Origin: Pempheris klunzingeri
Taxonomy: Eukaryota > Chordata > Actinopteri > Acropomatiformes > Pempheridae
Assembly: GCF_042242105.1 (NCBI RefSeq)
Contig: NC_092029.1
Span: 3,386,885-3,450,884, forward strand
DNA length: 64,000 nucleotides
Direction of reading: 5' to 3'
Below are positions 1 through 64,000 of the stretch, one piece after another. A model generated the notes under the pieces. It was not told the origin of the DNA, ran no database searches, and saw nothing but the letters and a program-made list of their open reading frames with translations. Each line of letters starts with the position of its first letter. The first letter of the stretch is position 1. The translations under genes and the position numbers were made by a program.

Positions 1-85
1 TCATGTAAAATGATGCTGTGAAGAAATGTTGAACAGCTGTGGACTCATTTCTCTGCTCAGGTGATGCTGGTGTGGAAGCTGTTGA

Positions 86-1551
86 TCAGTGGAGTCTGAC
101 AGAAGCTGAAGGTTCTCCCATGTTCTCATAGTTCACTGTGCCGTCATGTCCGTCTCCACCATGATGCACCTGTGAGAAACAGCAACACACCTGAGTTCAA
201 ATGGAACAAAGAAATGTTGAATTACTGCATCACAGAGACATCAGCAGTTACCAGCAGCAGCTGATAATCATTTACACTGACTTACAGTCCCTGATCATCC
301 ATCTACATTTGTGATTTTACTCATCACTTCACTTCACTTTGTGTTTTAACTCACAGTTTTGTCATCAGCTGCTCTCTGCTTCCCTGGAAAATAAACCACA
401 GAGTCACTTTTCACCTCTAAACTCTTAATCAGTCTGAACAAATGTTGCTCTGAGTTTTCTCACCTCGAGCTCTGAAGAGAAGAACAGTGATCACAGTAAT
501 CAGGAGGATTTCAGCCACACGTATGACCAACATCATGTAGTCCAGAACAGAACAACCTGCACGAGCTGTGGGACAGAAAACATGTCAGAGAGGAAAGTTT
601 TCAGCAGGAAATCAGAGGCACAACACGTGTGTTCAGGGACGTCAGTGTCGGTCGGTCAACACTAAAACATCTCAACTACTAGTAAACGGCTTCACATGAA
701 ATTTCAGACATTCATGAAAATAAACGAAGCTTTATAACTACGTTCGGGATCAATGACTCACCTCAGTATTAAAACTCATCATATCCACTTCTTCCACCTC
801 TGACTCAGTTTGCACCTGTTTTTTCTCTCTTTTGTTGAATTCAGGAAGCACTAAAGATCTTTGCTACACGATTTCAAGCAAGATTTCCCTTCATCCCTTC
901 ATCCCTTCATCCCTCCCCCAGACCCTCCATCCATCCTACCTCCTTCGACTCAGCTCCACTTCCTCACTGTAAAATAAACCATTGGAAGTCGATGACTTTC
1001 TTAGTGAATGTTTGCGTGTGAATTATCCTCCCAAGTCCTGATTTGCTTCGTGTTGAATAATGAAGGAGGGATTTTGTTCCTCACCTTCTTGTGCTGTTGT
1101 TGTTGTTGTTGTTGCCTCCTCACCTGACAAATTAAAAAACAAAAACTGTAAAATGAGAAAACTCCATAACTCAACACAGAGCAGTTTAACGTCACTTCAT
1201 CCTCGTCCTTTTGTTCTGTCACTGGTGGAGATAGATATCATGTGAGAACAAGTAGAAGTATAAATGACACTGCATCATAATTGCTGTGTTTAAGATGTGA
1301 ATACTCACTGACGACAAGAGACTCAGCTGCTGCACGTTTAATAAGCAGAGAGCAGTTCACAGTTACGCTCAGTCTGTCCGATTTAGCCGCGGCACCTTCA
1401 CCGACGTGCCCGGACTGAACGAGCTCTGTTCCTGCTCTGTATCCCGAACGACCCCTGAAGAGCCAGGCGGTGTCGTTGCACCCGTACGGACTGTTTCTAC
1501 TTCCACAAGGCAGCGTGACGTCAGCTCCATCTCTGACAACAGAGCGAGCCT
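86..1551 (-). pseudogene. Broken Ig-domain receptor copy, opposite strand to the main array
   Basis: Read on the minus strand this is a relative of receptors A-F. The tail exon (86-169, ending NYENMGEPSASVRLH), the 29-nt exon (355-383), the membrane exon (464-565) and the linker exon (1085-1123) are intact and nearly identical to those of A-E. The ectodomain is damaged. The first Ig exon (1309-1551) begins SVVRDGADVTLPC and keeps its splice phase, but lacks about 26 residues including the YxC end of the domain. The second Ig exon (1162-1221) keeps only VTEQKDEDEVTLNCSVLSYG before running into intron sequence. No leader exon is visible: the conserved promoter sequence sits directly against the first Ig exon. 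Loss of the leader and of both second canonical cysteines makes a working receptor unlikely. The 519-base intron before the membrane exon is unlike that of A-E beyond about 636. The 3' flank continues past the left edge. Confidence 0.8.
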
Positions 1552-1593
1552 CTGAAGAAGTGAATGCTAAATGAGGAAATCTACTTCCTGTGA

Positions 1594-1602
1594 CACTTCC
1601 TC
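1594..1602 (-). promoter_or_regulatory. PU.1/ETS-type GAGGAAGTG motif of the broken receptor copy
   Basis: GAGGAAGTG on the minus strand, in the same flanking context as upstream of receptor A. It now lies about 43 bases from the first Ig exon because the leader exon between them is gone. Confidence 0.45.
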
Positions 1603-4600
1603 ATTTTGCACCTTTTAGTCTCTTTTGTCAGTTTGTGAATTTATGTTGAAAAACTCTCTGACATCTTTTTCTTTCTTTTTTTAATCTCTCTGAATTTGAA
1701 CAACCAAAAACTGTTCAACTTGTACAGTTTAGCCAATTAATTAACCCTTTAATCACACACTGATTTACACCAATGAAACAGAAGATTGATAATCCGTCTC
1801 CATATTTGTCAAAACTACTGTAAATCATAGTTTCCCAGACAAACTGACTTTAGGCTAAGCAGCAGTTTAACTGAGTCTAACTGAGAGTGCAGCCACTGAA
1901 ATCGTCTAAACCTTCCTGTAATTTCTACCAAATGACATGTAGCTCTTTCCAGGGACCTTTTTGGGAAACTTCTGGACACACACAATAAAGCGTCACCAAG
2001 ATCTCCTGATGATGATGATGATGATGATGATGGTCTACAGATGTGTTTTACTGCCAGAAACTGTTTGTTAATGCTTAATTTAAAAGTTGTAACATCAAAA
2101 AACATTGAAAAAAATGATGATGATGATGTAAAGGTGTGTCAGCGGTTTCCTTACTTAGGAAAGAATTGTGGTTTCTGTTGTTGCAACAAGTTTAGATCAG
2201 TAATTTCCCTTTTATGTTCCTCGTGCAAAAAAAAAGAGAAGCCACTTCTGTTCTTTTTCAGAGTTATGTGTTAAATTCATGTCTTAGAAAGAACAATACT
2301 CATTTTAAATGTTGACTTGAGTAACGAGGCGCGTTGAAGACCATCAACCTGAGTTAAAGTCTCGCCTGTCTCTTTTTAAAAAAGAATTATACACATGAAG
2401 TGTGTGAATTTCTACTTTTTTATACTTGCATGTAAATATGCAAACATAGATCAGTCTGTATAAAACATCTCATACACACCTGCCAAATTACATTCACCAA
2501 AATGCTAATTTAGTGTGAAAACCCAGTTTTACATTCAAACGGGGGGCATCTACATAAATAAATCTACATTCCCTTTTTCCTCTAAATGAAATCTTTTATT
2601 TTCAGCTGAAGCTTTATAACCGTGTCTGGATGTTGACTTGTAATGAAGACAAAAGCAACTTGTAATAGGGGTAACCAATATTTTAATAGAAGATTTTTTT
2701 TTATTTAGATATGAAAGGCTTCATAAAATAAACTTTTTTTTTTCCTCAAATTGTTACATGGAGGTGTGTTGTGAAGTATATTTTCAAAACTGGAATGAAA
2801 TCATTTTAAAACACTGCAATGAAATGGGCAGCTTGTTTTTTTTTTGCCACAGTTATACAATTTTCCACTCACAGGACGTCACAGAGGTCAAGAAACAAGA
2901 TCCAGCAGCTGCCTGCACCCAAAGGAACCATTCGAATAATAAAAAAAAAAAGAAAAACATGTGGTACATACTGTGATCACAAGACATTAATACATTACCG
3001 TGCTTTAAAGTATCCTGGAGTGGCGAAAAGGTGAAGAAGAGGTGTGTGAGATGAAGCTGTGTGTGACAACAAGAAAAAGAAAAAGAAAACTAAACATAAT
3101 CGTCCAAAGAAAGACGACGTCCACGTGAAGCCGTCAAACAACGTTCGTCTACAGCAGCGTTCTCCGTCACCACGGAAGCACCTGATCGATAAGAAAACAC
3201 ACTCATCTCTTCATCTTTCTCCTCTTTTCTCTCAGTAAACAACAAAACCTGGGAGGGACAAACATTTAGCCCTTTACCCCTTCACTGCCCCGTCCTGCTC
3301 TGTGATCACCTGGAGTATTCAACGATGACCTGACCGCACCGATCAAGTCACACCAACATGAAAGCTGCAACTCAATATGTTCATTACTGACTGATCAGCT
3401 GTTTCATATCATTTTAAAGACACGTGACCTAAAACCCAAACATATTCTCTTTACAGAGATGTAGAACAGAGAAACTAATCCTAATATATTTTGGCTTTTT
3501 AATGCTCGGACGCCGACTCGTCATGAAAAGAGAGTCTGCAGGTTATTAAATCGACTGATTAACAGCTGGTTGGTGATCACAGAGAGACACACGTAGAAAC
3601 ACAGAGCCCACGTTTAAAGATTCACCTTACGCCTTAAGCATCTGTGGAAAAGCTGTGTTTTTGGCCGCGAAGAACGAAACTGAAGAGAAAAGGATGAGAA
3701 GATGCAGGTTTAAACTAAGCAGGCTGAATGTGAACGTTCTCCAAGTCAGTGCAATAAAGTTTTAAAAAATCCAAAGCACTCGGTCTGGATGCTGGGTACT
3801 GGCTCCTCTGCAGCAGCTGGTTGTGACACTTTTCACATTGTCGTCACTTCTGGAGGCTCCAGCAGCCTCACAGGCCCCGATTTCCACCGGCTGGACCCGT
3901 GTTCAGGGAACTTCAGCCGCTTTAAAAAAAAAAAGAAGAAGAAGAAGAAATCTGGCTTTTTGATTTGTCCGCTGTCGGAGCCGCTTTGAAAGGTGACCGG
4001 CCGGGATCCAGACGTCCTCTCCTGTGATCCACACTGGCTGGTGGATTCATCAAAGTGGCTGGTCAAGCTTTGGATCATCAAAAGCAGCTTTCCTGCCCTT
4101 TGAGATTTGAGTTTTCAGTGCAAATCAGTTAGAAAAGGCTTCCCTTCGTCCACTGTGCTTCACACTGAAGGAGCTGTAACAAAGTGCCTCAGTCCGCAGG
4201 GGACTTTTTTCTTTTCTTTTCTTGTTTTTGTTTTTTTTTTTTTTAGGAAAAAAACCTCAGTAACAAAACTAGAATCTCAGTTAAAATAACAAGGAAAAAT
4301 ATACACAAATATATGCTTACAATATATTATGTACATTTACACAATGCTCTTTAAAAAAAAAAGTCTGTCCACACAAGGCTGCCTTTTCCAAAACAAGTTC
4401 ACAGAGAAAGTGCCGTCATCACTTGACATAATCTCAACACGAGGCGCCGATCGTGTTGCTGCTGGAAACGACGTCGACCTCCACCTCACGTTCGCCCCTT
4501 CAAAATAAACAGTTCGTTTTTTTTCTCACAAATTCAACCATGAAAACGTGTTATTTTCTCTTCCCTCTGCAGGAAATGTCTGAGTGTTGGTCCAGCAACA

Positions 4601-4786
4601 ACACAACGGCTCCAAAATGTTCACAAAGGCAGGCAGCATGTTGAAGTTTGGGAAATTGTACTACAGTCACTAAAAACTCCCGACGTCGTATTGCAGTGTG
4701 TTAAAAGGCCAAATTTACCTCCATCCTAATTTTCCAGTTGTTGGCATTGGTTGTAAATCAGACATCAGGTCGGCTCCGGTCTGCGG
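1603..4786. other. Non-coding stretch, at least partly pnrc1 3' UTR
   Basis: No supported coding exon. The stretch is AT-rich with homopolymer runs and two short (GAT)n tracts near 2009-2033 and 2116-2128. The part next to the pnrc1 stop is probably its minus-strand 3' UTR. A minus-strand Pumilio-type TGTACATA lies at 4328-4335, and possible minus-strand AATAAA signals lie near 2594 and 2701. The UTR end cannot be fixed from sequence alone. Confidence 0.4.
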
Positions 4787-5836
4787 TCATGATTTATCTT
4801 GAACCTTCAGCAGCGACTTCAGGTGAACAGTCATTTGCTCTCGGCTTCGGTCGCTCCGCTGGGGCTCGTTTTCTCCGACCCAGTGGCTCGGCGGTTTGGG
4901 CAAGACGCTGGGCGACGGCGGCTCGCTGAACTTAGCCCCGGCGTAGACCTTCTCGCCGTCTTTGAGGTATTCAGGCGCAGCTTCGGCAGGCGGCGTGGTC
5001 ACGATCTTCACGTTGTTGGAGGCGTGGAGGGGCTTTTTCTGCTGTCTGGGTGGAGGCTGGTGGAGGGGCGAAGGCTTATTGGGGCTTTCTTTCTTCTTTG
5101 TGGGGTGAGCTGCACCGGCGGTTTGGCCCTGCTTGGGCTTGTGGCTCCGTGCGATCACGTTCTGGCTGATCTGGTCGTGCCTGGACAGGTTGCGGGAGGG
5201 CTGGCCCCCTGACTGCATGGCCCCTCGCTCCAATCTGCCGCCTTTGGATTTCAGCAGCTACGAAAACACAGAAACAAACTCTTATTAATCCGGAAGAATA
5301 TAATCAATATACTGCAGGACAAAAAAGAAATAATATCTAAGTACGGCATGATTTGGTTTCTCCGTAATGACAGAGCAAACATCTTCACTGATGAAGACTG
5401 TGTGATGTGGTCAAAAGCTCTAGATACTAGTTGGTCGACCTTACGGTAAAAATTTAAGGTAGAAAAATCCTGCAAAAGATCACAAAAACCAAAAATATCA
5501 TCATCATGATTTTTCATTTCTTTCTTTTCTATTCCAGATATGATATTACATATTGATGAGCACTTGGTAAAAATATCTATAACTATCTAATGTCTTATAA
5601 CGAGATGTTAAAAATGGATTTCATTATTCTACTACTGCAGTAAATGCAATTATAAAATGTCTGTTTCTCTACAACAAAATGATTTAGATTATTAAAAGTT
5701 ACATAAATAAAACACCATGGAAATGATGAGTAGAAATAAAACAGTACTGTTGTGTTTTTAATTGCTGTTTTCATATAACATTCATTCAATTCAAAAATCA
5801 ACTGTTTTTATAGTAGGATTTTGTATTGTGTATAAA

Positions 5837-5884
<48 letters not shown>

Positions 5885-6013
5885 ACCAGTGTGAGGAAGT
5901 AATCTTAAACTTCTTCACACTTCCGACATCCCTCACCCCGACAGAGAAAAAGGGAACGACAGGAAACACCTGGCAGGAAACGCTGCTTTCAGATGTCGCA
6001 GTCGCGGTTCACC

Positions 6014-6091
<78 letters not shown>

Positions 6092-7810
6092 CAGGCAGCT
6101 TACACACTGAATTGTGCTCTCTCACATTCCTACACTGACAACCTCACCAGAGATTTATTTTATGGTTTAAATCGCAGTTGTATTTTCTTAAACAAAGTCC
6201 ACAGCCCTTTGGTAAGAGTTCTGGTACTGAATGACATATTAAAGAAAAGATCAGCATTAAGACTAATATTTAATCAATAACAACACAACCTTTAGTCATC
6301 AATCCAAAGTGGTGGCCTGACTGTTGATCGTACTATGAAACATGTCCACTAAAGGCAGAAATCTCAGACCATATTCTCACTCTCATGTCTCTGCTGCTAT
6401 GACTCACATCTACAAATCAGCCGATCAGGTTACGTCCCGATATGACGCAGAACACATCGCCCTGTGCGACATTTCGAAAGCACCATTTTTAAATGGGAGG
6501 CCTTCACTGTGTGTGTGTGTGTGTGACGGTGTGAGCGATGAAAACATTACTGCTTCATCACTGACGACATTCAGATGCTAGAACTTGTAAATAACAAACT
6601 TTTAGCAGGTGAAACAAGAAACATATGGAGGAGCTTTGGTTTGTTTTTAGTTTGTGAGTGAAAAGAGGACAGTACTGTAGGACTGTACCCGTCGACACAC
6701 ACACATTTTATCAAACATGTATTACAGAGGAGCTGCCCCACATTAACTGTTAAATTAACAGGGTTTACAAAGACAATAACCCATAACTATGTGATAAATG
6801 TGACTGATGTGAACCTGCTGCTTACATCCGCTCCTTCTCCTGTCTTATCTTACAGACGCTGCCTGCAGAAAGAGGAAGACGGGCTTGTTCACCACATGTT
6901 CTACTTTCGATTCCTTCACAGCAGTAATTACTGACTGCGTCACTTCAAACTGCCCCAGGCACTCCAGACACTTTACAGAAGACGACAGGGACATTTTATT
7001 AGTTTAATAGACGTCCTAACCTTCTTTAAGAGGAGTTAAGCCGCAGAAACATGCTAGCAGTGATGTAAAAAGAGCTGCAAACAGGCGCTTGGATATGTTA
7101 AGTTAGAAAATGGGGGGGGGGAAATATCCATGGCAATTTCACAGAGACAAAATGTGTCTTTCACTGTTTGGTTTCGTCCTCCCCAACAGTCCTAAATCTA
7201 CAAATTTCAAATGTGTAAACCTGAAGGACAACAAAGAACAACAACTATTCACACTTTACAGGTGAAATGCTGCATTTTTCATTATGTTTTCTGTCAGTTC
7301 ACTGATCAATTATAAGAAAGTGAGAGACATAAACATATATTTGTTCTTAAAATAGATTTCTGGGTGTTAACTGAGGCGATTTCACTGATAATATGAGCCA
7401 TATTAGGTTTAAAGGGCCCTTTTTTTTACCTCCCTACACACAACAACAACAACAACAACAACAAACCAGGAAGTTACCTCTTTCTTGGCTCCCTGTTTGA
7501 GGTGATGGAGGCTCAGTGCAGTCTGAGCACCGACAGGGAGCTCGGTACCGGGCTGAGCTGCAGGTTTGTTGGCGGATGAAGCCGTCAGGGCGGTGTTGTT
7601 GTTGTTGTGGTCTGACAGCCGGATGTTGGGACTGTTTCTCGGGGGTTTCTGGTGATGCTGCAGCGGCGCCGTCGACCGCAGCTTCCTCCCTCCTTTCTTC
7701 AGCCTGGCTTTGTTGCCCCCATCGCCGCTGGAAATAAGCGGTAGCGGGTTGTTGTTTTCGACGTTGCCGATGTTGGCTTCATCGCTGTGAGCCGGTGATC
7801 CGTCCAACAT
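4787..7810 (-). CDS. pnrc1: Proline-rich nuclear receptor coactivator 1
   Basis: Two coding exons, 7478-7810 (with the ATG at 7808-7810) and 4787-5257, join in phase 0 to give about 267 residues; human PNRC1 has 327. The C-terminus carries the PNRC signature YAGAKFSEPPSPSVLPKPPS followed by HW, a proline-rich SH3-ligand type stretch, and then VHLKSLLKVQ, an LxxLL nuclear-receptor box. The exon junction reads KKELLKSKGG, matching the KEVLKSK of PNRC1 rather than the shorter PNRC2, which is why I chose pnrc1. The rest is low-complexity, basic and rich in Asn, Gln and Pro. Family members bind nuclear receptors and link decapping factors to mRNA decay, acting in nucleus and P-bodies. The intron (5258-7477) holds two long GT tracts. 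I take the first Met after the likely promoter; an earlier start cannot be excluded. Confidence 0.9.
5839..5883. repeat. (GT)n microsatellite in the pnrc1 intron
   Basis: About 22 uninterrupted GT repeats. The Val-Cys reading frames across it are artefacts of the repeat. Confidence 0.97.
6017..6090. repeat. (GT)n microsatellite in the pnrc1 intron
   Basis: About 36 uninterrupted TG repeats, 134 bases after the previous tract and in the same phase. A long purine-pyrimidine alternating tract like this can adopt Z-DNA and is likely polymorphic. Confidence 0.97.
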
Positions 7811-8165
7811 GTCTTTGAACTGGCGAAAACATAAACAGGCAGTGAAATTCCTCCGCAGCTAAGATGGTTTAGCAAAGGACGTCACAAGCTAACAGCTAGC
7901 TAACTAATCTTCTTCTTCGCGGGTGGATAATTCGCTACTTTCACGCAGAAAAAACAATTATTCCACGGATTTATTGTCATCCGAGAACTTCCTGGAAATA
8001 AAGTTGTTGAGTTGTATTAATTTCTGCTGCTAAAAACATAGATAACCGCCCCTCAGCCCGAGATGGCGTCGTGTGATAGCGAGCTTGTGGAAGCAGAAGT
8101 ACTGTTAGCATAAAAAGCTAAGCTAGCGACAATGAAACATATGAGTTGACTTCCGGTGATGGATT
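7811..8165 (-). promoter_or_regulatory. Probable pnrc1 5' UTR and promoter
   Basis: Just upstream of the pnrc1 start. It holds an ETS-type ACTTCCGG at 8149-8156 and a YY1-like GAGATGGCGTC at 8060-8070, both typical of TATA-less vertebrate promoters. No TATA box is obvious. A 16-codon reading frame starts on the plus strand at 8063 (MASCDSELVEAEVLLA) but has no independent support. Confidence 0.4.
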
Positions 8166-9289
8166 TCAAAATAAGACAGCGGAACAATAGCACATTCTTA
8201 AATCACGGGTTGTATGCAGGATTAGTAGGAATTTAAATGCATATTTTTAGTGATCTGTTCTACAGCAATAAAGGATGAAGGGTGTCTTGGGTAATATTAC
8301 CATTAATAAGATAACACTGGTGTTAAAGCAGCACAAAAGGGACAGATAAGTAGAGAATCTGGAGAAAAATAAATTATTTTGAAAATGTAAAATAAAAACA
8401 ATGATAGAATGAATAGAAACAATACTGTACAAGAGCAATCACATCTACATCACCCTCACCCAGTGTTTAACTTGTCTCCAGCGAAGTAGCTCAGCGATAA
8501 GCCTTTTAAAATACATTTTCAAAGATCCGCTGCATGTTTGTAGTGCTGTTAAAAATTCAATATAATGTTCAGCTTCACTATTGCAGGGCACAGTAAACAC
8601 CACTGTTTCAGTATTTATCTGTTCTCAGTTATGGAAGAAGTACTTTTACTTTTACTTAATTAAAGGTGGTAATACTTTGTTAGAAGTGAAAATCTACACA
8701 GTACAAAAGTATTACCAGCAAAATGCACTCACAGTATCAAAGTGTTCACAGGCAGGACTGTGGCCAGGATTGTAGAAACACTGTTGATTACTTTGAATTT
8801 TAATTGTAAACTGTTCAATAACATTTTTTATGAAACATATTTCCCAACACAAAGGTTTAATGTCTGTTCCAAAGGCCTCTCCACACATAATAAATAAACT
8901 ATTAGGTTAGAATACTGGAATCAGCACATAAAATACCTGCAGTGTTTACTGCCGTAGATGTTCAAGGTCGGGCTAATTTGAACCACTTTATACACGGTTT
9001 CCAATCATAGGATATAAGATCATCATATATTTGTAGCGTCGGTGTCCATTTTCAGCTTGTGATGATGCATCTTCCAGCCGATCCAAGACAGTTTGAAATA
9101 GATTATTTAGCTTAAGAAAGAGGAAAATCTTTCTTTCAACACATAAAGGAACACGTCATCCTCCAGTCTGTTACAAAATAAATATCAATACATAAATGCA
9201 GTGGAGTAAAAAGTATAAATTTCCGATGGAAATATTCATGTAAAGTGCAAACAACTTGGATTTGTACCTAAGTATTATTTTGTAAAAAT

Positions 9290-9475
9290 TCTCCTCACTT
9301 CCGGTATTATTGTGTTTAACTTGAAAAAACTCCACTTCCGGGAACCCGTTTCCAGTAACTGACTGCGCCCCGTTCGTGACGTCATTACGTAGTATTTACT
9401 TTCACTTTTCGGGGGCGGAGCACAAAGGTCACGTGATGAAACCGGAAGTTTAGTTTGAGGTCCAAGAAGCATTAG
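9290..9475. promoter_or_regulatory. Promoter-like cluster of ETS, GC-box and E-box sites with no gene assigned
   Basis: Within 180 bases there are ETS-type sites CACTTCCGG (9296) and ACTTCCGGGA (9333), a GGGGGCGGAG GC box (9411), a CLEAR-like GTCACGTGAT (9428-9437) and ACCGGAAGT (9440). This density is typical of a housekeeping promoter in otherwise AT-rich DNA. No long reading frame follows on either strand; a plus-strand AATAAAG occurs near 9680. It could be an alternative pnrc1 promoter 1.5 kb upstream of its start codon or drive a short non-coding RNA. Confidence 0.4.
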
Positions 9476-10669
9476 AGGCTGAAACTGAAACAGGATTCCT
9501 GAGCACAGAACTATTGTGTATTTTTAAATATATTATATGTAATACACACGTTTTTATATTAGTATTTATTTCTATATTTGTTATATTCCTGGTTTTTGCA
9601 CTACTTCTGTTACCAACACATTGTTTCTGCACCTTTTCTCCTCTGTTGCTGAATGCATGAATTTCCCTGGTGTGTGCTAAATAAAGTCTCTCTTATATTA
9701 ATACTGACAGTTGCCTCCATGTTCTGTGGATAAATACAAATATAGAAATATATAATAAATGTAAATAAATTATAAATGAAACACATTGATTGTGTATATA
9801 ACTTTCTCTGCTGTCAAACCTCATTACTTCATATTCTGCTTTTTATATTTATTTGTTCTATACATATAGATCTGACTATATCTTTATTTTATGAATATAT
9901 GTATATATTTTTCCTTATGTAGATCTTTCTGTACATTGTACAGGTACAACTGGAGTGGCAATAAACCTTTTGAATCTTGAATTTGTTCCTTCCTCTATGT
10001 AAATGACTGTAAATGTAATAGTTTGGGCTTTGGGAATTTAAAAAAAAATCACAGACTTAAAGTAATGAGATGAAAATAACCATCAGCCCAAAACCTTTGT
10101 CCTTGTGATAAACTACAGGTATTGTTGCTGTTATAACAGACGGACAAACACACATGCACTGAACACTGAGCACAGGTTTGGTATCACACTCTTTTACTGT
10201 AGAAAATGTGATGCACAGTTGACCACTTTGTTTTCAAAAGACCCCAAACTTCATAACATTCAGTAAAATGCAGGTGTGTGTGTGTGTGTGTGAAGAGTAG
10301 CTGAGATACAGTACGTCTACACCTCATCCCTCATTCATCTGACCAGCCTGTTCAAGAAACACTGACAATAAACTGGTCTACTACGTCTTTGTAAGTGCAC
10401 AAAAGTCCAAAAAGATCAATAACGAGTGAAAAAACACACACTGCATGTAGGCTAATTATTATTTGGCAAAGAGAACCAAGAAACTTAAAGGCAAATCTGA
10501 AACTCACGTGGGAGGACATGTTAAAGGTTTGTTTCAGTACAAAAAATAGATATATAAACAATATACAAATACAACAGAAACATGTAAATATCCATCCCTG
10601 TGAGAGCGGAGAGCATCGGGCCGATCAGAGGGACGGCGAGGGTCCCGGAGGTGACGGAGGCCTCAAGGC
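9476..10669. other. AT-rich non-coding stretch
   Basis: No coding exon recognised. A sequence near 9955-9980 (GCAATAAACCTTTTGAATC) resembles the 3' tail of a fish retroposon. A (TG)n tract lies at 10274-10292. The part nearest 10669 is probably crip2 3' UTR. Confidence 0.35.
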
Positions 10670-11802
10670 TCAGGGCTGCGCCTCCGCTTCGGGATTGTCG
10701 TAGATGTAGCTGCCGACGCCGCCGGTGTTCACGCCTGAGAGAGGGCAGATCACAGCCTTTACCTTTAAAGGGTCAGTTCACCCAAAAAATAAAAAAATCT
10801 TCACGACACTAAGATTCAGAGGTTTTGTTTCGTCCTCCAAACGGGTTCGTTACCCAACAGGAACATTTCTGAAGTGCAGCGTTTTGTTGACTTACCCAGA
10901 ACTGCACTTATTCACTCACATATTTAACAGATTTTTGTGCTTCAGGTTTTTAAAAATAGTTTCTTTTTTGCCACCAGTTGTGAAGTAATAATGATGCAGC
11001 GATACAAGTTTTACTTTGAAAATTGCTTCACGCCATTCCTGTATCTGACTTCCTGTCCGGAGGAATCTTTGTGTCCTCGTCTGAAATAAGTTCTACAGGA
11101 TTATGTTTCATGATGCATTCACAAGGATTCAGACAAACCGGATATCACTGTAGAGGACAAGAGCTGAGAGACGGTAAAATCAGGTGATGGAATTTATAAC
11201 TGGATGTTACGTAGCTCCCTCACACAAGGAGAAAACATAATTAAAACGATAATTACACAAACATGCACGCTATAGCAACATGTTGTAATGCATGTTTCAT
11301 CTTCCTTTCCTGTGTTTCCTCTCCTGTTGTGGTGTCAGCGACAGCACTGAGGCCATGACAATATTTTCCTGCTCTCCTCCTGCACTTCTTACTGACCTTC
11401 AGTCTGACACTTGAAGGCCACAAAGACAGTTCACCCTTCACCCTTCACCCACCAAGGCTTGAGTCACTGCTACGATAAATAAATAAATATTTGTAGATTT
11501 AAACGACCTTCTGCCGACTGTGACGCACTGAGGGGGTTTCAGACTTCGTACCTTTGGGCCCAAACAGCACAGCGTAGCACGGTTTGTGGCAGTACGGCTG
11601 TCCGTCATGCTGCAACAGAGAGAGAACAGCAGATTTCCTCTGAATTCCTCCGTTTGAGGACTAAACACAGCAGAGACGCTGGTTGTGTTGTAACATGTGT
11701 GTGTCACCTCGGCGTGGCTTCCTGGAGCCAGAGTCTTACTGCACCGCTCGCAGCGCAGACAGGGCCGGTGCCAGTTCTTCCCAAGAGACGACACCTTCTC
11801 AG

Positions 11803-11840
<38 letters not shown>

Positions 11841-14800
11841 CCATGGAGACAGTCGTCATGGCAACCAGCCACCTTAGTCACTTGAGCACATACCAACACT
11901 TGTGCGAATTGTGAGAGATAAAGACACCGATCTGCCTACCGAAATATACGGTCTTGTTGCAGCGGGGGCAGATGTTGGGTCCTCCAGAGAAAGAAGAGAA
12001 GCTCGCAGCTGAAAAGTCAGATTGCATTGAAATAATGTGTTTAATGTGTTTAATGCTGCAATAAGTGAACATTTTCATTCTGACAGATTTCCCACTTTTT
12101 AGGGGATTTAACTTGTGTGCAACGTGCAATCTATTCAAGTCTTGTTTTCTCAGTTTAATATACTTTCATCCTCTGTTTTTCTCTCCAGTGTCTTTTCTAT
12201 ATTAATTATCTAACGTGAGCTAAACTAAACCAAAGACGACCCCCCCGTCCCTCAGGAGAGGACACTCTCCCAGCAGACGCTGAATTTCTCTTCCCAGCAT
12301 ATGACAGTTTTTCTGTTCTTGCACCACATTATCTCTCACCCTTCACTGGTCCCCGTGCGGGGGCTTTTTTAACCTCCTCTGGTTTGGCATCTGTTTCCAT
12401 GGAAACGGCAGCAGGGGCTTCGTTGACAGGAGCGTCGTAGACGTAGGAACCAGCTCCGCCGATGTTCACGCCTCCAAAAAAAACACACACACACGCAAAT
12501 GTTATATTTAGACACCTGAAAATGACCAATATGGAGTTGTAGCAAATTGTTGTTTTTAAGTGTAAATACGAAGAGACGGCACCTTTGGGTCCAAAGAGGG
12601 CGGCGTAGCAGGGCTTGTGACAGTAAGGCGTCCCATCATGCTGCAAAATACAGTAAGCAGAGGCGTCCATCACTAAACAGATGATTAAAGCTGCAATTTC
12701 TCACTGTTCTGACCCAGAGAAGAACAGTTTAGTCTGTCTGGATTCACGTGGTGCCAAAAAACAAATGAAGCAGAACTTATTCACAGAAGTTTGAATGACC
12801 TGTCTGCTCTCTGTTAATATGAGCATCAGTCCATTCTCTGTTATTCTGCCTCGTTCTACTGTCTCATTCCCTGTGAAAGCCAGTCCTCTGGGAAATAACA
12901 CAAAGCTCTCTCTCACTCTTTTTGCTAAGTGTGTTAGTGGAGGCTGCTGTGTCTTTTCCTGCAAAACGCCCACAGCTTGACGTTCCCCGTGTGACCTTTT
13001 CAGACATAAAATCAGCAGCAACGCTGGCTTCATCTAAACTCACTTCTTTGTCATTCACACATTGGTGTCCTTTATGTAAATGTGCCGTAATGGATTTATT
13101 CATGGTGGAGATCATCCACACAGGAGGCACTTAAAGACATTTCTCAGTCGTCTGACTTTTGTGTCTCCGACTGAACGTTCAGCTTCCTTTTAAAAAAAAT
13201 AATAATAATTACAAAATAATAATAAAATCAGTAATGCAGGTTTTAGAAACATAAGAAGCAAAAGACATCAGAAGCCAAATGTACCAACAATTAAGAACAA
13301 TGACAATAAAATACAAAAATATATTAATCAAAGACAAGAATTACTAAAGTAAGATTAATTAAATCATAAAAATTATTCCTGAACTGTTAATCAACAATAA
13401 AACAAGTAAAAACAATGAAATAAAAAAAAAAAAGGGAAATTTAAAATTAAAAAAAGATCACAAAGATCTTGCTAGAGATGTTCAGTGCATGCGAACGAAT
13501 CTCCTCACTGGTGACTGAGCACCGTTATCGGCTCGGCTGTGACTCAGTACCCAACTTCCCCATTAACAACTTGTGAAAAACCCCAGAAGCCACAGAAACA
13601 GTCCGCTGTCTCTGTGGTGAATAATGGGCTGCTCAGTTATTGACCTCATGCCGAGTGCTTCTATGAGCTGGTTTTGCACTGAAGTAAAAGTAAAAGCTTG
13701 GACCACAAATGGACTGACTCACTAATGAAGTGAGGACAGTCAGAATCAGAATCTGTGATGCGTTCACTTACTGTTCTTGCTGCAGTGCATTTGAATGGTG
13801 GTGTAACCCACGTAGGAACTGAACTGAATGGAGTGAACTGAATCAGGGTTGAATCAGAAGTGTCACCTCCTCTGACTTGCACTCCACATACATAACCCCA
13901 CATCAGTTTTCTTTAGTTAGTGATCTGAGCACTGCTAATGTGCAGGTGACCTACACTCAATACTGTGCCTGAATGCATCATGTGATGGAGGACTGCAGCT
14001 GCTCTGATAACATAAGCACTAGTTTTTTTCCAAGCATAACCTGTTCCTACTGCTTATTATTGCTATGGGAGGTTAATTAGTGACACTGTTGCCTAACAAG
14101 ACGTTAAGTTGGGAATCTCTGGGTCTATTTTAACTATTCTAACTTTCTGTTTTACGATCAATCACTTCAGGAGCTTCAGGTTCAGTCATGCATCACATTA
14201 GGTATGAAAAAGAACAGATACTCTCCAATGTGTAACTATTTGATGCCGCTTGGCTTTAAATGACGGAGCTTTTACCTGGACGAAAGATAAGTGGACACAA
14301 AATTAATCAAATATTGCAACAGATCCTCAGACTCAAGCAGATAACTCAACTTTTTGGCCTTTGATAAGAGAGAACACAACCCCAACAGGAAGTACTTGTG
14401 GTTTCTTTGCGTCTGTTCTGCAGGCTCCCCGAGCGGTTAGATAGTCGGTAGAATGACTGCACAAGTCTGACCACGATGCAACCCCACAACTTCCTGCTGA
14501 GATTATGTTCTCTCTTGTCAAAGGCCAATAAAGTTTTTGGTGAACTTTCACACACAGAGAGTGTTTGGAACAGCCTGTGACTGCGAGACAATTTGCAGGG
14601 CTGTTGCTCTCACCTCTTTTTTGTCTAACCACAATCGAAAAGGAGGAATTTTATCTCACAGACCATAGAAGAGGCTGGTTTGCTGCTGGCTCGATCAGTT
14701 AGTTAGTATTATTGTGAGCTACACAAATATTAAGGTGGACCTGGACTAACCCTTTAAAACACCACAGTTGCACAACAACAAAAGCAACTTCCATGTGAAA

Positions 14801-17800
14801 TCATGGTGTTTCTCACTGTAGTCTGACGGCTTTGAACTGAGCGATATCAACCCTTTCTGGTTAAACAAAAAGGATGCTACTGGTCAGTCTCTGTAGGGAT
14901 CCTTTCTGTAATGTTGTCACTCAATCTGAGCCTGTTAATCTGGTGCAATTGCCATGAAGGATTACCTCACAGCCACATTGTAGCTTTTGGTGATCTACTG
15001 GACCAATTCCAAAGGTTTCTGTACCTTCCTGTTATTTAGCACAGGGCCGAGGTTTAAAAATACCGGAGTAATCCTTTAAAAATGTGTCAATACTGGGCCA
15101 CTACACCATAAAGATGACACATATGAGGGAATAATGAATCAATTCCAAACATATTCCATTGTTATTCTTTCCAAATCAGTCTTGATTGAAGCATTATTTT
15201 AAAATCTAAATTATACTCTATGATCTCTCCAGTCTGACGCCTCCTTCAGGTCACCTCCTCTCACCTCAGCGTGGCCTCCTGGATTCAGCGTCTTGTTGCA
15301 GCGCTCGCACTTCAGACAGAACTTGTGCCAGTCTTTCCCTAAAGAGGACACCTTCTCCGCTGCAGAAGAAGAACAAGAAGAAGAAGAAGAAGATGATAAT
15401 GATGATGATGATGATGATGAGGAAGTTATATTAACATGCACTGTAGAGCTGTGGCGTGACCTGCTTATGTTTATAGTGTTCATGGTACATTCAAGCACCT
15501 TCAAAACCAGTATAATGACCCAGCTAAGATGAGCGGACCAGATACTGAATAAGCAGACGATGAGGTAGACAGATAAAAATACTGGTTAAAAAATGTGCGT
15601 GCTCTTATTGTGATAAGCTCAAGGTTGAATGTTAAAAGGGGGAACGGCATCTCGTAAAAGCTGCATTTTAGGAAAGTGAAGTCCGAATAATCGGCTTCTC
15701 TTCTCGGGAATAAATACTACTGTGCTGAATTAGTGCATGAATGCAGGCACAGAGACGCAGACAGCTGCTCAGACAGCAAACCTTTTGCCTCTGATTTGAA
15801 CAGCTCCACTTGCAAATGTGATTAATTTACATCATGTTATTTAAGCGGCAGAGACACACAAATAAAGCTTCACATATGGATTCAACAACAGGCAGCAGGC
15901 AGCTTAGACTAGAGTCAGTGTGCACAGTACCAAGACAGAAATAAAACTATTCTGGATTACAGCCTGATAAAGATGGCCGTTATCCATTAAAGCCATATTA
16001 GACTCTTGACAGGAACTGTCAGTTCAACCTGAAGCACGTTCTGTCCCCGGCATCTGGGAGGAGAGCAGAGCGACGGCGAGTGATTCCCATTTCGTTCTCG
16101 GAGCCGTATTAATGAAGCTCCTGCATGTTCCACCACTAAGACTACGCCTAACTTTAACTCAGGCTACTCTACCTCATCCTAAACCAGTTTCTAAGCTGAA
16201 CCAAGGCTTCCAAATAAGTGAAAATACAGCAAACAGGGTTTCATTAATACGACTTTGATCGTGCACTTCAATATAAAGCTCTGATACAAAAACAGGACTG
16301 TTGTCCTCCGCATACAGCAAAGAGCAGTAACTAAGTACATTTACTCAACTACAGCAAATACAGTTTTGAGATACATGTAGTTATTTACTTTGAAGACTCA
16401 ATTTCATGATACAAAATATGATCAACCAATCAAAGTATCACTGTGGCTTAAGATGAGGCTTGAGCTCAACATAAACATGATGAACACATGAATGCATCAA
16501 TAATCATAATATAGCAATATGAAGTGGGCCAATCAGCATGATGAGTACTTCTACTAAAGATGGATGTAATACTTTAGGGTGCAGGACTTTCATATGGAAG
16601 ACAGTATTTCTCACAAACACCATGTAACTATTTAGGAAGCTACTCGTCGTAAAGGAAGGCTGATTTTTGTACAGTCCCCATAAAAAGCCTTTGTTCACAC
16701 AACCCAACGGTTTCAGTCACAGGATGGACAGAATGAGCGAGAGGTTCATTTATCTGTTTGTCCTCCTCCCAGAATATCCCAGCGGACACACTGAGGCCCT
16801 GACACAGCGTGACACTTCCTGTTTAGACTCAGCGGCCGGCCTGTCACTGTGATATGTGACAGCGAGCCACCTTGGCGCACAGCGAGCACTTTGCATTGAC
16901 GGTGGAGGGGGGCGAGTGTATGTGGAACAAGCGTGTTAGTGTCCTCATCGTGCCATAAACTATGAACTGTCAGAGAATAACAATAACCTGGTGTTATCTT
17001 TTAAAGCAATGAGTCTCTAACTTCTAGAACAACGTCTCCATTAAGATTAAAATGTCTTAATTTGTGCATTTAATGATGAAACTTTGTACTTGTTGCCAAT
17101 ATTAATTGATAAAATAATAATTAACAATACAAATTGCGCAAAAAATGGATGCTGGCAACTTCGAAGCTCCCAAAAATATTTAAAAAAATCAGATCTTAAA
17201 ATGATCACAATGCGTTTCCACTACAATAAATTCCCTGTGCGACTAAAAAACAACTCACACTGCTGGAGGAAACAGAATTCTTGCTAATTTACTGCAGAGT
17301 TCCAAGTAGGAAAGAGACAACAGCATGTTTGGGTTGCGCGTGCAGGGCGGGGCTGCTGATCTCCAGACACACGAAGAGAAAAGAACAAGAAGAAAATCAA
17401 TCCATATGATGAGTGTGCGATCGATAAATTATTTACGATGCCATGTGGTGCGGCTCCAAAATGAAAAGAGATATATATATAGTCCCTGAACTCACTCCTC
17501 AGCGAGATCATATCACCCCTTTTTTTTTTTTCTCTCATGACTATTCAGCAACGTTTAATGTCAGACACAAGTGTGCGTCCACATGCGGGTAAATATAAAG
17601 ATGGAGGACAGCCGTGAACGGTCAGAGGTTAATGGTTCCCTGCACCAGTCAGTTACCAGTTTGAGTCTGGGAGTCACCATCTGAGGCAGTTTTCAGACAA
17701 ACTCACATCCTTTTCACATTTCGCTGGTAAAAAAATCCCCCAAAAAACCGAGGCAAGCTGCAGACCAGACTTCAGATAATTAGATCAGGATACTGGCTGT

Positions 17801-19188
17801 AATATTCAGCCTCCTGCTGTCTGTCTGTCTGTCTGTCTGTCTGCCTGTCTGTCTGAGCCACTCAGCAGTTTTGCTCAATTCAAGTTCATGTTCAATATTA
17901 TCATCCAAAGTGTAATTACTGGTGTTTCCAGAGGGAGCCATTAACTTCCTACCGAGGCTGAGCAGACGGAGCAGGCCGCAGCAGACTGTGATGGGGGCCT
18001 GGTTATGATGGGAACCCAGTTAGCTGTGGTACATCTGGCCGTGATGCTCACAGCATCAACATCTGATAACCGATTAAACATTCTTTTAATGAAAAATTCA
18101 CACATTCTGGCCTCTCTCTTCTTCTATGATAGTAAATAAAATGTCTTTGGCTGAAGTTATGATGGACAAAATGAGCTGTCTGAATATCTAAACTTGAGCT
18201 TTAGGAGATTGCGATTGGAAGTTTTCTCCATTTTGTTTTTTTTTTTTGACATTTTATAGACCGAACCATTAGCAGCAGCCCTAATCTAGACTGCAGGACT
18301 TAACAGGCTTTTAACTTCCAGGACAAAACACACATTTCTAAATGTAATATCCAGCCTGTGAGCGCAATCTGATTCACTCTGATGAAGATATTTCTATGAC
18401 AGTCACACTTTTTTTTTATAGTCGTATCAGCAGCTAGCTTTTAGCTCGTCTTCCTGGGCCTTCTGTCTTGGAGGTTATAGTGACAAAATCCTCAAATTAA
18501 CGTCTTTCTGGCCACTTCTTGTGTTTTATCTTGGTTTTTCCCCATTGTGGACGATGTTGTAAATCAACAAGCAGGACTGCTTTATGTTAAACATACAAAA
18601 ACTATACAACAAGACAAGTTTTTAACCTAAATGACAAAACAGAAAAACATCACTTCAAGATTTGGCAACGAGAAGTCTGAAATACTTGATAACATGCTGT
18701 GTATTTTATAGTATTTTGACTGTAGCACATTTCACTGCAGGTAAGTGTTTTACAGTAAAAGGCAAAATATTAATGTTGTCAAGCGTATTAAATAATAATA
18801 ATAAGATTGTGCACATATTCCTTTAAAAAGACAGGGATATATTTCAAGCATTATTCCAGGTGGCGTCTTAAAAAGTTTCTGGATGTGAATGTATTACATT
18901 TGTGAAATAATCCAATAATGAAAATGAATTATAAAATTATTTCACAAAATGTCACTCATGTGTTTTTGTCAATGGCTGCACGTCCTCTCAGCTCCTCTAC
19001 GCGTGCATGGCCTGTAAATAAACCAGGTGTGGCTGAAACACAAACCAGACCTGATGCATTACAAGGCACCGCTCCCACCCAGCAGCCAGAGCCCGTCATC
19101 AGCCCCCCACCACAGTCTAGACACACTCAGACCAACAGCTCTTACCGAAATACACCGTCTTGTCGCATTTGGGACATTTAGACGCCAT
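10670..19188 (-). CDS. crip2: Cysteine-rich protein 2, two LIM domains
   Basis: Eight coding exons on the minus strand: 19146-19188, 15265-15359, 12583-12640, 12340-12471, 11940-12008, 11708-11802, 11552-11609 and 10670-10734. All junctions keep frame and give 204 residues (human CRIP2 208). LIM1 starts [14 protein letters not shown], continues [21 protein letters not shown] and ends [20 protein letters not shown]; the glycine-rich [13 protein letters not shown] follows. A linker of about 40 residues leads to LIM2 ([45 protein letters not shown]), ending [21 protein letters not shown]. The zinc-binding Cys and His pattern is complete in both LIM domains. The repeated 95- and 58-nt exons show that the domains arose by internal duplication. 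The linker and GVNTG..GSYIYD end fit CRIP2 better than CRIP3. LIM proteins of this class are adaptors in muscle, vessel and heart. Confidence 0.95.
11806..11837. repeat. (CA)16 tract forming the 3' splice-site tract of crip2 exon 6
   Basis: On the transcribed strand this is a (TG)16 run ending three bases before the AG of the exon-6 acceptor, in place of an ordinary pyrimidine tract. The acceptor reads TGTGTGCAG. Confidence 0.95.
14348..14541. repeat. Imperfect foldback (MITE-like) in crip2 intron 2
   Basis: The arm at 14348-14402 (TTTGGCCTTTGATAAGAGAG and on) is nearly the reverse complement of 14482-14540 (TGTTCTCTCTTGTCAAAGGC and around). Arms of about 50 bases flank about 80 bases of spacer. 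This is the shape of a small non-autonomous DNA element. No clean target-site duplication was found. Confidence 0.5.
15364..15422. repeat. (GAA)n/(GAT)n tract next to the crip2 exon 2 acceptor
   Basis: On the transcribed strand this reads as (ATC)n then (TTC)n directly before the CAG of the exon-2 acceptor, so a microsatellite supplies the pyrimidine tract. Confidence 0.9.
17817..17855. repeat. (CTGT)n microsatellite in crip2 intron 1
   Basis: Nine to ten CTGT units with one CTGC variant. The rest of intron 1 (15360-19145) holds no recognised exon. Confidence 0.95.
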
Positions 19189-22164
19189 GTTCAGAGCCAA
19201 CAAAGAGAAGGAGAAGTCCTCAGTCGTCTGTCCGCCGTCTGTCTGCAGCTCCAGCGGCGCAGACACACCTCAGAGGGATGGTGGCCGGTGATGGTGATGG
19301 TGGTGGTGGTGGTGATGATGATGATGATGGGAGAAAGACGCGCTCAGCCTCCCTCTGCTTTGTCTGCCTCATTTGCATAACTCCGCCCACGCGATGACCT
19401 CATGCAGTCAGTACATTTACTCCAATACTGCGCTGCTTCTCTTTTTGTGGCACTACTTCTGCTCCACTGCATCTCAGAGTCCTTTTTACAGCACTATATT
19501 TATCGGACAGCTTCAGCTCCTGGTACCTTCACAGAATCTGATTTTTCATGCAAAACATGTGATCATCTTGTGAAATATAATGCATTGTTATGGACTGAAA
19601 TGTCCCTAAATCCAACACAACCTGCAGCACCTCTAAAATGCTGCTCACAGTGTATGTTAATGCTCAGTATAATAATATGATAATGTGAAATATACTATAA
19701 GTATTAAAGTTTTAAAGTTATAGTTATCAAATTGTGCTGATTATTTTGTAAGACACTGATGAAAACTGTGAAAGTGAACCAAAACAGTAAAGTTTTGGGC
19801 TGTAAAACCAAAACAATGAACCGAAAGACGCTAAAATATTCTGTATAGAGCTAAAGGACATCGGGTTTATCTCCTCCACATTGTTATTCCATCAGTTTTT
19901 ATCATAAAAAGATTGATTAAGTTCTTGTTATTTTGTCCTGTTAACAGCACGATGACATGATCTGCTCACACGTCTTTGGTCAAGAACAGGAAATCTCAAC
20001 AGCTGTACCACATTCATGACGAGGATATCACCCCTGAGGGATAACTGCTAATGGTTTTGGTGCCACTCTAGTTTTCCTGCCTGTACCAACAATAAAATTA
20101 AAAAATAGGTAATTCTGCATCGGCATGAAATCTACACTAACAAACATCTATTTTTAGGTCAAGAAGGAACTTCCTGTCGGCTTTCCACTCCAGAAACTGA
20201 TCTCATTAATCATCATACAGACTTCCTGTAGTACAGAAGGTTCACATCAGTGAGGAACTCGTTGCCGGTGGCTCTATTTTGGAAATGTGGTTAATCCTAA
20301 ATCCTAGCAATGTCGACCTCCCTGCATTCGTCAGCGTCACCCCTCAGCTCTGTTTGTTTCCTCTGTGTGGTTGTTAGGCTACGCTGCCTGACAGCGCAGC
20401 TCTTCACTGGGAATGTTAAGTGATGCTCTGCAGCTCCTGCTCTGTACATTCTTGGCACCAAGATAGTAGAAGAGCTGACGCGAGGTGGCCTTAGTGTGAA
20501 TTAAAATACATTAGAATCTAAATATGGCTTCTTTTTTTTTTTTTTGAGGCCAAAGTTTAAACAGGAACTGTGATGTTCTCTCTGAGGCTCCAGTTATTGG
20601 CTGAGCTGCAACGAGACAAAACAGAGTCGGTGTGAAAATTGAAACAGGTGAACAATTTAAATAGTGAATCTCCCAAACCAGGAGCCACGTTAGCAAAGCT
20701 GCACTGTCCCCATTGACCCCCATTAAACCTCCACTCTCTGTGAATGTATTGCTAATAACTTGTTAGTTTGTGGTGACTTTATTGAACACAGATGTGTAGA
20801 CTAGGTTACTGGTCCTGACCATGAAAAAGTCACATAACCCAGTGTAAAATGGAGGTTTGTCATTTTTCTAAGGTTTTTGTGCAGATTACAGTCGTACAAC
20901 AACATATGCGTTAATTAATGAATTTTAGATGCTGATTTGAGTGGATTTGTTAGATCCAAACCAGCTGATTTCCTCTGTGTCCAGTCTTTGTGCGGAGCTA
21001 AGCTAAGACAACCAGCTGCTGGAAATATAGTGTCATAGTTAGCGTACGCTTTTGAGGGAGTTTTCAATATTTTTATCCAACTCTTGGCAAGTAAGGGAAG
21101 TATTTTTCAGACTTTCAGACATTTCCTCTAAAGATTTTAGCTCAGCTGAAATGTAAAATTGGGTCTAAAGGTCAGATAACAGGTGTTGTCTTCAGGGTTG
21201 CATACACAAAATAAATACAAATCAGCGGCATTACCACAATCTGATTGCTTCATATTGAACCCTTGAGGGTGCAGGTCAACAAAAACAAAAACTATGTGAC
21301 AAATGATTTAATTTGCGGATGTCTTAAAGCATCTGTTTGCTCTTTGTGTGTCCCTTTCCGAAGGTTTAATGGACGCAGCATGTCCAGCGTTTTTCTTAAA
21401 CGTACCCTTTAAACTTTTTTTATGAGTGTCTCCCCATTTTCTCTGTATCGTGCATGACATGACACACACTCCCTCCTCTGGTTTTATGCGGATGCTAACA
21501 GTTGTGCACTGCAAGCTAACAAACATGGATGCTGACATGGTTAAGATATACAAAATCTTGTGACAAAGTGGGTGAGAACACTCATTTCTCCTCATCACTT
21601 GTCCCTGGACACTTTCATGCCACATGCTTTCCCTATGTGTGTTTTGCTTTAATCTAACCAGGCCACAGAGCAACACTGAAGCAGATACTATCCTGGGTTT
21701 GTTTGTGTTATTATGTGACAGTTTACATCCATCAGGATTAAAGTAAAACGGTCATTAATAAGCTCAGTTATCCTTTATTAAGTTACAGGTAAAATGTGGT
21801 TCAGTTGTTTGTTCCTCACCTTTCTGTGTTTGTTCTGGCTCACCATGCCGTAGTAGATGTTTGAGAGGAGGCCGGCCCAGCACTTCCCCAGTTTATGGTG
21901 TTGGTGATGTCAGAGTGACATCATTGGGTCAGACCAAGTGGAGGAGGGTTTTTTTTCCTCTTGATAAATGTTTCTTTTGGTATCAAAACGTATAAACTAG
22001 AATTGATTTCACTTGTTTAGCTTGTGGGGAAATGGTTAGAAATGCCTAGAAGTCTGTAGTGTGTACAATGATGATATTTTGCAGGTTGTTTGCGTTCAGG
22101 GTGCAGACTAGGTCACCGTGCTGCAGAATGGTAGAGCTGAAGTGGGCCAGGTGTGAATTGAATG

Positions 22165-22370
22165 CCCTATATAAGGAGTAGAGATGTGGCTGCCTCCTTA
22201 GACACAGAGAGGTGAGGGCTCTGCTGCCACAGTGAGACGGTTTCCTTTTTTTTTTTTTTTTTTTAAGTAGCTACAGTTTAGTTTTTAAATTGTTTCTTTG
22301 TAAGTAATTTTAGTATTGTTTTGTAGTTTAAGTTGCACTCAATGGAGAAGCACTGTAAAATAAAAATCAG
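22165..22370 (+). other. TATA box to AATAAA segment, possible LTR fragment or short transcript
   Basis: CTATATAAGG at about 22168 is followed about 190 bases later by AATAAAAATC at about 22358, with a 20-base T run between. TATA and poly(A) signals this close together are typical of an LTR, but I could not find convincing ends or a target-site duplication. It could also be a short non-coding transcript. Confidence 0.3.
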
Positions 22371-22830
22371 TCTGCCTGCCTACCCCCTTCCTTGACCTCT
22401 TTGGCCGGACTACTCCACAAATATCCACTTTGAAAATGTGTTATATGGAAGAAAATTCATTCAAAGTGATTCATTCAAAGAAACGCCGTCTGATTCTCGT
22501 GATCAAGATCCTGAGACGTGTGTGTGGTGGATTTATGTGAGTGAGACTTTCCTTTCTACAGACGAGTGCATGCTGTATCTTTAAATGAGATAAACACACA
22601 TAAACAGATTCAGCAAAGATGGAAACTGTGGCATTTTTTTCCACAGTTAGTGCTCTTGGTCTTGAGCCATCTAGGGTCTGGGAATGCACTAATCTTTAAA
22701 TAAACACATCCAGATTGTGTCTCTATGTAATTTTGGCACACACATCAACAGTGAGTGGATGTCTGGGGTGTAGGTGGGGTCCACGCTCCTGTCTCATATC
22801 TGCCTCCGCTCTTTATTTCCCTGCTCCTCA

Positions 22831-23165
22831 TATTTGTTATATATTATTGTATTGTTATATATTATTGTTGGTAGTAGTGGTATTATTTGTATCATTATTA
22901 TTTTTTATTATTATATAATACAGCTCCTCACTCTGAGTCTACATGCTGTTATATATTATTATTATTATTATTATATAATATAGCTCACTCTGAGCCTACA
23001 TGTTGTCATATATTATTGTTAGTAGTAGTGGTATTATTTGTATTATTATTATTATTATATAATACAGCTCCTCACTCTGAATGTACATGTTGTTGTATAT
23101 TATTGTTAGTAGTAGTGGTATTATTTGTATCATTATTATTATTATTATTATCATTATTATTACTT
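22831..23165. repeat. AT-rich minisatellite, about three units
   Basis: A unit of about 90-120 bases recurs roughly three times: TATATTATTG, then AGTAGTAGTGGTATTATTTG, a variable (ATT)n run, ATATAATACAGCTCCTCACT and a CTACATG end. Units differ mainly in the ATT run length. Confidence 0.85.
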
Positions 23166-23189
23166 TCGTGTTTGAAGTTTATTCTTATT

Positions 23190-23275
23190 CTTTTGGAGCT
23201 GTGTGTAACAAAAAGCAATTTCCCCCTGGGGATTATTAAAGTAATTCTGATTCTGATTCTGATTCTGATTCGGAT
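23190..23275 (+). repeat. Retroposon-type 3' tail with (TTCTGA)n
   Basis: CCCCTGGGGATTATTAAAGT followed by about five TTCTGA units. A GGGGA(T)..AATAAAGT stem followed by a simple repeat is a common 3' end of fish SINE/LINE elements. The family is not determined. Confidence 0.5.
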
Positions 23276-23444
23276 TGTTATGTCTTGATGAATTTATATA
23301 GACATCCAGATCCTCACATATCTTGTTCCTCTGCACCACAGAGCTCCAGGTGAATGAACACACACTGTAGTTTGTCTTTAAGATGTACCAGCAGATATTC
23401 AGAGGTGGTGTTTGTCTAGATATTCCATTCATATACAACTAATT

Positions 23445-23690
23445 TGAAAGAAAATATCCTCTGGGAACCATGAAATTTCATGCAGATCCATGTAGTTGCT
23501 GTGATATTCTATCTAAGTGGTGGACTGACTAACACTGCAGAGCTTGGTGATGACCGTCAGTCGTTCCAAACTCAGATATCTCAATTATTCCATGGATTGC
23601 CATGGAATAATGTACAAACATTCAAGTTCCCCAGAGGATGAACCTGACTTTTTACGCCACCAGCAGGTTAAAATGACTGTAGACTGTAGG
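23445..23690. repeat. Interspersed repeat relic
   Basis: Phrases such as CCATGAAATTTCATGCAGAT, GGTGGACTGACTAACA and GTTCCCCAGAGGATGAACCT resemble a repeat I recall as very common in percomorph genomes. It is degenerate and its class is uncertain. Confidence 0.4.
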
Positions 23691-24798
23691 CTTGGTAGAA
23701 ATTCTATGAATAAATCCTAAAACGTTGTTTGAAAGTTGTTAGATTCAACATTTAAAAGAACACGTATTCTAAAAGAGGAATTATTACACAGACAAATGTT
23801 TAACATTTGCATCTTAGTTAACATTAATTCTTAACAAACTAAAAAAATACCGGTACCGGTGAAGTATGTGCGTGTTATGAATAGGCCTTCTGTTACATTA
23901 CTCATCAGAGGAATTTAGTGAAAAGAGCATTGAAAAATGGGACTGTCCGGAGGATTTGGAGAGTTGTCAAGTAGCTTCACCTACACATAGTAAAACTGCA
24001 TGAAAAGTAAATGAAGCAGAAAAGCACATTCATTTTGTCCAGAATATAAACAAGCTACATTTTAGTAAACTAAAAACCGGCCTAGAAATGGAAAAACAGT
24101 GAGAGAGTTGTTAGCTAAACTATTTACTTTGGATTTGTCATTTTTTCCTTATTATGTCAGAGTTGTTATCATTAAGAAAAATGCAGACGTTGCCTCCAGT
24201 AGGGGGTGTAGTTTAGGGTGACCAGAAGGTGTCAGCAGAGCTGTTGAATGAACTATGAATCGTCACTGAGTGTAGAGGAGGCCTCAGGCTCTTCATATAT
24301 GGATGAATGGGATGTGTGGCGGTGGCCCCGACAGTGTGGATGTGCTGATATCGCTCATGGAGTCAACATCAGTGAATGCACACAGGAGGACTGACAAATG
24401 TATTTCAGTTTTTAAATATCAATGCATGTAAATGTAAAACGAAATAAGGTTCTCAAATGTGTTTCTGATGCAGTAATCCACAAATATATGCCTTCAAACG
24501 CAGAGAGAAGTGGGTGTTGTTACATTTCTATACAAACTGTTGAACCTGCCTTCACAAACTGCTTGTTTGTGGAGACTATGATTTCACCATATTACAACTA
24601 TCTGATCCCCGACTTCTTTACTGATGTTTAACGATAACTATTATTGCTGATGGATTATTCATCTACTGTTTAATTAGTTTAAATCTGGGCAGATGAAAGG
24701 CTACAATGCAAAAACCAAACACTAAACTGGCTGTTCAAATTCAGAGGTTAAGGAAAATGCACAAGAAACTTACAAAAGAGATAAAAAAAAGTCACAAT

Positions 24799-24807
24799 GA
24801 GGAAGTG
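24799..24807 (+). promoter_or_regulatory. PU.1/ETS-type GAGGAAGTG motif of receptor A
   Basis: GAGGAAGTG, 108 bases upstream of the receptor A start codon. The same nonamer is kept upstream of B-F although the surrounding A sequence has diverged. Confidence 0.5.
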
Positions 24808-24906
24808 TAACTTTACTAAACACGGGAAGTAGATTCACTATTTCTTCATTTAACAGACACTTCTTCACAGGCTTGGACACTTAACAAAGAAAAACAAGAC
24901 TCAAGC

Positions 24907-26560
24907 ATGATGGTTGGATTCAGACGGATTAAATTGTCTTTATTTCTGATGCTGCTGCCTCAGTTCACAGGTGAGGACACATACGACAAACAGGAATACC
25001 AGACAAACCACAAGCTTCCGTCTTCTTTACCGCAAATATCAACAAGAAAAACATTCTAATATTTCATCCTATTTCTCTCTCGTCTTTACAACAGCAGTGA
25101 TCGGACAGTTTCCGCCCCACTTTGTTGTCAGAGATGGAGGTGAAGTCACTTTGTCTTGTCAAAATGCGATAAATGATCAGGACGGATGTAACATGATTGA
25201 CTGGATCTTCATCGCACAAAACAAAGTGGTGACAGAGCTGGTTGAATCTGGGCAGATTATTCAACAGGCCAGAGCTAAATCAGACAGACTGAGCGTTACG
25301 GAGACCTGTTCTCTGGTTATAAAGAAGGTCACAGCTGAGGATGTTGGGTTCTACATCTGCAGAGAAAAGAAACCAGAACTCCAGTCTAGTGTGGCTCATC
25401 TGTCTCTTATTACCTGTGAGTATTTACATCTTAATGTTTTCAGCTCAAACTGTCTTCTTAGAACAATATCCTGAGACATAATGATATGATAACATTAACT
25501 TTTATTTTCTTTGTGTGATAATATCTTCATCTGCACCAGTGACTGAACAAACGGACGGCGATATGGTGACGTTAAACTGCTCTGTATCAACATACGGAGG
25601 ATGCGAACACACAGTGAAGTGGCTGTATGAGGACAAAAATATAGACACGGAGACATCACAGTCTGACTGCTCAGTTACTCTGACATTTCCCGCGACTCGC
25701 CTCAAACAGAAGCCGAAGGATCGTGAGTTGTTCAAGTGTGAAGTGAATGGTACATACAATAGACAAACACAGCAGTTCACCTACAGCCCTCTGTCTTCAG
25801 GTGAGAAACCAGCTGAGATCAAGATCCTGATAAACTACATCTGATTATTTGATGGATTTTAAGTTTTAAGATGACGCCATTCTTTCTCATTTAGTTACTG
25901 CAGATGGTCTTTTCTTATTTTACAGTTTTTAATTTGTCAGGTGAGGAGGCCTCAACAACAAGATCACCACCAGCAGCAGCACAAGAGGGTGAGAAACACC
26001 AGCAAGGCTGAACACACACGTGTTGTGCCTCTGATTTCCTGCTGAAAACTTTCCTCTCTGACATGTTTTCTGTCCCACAGCTCGTGCAGGTTGTTCTGTT
26101 CTGGACTACATGATGTTGGTCATACGTGTGGCTGAAATCCTCCTGATTACTGTGATCACTGTTCTTCTCTTCAGAGCTCGAGGTGAGAAAACTCAGAGCA
26201 ACATTTGTTCAGACTGATTAAGAGTTTAGAGGTGAAAAGTGACTCTGTGGTTTATTTTCCAGGGAAGCAGAGAGCAGCTGATGACAAAACTGTGAGTTCA
26301 AACACAAAGTGAAGTGAAGTGATGAGTAAAATCACAAATGTAGATGGATGATCAGGGACTGTAAGTCAGTGTAAATGATTATCAGCTGCTGCTGGTAACT
26401 GCTGATGTCTCTGTGATGCAGTAATTCAACATTTCTTTGTTCCATTTGAACTCAGGTGTGTTGCTGTTTCTCACAGGTGCATCATGGTGGAGACGGACAT
26501 GACGGCACAGTGAACTATGAGAACATGGGAGAACCTTCAGCTTCTGTCAGACTCCACTGA
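24907..26560 (+). CDS. Receptor A: two-Ig-domain membrane receptor with YENM tail
   Basis: Seven exons (24907-24970, 25095-25415, 25540-25800, 25941-25988, 26081-26182, 26263-26291, 26477-26560) join in frame to 302 residues. The signal peptide is about 22 residues (MMVGFRRIKLSLFLMLLPQF). Ig domain 1 has VTLSC, DGCNMIDW, ETCSLVI and VGFYIC; domain 2 has VTLNC, GGCEHTVKWLY, SDCSVTL and LFKCEV. Each therefore has the canonical cysteine pair and tryptophan plus a second Cys pair. A short Pro/Ala stalk leads to the helix LVIRVAEILLITVITVLLF, with Arg and Glu inside the membrane. The tail ends TVNYENMGEPSASVRLH; YENM fits both YxxM (PI3-kinase) and YxN (Grb2). There is no J-like motif, so it is not a NITR. 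I know no mammalian orthologue and give no symbol. Its Ig domains are the most divergent of the array, while exons 4-7 are almost identical to those of B-E. Confidence 0.88.
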
Positions 26561-27483
26561 TCAACAGCTTCCACACCAGCATCACCTGAGCAGAGAAATG
26601 AGTCCACAGCTGTTCAACATTTCTTCACAGCAACATTAAATAAAATCCACTCAACTTTATTTACATGGCACTTCATACCCAACTCAGAGCTTAGTAGCAA
26701 AGCAGGCTATTTTATGCTGTTTCATAGCTCTGAATAACCTTAGAAGCAGAAGCTGAGGTATCTGACTCTGCTATCAGTCTCAACTTTGACTTCTTTCTTT
26801 TGACCATAACCGCCATCTCTTGCTACATCTTTGCTGTCACCAAGTGAAGTTCATGCCTGCAAAACTTACTCAAATAAAAAAAAAAAAAAGGCAAAGTCAC
26901 TGTGTGGTTGACCTTTCTTAATCAGTAGACACATGCAACTTGTAAAAAGTTGACCTTGCTTTGCCAAAAAAACCAGAACCTGCACTAAAGCACACTGGAG
27001 ACATATCGTATAGTTTCAGGCTACTCGATATAAGTATGTTGCAGGCAATTTAGATGCTTATAAGTGTAGATGCTTAGACGTTTATACTCCACAGATCACT
27101 GACAATTTCATTTAGTATTTTCTTCACAAACTACATCTTTTGTTTCGCTGTACAAGAAGAAATACTTGACACAAAATGAATTTCACCCTCAAGGATAACC
27201 TCACACACTTTAATAAAACAAGTATATTCAATAGTGATGCTGGAGGAATAACAAGCTTATTGCTATATCTCTGTCTGGCAAAAAAGGGACAAGCGACCCA
27301 TGTGTTTTTACAACAAACAGTACATGGTCTTTTTTTCTAGGGTTCAACCAGGTAAAAGAGGTAAAAGGGACTTGAATGTTTTTGTCGTTGAGTCGCAAAC
27401 AATTCAGGTGTTTAGGGTCAAGTTGTAGAGCAGTCAAGTTCATGTCAAGTCTCAAGTCTTCATCTATGCAGCCTCGCGTGAAG
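26561..27483. other. Receptor A 3' UTR and spacer
   Basis: No coding exon recognised. AATAAAATCCACTCAACTTT at about 26637 resembles the start of a repeat seen again near 31229 and 38805, and gives a possible poly(A) signal. The rest looks unique. Confidence 0.4.
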
Positions 27484-28766
27484 TCAGAGGCAGGTCGGCT
27501 TAATGACAAAGTAATTTAATTCAAATGAAATAATCCTAAACAAACAAAGAAACAGATGGGAGCAGCCTGTGAAGTCAGTAGTAGGTTATGGATGTGTGAA
27601 AACGTGCTGCATGAACGATGTGCTGTAAAAACACCACAAAGGGGAGTGAACGTGTGAAAAAGTGTGATGAGGAGATCTGCTCAAAGACTCACTGCTGCTG
27701 CTGACAACTCTGTTCACACTGGGCGCTAAAATGTGTCCAAATACACAGAAATTCCCCCCAAATCACACTAGAATACACAGGAATCTAATCACTCCAGCTC
27801 CTTTTAGAAATCCTCATCGTGGATGAACATGACTATACCTACTGTAGCATAATGTCAGTGCAAACACATGTCAGACCGTGTTCAGTGACCACAGACCGGC
27901 CTCTTCTGTGTGCACACAGTACAGAGTGAGAAACATCCTCAACTATACCAGAAGCAGTGACGTTAAACCAAGTCCGACAACACAGCCAAATGCAGCGTTT
28001 TGTGAAAACCTCTGTAACAAACAGATGCTACTTTGTGTCCACAAAGGGACTGTGGAGGCCTGATGGTCCAGTTATTCTAAGACGGTTCAGTCAGACACCA
28101 TTTGTGTTTGTGATGTTCGTCTGGTCATGGTTAGAGGTTAAAAACCTCCAGAGCTCTGCTGCTGTTGTTCACCACATTCTCAGAAAACTACTTCCCCTTT
28201 AGGTCTCTGAGAAAAACGAGTGCAGAGACACAACGATGAGCCAACAGGTCTCAGACCAGTAAGACATCATCGTATCCATGATCTCTCTGAGCTGCTGCAG
28301 CGTCACCACATCACACCGTGGACGTCAGGAGTCACATCCTGGTGGACGAGGAGTTTCGCTCTTCACCTGTGTGTTCATGTGTGCTGTCAAACATCACCAT
28401 GACTCCTGTCTGCTCTCTGATAAACACTGTGTGAAGGATGAAAGTCACAGTATCACATATTTTAAGCTCAACCAACAACCTGCACACCAACCACCAACTT
28501 CCTCAGTCCTCTCGTCTTCTTCTTTTCAGACACGTCACAAATACAAATACATTTAGTAAAATGTCTCTCTTTTTTCCCGACATACTAAATCTGGTTTTAC
28601 AGGATCTCTTCAATGATCTCCTCTGATCTCTTTAATCTTTATTTATTTTGATATTGCTGATAAGATCATTGGGAATCAATTAGCAAAATGTTTTTGCTTT
28701 TTAGAGACTCTCAGAGATGAAACGCTGATATGCTCCACCTACATGAGAAAAAAAAGAACAGACGAT

Positions 28767-28775
28767 GAGGAAGTG
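28767..28775 (+). promoter_or_regulatory. PU.1/ETS-type GAGGAAGTG motif of receptor B
   Basis: GAGGAAGTG 94 bases before the start codon, followed by a TATA-like TTTTATATTC near 28798. Confidence 0.5.
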
Positions 28776-28860
28776 ACTCTTTCTTAAACACAGAGGGTTT
28801 TATATTCCTGTGTCAGACACACCAGATCATTTAGATCATCAGGACAGCAGAGAGGAAAAC

Positions 28861-30421
28861 ATGGCTGAATTAACATGGATTAGAATATTTGTATTTCTGA
28901 CACTGATGCTTCAGTTTACAGGTAAGAATACATTTCTGTACACATCTATTTAAAAAATGTTAAGTAAATAAGGTTAAGTACTATGAATACTGTAAACACC
29001 ATAAGGCTTCTTTAACATTAAGTCTGAGCATGACAGTTGTATTCTGATTTATTTTTTATATTTGTCTATAATCTTCTCAACAGCAACACGGGGACAATAC
29101 TTCTCCTTCACTGTCAGAGCTGGAGATGGAGTCACTTTGCCTTGTAACAGTGAGACAAAGGATCAGGATACATGTGTCAGTGCTACCTGGAGCCACAGTG
29201 GTTCAAAACACTCAGGAGCAGTACAGCTGTTTTTATTTGGAAAACTAAAAGCTGAATCAGACAGATTTAGTGTGGCAGCGAACTGTTCTCTGGTTATAAA
29301 GAAGGTCACAGCTGAGGATGCTGGTCGTTACATCTGCCAACAGACAAACTCAGGAACACATCTTGTTTATCTGTTTCTTATTGACAGTGAGTATTTACAT
29401 CATCATGATTTCAGCTCAAACTGTTTTGTTGGACCAATTTATTAAAACTTAATATTTATGATCACAGTGATGACGTTGATTGTTTTTCTCTCACATCTCT
29501 CCTTCTCTTCACCAGTGACCGAACATGAAGACAAAAACAAAGTGATGCTGAAGTGCTCTGTGTCGACACATGGACGGTGCAAACACACAGTGAGGTGGCT
29601 GTATGAGGGTAAAGACAACAGATACAAGGTGACATCTCGGTCTGACTGCTCAGCCAGTATCACTGTTCTGACCTCTGACAAGCCAAAGTATCATCAGTTA
29701 TTCAAGTGTGAAGTGACCGATGTTATCAGTGGTCAGCAGTTCACCTTCAGCCCTCAGTCGTCAGGAGAGAAAACATGTGAGATTGTGACAAGCTGTGTTA
29801 AGACGGCATCATTCATTCTCATATAGTTACTGCAGATGGTCTTTTCATATTTTACAGTTTTTAATTTGTCAGGTGAGGAGGCCTCAACAACAAGATCACC
29901 ACCAGCAGCAGCACAAGAGGGTGAGAAACACCAGCAAGGCTGAACACACGTGTTGTGCCTCTGATTTCCTGCTGAAAACTTTCCTCTCTGACATGTTTTC
30001 TGTCCCACAGCTCGTGCAGGTTGTTCTGTTCTGGACTACATGATGTTGGTCATACGTGTGGCTGAAATCCTCCTGATTACTGTGATCACTGTTCTTCTCT
30101 TCAGAGCTCGAGGTGAGAAAACTCAGAGCAACATTTGTTCAGACTGATTAAGAGTTTAGAGGTGAAAAGTGACTCTGTGGTTTATTTTCCAGGGAAGCAG
30201 AGAGCAGCTGATGACAAAACTGTGAGTTAAAACACAAAGTGAAGTGAAGTGATGAGTAAAATCACAAATGTAGATGGATGATCAGGGACTGTAAGTCAGT
30301 GTAAATGATTATCAGCTGCTGCTGGTAACTGCTGATGTCTCTGTGATGCAGTAATTCAACATTTCTTTGTTCCATTGGAACTCAGGTGTGTTGCTGTTTC
30401 TCACAGGTGCATCATGGTTGA
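28861..30421 (+). CDS. Receptor B: two-Ig-domain receptor with truncated tail
   Basis: Exons 28861-28921, 29084-29386, 29516-29776, 29873-29920, 30011-30112, 30193-30221 and 30407-30421 give 272 residues. The signal peptide starts MAELTWIRIFVF. Domain 1 has LPC, DTCVSATW, ANCSLVIKKV and GRYICQQ; domain 2 has LKC, GRCKHTVRWLY, SDCSASI and LFKCEV, keeping the double Cys-pair design. The membrane exon is the Arg/Glu type (LVIRVAEILL). In the last exon GGTGGA has become GGTTGA, so the protein stops after VHHG and the YENM motif is not translated, although its sequence is still present downstream. The donor of exon 3 differs from its relatives and makes a Cys codon at the exon 3/4 join (GEKTC), giving an extra stalk cysteine. 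Signalling, if any, would have to go through an adaptor binding the membrane Arg. Confidence 0.85.
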
Positions 30422-30799
30422 GACGGACATGACGGCACAGTGAACTATGAGAACATGGGAGAACCTTCAGCTTCTGTCAGACTCCACTGATCAACAGCTT
30501 CCACACCAGCATCACCTGAGCAGAGAAATGAGTCCACAGCTGTTCAACATTTCTTCACAGCAACTGATGTCATCTCATTTTAAGATGCTGTCCATGTAAG
30601 AACACACGTCATGGTGTTGTTTGGAAGTTTTTACATGAAGTAACTTTCTTTGGATTTCATCTGTGTGAATTTAGACCTGCAGATTTGTCTGATTGCCTTT
30701 TACTTTGTTAGCAGCTTACTATGATATTCACCATTCTTTCAGCAGAGAACCTCATTTTAGTAACTTTGATGTTTAATTGTTCGTTTGTGGTCTCATGTA

Positions 30800-31035
30800 A
30801 TTTTGCCTCATGGGCACTGCCGAGATGCCTTTGAGCAAGACACTGACGCCCTGACTGCTCCAGCTATGTGGCAGGAACATCACTTCACCATCTCTCCCCA
30901 CAGTTGTGTGTCTAAAGGCCTTGCATGTGCATGTCTGTATTTTGGGCCTGTGTGTGTTTGTAAAAACTGTACATTGGACGGGAAAGATTGAACTTTTCCT
31001 TAAAGGGAAATAATAAAGTAATTCTACTTCTCCTG
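30800..31035 (+). repeat. SINE-like interspersed repeat (unit 1)
   Basis: Begins near CATGGGCACTGCCGAGATGC, includes TTTGAGCAAGACACTGACGC and ends CCTTAAAGGGAAATAATAAA then GTAATTCT. The phrases resemble a common fish repeat with an AATAAAGTA-type tail. It is also present in unit 2, so it predates that duplication. Confidence 0.5.
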
Positions 31036-31370
31036 CTTTTTTCTTCTTCTTAATAGCTAATACAACACAAACAGGGACTAATGGACACTGTAGTCCTGTA
31101 TCTGCACTGGAAGTGATCCCTTAGTGGAGCCGAGCAGTAAACAGCTCCGTGCTTCAGTTTCAGAGGGCATTTGCATAAAATGAAGCTTCTCTAAACTGTT
31201 CACTGTTGTACCGCTAAACACCGAATTAAATAAAATCCAATCAACTTTATCTACATGGCACTTTACACCCAACACTGCTGATCCCAGGTGCTTTACAGCA
31301 GACACAGAGGAAAACAACAGAAGGAAACAAATGTAAGAGAGATGAGTGATGATAAATAGCTGTGATAATG

Positions 31371-34330
31371 ATCCATCCATTTTCAACCACTTATCCGGGG
31401 TCGAGTCGCGGGGGCAGCAGTTTTAGCAGAGATGCCCAAACTTCCCGGGCCCCAGACACCTCCTCCAGCTCATCCGGTGGGACCCCGAGGCGTTCCCAAG
31501 CCAGCCGAGAGACGTAGTCCCTCCAGCATGTCCTGGGTCTTCCCCGGGGCCTCCTTCCAGTGGGACATGCCCGGAAAACCTCCCCAGGGAGGCGTCCAGG
31601 AGGCATCCGAAGCAGATGCCCGAGCCACCTCAGCTGGCTCCTCTCGATGTGGAGGAGCAGCGGCTCTACTCCGAGCCCCTCCCGGATGGTCGAACTCCTC
31701 ACCCTATCTCTAAGGGTGAGTCCGGCCACCCTGCGGAGGAAACTCATTTCGGCCGCTTGTATCCGAGATCTCGTTCTTTCGGTCATGACCCAAAGTTCAT
31801 GACCATAGGTGAGGGTAGGAACGTAGATCGACCGGTAAATCGAGAGCTTTGCCTTTTGGCTCAGCTCCCTCTTCACCACGACGGACCGATACAGCGGCCA
31901 CATTACTGCAGACGCTGCCCCGATCCGCCTGTCGATCTCACGCTCCATCCTTCCCCCACTCGTGAACAAGACCCCGAGATACTTGAACTCCTCCACTTGA
32001 GGCAAGGACTCTCCACCGACCCGGAGATGGCAAACCACCTTTTTCCGGTCGAGAACCATGGCCTCGGACTTGGAGGTGCTGATTCTCATCCCAGCCGTTT
32101 CGCACTCGGCTGCAAACCGCCCCAGTGCACACTGGAGGTCTCGGCCCGACGAAGTCAACATGACAACAGAACAGAAATTCTGTCCATAAAAATAATGAAC
32201 AGAACCGGTGACAAAGGGCAGCCCTGCCGGAGTCCAACATGCACCGGGAACAGGTCTGACTTACTGCCGGCAATGCGAACCAGACTCCTACTCCGGTCGT
32301 ACAGGGACCGGACAGCCCTTAGCAAAGGGCCCCGGACCCCATACTCCCGAAGCACCCCCCACAAGATGCCACGAGGGACACGGTCGAATGCCTTCTCCAA
32401 GTCCACAAAGCACATGTGGACAGGTTGGGCAAACTCCCATGAACCCTCGAGCACCCGATGGATAGTGTGGAGCTGGTCCAGTGTTCCGCGACCAGGACGG
32501 AACCCGCATTGCTCCTCCTGAATCCGAGGTTCGACTATCGGCCGTATCCTCCTCTCCAGTACCCTGGAACAAACTTTCCCGGGGAGGCTGAGGAGTGTGA
32601 TCCCCCTATAGTTGGAACACATCCTCCGGTCCCCCTTCTTAAAAAGAGGGACCACCACCCCGGTCTGCCATTCCAGAGGCACTGTCCCCGACCGCCAGGC
32701 GATGTTACAGAGACGTGTCAACCAAGACAGTCCCTGTACATCCAGAGACTTGAGGTATTCAGGGCGGATCTCGTCCACCCCTGGTGCCTTGCCACCGAGG
32801 AGCTTTCTGACCACCTCGGCAACTTCGGCTTGGGTGATGAACGAGTCCACTTCTGAATCCCCAGCCTCTGCCTCCTCAATGGAAGACCTGGCGGTGGGAT
32901 TGAGGAGATCCTCGAAGTATTCCTTCCACCGCCCGACGACATCCCCAGTCGAGGTCAACAGCTCCCCACCCTCACTGTAAACAGTGTTGGTGGAGTACTG
33001 CTTCCCCCCCCTGAGGCGCCGGACGGTTTGCCAGAATTTCCTGGAGGCCGACCGGTAGTCCTCCTCCATGGCCTCCCCGAACTCCTCCCAGGCCAGAGTT
33101 TTTGCCTCCACATCCGCCCGGGCTGCAGCACGCTTGGCCTGCCGGTACCTGTCAGCTGCCTCAGGAGTTCCACGAGCCAACAAGGCCCGGTAGGACTCCT
33201 TCTTCAGCTTGACGGCATCCCTTACTTCCAGTGTCCACCACCGGGTTTGGGGATTGCCACCACGACAGGCACCAGAGACCTTACGGCCACAGCTCCGAGC
33301 GGCCGCGCCAACAATGGAGGTGGAGAACATGGTCTACTCGGACTCAATATCTCCAGCCTCCCCCGGGATCTGTGAGAAGCTCTCCCGGAGGTGGGAGTTG
33401 AAAACCGCAGCGACAGCGGGTTCCGCCAGACGTTACGTTCCCAACAGACCCTCACGATATGCTTGGGCCTGCCGAGTCTCTCCGGCTTCCTCCCCTGCCA
33501 GCGGATCCAACTCACCACCAGGTGGTGATCAGTTGACAGCTCAGCCCCTCTCTTCACCCGAGTGTCCAGAACACACGGACAGAGGTCAGATGACACGACA
33601 ACGAAGTCGATCATCGACCAATCTGTGACTAGCACAGAAGTCCAACAACAGAACACCACTCGGGTTCAGATCGGGGAGGCCGTTCCTCCCAATCACGCCC
33701 CTCCAGGTCTCACTGTCGCTGCCCACGTGGGCGTTGAAGTCCCCCAGTAGAACAATGGAGTCCCCAGTCGGCGCACCATCCAGCACCCCTCCCAGGGACT
33801 CCAAGAAGGCCGGGTACTCTGCACTGCTGTTCGGCCCATAGGCTGAAACCACAGTAAGAGACCTGTCCCCGACCCGAAGGCGCAGGGACGCGACCCTCTC
33901 GTTCACCGGGGTAAACTCCAGCACATGGCGGCTGAGCTGTGGAGCTATAAGCAAGCCCACACCAGCCCGCCTCCGCACACCGCGGGCAACACCAGAGAAA
34001 TGGAGAGTCCAGCCCCTCTCGAGGAGCTGGGTTCCAGAGCCCAAGCTGTGAGTGGAGGTGAGCCCGACTATATCTAGCCGGTACCTCTCAACCTCCCGCA
34101 CAAGCTCCGGCTCCTTCCCCCCCAGCGAGGTGACATTCCATGTCCCTACAGCCAGAGGCTGTCTCCGAGGCCCAGGTCGTCGGGGCACTCCGCCTCGACC
34201 GCCACCCGTGCCACATAGCACCCGACCCCTACGACTCCCTCTGCGGGTGGTGGGCCCACAGGAGATAATGATAGTGACAGTAAAGGCACGTGGTCACACA
34301 TAGCCCATAGTGACACAGACCTGGGTTAGG
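31371..34330 (-). mobile_element. LINE copy 1, RTE clade (Rex3-like), defective
   Basis: Minus-strand non-LTR retrotransposon. From its 5' side it has an apurinic-type endonuclease region (34221 down to about 33560; [25 protein letters not shown]), a reverse transcriptase region (33330-32155; GFRPGRGTLDQL, CFVDLEKAFDRVP, GLRQGCPLSPVLF) and a C-terminal region (32161-31391; RGRPRTCWRDYVSRLAWERL). The 3' end is GGTTGAAAATGGATGGATC. It is dead: the stretch that should carry the FADD catalytic motif between IIFMDRIS and SSGRDLQ is deleted, a stop lies between the endonuclease and RT parts, and this copy has a 5-base tandem insertion near 33435 that copy 2 lacks. The 5' boundary is uncertain. Clade assignment is from memory of fish Rex3-like proteins. 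Confidence 0.9.
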
Positions 34331-35794
34331 GTCCGTTAAAAGTGTGTTTTAGTCTTGAAGATGTCAGTAGTGGGGGACAACGGGATGGAGGAAGGAAGAG
34401 GAATCCAATAGAGAAGGCCCTGTCCCCCCAAAAACACTCAGCCCTGGATCTCACCAGTTTCTATTCACAATGAACAGCAGCCTGTTGCTGTCTGAGCTTT
34501 TGAGTCAGTTGGACGAAATCAGGACAGAGGCAGGTCGACTTAATGACAAAGTAATTTAATTCAAATGAAATAATCCTAAACAAACAAAGAAACAGATGGG
34601 AGCAGCCTGTGAAGTCAGTAGTAGGTTATGGATGTGTGAAAACGTGCTGCATGAACGATGTGCTGTAAAAACACCACAAAGGGGAGTGAACGTGTGAAAA
34701 AGTGTGATGAGGAGATCTGCCCAAAGACTCACTGCTGCTGCTGACAACTCTGTTCACACTGGGCGCTAAAATGTGTCCAAATACACAGAAATTCCCCCCA
34801 AATCACACTAGAATACACAGGAATCTAATCACTCCAGCTCCTTTTAGAAATCCTCTTCGTGGATGAACATGACTATACCTACTGTAGCATAATGTCAGTG
34901 CAAACACATGTCAGACCGTGTTCAGTGACCACAGACCGGCCTCTTCTGTGTGCACACAGTACAGAGTGAGAAACATCCTCAACTATACCAGAAGCAGTGA
35001 CGTTAAACCAAGTCGGACAACACAGCCAAATGCAGCGTTTTGTGAAAACCTCTGTAACAAACAGATGCTACTTTGTGTCCACAAAGGGACTGTGGAGGCC
35101 TGATGGTCCAGTTATTCTAAGACGGTTCAGTCAGACACCATTTGTGTCTGTGATGTTCTTCTGGTCATGGTTAGAGGTTAAAAACCTCCAGAGCTCTGCT
35201 GCTGTTGTTCACCACATTCTCAGAAAACTACTTCCCCTTCAGGTCTCTGAGAAAAACGAGTGCAGAGACACAACGATGAGCCAACAGGTCTCAGACCAGT
35301 AAGACATCATCGTATCCGTGATCTCTCTGAGCTGCTGCAGCGTCACCACATCACACCGTGGACGTCAGGAGTCACATCCTGGTGGACGAGGAGTTTGGCT
35401 CTTCACCTGTGTGTTCATGTGTGCTGTCAAACATCACCATGACTCCTGTCTGCTCTCTGATAAACACTGTGTGAAGGATGAAAGTCACAGCATCACATAT
35501 TTTTAGCTCAACCATCAACCTGCACACCAACCACCAACTTCCTCAGTCCTCTCGTCTTCTTCTTTTCAGACACGTCACAAATACAAATACATTTAGTAAA
35601 ATGTCCCACATACTAAATCTGGTTTTACAGGATCTCTTTAATGATCTCCTCTGACCTCTTTAATCTTTATTTATTTTGATATTGCTGATAAGATCATTGG
35701 GAATCAATTAGCAAAATGTTTTTGCTTTTTAGAGACTCTCAGAGATGAAACGCTGATATGCTCCACCTACATGAGAAAAAAAAGAACAGACGAT

Positions 35795-35803
35795 GAGGAA
35801 GTG
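35795..35803 (+). promoter_or_regulatory. PU.1/ETS-type GAGGAAGTG motif of receptor C
   Basis: GAGGAAGTG 94 bases before the start codon, identical in spacing to receptor B. Confidence 0.5.
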
Positions 35804-35888
35804 ACTCTTTCTTAAACACAGAGGGTTTTATATTCCTGTGTCAGACACACCAGATCATTTAGATCATCAGGACAGCAGAGAGGAAAAC

Positions 35889-37975
35889 ATGGCTGAATTA
35901 ACATGGATTAGAATATTTGTATTTCTGACACTGATGCTTCAGTTTACAGGTAAGGATACATTTCTATACACATCTATTTAAAAAATGTTAAGTAAATAAG
36001 GTTAAGTACTATGAATATACTGTAAACACCATAAGGCTTCTTTAACATTAAGTCTGAGCATGACAGTTGTATTCTGATTTATTTTTCATATTATCTCTCT
36101 AATCTTCTCAACAGCAACACAGGGACAATACTCCTCCTTCATTGTCAGAGCTGGAGATGGAGTCACTTTGCCTTGTAACAGTGAGACAAAGGATCAGGAT
36201 ACATGTGTCAGTGCTACCTGGAGCCACAGTGGTTCAAAACACCCAGGAGGAGTAGATCTGTTTTCATTTGGAGAGCTAAAGGCTGAATCAGACAGATTTA
36301 GTGTGACAGCGAACTGTTCTCTGGTTATAAAGAAGGTCACAGCTGAGGATGCTGGTCGTTACATCTGCCAACAGCCAAACTCAGGAGCACGTCGCGTTTA
36401 TCTGTTTCTTATTGACAGTGAGTATTTACATCATCATGATTTCAGCTCAAACTGTTTTGTTGGACCAATTTATTAAAACTTAATATTTATGATCACAGTG
36501 ATGTCGTTGATTGTTTTTCTCGCACATCTCTCTGTTATGATCTTGAGTTTAGTTATTGTCTCGTCTCTTGTCTCTTGTCACTTCCGGTTTTATTTTGAAA
36601 TTCCCTGTCCTCCTCTCGTTTTAGATATTGGTACTTTCTTTCCTCCTGTGTCTGTCCTCTGTGATTGTCTGGCCCCGCCTTGATTGTTTCCACCTGTTCC
36701 CCATTAGCTCGTGTATTTTAGTCTCCATCTCCCCTTTGTCCTGTGCCAGTTCGTCAAGTACCTTCGTCTTGTCAACCAGCGGTCCTGTTTCCTTGGACCT
36801 TATCTTGAATCCGTGTCTGTGAATTTTGTCTTTGTGTTGATACTTTTGTTGTTACTTTTTTTGTATAGATTGCCTTTGGCCTGACTATTTCTGTTTATTG
36901 TATTTTGTTTTGTTTTTTGCTCCTGCTTTTACGGAGTTGTTTTTGTTTCCATAGTCTTAGCTTTTTGCCACCGTGCTTGATTGTTTTGTCTTTTCTTAAT
37001 AAAGTTTATTTTGATACTTTTTAGTCGTGCGTGTGGGTTCTGGTTCTGTTCGCCTCCGGGCTTAACACTCTCCTTCTCTTCACCAGTGACCGAACATGAA
37101 GACAAAAGCAAAGTGATGTTAAACTGCTCTGTGTCGACATATGGAGAGTGCAGACACACAGTGAGGTGGCTGTATGAGGGTAAAGACAACAGATACAAGA
37201 CGACATCTCGGTCTGACTGCTCAGCCAGTATCACTGTTCTGACGTCTGACAAGCCAAAGTATCATCAGTTATTCAAGTGTGAAGTGACTGATGTTATCAG
37301 TGGTCAGCAGTTCACCTTCAGCCCTCAGTCGTCAGGAGAGAAACCAGGTGAGATTGTGACAAGCTGTGTTAAGACGGCATCATTCATTCTCATTTAGTTA
37401 CTGCAGATGGTGAACATGAGGTCATTTCTTATCACCAGCAGCAGCACAAGAGGGTGAGAAACACCCGTCCCTTCAGCAGAACCACCAGCAAGGCTGAACA
37501 CACGTGTTGTGCCTCTGATTTCCTGCTGAAAACTTTCCTCTCTGACATGTTTTCTGTCCCACAGCTCGTGCAGGTTGTTCTGTTCTGGACTACATGATGT
37601 TGGTCACACGTGTGGCTGAAATCCTCCTGATTACTGTGATCACTGTTCTTCTCTTCAGAGCTCGAGGTGAGAAAATTCAGAGCAACATTTGTTCAGACTG
37701 ATTAAGAGTTTAGAGGTGAAAAGTGACTCTGTGGTTTATTTTCCAGGGAAGCAGAGAGCAGCTGATGACAAAACTGTGAGTTCAAACACAAAGTGAAGTG
37801 AAGTGATGAGTAAAATCACAAATGTAGATGGATGATCAGGGACTGTAAGTCAGTGTAAATGATTATCAGCTGCTGCTGGTAACTGCTGATGTCTCTGTGA
37901 TGCAGTAATTCAACATTTCTTTGTTCCATTGGAACTCAGGTGTGTTGCTGTTTCTCACAGGTGCATCATGGTTGA
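35889..37975 (+). CDS. Receptor C: two-Ig-domain receptor with truncated tail
   Basis: Exons 35889-35949, 36115-36417, 37087-37347, 37439-37453, 37565-37666, 37747-37775 and 37961-37975 give 261 residues; skipping the 15-nt exon would also stay in frame. It is the sister of B, with the same leader, a domain 1 reading QYSSFIVRAGDGVTLPC and a domain 2 with GECRHTVRWLY. The linker exon of B has been replaced by a 15-nt mini-exon (AAAQE), shortening the stalk. The helix reads LVTRVAEILL, keeping the Arg and Glu. The same GGTTGA nonsense codon as in B ends the protein after VHHG. Intron 2 contains a solo LTR that the other receptors lack; the splice sites around it are intact. Confidence 0.82.
36533..37067 (+). 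mobile_element. Solo LTR in intron 2 of receptor C
   Basis: A 535-base element beginning TGTTATGATC and ending GGGCTTAACA (TG...CA ends with 5-base inverted repeats), flanked by the 5-base duplication CTCTC at 36528-36532 and 37068-37072. The empty site is seen in receptor B. It has an AATAAAG near its 3' end. No internal region is present. It looks like a Ty3/gypsy-type LTR, though the family is not proven. It is absent from all other copies, so it inserted after B and C split and is young. Confidence 0.88.
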
Positions 37976-38364
37976 GACAGACATGACGGCACAGTGAACT
38001 ATGAGAACATGGGAGAACCTTCAGCTTCTGTCAGACTCCACTGATCAACAGCTTCCACACCAGCATCACCTGAGCAGAGAAATGAGTCCACAGCTGTTCA
38101 ACATTTCTTCACAGCAACTGATGTCATCTCATTTTAAGATGCTGTCCATGTAAGAACACACGTCATGGTGTTGTTTGGATGTTTTTACATGAAATAACTT
38201 TTAGTAACTTTCTTTGGATTTCATCTGTGTGAATTTAGACCTGCAGATTTGTCTGATTGCCTTTTACTTTGTTAGCAGCTTACTATGATATTCACCATTC
38301 TTTCAGCAGAGAACCTCATTTTAGTAACTTTGATGTTTAATTGTTCGTTTGTGGTCTCATGTAG

Positions 38365-38600
38365 TTTTGCTAATTTTGCCTCATGGGCACTGCTGAGATG
38401 CCTTTGAGCAAGACACTGACGCCCTGACTGCTCCAGCTATGTGGCAGGAACATCACTTCACCATCTCTCCCCACAGTTGTGTGTCTAAAGGCCTTGCATA
38501 TGCATGTCTGTATTTTGGGCCTGTGTGTGTTTGTAAAAACTGTACATTGGACGGGAAAGATTGAACTTTTCCTTAAAGGGAAATAATAAAGTAATTCTAT
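38365..38600 (+). repeat. SINE-like interspersed repeat (unit 2)
   Basis: Copy of the repeat at 30800-31035 carried along in the tandem duplication, with the same AATAATAAAG-type tail. Confidence 0.5.
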
Positions 38601-38943
38601 TTCTCCTGCTTTTTTCTTCTTCTTAATAGCTAATACAACACAAACAGGGACTAATGGACACTGTAGTCCTGTATCTGCACTGGAAGTGATCCCTTAGTGG
38701 AGCCGAGCAGTAAACAGCTCCGTGCTTCAGTTTCAGAGGGCATTTGCATAAAATGAAGCTTCTCTAAACTGTTCACTATTGTACCGCTAAACACCGAATC
38801 AAATAAAATCCAATCAACTTTATCTACATGGCACTTTACACCCAACACTGCTGATCCCAGGTGCTTTACAGCAGACACAGAGGAAAACAACAGAAGGAAA
38901 CAAATGTAAGAGAGATGAGTGATGATAAATAGCTGTGATAATG

Positions 38944-41900
38944 ATCCATCCATTTTCAACCACTTATCCGGGGTCGGGTCGCGGGGGCAGCAGTTTTAGC
39001 AGAGATGCCCAAACTTCCCGGGCCCCAGACACCTCCTCCAGCTCATCCGGTGGGACCCCGAGGCGTTCCCAAGCCAGCCGAGAGACGTAGTCCCTCCAGC
39101 ATGTCCTGGGTCTTCCCCGGGGCCTCCTTCCAGTGGGACATGCCCGGAAAACCTCCCCAGGGAGGCGTCCAGGAGGCATCCGAAACAGATGCCCGAGCCA
39201 CCTCAGCTGGCTCCTCTCGATGTGGAGGAGCAGCGGCTCTACTCCGAGCCCCTCCCGGATGGTCGAACTCCTCACCCTATCTCTAAGGGTGAGTCCGGCC
39301 ACCCTGCGGAGGAAACTCATTTCGGCCGCTTGTATCCGAGATCTCGTTCTTTCGGTCATGACCCAAAGTTCATGACCATAGGTGAGGGTAGGAACGTAGA
39401 TCGACCGGTAAATCGAGAGCTTTGCCTTTTGGCTCAGCTCCCTCTTCACCACGACGGACCGATACAGCGACCGCATTACTGCAGACGCTGCCCCGATCCG
39501 CCTGTCGATCTCACGCTCCATCCTTCCCCCACTCGTGAACAAGACCCCGAGATACTTGAACTCCTCCACTTGAGGCAAGGACTCTCCACCGACCCGGAGA
39601 TGGCAAACCACCTTTTTCCGGTCGAGAACCATGGCCTCGGACTTGGAGGTGCTGATTCTCATCCCAGCCGTTTCGCACTCGGCTGCAAACCGCCCCAGTG
39701 CACACTGGAGGTCTCGGCCCGACGAAGTCAACATGACAACAGAACAGAAATTCTGTCCATAAAAATAATGAACAGAACCGGTGACAAAGGGCAGCCCTGC
39801 CGGAGTCCAACATGCACCGGGAACAGGTCTGACTTACTGCCGGCAATGCGAACCAGACTCCTACTCCGGTCGTACAGGGACCGGACAGCCCTTAGCAAAG
39901 GGCCCCGGACCCCATACTCCCGAAGCACCCCCCACAAGATGCCACGAGGGACACGGTCGAATGCCTTCTCCAAGTCCACAAAGCACATGTGGACAGGTTG
40001 GGCAAACTCCCATGAACCCTCGAGCACCCGATGGATAGTGTGGAGCTGGTCCAGTGTTCCGCGACCAGGACGGAACCCGCATTGCTCCTCCTGAATCCGA
40101 GGTTCGACTATCGGCCGTATCCTCCTCTCCAGTACCCTGGAATAAACTTTCCCGGGGAGGCTGAGGAGTGTGATCCCCCTATAGTTGGAACACATCCTCC
40201 GGTCCCCCTTCTTAAAAAGAGGGACCACCACCCCGGTCTGCCATTCCAGAGGCACTGTCCCCGACCGCCAGGCGATGTTACAGAGACGTGTCAACCAAGA
40301 CAGTCCCTGTACATCCAGAGACTTGAGGTATTCAGGGCGGATCTCGTCCACCCCTGGTGCCTTGCCACCGAGGAGCTTTCTGACCACCTCGGCAACTTCG
40401 GCTTGGGTGATGAACGAGTCCACTTCTGAATCCCCAGCCTCTGCCTCCTCAATGGAAGACCTGGCGGTGGGATTGAGGAGATCCTCGAAGTATTCCTTCC
40501 ACCGCCCGACGACATCCCCAGTCGAGGTCAACAGCTCCCCACCCTCACTGTAAACAGTGTTGGTGGGGTACTGCTTCCCCCCCCTGAGGCGCCGGACGGT
40601 TTGCCAGAATTTCCTGGAGGCCGACCGGTAGTCCTCCTCCATGGCCTCCCCGAACTCCTCCCAGGCCAGAGTTTTTGCCTCCACAACCGCCCGGGCTGCA
40701 GCACGCTTGGCCTGCCGGTACCTGTCAGCTGCCTCAGGAGTTCCACGAGCCAACAAGGCCCGGTAGGACTCCTTCTTCAGCTTGACGGCATCCCTTACTT
40801 CCAGTGTCCACCACCGGGTTTGGGGATTGCCACCACGACAGGCACCAGAGACCTTATGGCCACAGCTCCGAGCGGCCGCGCCAACAATGGAGGTGGAGAA
40901 CATGGTCTACTCGGACTCAATATCTCCAGCCTCCCCCGGGATCTGTGAGAAGCTCTCCCGGAGGTGGGAGTTGAAAACCGCAGCGACAGCGGGTTCCGCC
41001 AGACGTTCCCAACAGACCCTCACGATATGCTTGGGCCTGCCGAGTCTCTCCGGCTTCCTCCCCTGCCAGCGGATCCAACTCACCACCAGGTGGTGATCAG
41101 TTGACAGCTCAGCCCCTCTCTTCACCCGAGTGTCCAGAACACACGGACAGAGGTCAGATGACACGACAACGAAGTCGATCATCGACCAATCTGTGACTAG
41201 CACAGAAGTCCAACAACAGAACACCACTCGGGTTCAGATCGGGGAGGCCGTTCCTCCCAATCACGCCCCTCCAGGTCTCACTGTCGCTGCCCGCGTGGGC
41301 GTTGAAGTCCCCCAGTAGAACAATGGAGTCCCCAGTCGGCGCACCATCCAGCACCCCTCCCAGGGACTCCAAGAAGGCCGGGTACTCTGCACTGCTGTTC
41401 GGCCCATAGGCTGAAACCACAGTAAGAGACCTGTCCCCGACCCGAAGGCGCAGGGACGCGACCCTCTCATTCACCGGGGTAAACTCCAACACATGGCGGC
41501 TGAGCTGTGGGGCTATAAGCAAGCCCACACCAGCCCGCCTCCGCACACCGCGGGCAACACCAGAGAAATGGAGAGTCCAGCCCCTCTCGAGGAGCTGGGT
41601 TCCAGAGCCCAAGCTGTGAGTGGAGGTGAGCCCGACTATATCTAGCCGGTACCTCTCAACCTCCCGCACAAGCTCCGGCTCCTTCCCCCCCAGCGAGGTG
41701 ACATTCCATGTCCCTACAGCCAGAGGCTGTCTCCGAGGCCCAGGCCGTCGGGGCACTCCGCCTCGACCGCCACCCGTGCCACATAGCACCCGACCCCTAC
41801 GACTCCCTCTGCGGGTGGTGGGCCCACAGGAGATAATGATAGTGACAGTAAAGGCACGTGGTCACACAGAGCCCATAGTGACACAGACCTGGGTTAGGGT
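38944..41900 (-). mobile_element. LINE copy 2, RTE clade (Rex3-like), defective
   Basis: Nearly identical to LINE copy 1 and in the same place within the duplicated unit, so it is a passive copy and not a second insertion. The endonuclease region is at 41789 down to about 41100, followed by a segment reaching 40907 that is open here because the 5-base insertion of copy 1 is absent. The reverse transcriptase is at 40903-39728 and the C-terminal region at 39734-38964. The same stop before the RT region and the same deletion of the catalytic FADD part are shared with copy 1, so the element was already dead before the duplication. Confidence 0.9.
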
Positions 41901-43361
41901 CCGTTAAAAGTGTGTTTTAGTCTTGAAGATGTCAGTAGTGGGGGACAACGGGATGGAGGAAGGAAGAGAAATCCAATAGAGAAGGCCCTGTCCCCCCAAA
42001 AACACTCAGCCCTGGACCTCACCAGTTTCTATTCACAATGAACAGCAGCCTGTTGCTGTCTGAGCTTTTGAGTCAGTCGGACGAAATCAGGACAGAGGCA
42101 GGTCGACTTAATGACAAAGTAATTTAATTCAAATGAAATAATCCTAAACAAACAAAGAAACAGATGGGAGCAGCCTGTGAAGTCAGTAGTAGGTTATGAA
42201 TGTGTGAAAACGTGCTGCATGAACGATGTGCTGTAAAAACACCACAAAGGGGAGTGAACGTGTGAAAAAGTGTGATGAGGAGATCTGCCCAAAGACTCAC
42301 TGCTGCTGCTGACAACTCTGTTCACACTGGGCGCTAAAATGTGTCCAAATACACAGAAATTCCCCCCAAATCACACTAGAATACACAGGAATCTAATCAC
42401 TCCAGCTCCTTTTAGAAATCCTCTTCGTGGATGAACATGACTATACCTACTGTAGCATAATGTCAGTGCAAACACATGTCAGACCGTGTTCAGTGACCAC
42501 AGAACGGCCTCTTCTGTGTGCACACAGTACAGAGTGAGAAACATCCTCAACTATACCAGAAGCAGTGACGTTAAACCAAGTCAGACAACACAGCCAAATG
42601 CAGCGTTTTGTGAAAACCTCTGTAACAAACAGATGCTACTTTGTGTCCACAAAGGGACTGTGGAGGCCTGATGGTCCAGTTATTCTAAGACGGTTCAGTC
42701 AGACACCATTTGTGTCTGTGATGTTCTTCTGGTCATGGTTAGAGGTTAAAAACCTCCAGAGCTCTGCTGCTGTTGTTCACCACATTCTCAGAAAACTACT
42801 TCCCCTTCAGGTCTCTGAGAAAAACGAGTGCAGAGACACAACGATGAGCCAACAGGTCTCAGACCAGTAAGACATCATCGTATCCGTGATCTCTCTGAGC
42901 TGCTGCAGCGTCACCACATCACACCGTGGACGTCAGGAGTCACATCCTGGTGGACGAGGAGTTTGGCTCTTCACCTGTGTGTTCATGTGTGCTGTCAAAC
43001 ATCACCATGACTCCTGTCTGCTCTCTGATAAACACTGTGTGAAGGATGAAAGTCACAGCATCACATATTTTTAGCTCAACCATCAACTTCACACCAACCA
43101 CCAACTTCCTCAGTCCTCTCTTCTTCTTCTTTTCAGACACGTCACAAATACAAATACATTTAGTAAAATGTCCACATACTAAATCTGGTTTTACAGGATC
43201 TCTTCAATGATCTCCTCTGACCTCTTTAATCTTTATTTATTTTGATATTGCTGATGAGATCATTGGGAATCAATTAGCAACATTTTTTTTGCTTTTTAGA
43301 GACTCTCAGAGATGAAACGCTGATATGCTCCACCTACATGAGAAAAAAAAGAACAGACGAT

Positions 43362-43370
43362 GAGGAAGTG
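43362..43370 (+). promoter_or_regulatory. PU.1/ETS-type GAGGAAGTG motif of receptor D
   Basis: GAGGAAGTG 94 bases before the start codon. Confidence 0.5.
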
Positions 43371-43455
43371 ACTCTTTCTTAAACACAGAGGGTTTTATAT
43401 TCCTGTGTCAGACACACCAGATCATTTAGATCATCAGGACAGCAGAGAGGAAAAC

Positions 43456-45459
43456 ATGGCTGAATTAACATGGATTAGAATATTTGTGTTTCTGACACTG
43501 ATGCCTCAGGTTACAGGTAAGGATACATTTCTGTACACATCTATTTAAAAAAAGAAAAACATTACAAGTGTTAATCTTTTTTGAAAATACTGCCTGATTT
43601 AATTAAGGTTAAGTACTATGAATATACTGTAAACACCATAAGGCTTCTTTAACATTAAGTCTGAGCATGACAGTTGTATTCTGATTTATTTTTTATATTT
43701 GTCTATAATCTTCTCAACAGCAACACGGGGACAATACTCCTCCTTCACTGTCAGAGCTGGAGATGGAGTCACTTTGCCTTGTAACAGTGAGACAAAGGAT
43801 CAGGATACATGTGTCAGTGCTACCTGGAGCCACAGTGGTTCAAAACACTCAGAAGGAGCAGAAGAGCTGTTTGTATTTGGAAAGATTGTTGAAAAGCTAA
43901 AAGCTGAATCAGACAGATTTAGTGTGGCAGCGAACTGTTCTCTGGTTATAAAGAAGGTCACAGCTGAGGATGCTGGTCGTTACATCTGCCAACAGACAAA
44001 CTCAAGAAGACATCTCGTTTATCTGTTTCTTATTGACAGTGAGTATTTACATCATCATGATTTCAGCTCAAACTGTTTCGTTGGACCAATTTATTAAAAC
44101 TTAATATTTATGATCACAGTGATGACGTTGATTGTTTTTCTCTCACATCTCTCCTTCTCTTCACCAGTGACCGAACATGAAGACAAAAACAAAGTGATGT
44201 TAAACTGCTCTGTGTCGACACATGGATGGTGCAGATACACAGTGAGGTGGCTGTATGAGGGTAAAGACAACAGATACAAGACGACATCTCCGTCTGCCTG
44301 CTCAGCCAGTATCACTGTTCTGACCTCTGACAAGCCAAAGTATCATCAGTTATTCAAGTGTGAAGTGACCAATAATATTAATCATCAGAAGTTCACCTTC
44401 AGCCCTCAGTCGTCAGGAGAGAAACCAGGTGAGATTGTGACAAGCTGTGTTAAGACGGCATCATTCATTCTCATTTAGTTACTGCAGATGGTGAACACGT
44501 GTTTTTTTTCTCACTGCAGAGTTTGTTACTTCCGTTCCAGGTAAGGATCCAAAAGCAGCAACTGAATCAACAGCACCAACGTCACCAACACCAGCAGGTA
44601 AAAACAAAAGCACATCTACAAACAATAAAGAAAGGACGAGATAACATAATGTCTCACATATCACATTAGACATTTAGTGAAGTGACCAATAATATTAGTC
44701 ATCAGCAGTTCACCTTCAGCCCTCAGCCGTCAGGAGAGAAACCAGGTGAGATTGTGACAAGCTGTGTTAAGACGGCATCATTCATTCTCATTTAATTACT
44801 GCAGATGGTCTTTTCTTATTTTACAGTTTTTAATTTGTCAGGTGAGGAGGCCACAACGACAAGATCACCACCACCAGCAGCACAAGAGGGTGAGAAACAC
44901 CAGCAAGGCTGAACACACGTGTTGTGCCTCTGATTTCCTGCTGAAAACTTTCCTCTCTGACATGTTTTCTGTCCCACAGCTCGTGCAGGTTGTTCTGTTC
45001 TGGACTACATGATGTTGGTCACACGTGTGGCTGAAATCCTCCTGATTACTGTGATCACTGTTCTTCTCTTCAGAGCTCGAGGTGAGAAAACTCAGAGCAA
45101 CATTTGTTCAGACTGATTAAGAGTTTAGAGGTGAAAAGTGACTCTGTGGTTTATTTTCCAGGGAAGCAGAGAGCAGCTGATGACAAAACTGTGAGTTAAA
45201 ACACAAAGTGAAGTGAAGTGATGAGTAAAATCACAAATGTAGATGGATGATCAGGGACTGTAAGTCAGTGTAAATGATTATCAGCTGCTGCTGGTAACTG
45301 CTGATGTCTCTGTGATGCAGTAATTCAACATTTCTTTGTTCCATTTGAACTCAGGTGTGTTGCTGTTTCTCACAGGTGCATCATGGTGGAGACGGACATG
45401 ACGGCACAGTGAACTATGAGAACATGGGAGAACCTTCAGCTTCTGTCAGACTCCACTGA
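43456..45459 (+). CDS. Receptor D: two-Ig-domain receptor with YENM tail
   Basis: Exons 43456-43516, 43721-44038, 44168-44428, 44520-44597, 44842-44889, 44980-45081, 45162-45190 and 45376-45459 give about 326 residues. Domain 1 is five residues longer than in B and C (an insert near FGKIVEKLKAESD). Domain 2 keeps all four Cys (LNC, GWCRYTVRWLY, SACSASI, LFKCEV). The stalk has two parts: a short form of the Thr-rich exon also found in E and F (EFVTSVPGKDPKAATESTAP and on) and the EEATTTRSPPPAAQE linker found in A and B. The helix is LVTRVAEILL type and the tail ends intact with NYENM. D thus combines stalk elements of both halves of the array. A fragment of a duplicated domain 2 exon lies in the intron between the stalk exons. 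Which stalk exons are really used needs transcript data. Confidence 0.84.
44677..44745 (+). pseudogene. Duplicated 3' end of a second-Ig-domain exon in receptor D
   Basis: About 70 bases repeat the end of exon 3 (AGTGACCAATAATATTAG to GAGAGAAACCAG) with its GTGAG donor, but no acceptor or domain start. It is an orphan fragment. Confidence 0.8.
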
Positions 45460-47690
45460 TCAACAGCTTCCACACCAGCATCACCTGAGCAGAGAAATGA
45501 GTCCACAGCTGTTCAACATTTCTTCACGGCATCATTTTACATGAAGAACATCAGTCCTGATTCCATTTGGAGGTCGTAGTTAACGTGTTAACGTTTGGTT
45601 TTAAAGTTAATGTGCTGAAGCAGTTCTTACCAGCAGACACAAAGCACTGATGTCATCTCATTTTAAGATGCTGTCCATGTAAGAACACACGTCATGGTGT
45701 TGTTTGGTAGTTTTTGGAAGTTTTTACATGAAAGAACTTTTAACAACTTTCTTTGGATTTCATCTGTGTGAATTTAGACCTGCAGATTTGTCTGATTGCC
45801 TTTTACTTTGTTAGCAGCTTACTATGATATTCACCATTCTTTCAGCAGAGAACCTAATTTTAGTAACTTTGATGTTTAATTGTTCATTTGTGGTCTCATG
45901 TGGTTTGATAAGTTTGCCCAGTAGATTTGAATGAGCTTTGATTCTTAATGGAGTCAGTAACAGGGCTGTCTCTGTCATGATATGCTGAGAAAACAATGTT
46001 AAATCCTCAACTATATGTTAACATGTAGTTAACTCACATCCCATGTCTTCTGCAGTAAATAATGGATAACCACATTAGTTTTAGGGAGAGAAAAAACAAT
46101 TACTGATGTCACCCTAGTAACTGTAGCGTTTTAGAATTGCTGTTTGAGTCTAAAACTCTTGAAAAAATGTGTCCAAGAAATATTTTGCTGTTGTGGAAAA
46201 CAAAAGTACTTTGTAAAAGTTTTGCAATGATGCCCGTCAGCATCACAGCACTGAGGCTGCCCTTTGTAAAGTTACCAATGACCTTTGATGATTGCTGATG
46301 CAGCTTAATTCTTGTGCTACTTGACATACATATAATAAATAATCTGTATAATAATATATTCATAAGACCCAAAACTAATAAAACCCATTTTTTGTGAATG
46401 CAGTTTGGCTAAAGATACCATATTGTTACGGTTGCGTTTGTACTGAACCCAAAAAGCTGGACTGAGCCGGTGGTTGTGGTAAAAAAGTAAAGGCTTTATT
46501 AAATGAGCAAAAAGCAGAAGACGAGGAGACGAGTCACTGGCAGGCAGGTGGACTGTAGACAAGCTGGGAGACAACACATGGGAGGGTGGACCGTAGAATG
46601 GCTGACTGGAAGGGTAGACAGTGGAGTGGAGACGGAGACGGCACTGGAGGGCTGATCAACGAGGAGAATGGGATCTGTACAAAGTCAGGAAGAGACCAAA
46701 TGTTCAGGCCTCAAAGAGATAAAGAGATATCAGAAGAGTACTGAGTGGTGCTGTTGTCTTCACCGAGTTGACGGAACAATCTGGCACCGCAGTGAAGACA
46801 CAGGTCCGCTTATACGGCAGAGTAGATGAGGATGATGAGCAGCAGGTGTGCCTCGCTGATGAAGACACACATCAGAACACACACACAGACACAGAGTGGG
46901 GGAAGGGAGTGAAGGCAGGGGAAGACACAGACAAGAAAAGTGAAAAAAAAACAAAAACATCCAGTATATGACAGTCACTGTTCACACTGTGACACCATAT
47001 ATGCACAAGAAAATACATGTTGACCTGGTGATGGTGCCAGATGAAGAGGGAAAGAAGTGAATAAAGTGATAAAAGCTCAGAGTAGTTGTAAGAGCAGCAG
47101 TTGTCAAGATCACTCAGTAAAAAACAAGCAAACGCATGTCAGACAGTGTTGAGTGACCACAGACTGGCCTCTTCTGTGTGCACACAGTCTCAGACCAGTA
47201 AGACATCATCGTATCCGTGATCTCTCTGAGCTGCTGCAGCGTCACCACATCACACCGTGGACGTCAGGAGTCACATCCTGGTGGACGAGGAGTTTGGCTC
47301 TTCACCTGTGTGTTCATGTGTGCTGTCAAACATCACCATGACTCCTGTCTGCTCTCTGATAAACACTGTCTGAAGGATGAAAGTCACAGCATCACATATT
47401 TTTAGCTCAACCATCAACTTCACACCAACCACCAACTTCCTCAGTCCTCTCGTCTTCTTCTTTTCAGACACGTCACAAATACAAATACATTTAGTAAAAT
47501 GTCCCACATACTAAATCTGGTTTTACAGGATCTCTTCAATGATCTCCTCTGACCTCTTTAATCTTTATTTATTTTGATATTGCTGATAAGATCATTGGGA
47601 ATCAATTAGCAAAATGTTTTTGCTTTTTAGAGACTCAGAGATGAAACGCTGATATGCTCCACCTACATGAGAAAAAAAAGAACAGACGAT
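45460..47690. repeat. Spacer duplicated after receptors D and E (copy 1)
   Basis: Holds the receptor D 3' UTR, a unique-looking AT-rich part, a solo LTR and a shortened form of the promoter-proximal block. It matches 50123-52355 almost base for base (offset about 4,663), so the D-E and E-F spacers are copies of each other. No coding exon was recognised. Confidence 0.9.
46424..46994 (-). mobile_element. Solo LTR between receptors D and E
   Basis: A 571-base element with TG...CA ends (TGTTACGG to CTGTGACA), flanked by CCATAT at 46418-46423 and 46995-47000. The AATAAA signal reads on the minus strand, giving the orientation. No internal region. The family is uncertain. It is present at the matching place after receptor E, so it predates that duplication. 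Confidence 0.75.
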
Positions 47691-47699
47691 GAGGAAGTG
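47691..47699 (+). promoter_or_regulatory. PU.1/ETS-type GAGGAAGTG motif of receptor E
   Basis: GAGGAAGTG 94 bases before the start codon. Confidence 0.5.
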
Positions 47700-47784
47700 A
47701 CTCTTTCTTAAACACAGAGGGTTTTATATTCCTGTGTCAGACACACCAGATCATTTAGATCATCAGGACAGCAGAGAGGAAAAC

Positions 47785-50122
47785 ATGGCTGAATTAACAT
47801 GGATTAGAATATTTGTATTTCTGACACTGATGCTTCAGTTTACAGGTAAGAATACATTTCTTTTTTTAAATCTTTTGAAAATACTGCCTGATTTAATTAA
47901 GGTTAAGTACTATGAATATACTGTAAACACCATAAGGCTTCTTTAACATTAAGTCTGAGCATGACAGTTGTGTTCTGATTTATTTTTTATATTTGTCTAT
48001 AATCTTGTCAACAGCAACACGGGGACAATACTCCTCCTTCATTATCAGAGCTGGAGATGGAGTCACTTTGCCTTGTAACAGTGAGACAAAGGATCAGGAT
48101 ACATGTGTCAATGCTACCTGGAGCCACAGTGGTTCAACAGACTCAGGAGGAGCAGATCTGTTTGTATTTGGAAAGATTGTTGAAAAGCTAAAAGCTGAAT
48201 CAGACAGATTTAGTGTGGCAGTGAACTGTTCTCTGGTTATAAAGAAGGTCACAGCTGAGGATGCTGGTTTTTACATCTGCCAACAGACAAACTCAAGAAG
48301 ACATCTCGGTTATCTGTTTCTTATTGACAGTGAGTATTTACATCATCATGATTTCAGCTCAAACTGTTTCGTTGGACCAATTTATTAAAACTTAATATTT
48401 ATGATCACAGTGATGACGTTGATTGTTTTTCTCTCACATCTCTCCTTCTCTTCACCAGTGACCGAACATGAAGACAAAAGCAAAGTGATGTTAAACTGCT
48501 CTGTGTCGACATATGGAGAGTGCAGACACACAGTGAGGTGGCTGTATGAGGGTAAAGACAACAGATACAAGACGACATCTCGGTCTGCCTGCTCAGCCAG
48601 TATCACTGTTCTGACGTCTGACAAGCCAAAGTATCATCAGTTATTCAAGTGTGAAGTGACCGATGATATCAGTGGTCAGAAGTTCACCTTCAGCCCTCAG
48701 TCACCAGGAGAGAAACCAGGTGAGATTGTGACAAGCTGTGTTAAGACGGCATCATTCATTCTCATTTAGTTACTGCAGATGGTGAACACACGTTTTTTTT
48801 CTCACTGCAGAGTTTGTTACTTCCGTTCCAGGTAAGGATCCAAAAGCAGCAAGTGAATCAACAGCACCAACAACAAAACCAGCAACAACAACGTCACTAA
48901 CAGAAATGTCACCCGCAAAACCAGCACTAACAAAAACTTCACCAACAACAAAGTCACTAACAGAAACATCACCACCAACAACTGATTCAACAACAAAACC
49001 AACATTCGCAGGTACAAACTAAACCACATCTCCAAACAATAAGGCTCTAACGAAAGGATGAGATGACATAATGTCTCACATATCACATTACACATTTAGA
49101 CTTCAGTGGAGTTTTGGAAACCACAGATGACATCAAGGCAAAGACAATCGTCTTTAATACACTCTTTCAACTCAGCGACACATTAGAAACAGACAGTGTT
49201 TTTGTTTTTACATCCTTCATTTGCAAGTTCAGCACTTAGTGTTTAGTGTGGCCATGGTGTCTAACTGTGGACATGTCCAAAATGTCCCTCATCAAATGTG
49301 TTATCAGTGCATGTTGTATTGTTCTGACAAGCCAAAGTATCATCAGTTATTTAAATGTGAAGTGACCGATATTATCAGTGGTTAGAAGTTCACCTTCAGC
49401 CCTCAGTCGTCAGGAGAGAAACCAGGTGAGATTGTGACAAGCTGTGTTAAGACGGCATCATTCATTCTCATTTAGTTACTGCAGATGGTGAACATGAGGT
49501 CATTTCTTATCACCAGCAGCAGCACAAGAGGGAGAGAAACACCCGTCCCTTCAGCAGCACCACCAGCAAGGCTGAACACACGTGTTGTGCCTCTGATTTC
49601 CTGCTGAAAACTTTCCTCTCTGACATGTTTTCTGTCCCACAGCTCGTGCAGGTTGTTCTGTTCTGGACTACATGATGTTGGTCATACGTGTGGCTGAAAT
49701 CCTCCTGATTACTGTGATCACTGTTCTTCTCTTCAGAGCTCGAGGTGAGAAAACTCAGAGCAACATTTGTTCAGACTGATTAAGAGTTTAGAGGTGAAAA
49801 GTGACTCTGTGGTTTATTTTCCAGGGAAGCAGAGAGCAGCTGATGACAAAACTGTGAGTTAAAACACAAGGTGAAGTGAAGTGATGAGTAAAATCACAAA
49901 TGTAGATGGATGATCAGGGACTGTAAGTCAGTGTAAATGATTATCAGCTGCTGCTGGTAACTGCTGATGTCTCTGTGATGCAGTAATTCAACATTTCTTT
50001 GTTCCATTGGAACTCAGGTGTGTTGCTGTTTCTCACAGGTGCATCATGGTGGAGACGGACATGACGGCACAGTGAACTATGAGAACATGGGAGAACCTTC
50101 AGCTTCTGTCAGACTCCACTGA
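47785..50122 (+). CDS. Receptor E: F-like ectodomain and Thr-rich stalk with YENM tail
   Basis: Exons 47785-47845, 48015-48329, 48459-48719, 48811-49011, 49643-49744, 49825-49853 and 50039-50122 give about 350 residues. Domain 1 has LPC, DTCVNATW, VNCSLVI and FYICQQ, with an extra N-glycosylation site (NAT). Domain 2 has GECRHTVRWLY and four Cys. The stalk exon encodes 67 residues rich in Thr, Ser and Pro, likely O-glycosylated, and nearly identical to that of F. The helix and tail (LVIRVAEILL, NYENM) are of the A/D type. The gene is therefore a mosaic of an F-like front and a D-like back. A 15-nt mini-exon like that of C lies near 49516-49530, but its donor is GAGAG instead of GTGAG, so it should be skipped; the stalk exon joins the membrane exon in frame without it. 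Confidence 0.84.
49321..49425 (+). pseudogene. Duplicated 3' part of a second-Ig-domain exon in receptor E
   Basis: About 105 bases match the end of exon 3 (TCTGACAAGCCAAAGTATCA to GAGAAACCAG) with its donor, but the domain start is missing and an in-frame TAG interrupts it. A longer version of the fragment seen in D. Confidence 0.85.
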
Positions 50123-52355
50123 TCAACAGCTTCCACACCAGCATCACCTGAGCAGAGAAATGAGTCCACAGCTGTTCAACATTTCTTCACAGCATCATTT
50201 TACATGAAGAACATCAGTCCTGATTCCATTTGGAGGTCGTAGTTAACGTGTTAACGTTTGGTTTTAAAGTTAATGTGCTGAAGCAGTTCTTACCAGCAGA
50301 CACAAAGCACTGATGTCATCTCATTTTAAGATGCTGTCCATGTAAGGACACACGTCATGGTGTTGTTTGGTAGTTTTTGGAAGTTTTTACATGAAATAAC
50401 TTTTAACAACTTTCTTTGGATTTCATCTGTGTGAATTTAGACCTGCAGATTTGTCTGATTGCCTTTTACTTTGTTAGCAGCTTACTATGATATTCACCAT
50501 TCTTTCAGCAGAGAACCTCATTTTAGTAACTTTGATGTTTAATTGTTCATTTGTGGTCTCATGTGGTTTGATAAGTTTGCCCAGTAGATTTGAATGAGCT
50601 TTGATTCTTAATGGAGTCAGTAACAGGGCTGTCTCTGTCATGATCTGCTGAGAAAACAATGTTAAATCCTCAACTATATGTTAACATGTAGTTAACTCAC
50701 ATCCCATGTCTTCTGCAGTAAATAATGGATAACCACATTAGTTTTAGGGAGAGAAAAAGCAATTACTGATGTCACCCTAGTAACTGTAGCGTTTTAGAAT
50801 TGCTGTTTGAGTCTAAAACTCTTGAAAAAATATGTCCAAGAAATATTTTGCTGTTGTGGAAAACAAAAGTACTTTGTAAAAGTTTTGCAATGATGTCCGT
50901 CAGCATCACAGCACTGAGGCTGCCCTTTGTAAAGTTACCAATGACCTTTGATGATTGCTGATGCAGCTTAATTCTTGTGCTACTTGACATACATATAATA
51001 AATAATCTGTATAATAATATATTCACAAGACCCAAAACTAATAAAACCCATTTTTTGTGAATGCAGTTTGGCTAAAGATACCATATTGTTACGGTTGCGT
51101 TTGTACTGAACCCAAAAAGCTGGACTGAGCCGGTGGTTGTGGTAAAAAAGTAAAGGCTTTATTAAATGAGCAAAAAGCAGAAGACGAGGAGACGAGTCAC
51201 TGGCAGGCAGGTGGACTGTAGACAAGCTGGGAGACAACACATGGGAGGGTGGACCGTAGAATGGCTGACTGGAAGGGTAGACAGTGGAGTGGAGACGGAG
51301 ACGGCACTGGAGGGCTGATCAACGAGGAGAATGGGATCTGCACAAAGTCAGGAAGAGACCAAATGTTCAGGCCTCAAAGAGATAAAGAGATATCAGAAGA
51401 GTACTGAGTGGTGCTGTTGTCTTCACCGAGTTGACGGAACAATCTGGCACCGCAGTGAAGACACAGGTCCGCTTATACGGCAGAGTAGATGAGGATGATG
51501 AGCAGCAGGTGTGCCTCGCTGATGAAGACACACATCAGAACACACACACAGACACAGAGTGGGGGAAGGGAGTGAAGGCAGGGGAAGACACAGACAAGAA
51601 AAGTGAAGAAAAAAAAAAAACATCCAGTATATGACAGTCACTGTTCACACTGTGACACCATATATGCACAAGAAAATACATGTTGACCTGGTGATGGTGC
51701 CAGATGAAGAGGGAAAGAAGTGAATAAAGTGATAAAAGCTCAGAGTAGTTGTAAGAGCAGCAGTTGTCAAGATCACTCAGTAAAAAACAAGCAAACGCAT
51801 GTCAGACAGTGTTGAGTGACCACAGACTGGCCTCTTCTGTGTGCACACAGTCTCAGACCAGTAAGACATCATCGTATCCGTGATCTCTCTGAGCTGCTGC
51901 AGCGTCACCACATCACACCGTGGACGTCAGGAGTCACATCCTGGTGGACGAGGAGTTTGGCTCTTCACCTGTGTGTTCATGTGTGCTGTCAAACATCACC
52001 ATGACTCCTGTCTGCTCTCTGATAAACACTGTGTGAAGGATGAAAGTCACAGCATCACATATTTTTAGCTCAACCATCAACTTCACACCAACCACCAACT
52101 TCCTCAGTCCTCTCTTCTTCTTCTTTTCAGACACGTCACAAATACAAATACATTTAGTAAAATGTCCCACATACTAAATCTGGTTTTACAGGATCTCTTT
52201 AATGATCTCCTCTGACCTCTTTAATCTTTATTTATTTTGATATTGCTGATAAGATCATTGGGAATCAATTAGCAAAATGTTTTTGCTTTTTAGAGACTCT
52301 CAGAGATGAAACGCTGATATGCTCCACCTACATGAGAAAAAAAAGAACAGACGAT
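50123..52355. repeat. Spacer duplicated after receptors D and E (copy 2)
   Basis: Second copy of 45460-47690, with the E 3' UTR, the same AT-rich part, the solo LTR and the shortened promoter block. No coding exon was recognised. Confidence 0.9.
51087..51657 (-). mobile_element. Solo LTR between receptors E and F
   Basis: Duplicate of the LTR at 46424-46994, same length and the same CCATAT flanks (51081-51086, 51658-51663). It is carried by the segmental duplication rather than inserted anew. Confidence 0.75.
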
Positions 52356-52364
52356 GAGGAAGTG
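52356..52364 (+). promoter_or_regulatory. PU.1/ETS-type GAGGAAGTG motif of receptor F
   Basis: GAGGAAGTG 94 bases before the start codon. Confidence 0.5.
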
Positions 52365-52449
52365 ACTCTTTCTTAAACACAGAGGGTTTTATATTCCTGT
52401 GTCAGACACACCAGATCATTTAGATCATCAGGACAGCAGAGAGGAAAAC

Positions 52450-55155
52450 ATGGCTGAATTAACATGGATTAGAATATTTGTATTTCTGACACTGATGCTT
52501 CAGTTTACAGGTAAGAATACATTTCTGTACACATCTATTTAAAAAATGTTAAGTAATTAAGGTTAAGTACTATGAATATACTGTAAACACCATAAGGCTT
52601 CTTTAACATTAAGTCTGAGCATGACAGTTGTATTCTGATTTATTTTTCATATTATCTCTCTAATCTTCTCAACAGCAACACAGGGACAATACTCCTTCTT
52701 CACTGTCAGAGCTGGAGATGGAGTCACTTTGCCTTGTAACAGTGAGACAAAGGATCAGGATACATGTGTCAGTGCTACCTGGAGCCACAGTGGTTCAAAA
52801 CACTCAGGAGGAGCAGTAGATCTGTTTGTATTTGGAAAGATTGTTGAAAAGCTAAAAGCTGAATCAGACAGATTTAGTGTGGCAGCGAACTGTTCTCTGG
52901 TTATAAAGAAGGTCACAGCTGAGGATGCTGGTCTTTACATCTGCCAACAGACAAACTCAAGAAGACATCAGGTTTATCTGTTTCTTATTAACAGTGAGTA
53001 TTTACATCATCATGATTTCAGCTCAAACTGTTTCGTTGGACCAATTTACTAAAACTTAATATTTATGATCACAGTGATGACGTTGATTGTTTTTCTCTCA
53101 CATCTCTCCTTCTCTTCACCAGTGACCGAACATGAAGACAAAAACAAAGTGATGTTAAACTGCTCTGTGTCGACATATGGAGAGTGGAAACACACAGTGA
53201 GGTGGCTGTATGAGGGTAAAGACAACAGATACAAGACGACATCTCCGTCTGCCTGCTCAGCCAGTATCACTGTTCTGACGTCTGACAGGCCAAAGTATCA
53301 TCAGTTATTCAAGTGTGAAGTGACCAATAATATTAATTATCAGAAGCTCACCTTCAGCCCTCAGTCGTCAGGAGAGAAACCAGGTGAGATTGTGACAAGC
53401 TGTGTTAAGACGGCATCATTCATTCTCATTTAATTACTGCAGATGGTGAACACGTGTTTTTTTTTCTCACTGCAGAGTTTGTTACTTCCGTTCCAGGTAA
53501 GGATCCAAAAGCAGCAAGTGAATCAACAGCACCAACAACAAAACCAGCAACAACAACGTCACTAACAAAAATGTCACCCGCAAAACCAGCACTAACAAAA
53601 ACTTCACCAACAACAAAGTCACTAACAGAAACATCACCACCAACAACTGATTCAACAACAAAACCAACATTCGCAGGTACAAACTAAACCACATCTCCAA
53701 ACAATGAGGCTCTAACGAAAGGACACTACGACAAAACGTCTCACATATCTCTGTCACTGAAAGTCCTTTGCCTCTTTGTCTCTCTCTTCCTGCTGTTGTC
53801 TTTATGTCTAGGTTTCTAAACTCATACCTTCTTTTAGCCACAGGAAGAGAGCTGCAGGAAGTTGGTTTTTTAACATTTTCAGTCTCTTTCCAGGTTGGTG
53901 GTGGTTCATTCTTTTGGCCGTGGTTTTAGCAGCAGTGTTTGTTGTGGCGTTCATCGGATGGAAGAGAACTAAAAGTGAGAGTTATTCACTGACTTCCCAC
54001 AAGTTCTGATAAACCTGCTTCATCACTGAGACGCTAAATTCCTGAGCGACTCCCTCTTTTTTGTCTTCACAGGGAACAAACTGCAGACGGATGTCAGCAC
54101 TGTAAGTGTTAAAAACATTTTTATTCACTTCCCCTTCCACCAAACCTGAGCCACTTTTGCTGCAAGCTTTCCAAATGTAGCAAGTATTTAGTTTAAAATG
54201 ACAACAGTGACAGATTTACTACATGAAATGTCTGTCTGTCTGTCCTGAACCACAGATTCTTAATTGTAGTTGTCAAGCATCAATTTCTCTGGCAGATTTG
54301 AATGCAAAATAACACTGACTCCATTGTGTGGCATTGCTGGGTTACTGCTGGCTGTAAGAGTTAAAAAACTGCCATGCTGGTGAGCCTTTTTTATCAATAA
54401 TTTTCTCACCACATGCATTCATTTCCCCACTCCACACTGCTTCTGTTGCTGTGTCACATGTCAGTGATGCAACCAAACAATTCACCTCAGCAGCATCCAG
54501 GCTTGAACTCACTCCCCTCCCCTTTCTGTGCTGGGTTTGCATGCTTTCCTCATGCTTACATGTGTTGTCTGTGGCTTCTTCCCACTAGCCAGGTGAGGTC
54601 TAGTCTAGGTTTACTGACACTCTGAATCAGCTGTGGGTGTGAGTGGTTGCTGTCTCTATGTGTCGGCACAATAGTGTGCACTAGTCAGTGTTGTATATAT
54701 ACAGTGCACGTCAGGATGAATCCACATGTTACTGAGCAGCCAGTATGTTGTCTCCTCTCTGTAGGCTGATCCTGAGGATGGTGTTCCCTACGCCTCCATC
54801 AGCTACACCAACAAAAAACCCCGGGTAAGCTCTCTGATGGACGTCTGTCCGACGAGATGGTGTTACTGGTGACGTTAGTGAGAAAACTTCTCAGACTGAA
54901 AGGCAACTTGTAATGAATATTCATATTGATGAGTATTCTTATCAGCAGAAGAAACAAAGCGCTCCATTACAGTACATATAGGTGCTCCATTGTGAGGTGT
55001 ATGTCCTTCATCCCCAGGTTCAGGGTGAGGATGGTGATGGTGATGAAGATGACGCAGTGACCTACAGCACTGTGAAAGCCCCCTCCTCCTCTTCTGCTGC
55101 GGCCTCCACTGATCCCAGCAACCTCTATTCCACCGTCAACAAGTCGAACGAATGA
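52450..55155 (+). CDS. Receptor F: two-Ig-domain inhibitory receptor with two ITIMs
   Basis: Exons 52450-52510, 52676-52993, 53123-53383, 53476-53676, 53894-53974, 54073-54101, 54765-54824 and 55018-55155 join in frame to 382 residues. Leader, Ig domains and Thr-rich stalk follow the E pattern. The membrane exon is different: GWWWFILLAVVLAAVFVVAF then IGWKRTK, with no charged residue in the helix. The tail has VPYASI and VTYSTV, both fitting the ITIM pattern [ILV]xYxx[ILV], plus NLYSTV, an ITIM-like site with Asn at -2, and a SYTN site. ITIMs recruit SHP-1/SHP-2 or SHIP, so an inhibitory role is expected. Domain 2 reads GEWKHTVRWLY where relatives have a Cys, leaving its partner Cys (SACSAS) unpaired. 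F is the last whole gene of the array and the only one with this 3' half. Confidence 0.9.
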
Positions 55156-55732
55156 ATCTGAAACAGGATTTTCCTGAAATGGGGTCACAGAGAGATGCTT
55201 GTGTTACTGCTGCTTTTACTTTTGCATGTACAATTTGTATATGTGTTTGTTCCTTCTCCGTAGCTCAGATCAAACAATCAGATTCCTTGACGTGCAGCTC
55301 TTGATGCTGCTGAGATTTAGATGGATGCGTGTCGGTTCTTCTGACTGCGTCTGTGACGACAGTTTGCAGAAGCTAATCTTTGGAATAAGGGCAATTTAAA
55401 GGCCAGTGAATGCCATTGCACTGGATACTCATATTCATGCTTCCAGTGTTGTCAAAATGCTTATTATAGTGGACTATAGGAGTGAATATAGCTAAAAGGG
55501 GCTGTTCAGCTCAGCTGGTCTGCAGGTCTATGTGATCACTCACTCTCTCCCTTCCTACACTCTGCATCATTGTCTTGTAGATTTTTTTTGATTTGATTCA
55601 ATAAATGACTCCTCGTTTGTGTAAAACCTCTTGTGTGGACTCCTGAGCGAGTACTTTATGTTCTAAAAGTGTGTTATTGAGTCAACATGTGTTAGTATTC
55701 CTGCTTAAAACGTGGTATTCCAGTTTACTCTT

Positions 55733-56800
55733 CACCTGTGTGTTCATGTGTGCTGTCAAACATCACCATGACTCCTGTCTGCTCTCTGATAAACACTGTC
55801 TGGAGAAAACAAGCTGCATTGTTTCAATCTGAAAATAGAATTTCTTCACACCTTCAACTTCCTCATTCCGCTACTTCTTTTTATCAGGTGGTTCACATCA
55901 GTATCATGCAGCATCTCTTGACAAAAGCACACTGCAAACTGTAATAAGTTGACGTATAAAATCTCAAGAAACAGATTGCCTCAAAATTTCCAAGTAAAGT
56001 AGATCATTATGTTGTTAAAGCAGAAAAGGACTGTGTTTAGGCATCTTATGTCATGGCAGTTAACGTGAGTATGGTTGTCTGTGTAATCTGAGTTAAATGA
56101 TCCTTTCTAAACATGGGGGGGGGGGTCACATTATCTATCATTTTATTTTTCCCCGTGTGAAGTGTGTCCCGTGTGACCGTCTGTACCAGTGGGCCTCGTG
56201 TGTCTGTGACGTCTATCCGCTCGTCATTAGAGGGTAAAAACCTCCAGAGCTCTGCTGCTGCTGTTCACCACATTCTCACCAGACCACTTCCCCTTCAGGT
56301 CTCTGAGAAAGACGAGCGTGCAAAGGCACAACGAGGAACCAACAGGTCTCGGACCAGTAACACCTCGTCTTATCTGTGATCTCAGCTGTGTCACGACCAG
56401 AAACTCACACAAGACGATGGACGCTGGGTCGTGTAATGGAAGATTACTGTTTGTGTTTCATTTGCAGGTGCATGCACGTGATGTGACGTCTAAAATACTG
56501 AAGAAAGGTACGTAAAAGTGCCGTGTGTGCAACAGGATGTGCTCAGGTCGGCTCGAACCAGTTCTGCAGATGCCCCCCCACATCGTCCTACTGCCACGAA
56601 AGGACACCAGGAGTCAGCTTCTGGTGGGCGAGGAGTTCGACTGTGCTGTCGAACAACAACATGACTCCTGTCAGTTTTCTTTTTCTTTTATCTGAAGAAA
56701 CAAGATGCATTATTGCAACCATTTATCTTAACCAATAATCTTACCACAATAAAACTTCCTCAGTCCTCTTCTTCTTTTTCTTTCCGTGTCACAAATGCAC
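55733..56800 (+). repeat. Decayed flank of a further array unit
   Basis: Pieces of the promoter-proximal block found before B-F recur here in order. 55733-55802 is nearly identical (TTCACCTGTGTGTTCATGTG and on). 56228-56360 is diverged (AAAACCTCCAGAGCTCTGCT, GGTCTCTGAGAAAGACGAG). 56605-56790 is also diverged. No leader, Ig or membrane exon follows, so this unit lost its gene. Confidence 0.7.
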
Positions 56801-58694
56801 CGTGGGACCGGACACGGTGTGAACTCGAGACTCAGTGTGAGAGTTTTTCTTGTTCCAGTGTTAGATTGGCTCAATGAATGTAGAAACTTCACACATGGAG
56901 GTCTAGTTTACATGTGACGTGATAGATGCTAATAAAGTGCAGCAAGGAAAGAAACCAGGTCAAAAATATGTTTCTAGGATAACTGCCTAAAATGTTTCTT
57001 CATCTTATGGATTTGAAGTTAGGATCCAACAGGACTGCAAGGTAGTGACTCAACATTGTTATGTATCTCTCTCCTTCAAAAAACTGCAGCCACATATCTT
57101 TTTAATGTTTTTATTCTCTTTTCTTCCTCGGACTGACTGAGTCTGCTTCCTTGTCTCAACTTCTGTGTGTATTTTGGCAAAGAGAAGCCTCATTTAGCTG
57201 CCAGAGAGGGCAGTGATGGGCCATTTATTCACTAGAAGTAGTAAATCATTGTACGACAAAGTAAATCAGAGTCCGAAAAATTTATTCTAAATAACGATGT
57301 TGTTTTATTAACTTAAAACTCAAAATCGAACCCATTTAAACCACTGCCGGTAAATCACTGCTGTTTGCCTCTAGTTGTTTGTCGTTTCATGCTTCAAAGA
57401 TGACTGAACCACCTTCTTTTTTCTATGAGTTCTTAATGTTTATTTAGATCAGAAAGAGAGGGAACAGAGGTTAAAAGAGCAGGGGTGTGAGCAGGTAGAG
57501 GCCCCAAGAGCAAAAACAAAGAAGCAACTTAAGAGTGAGTTGTTTTATACATTTCTGTTCCCATATTCTGCAAACTGCACTTCTTAATGTCTTTAAAGCT
57601 TAAAAGACAATGAACTGAAAACATGCTGACAGAGTTAGCAGACCTCATCTGTTCGGGGGAACTCTCCAGAGAGCAGGACGTCCTGACGAGGAGTTCACCA
57701 GAAACCTGGGAACAAACATCAGCAGCTGCAGGAAACACAGACAGTAAGTGATGGCAGCTTTTTTTTCATTTTCAACATACTTGTATTTCCCACCAGAAAG
57801 TGGCGCCAGAGATCCTTCACAACATGTCTGCTCTCCACCCACAATGAACCACATGGCCAAAAGTATGCGGTCACCCAAACAAACCCTCTCATATGTGACT
57901 GTTGGGCCCTTTTACTCCAGAGCCGAAGCTGAAACTGCCCCAGCACACCGAGCTCCTGCCCTGAAAGTTTCAAGGAAATTAAGATTAAACAAAACATATC
58001 AGAATAAAACAAAAAAAAAAGCAGGCTCAGATTCACATTGTGGACAATCTGCATCCTTATCACGTCCTTATGATCAGTCTGTATGTAGATAAAACTGGAT
58101 AATAATAATTAATTACAGAATCACAGAGTAAATCTTCAGTTATTCGTTTTCAGATGAGATGTAGACGGACAGGAAGGGAAAAGAAAGAAAGAACACTGAA
58201 GAAAGGGGGAAGTGAAAAGAGAAACAAGCATATGGAAGACAAACGGAGAGAATGAACAACTGTATAACTTATATTTTGCATTTTTTATCTAACTATGCCC
58301 CAGTGCACCATGGGATGCATCTCAGAGCTGAAACTACAGCTACCTGATCAGTAAACTGAGTAATTTGTACATTTCATCTCTCTAATGGAACAAAAAAACA
58401 CCCAGTGAGCACTTTATAAAAACCAAATGAAACTTATCAGACAGGAAACGCACGCTGGCTCATGTGTTAGTTAATGTACTTGAGCAGATTCCCTTTAACT
58501 TGGTGTCTCACTGATGCTGCGGGGACATGAGGACGGTGGTGACGGTGTCGGCGGTGACTTCTCTGATGGGACGACACACAGTCCGCCTCCTTTAATCACT
58601 GCGGCGACGAGAAAAACAAACTTCCTTCCTGGAGCAGACATGACACTAACATACATGTACTTTGTGTGAGAAAGCAGATCCTGCATCCTCACTG

Positions 58695-58727
<33 letters not shown>

Positions 58728-59524
58728 TGTAAAAAACGTTCATACACAGTAATTAGTGTGTGTGTTGAGCATGAAGAAATTGCAGTTGGGGGGGGGTCGT
58801 TAATGCAGTTCAGGACAAAGGGCTGTCAAACAAACTGATTCTGCTCCACTGACGCTTCCCTACAGGACACATTCCAGACACAAGAAGGCCTGTGTCTCAT
58901 ACGAGGCTAACAGGGGATTAAGATGAGGAAATTAATTAAAACATATACATGGATTAGCTCCTAAAGCTCGCCAACTGATTGACAAACTCTGCCTAACTCT
59001 CTGAATCCCAGTTTCCGGCAATTTCTGACTGACAACACACAAGAAACTCATTTTCAGACAAGCTTAGAGGCTGTTGAATGTTTCCCTTTGAGGTTTTATG
59101 TATTTATTCATTTATTTTTTTTTTGCTGAATGCAAATAATTATCTAGGTTTTTGGCCCTTTAATCTTTAATACTCTTAAATGTGGATTTCCTGAGGTATG
59201 GCATGCACCACACCACACCACACCACACCACACCACACCACACCAACTGACACCCATGAGTGAGAGTAATTACATCATTAGGCACACAAATGGGCTAATT
59301 CTTTCCTTTTTTTTTTTGTCTAGGGGTTCGTAAGACCGTGACCCATTTTAAATATCCAATAACGACCCAGAGAACATCTCCTGAGCCAATGGGGTGCGTG
59401 GTGCCACCCACCTGCGCGCATAATAATAAGGAGCAGAATAATAACACGAGGGGGGACACTTGGAAAAGCTGCAGCTTGCTCAGTGTGCTTTGGAGATTAC
59501 TTTGCCTCTCAGAAAACCTTCACC
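56801..59524. other. Non-coding stretch between the receptor array and fabp7
   Basis: No supported coding exon; reading frames near 57.5-58.1 kb lack similarity I can recognise. A (CA)n tract lies at 58707-58728. The final 100 bases should be fabp7 promoter and 5' UTR, with an E-box CACCTG near 59410 and an AT-rich CATAATAATAAGG near 59419 that may serve as TATA element. Confidence 0.4.
59206..59245. repeat. (CACAC)n pentanucleotide repeat upstream of fabp7
   Basis: About eight CACCA/CACAC-phase pentamer units, uninterrupted, about 280 bases before the fabp7 start codon. Confidence 0.95.
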
Positions 59525-61187
59525 ATGGTCGACGCCTTCTGTGCCACTTGGAAACTGGTTGACAGTGACAATTTTGATGAGTACATGAAAGCACTTGGTG
59601 AGTAACAGTCTTTTTTTCTTAGAATATGTGCTGTTTTGTTTAATATCACTTAAATGAAGGCAGGAAAAATCTCTGTGCCTCATGTCAGACCCCTTCGGAT
59701 AACCTCTTTAGTCCTGATAACATGTGAAATGTTCAGAGGTTGTTGTAAAACAGGCCGTTAACAGCCATATTTCTCCCCTGTCTGCCCGGTCAGGCGTGGG
59801 CTTTGCCACCCGGCAGGTCGGGAATGTGACCAAGCCGACCGTCATCATCAGCCAGGAGGGCGACAAGGTGGTGATTCGCACCCAGAGCACCTTCAAAAAC
59901 ACAGAGATCTCCTTCAAGCTGGGAGAGGAGTTCGAAGAAACCACCGCCGATGACAGAAACTGCAAAGTAAGTCTGAGAAAAGGCCCAAAAATACATTCAC
60001 ATACAAGCTGTGGTTAGATCCAAATACACAAACATCTCTAGTGTTGAACAACCCAGTTAATCACCAACTTTTCCTCCAGAGGCCCCAAGAAGTGTCTTTC
60101 AACATCGGAAGTTCATACATTTCTAGTGTTTTTACAGACTTACAGCTCTTATTTACCGTAATCCAACATTTCCTGCTTGCCTCAACTCTCTTTGCATGCG
60201 TAGAGTAGATAATAAGTTAGAGAAAGATGTTTTCTGGAAGCAGCTCTGATCAAACTTTTGTCTCTATTTGTGAGTCAGTGACAAGAATGGAAAGCTGGAG
60301 ACCTCCGGAAACAGGCCGACATTTGGCAGCATCTTAATGCACGCATTTATTCCGCCTAACCTGTTGAAAAAAAACAACAACTCTTTCTTCTCTTCGGTCT
60401 TTCAGTCCACGGTGACTCTGGAGGGGGACAAGTTGGCCCACGTCCAGAAGTGGGACGGCAAAGAGACCAAGTTCGTCAGAGAAATCAAGGACGGCAAACT
60501 GATCATGGTGAGACGAACGGACCCAGATCACACTCAGTCCTTCTACATGACCTTTAGCAAAACACATTTAATAAGAAAGTAGAAAAGGGAACTCAAGGCG
60601 CCTAATTTTGCTTCATTATCAACATCATCGTCATCACTTCGGGGACTTTTTTTTTGGAATAAAACACCAAGAAATAAATGGTTTTATGAAATGTTTCAGA
60701 TGATCAGTCTGATATCAGCAGACAGTAGATCAAGTCTCACATCAAACTCCGTCCTCGGGAACTTCTTTTGCCCCCCCCAGCCCTCCCAGTCGGACACGAC
60801 ACTCACTCCTCTGTGTGCTCTCAAACGATGATGAATCTAGAAAATGTTGATGCACAGTAGACTTTGTTAGAGAGTTTTAGGAATCATTTTTGTGTGGAAA
60901 ACTTCTGCAGGCACAAAAATAGCAAATAAATAAGTTTAGTTTCTGTTTTATTGTCTTTCTGCATCAGATTTTTGCTGTTTGTTTGTCTGCGTTTTTCTTT
61001 TCTTTGCCTTTTCATGCATTCATAGAGTCAGTCAGCTTGAACTACGGCACTGGCCTGTTTAAACATTTTCTTTTTTGTTGGTGAAATGGGTGCATTCAGT
61101 TCCCTGTCATGGTAACGGTCTTCTCTCCCCCTGCAGAATTTGACCTTTGAGGATATCCATGCGGTGCGTACCTATGAGAAGGCATGA
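59525..61187 (+). CDS. fabp7: Brain-type fatty acid-binding protein
   Basis: Four exons, 59525-59597 (73 nt), 59794-59966 (173), 60406-60507 (102) and 61137-61187 (51), the classic FABP gene layout, encode 132 residues. The protein starts [20 protein letters not shown] and continues [20 protein letters not shown], close to mammalian FABP7. The C-terminal AVRTYEKA holds the Arg-x-Tyr pair that binds the fatty-acid carboxylate, and KETKFVREI supplies the third Arg. FABP7 is a cytosolic carrier of long polyunsaturated fatty acids such as DHA in radial glia and other neural cells. Start context CACCATGG is a strong Kozak match. Fish often have two copies (a and b); which one this is cannot be decided here. 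Confidence 0.97.
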
Positions 61188-61392
61188 GTGCTCCCACCGA
61201 CGCCATCCCGTCCCGGCCAAGAAGTGCTGATTGTCTAATTATTATTGACTGTATGCTTCTCTTTGCACTTCATCTTCCTCCACATGTACGCGGCCTGCAG
61301 GCTGCACATGTTTTGTAAGAATTTTTTTTTATATGAGAAAACATTTCTGTCGAGATGGATGGATCATCTTTGCAACCCTGTGTGAAAAATGA

Positions 61393-61398
61393 AATAAA
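61393..61398 (+). terminator. fabp7 poly(A) signal
   Basis: AATAAA 206 bases after the stop codon, followed by a GT-rich downstream element (TCTGGTGTGTTTATA) about 33 bases on. Confidence 0.7.
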
Positions 61399-62083
61399 GA
61401 AACACAGAGAGTAAATGTTTGACTCGTCTCTGGTGTGTTTATATATCTGACTTTGTAGAGGAGGAACAGAGAGTCACTCTGACATGACTAAAATAATTCA
61501 TTCTCTAGTTGCACAATAATAAAAACATAACTGCGGTCTGTGATTTCCACAGACTGTTCGTGTTTTGGAGCATTTCAGAAAAACAGATGACTCAGTTTAC
61601 TGGAAATCCAACAAAAATTCCTGCTCCGGAGTTGAACTCGACGGCAGAATGAGACATTAAGTGCAGCAATATGCCAAATATCCCCTCAGAGAGAACAATT
61701 TGTGCCTGATTACTCCCCCGATGTGATTTTAAGGCCTCAAATGACTATTAAATCCCTGCTTCAGAGGTACGCTCTGACTACTGTACTTGAAGGCTCAGTG
61801 CACCCAAACATGTTTCATGTTTGTGTTTTAGCTGCTTTTTAAGAGCTATCGGTCTCTCCAGGAACAGATACTCTGGATAAGACCTGACCGTGAGTGACAC
61901 TTTCCACCAAAGAAATAGTCCCTAATTACATTTCATCCACCCTTACTGTATGGAAACTCCCTGTGTGACTACATACCACTAAATGTAAGCAGGAAAATGT
62001 GTTTTTCAACATTAAATTTGAGGGTTATATGACATTTAAAAGGACAGGACGGAAAGGATGATTTGCTTTGCACAAAGTTATTT

Positions 62084-62118
<35 letters not shown>

Positions 62119-62731
62119 AAAACTGGATAGTTTAACGTCTTCTTCTACAAAATAATCCTTAAAATCAAACAATCTAAGAAGGAAAAATCCCTCCTCCTGT
62201 GGTCACATGAAAGCGTGGCCTCATATAAAGGGGACATACGCCCCAAAAAAATTGCTTTTAACTACAATTTCGGGTTTTTTAAAATGTTGTGAGATTAAAT
62301 ATCCACTTCTTTACATTCATGGGTGGATCTATGGACCACATGGAGTACGCAGGAGCTGCTCCTATGTTCATTTAATATTAAAGAAGAACATATTAGTGTA
62401 TAATTAGACAGTATTCAGATCATTTACCTAAGTAAAAGTAGTAATATAACACTGTAAAAAAAGGCAGCTGTGGTGGAGTAGCATTATACTGTGGTAGTTT
62501 AAAGTTTAAAATGTTATTTATAATATTTAATAAGACCAACAGCTTTGTATGTAAAGTCTGACTTTGCACCCTGCAGCTGTCAAATCAATGTGTTGCAGTA
62601 AAAAGTTCTAGGTGGTAATAAATGGAAATATTCAAGCAGAGTACTTGAGTGCAGGACTTGGTACACCACAGATCACTTCAGCTCAATATCCTGCAGATTA
62701 TTTTCACCACTTCCTCCCCTCAGCTCCAAAA
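61399..62731. other. Spacer between fabp7 and smpdl3a
   Basis: No coding exon recognised. A (GT)n tract lies at 62083-62109. The phrase CTCAGTGCACCCAAAC near 61794 resembles a common fish repeat end. Confidence 0.4.
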
Positions 62732-62739
62732 CACGTGAC
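62732..62739. promoter_or_regulatory. CLEAR-like E-box upstream of smpdl3a
   Basis: CACGTGAC, on the other strand GTCACGTG, matches eight bases of the TFEB/TFE3 CLEAR consensus GTCACGTGAC and lies about 110 bases before the start codon. TFEB drives lysosomal enzyme genes, which fits this gene's class. A TATA-like TTTATATG lies near 62798. Confidence 0.45.
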
Positions 62740-62849
62740 CAGCACTCCACTTCCTGTTTACATCAGACGTGACTGGCCAGCTGTGGTTGGCGCTTTAGTT
62801 TATATGCAGGCAGAGTGATGCTCCGTGCTGTCACTCTCTGACAGCCACC

Positions 62850-63738
62850 ATGGTGTGTTTGCTGTGTTTGGTGCTGCTGTCGCTGTGCAGCGCGTCTCCT
62901 GCTGCGGCGGCGCCCGCTGGGAGCAGCCACCTGTCGGCCACAGGTGAGTGGAAACCCCGGGGGTGGTCGCTCAGGTGAAAACCTCGCGGGTTTATTTGTG
63001 GTTTATGTCACCATCCACAGACCTACACGGGTTTAAAAAGTGCAGCGTGAGAGGGCTTCACTTAACAACGTGAAGAATCAGCTGTAACAGTAAATATTTT
63101 CCTAAATTCAGGTCTGACTGGTGGGTGACATGCTCGCCGAATTCATCCAAAGACATTGTGGATTAATCTTAACTGGTCAACTTTGCTGTGAATGTTAGGT
63201 TTTCTTTGCTGTTTGGTAAAAAGCTATTAATTGACTGATTTTTAAACGGAGTTTGGCGAGAAACTCCTCAGAAAATGGGGAGACTGATGGTTTTATGGCT
63301 TTTTCACGTGGTTTGCTCAAGTTTCAAGTTTGTTTTGCAATTTAGCTTAAATTTAGACTTAAATAATCATAAAATGAACTTTAAGATAAGATTATAAAAA
63401 GTCGGATTGTGATAAGCCTATTGTCTTACCACATATCTGAGTTTCACAAACTACATTTTTGTTTTCTGTCTCTCTGTCTCGATCGTACGTTCTTCCTCTC
63501 TTCACTTCCCCTTCATCTCTCCAGGCAGGTTCTGGCACATCACCGACCTCCACCTGGACCCCACCTACCACCTGTCCTCAGATCCCACCAAGGTGTGCTA
63601 CTCCTCCAAAGGAGCCCCCGCCAACCACGCCGGCCTGTACGGGGACTTCCTGTGTGACTCCCCCTACCGCCTCATCCAGTCGGCCTTCACTCACATCGGC
63701 GCGCTCTCGCAGCCGGAGGACTTCATCATATGGACCGG
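62850..63738 (+). CDS. smpdl3a: Acid sphingomyelinase-like phosphodiesterase 3A, 5' part
   Basis: Exon 1 (62850-62943) encodes a signal peptide (MVCLLCLVLLSLCSASPAAA) for secretory/lysosomal entry. Exon 2 (63535 to about 63738) starts GRFWHITDLHLDPTYHL and ends IIWTG. DLHLD carries the first metal-binding Asp and His of the calcineurin-like phosphoesterase fold, and FLCDSPYRLIQSA matches mammalian SMPDL3A closely. The enzyme is a zinc-dependent phosphodiesterase that acts on nucleotides and, as later work indicates, on cyclic dinucleotides. The remaining exons lie past the right edge; 63739-64000 is intron with nothing else recognised. Position next to fabp7 agrees with the vertebrate gene order. 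Confidence 0.93.
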
Positions 63739-64000
63739 GTCGGTATACTGATGAGGGAGAGGGATGGTGGTGGGGGGAGAGGTGGAGGTTTGTGGTCTTT
63801 CTCTGACTTTCAAGGCCGCCTCAATGAACGAAACCATCTCTGATACAAACCAGCTCATAGAAACCGTATCAGTGGCTTTAGCTTAGTTTCACATCCCGTC
63901 CTTTTAGTGGTAAAGTTATTTACCTTGTGGACGTCTCTGTGTATAAGAGTGTGTTCTATTCTTTCATATCCAACCAACCAACTTTGAGGAAGTTACAGTT

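Follow-up and report, generated by a model that had tools for sequence, protein, structure and literature searches.

Organisation of the receptor cluster

The window, that is, the whole 64,000-nucleotide stretch of DNA that was analysed, contains six receptor genes, A to F, running on the same strand from the ATG of A (position 24907) to the stop codon of F (55155). Six receptors in one orientation had been proposed in a preliminary description of this DNA, and in-frame models resting on GT/AG sites and compatible phases were obtained for all six, the outer coordinates being exact (Table 1). According to these gene models, complete members comprise a leader, a V-set domain (D1), a second Ig domain (D2), a stalk, a membrane helix and a tail. 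A broken, inverted seventh copy, G, occupies positions 1-1600 of the window, and five further family members lie directly to the left of it, among them an ITIM form (M) and a form with a charged helix and a YENM tail, open through its final stop (H). The whole cluster is larger and two-sided, the A-F array being one of its arms. The preliminary description had overlooked copy G and the five members on the left, as well as the last exon of A-E and the TGA that it contains in B and C. The fish origin given in that description agrees with the gene content and with the genome size of 646 Mb.

The promoter motif described as shared was recovered: exact copies of ATGAGGAAGTG occur at seven window sites, each upstream of one of the seven receptor copies (7/7), where 0.04 would be expected by chance. 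The shorter core GAGGAAGTG has two extra window sites away from receptor copies.

Table 1. Receptor genes, modules and related features, in window positions.
Feature	Position	Strand	Remarks
Gene A	24907..26560	+	model open through final stop
Gene A, 5' exons	L 24907-24970; V 25095-25415; D2 25540-25800; stalk 25941-25988		
Gene A, 3' exons	helix 26081-26182; T1 26263-26291; T2 26477-26560		helix IRVAE; T2 VNYENM
Gene B	28861..30490	+	gene model; exons as A; last-exon TGA ahead of YENM codons
Gene C	35889..38044	+	gene model; exons as A; TRVAE; stalk very short; last-exon TGA ahead of YENM codons
Gene D	43456..45459	+	gene model, open; V, D2, TRVAE helix, VNYENM tail
Gene D, stalk	44541-44597; 44842-44889		two exons
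Gene E	47785..50122	+	gene model, open; V, D2, IRVAE helix, VNYENM tail
Gene E, stalk	48832-49011		mucin-like
Gene F	52450..55155	+	gene model, open; motif scan
Gene F, 5' exons	V 52676-52993; D2 53123-53383; stalk 53497-53676		one D2 cysteine lost; mucin stalk
Gene F, 3' exons	helix 53894-53974; T1 54073-54101		neutral helix
Gene F, ITIM exons	54765-54824; 55018-55155		VPYASI; VTYSTV, NLYSTV
Module of A	26014..26637	+	624 bp, 99.7% to G
Module of B	29940..30562	+	623 bp, 99.7% to G
Module of C	37494..38116	+	623 bp, 99.0% to G
Module of D	44909..45544	+	636 bp, 99.7% to G
Module of E	49572..50207	+	636 bp, 99.7% to G
Copy G module	1..636	-	99.0-99.7% to A-E over 623-636 bp, gapless
Copy G module exons	helix 464-565; T1 355-383; T2 86-169		
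Copy G D2 remnant	about 1160-1226	-	next after V remnant
Copy G V-exon remnant	1309..1552	-	no leader; F-strand cysteine missing
Dead D2 exon 3' half in D	44677..44745	+	hybrid join; 92-96% to D2 ends of E, F
E front end matching F (51664-53749)	47001..49084	+	96.6-96.7% identity
Dead D2 exon 3' half in E	49323..49425	+	in-frame stop; continues into C-like module
ATGAGGAAGTG upstream of A	24797..24807	+	
ATGAGGAAGTG, other sites	28765, 35793, 43360, 47689, 52354	+	
ATGAGGAAGTG, other site	1594	-	

Ectodomain exons

D1 carries four cysteines in all six members A-F, whereas D2 carries four in A-E and three in F, which reads GEWKH, so that the two double-disulfide Ig domains previously attributed to every member hold for D1 (6/6), with the second pair of D2 complete in five of six. 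Similarly, the leader said to be common is so in B-F (95-100% DNA identity) but not in A, whose leader is only 74-75% alike. The V and D2 exons of A are 76-80% alike to those of B-E, and the V remnant of G is 71-74% alike to the other V exons. A V-set profile gave no match to D2 in any of the six members (E up to 0.1), and D2 can weakly be classed as C1-like. Matches of D1 to PDB sequences include CEA and CEACAM1, via E-F strands common to Robo, contactin and antibody V domains.

Among the V exons of B-F, 31 sites change an amino acid and 1 site is silent (Fisher p 0.003), dN exceeding dS in 9 of 10 pairs, while the D2 exons showed no surplus of amino-acid changes (23 versus 6, p 1); these p-values are indicative only, because the copies are related and exchange sequence. 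The V exons would thus appear to diversify under positive selection.

Membrane helices and tyrosine tails

Arg and Glu, three residues apart, are found in the helix of all seven charged copies, and the motifs IRVAE (A, B and E) and TRVAE (C and D) were as previously noted. The activating label given to A-E had drawn on this helix alone, and it needs completing, since A-E also carry a last exon encoding VNYENM, a PI3K/Grb2-type YENM motif. YENM is present in A, D, E, G and H but lies behind the TGA in B and C, which have lost the tail motif and retained the charged helix. As first described, the helix of F is neutral and its tail has two motifs of ITIM consensus, VPYASI and VTYSTV, each in an exon of its own.

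The neighbouring members J and K combine a neutral helix with a tail exon that resembles the YENM exon and reads VNYENI or VNYENV, in keeping with the ITIM consensus. The residue at Y+3 is Met in 7/7 charged copies and Ile or Val in 5/5 neutral members; thus, the change from I/V to M accompanies the charged helix. None of 2000 shuffles aligned as well as the YENM exon did with the last ITIM exon of F, nor, in a second comparison (0/2000), as well as it did with the J tail exon; between the J tail exon and the last exon of F the likeness was weak (64/2000). As judged from these alignments, the YENM exon and tail exons of the ITIM type, including the last ITIM exon of F, are homologous.

A uniform signalling module and two apparent hybrids

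From the helix to the 3'UTR, A-E and G share a 0.62-kb module that is 98-100% identical by segment, introns included, and that in A and G adjoins ectodomains only 71-80% alike. The module copy in H shows 99.2% identity. Seven copies of the helix exon or module were found in the 646-Mb genome, every one at the cluster locus. F is 94-97% identical to B-E in the V exon and 91-96% in the D2 exon, and its 3' end gave no blastn match to the 3' ends of B-E. The paired layout that had been suggested is therefore upheld at the sequence level, F versus B-E showing what characterises paired receptors: near-identical ectodomains with opposite ends in one cluster.

Genes D and E look like hybrids, with a putative F-type front and mucin stalk, a dead half D2 exon and the activating module. 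The likeness between the front ends of E and F stops 73 bp past the stalk exon, and the two genes repeat with a period of 4663 bp, a recent unit; further downstream, positions 49323-50194 of E and 37245-38116 of C are 98.4% identical without gaps.

Interpretation

We consider it probable (about 0.65) that the genes of this locus specify paired immune receptors, encoded in the germline and displayed at the cell surface as type I proteins, whose signalling ends have been moved whole. F would recruit SHP-type phosphatases via its ITIMs. The helix Arg of A-E would pair with an ITAM adaptor, for example FcR-gamma or DAP12, and YENM would in addition bring PI3K/Grb2 to A, D and E. As these three own a YENM tail, an adaptor may not be needed by them, or may not be their sole route. 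New pairs would be made at the locus by moving whole signalling ends, with conversion or unequal exchange holding the 0.62-kb module uniform, D and E presumably arising when an F-type front was joined to it, and the V exons changing as they should if ligands or pathogens drive them. Against this explanation speak the possibility that the Arg and Glu charges cancel out within the helix, the missing YENM tail of B and C, the broken state of G, the lack of a surplus of amino-acid changes in the D2 exons and the weak likeness between the J tail exon and the last exon of F.

More tentatively, this could be a non-rearranging V-C1 family with a cassette signalling end, in which an ITIM-type exon was turned into a PI3K/Grb2 motif, Arg and Glu were acquired by the helix, and local exchange put the module on diverging ectodomains, in the direction from inhibitory to activating; such exchange would have left the dead D2 halves of D and E as its scars.

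Several other explanations were weighed. It seems rather unlikely that the receptors are of a co-stimulatory type, in which the charges of Arg and Glu cancel out or stabilise a homodimer and YENM is the sole signalling route of A, D and E, like CD28 or ICOS. The conservation of both helix charges in all seven copies and the YxxM and YxNx sites, as in the CD28 tail described in the cited part of PMC11599192, agree with it; however, the charged helix persists in B and C although their tail motif is gone, which suggests that the helix matters on its own, and a membrane Arg marks adaptor-dependent receptors, NITR9 being an example in the section cited (PMC2442602). We regard as doubtful, to a similar degree, that the genes are a branch of a named fish family and represent only a species-specific expansion. 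The likeliest such family is DICP, fish receptors of two domains that occur in ITIM forms and in activating forms with a charged helix, an architecture that fits this proposal. The finding, from the portion of PMC5340972 cited, that zebrafish DICPs mark NK-like cells fits as well. The open-licence literature yielded no recognisable description of the array itself, which is weak as an absence. Annotations of perch-like fish probably include many similar proteins that bear no family name and combine a V domain, a second domain and ITIMs.

That the activating arm is mostly decaying recombination debris, with F and a few others at work, is improbable: the last-exon stop in B and C, the missing leader and domain parts of G and the dead exon pieces in D and E would agree with decay, but the reading frames of A, D, E and H run on to the final stop, and the surplus of amino-acid changes in the B-F V exons is unlike neutral drift. 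An assembly artefact is very improbable as the source of the near-identical modules, for although assemblies fail at 99-100% repeats of 0.6 kb and the unit is recent, the module adjoins ectodomains 70-80% alike, occurs on both strands and bears differences private to certain copies, among them the TRVAE of C and D and the TGA of B and C.

Paired receptors are believed to originate through repeated conversion of inhibitory into activating forms. Under the favoured reading of a paired family, candidate stages coexist here within a single genome: F and M have ITIMs; J and K combine a neutral helix with a single ITIM-like tyrosine; A and H have the charged helix and YENM; D and E are apparent hybrids whose join is still visible; B and C have lost the tail again; and G is broken. 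This makes it testable whether the change of I/V to M at Y+3 switches an ITIM-type tail over to PI3K/Grb2 signalling, and whether it can be the signalling end, instead of the ligand-binding end, that conversion spreads. Antibody light chains and T-cell receptors are built on the V-C1 pair of domains; if D2 is truly C1, the family informs what V-C1 receptors looked like without rearrangement.

Comparison with known receptor families

NITR, NILT, CD300 and CD28 are each contradicted by a tested feature. A J or J-like motif (FGXGTXLXV) ends the V or I domain of NITRs in the cited part of PMC2442602, and inspection of 6/6 D1 and 6/6 D2 domains revealed none, in agreement with the preliminary description; moreover, the NITR I domain has six conserved cysteines, compared with four (A-E) or three (F) in D2, and the YENM of the activating tails is unlike NITR. 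NILTs resemble the present genes in forming a fish cluster with ITIM forms and a leukocyte-type layout, but they have one or two V-type domains and an extra CX3C or CX6C pair (PMC3022915, in part); here, D2 had no V-set match in 6/6 members and the CX3C/CX6C pair is absent from 11 D1 domains.

CD300/TREM and fish SITR share a V domain with a second disulfide and paired forms, and CD300C also relies on a charged helix residue (cited parts of PMC12447643 and PMC3031540). However, the WCR-type motif of strand C in CD300/TREM/pIgR (same part of PMC3031540) has no counterpart in 11 D1 domains, where the residue after the C-strand W is S, I, Y, A, L or F and never C; the present receptors also differ from CD300/TREM and SITR in having two Ig domains and differently placed extra cysteines. 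The tail of CD28 combines YxxM and YxNx sites, of YxNM type, for PI3K and Grb2 (PMC11599192, same part), a feature of the CD28 family that YENM reproduces, but inspection of the D1 F-G region in 11 domains found no PPP motif of the CDR3-like loop, and two Ig domains, a charged helix and an ITIM-bearing partner gene set the present family apart.

The best reading is a new variant among paired receptors, which may resemble DICP in its two Ig domains and its ITIM and activating forms. KIR, CEACAM and CD300A/C are alike in their near-identical ectodomains, opposite signalling ends and gene conversion (PMC5112662 and PMC12447643, cited parts); those reports stress conversion of the ligand-binding exons, whereas here it is the signalling module that is uniform and the V exons that appear to diversify.

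Gene models and promoter motif

The six plus-strand receptor genes A-F fill 24907-55155, exactly the outer limits that the preliminary description had assigned to the array. In the models, which are predictions from genomic sequence, a leader exon is followed by the V-set (D1) and second Ig domain (D2) exons, then by one or two stalk exons, the membrane exon and the cytoplasmic exons; splice sites are GT/AG and phases consistent (phase 1 up to the first tail exon, phase 0 between tail exons). The reading frame is intact to the final stop in four genes (A, D, E and F); in the other two, B and C, it holds up to a TGA that interrupts the last exon. Two double-disulfide Ig domains had been proposed for all six receptors, and for D2 this held in A-E; the D2 of F reads GEWKH, with one of the four cysteines missing, so its second cysteine pair is broken.

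The proposed shared promoter motif was recovered as exact ATGAGGAAGTG, all seven sites in the window (0.04 expected) lying upstream of the seven receptor copies, the distance to the start codon being 96 bp for B-F and 110 bp for A. Its core, GAGGAAGTG, has two extra sites in the window, and in the left flank lies 94-116 bp 5' of the leaders of the further members H, J and M; the left-flank search found no exact core for K. The motif may resemble ETS/PU.1 sites, a likeness that would agree with activity in myeloid or lymphoid cells.

A uniform activating module behind diverse ectodomains

In a stretch that begins just 5' of the membrane exon, reaches the 3'UTR and takes in the introns, A is 98-100% identical to B-E, and segment comparison of the ectodomain exons gave 76-80% (V) and 77-80% (D2). 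The same activating module is present on the opposite strand, about 25 kb from A, in the broken copy G (99.0-99.7% over 623-636 bp, gap-free), and in H (99.2%). The ectodomain of G has decayed: the leader is absent, the F-strand cysteine is gone, D2 is shortened and the V remnant is only 71-74% alike to the other copies.

Identity between E (47001-49084) and F (51664-53749) is 96.6-96.7% from the promoter across leader, V and D2 to the mucin stalk; this likeness ends 73 bp 3' of the stalk exon. Both D (from 44677) and E (from 49323) carry the defunct 3' half of a D2 exon, which continues into the activating module, and the alignment of E 49323-50194 with C 37245-38116 is gap-free at 98.4% identity; for the roughly 240 bp of E between the F-like and C-like parts, the same similarity search found no match within the window. 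The simplest account of these alignments is that in D and E an F-type front was joined, inside the D2 exon, to a C-type activating end, a direction that we infer because D, E and F share a stalk exon type absent from B and C.

Several repeats accompany the genes (see table). Two reverse-transcriptase-like frames, one in the B-C and one in the C-D interval, were apparently duplicated together with the receptor units; the one at 31391-34293 has an Exo_endo_phos (endonuclease-type) match. The V-D2 intron of C (36418-37086) measures 669 bp vs 129 bp in B, D, E and F, its length being due to an insertion of unrelated sequence. Tandem repeats in E and F encode the Thr/Ser/Pro-rich mucin-like stalk, the length of which may differ among individuals.

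Features of the window and its left flank
Feature	Position	Strand	Remark
Reverse-transcriptase-like open frames, long, near-identical	31391-34293; 38964-41861	minus	
Short-period tandem repeats (15 and 30 bp)	48865-48982 (E); 53530-53647 (F)		stalk-coding
Neutral-helix members I, J, K, M	C18 3366.5-3380.5 kb	minus	open frames
PNRC-motif gene	4787-5257	minus	neighbour
LIM-domain exons	11714-11821; 15211-15585	minus	neighbours
Fatty-acid-binding (lipocalin family) exon	59721-60017	plus	neighbour

The last exon and its relation to the ITIM tail

The activating ends had been described as a charged helix, and the Arg/Glu helix is indeed present in A-E; what had been overlooked is a last exon with a tyrosine tail. 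This exon, first recognised in the inverted copy at the left window end, reads VHHGGDGHDGTVNYENMGEPSASVRLH; its start also lies 3' of the helix in each of A-E, as well as in G. Thus A, D and E encode their own tyrosine tails. The 440 bp around it are 99.1-99.8% identical between G and A-E (427-440 bp aligned), and B and C share a stop directly 5' of the YENM codons. YENM holds both YxxM (PI3K) and YxNx (Grb2/GADS).

Local alignment of the YENM exon with the last ITIM exon of F scored 39, and with the tail exon of J 42 (DGTVNYENM vs DDTVNYENI), none of 2,000 shuffles being as good in either case. Matches of the J exon to F (64/2,000 shuffles) and of the YENM exon to the first ITIM exon of F (112/2,000) were weak. 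Judged by these alignments, the YENM exon is homologous to the last ITIM exon of F and to the J tail exon. Met is encoded at Y+3 in all seven charged-helix copies (behind the stop in B and C), and I or V in motifs of the ITIM consensus applied here, (I/V/L/S)xYxx(I/V/L) (as given in PMC2442602 and PMC12447643), in all five neutral-helix members, an association to be read as a pattern and not as an independent test, because the members share descent. The one-tyrosine tail of J and K (VNYENI / VNYENV) looks intermediate between the ITIM and YENM forms.

Amino-acid change in the V exons

Comparison of the V exons of B-F gave 31 amino-acid-changing vs 1 silent sites (Fisher p 0.003 with site numbers approximated, and indicative only, since these copies have common ancestry and trade sequence with each other); the D2 exons, tested likewise, gave 23 vs 6 (p 1). 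In all but one (B-D) of the ten V pairs dN exceeded dS, and D1 positions 41-51 and 92-99 hold many of the changed residues.

The wider locus

The genome (645.9 Mb, 439 contigs; window at C18:3386885-3450884) was searched with the Arg/Glu membrane exon, and all seven candidates were scored; the seven matches are A, B, C, D, E, G and H, all in the cluster, though for large families counts from this kind of search are lower bounds. Five more members (H, I, J, K, M) lie on the minus strand within 50 kb left of the window. H is of the activating type, and its spliced model is uninterrupted up to the stop; the others were characterised from open frames, without exon-by-exon models. In I, for whose V domain the left-flank search returned no accompanying D2 match, the helix is neutral and the ITIMs are VSYTSI and VTYTTV; J and K combine V and D2 with a neutral helix and end in a short tail, which reads EPNDEDDDTVNYENI or VNYENV; M likewise has V, D2 and a neutral helix, and its ITIM tail resembles that of F (VSYATV, VTYTTV). 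One more D2-like fragment lies near C18 3366203, and the 20 kb right of the window gave weak matches only. Ordinary genes set the two arms of the cluster apart.

The V-set search of the genome, in which 150 matches were scored of 1,268 candidates, also located large clusters of V-set exons on C16 (2.13-2.23 and 3.17-3.29 Mb), C15 (0.52-0.72 Mb), C13 (17.35 and 20.67-20.74 Mb) and C17 (14.12-14.23 Mb), presumably antigen-receptor and other receptor loci. The sampled parts of those on C17, C13 and C15 are not close relatives.

Proposed function

The receptors have paired ends, a neutral helix with ITIMs in F and a charged helix in A-E. F would inhibit via its ITIMs, and A, D, E and perhaps B and C would activate by way of an ITAM adaptor paired with the Arg of the helix. 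Alternatively, the helix of A-E could serve dimerisation instead of adaptor pairing, a reading with which the placing of Arg and Glu three residues apart agrees. For adaptor pairing, homologues of FcR-gamma and DAP12 are described in fish (excerpts of PMC4810170), and zebrafish Nitr9 acts through Dap12 (excerpts of PMC2442602). Beside the adaptor route, YENM may offer a second one to activation, through PI3K/Grb2.

Comparison with known families

Compared by published features, as far as the cited extracts give them, NITR (PMC2442602), NILT (PMC3022915), CD300/TREM (PMC3031540) and the CD28 family (PMC11599192) were each rejected on a defining feature that fails. The YENM of A, D and E combines YxxM and YxNx, the same two sites as are described for the YMNM motif of CD28 (extracts of PMC11599192). 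In the reports of conversion in paired receptors that were consulted (PMC5112662, PMC12447643 and PMC5701461), the stress is on the ligand-binding part, whereas here the uniform part is the signalling module.
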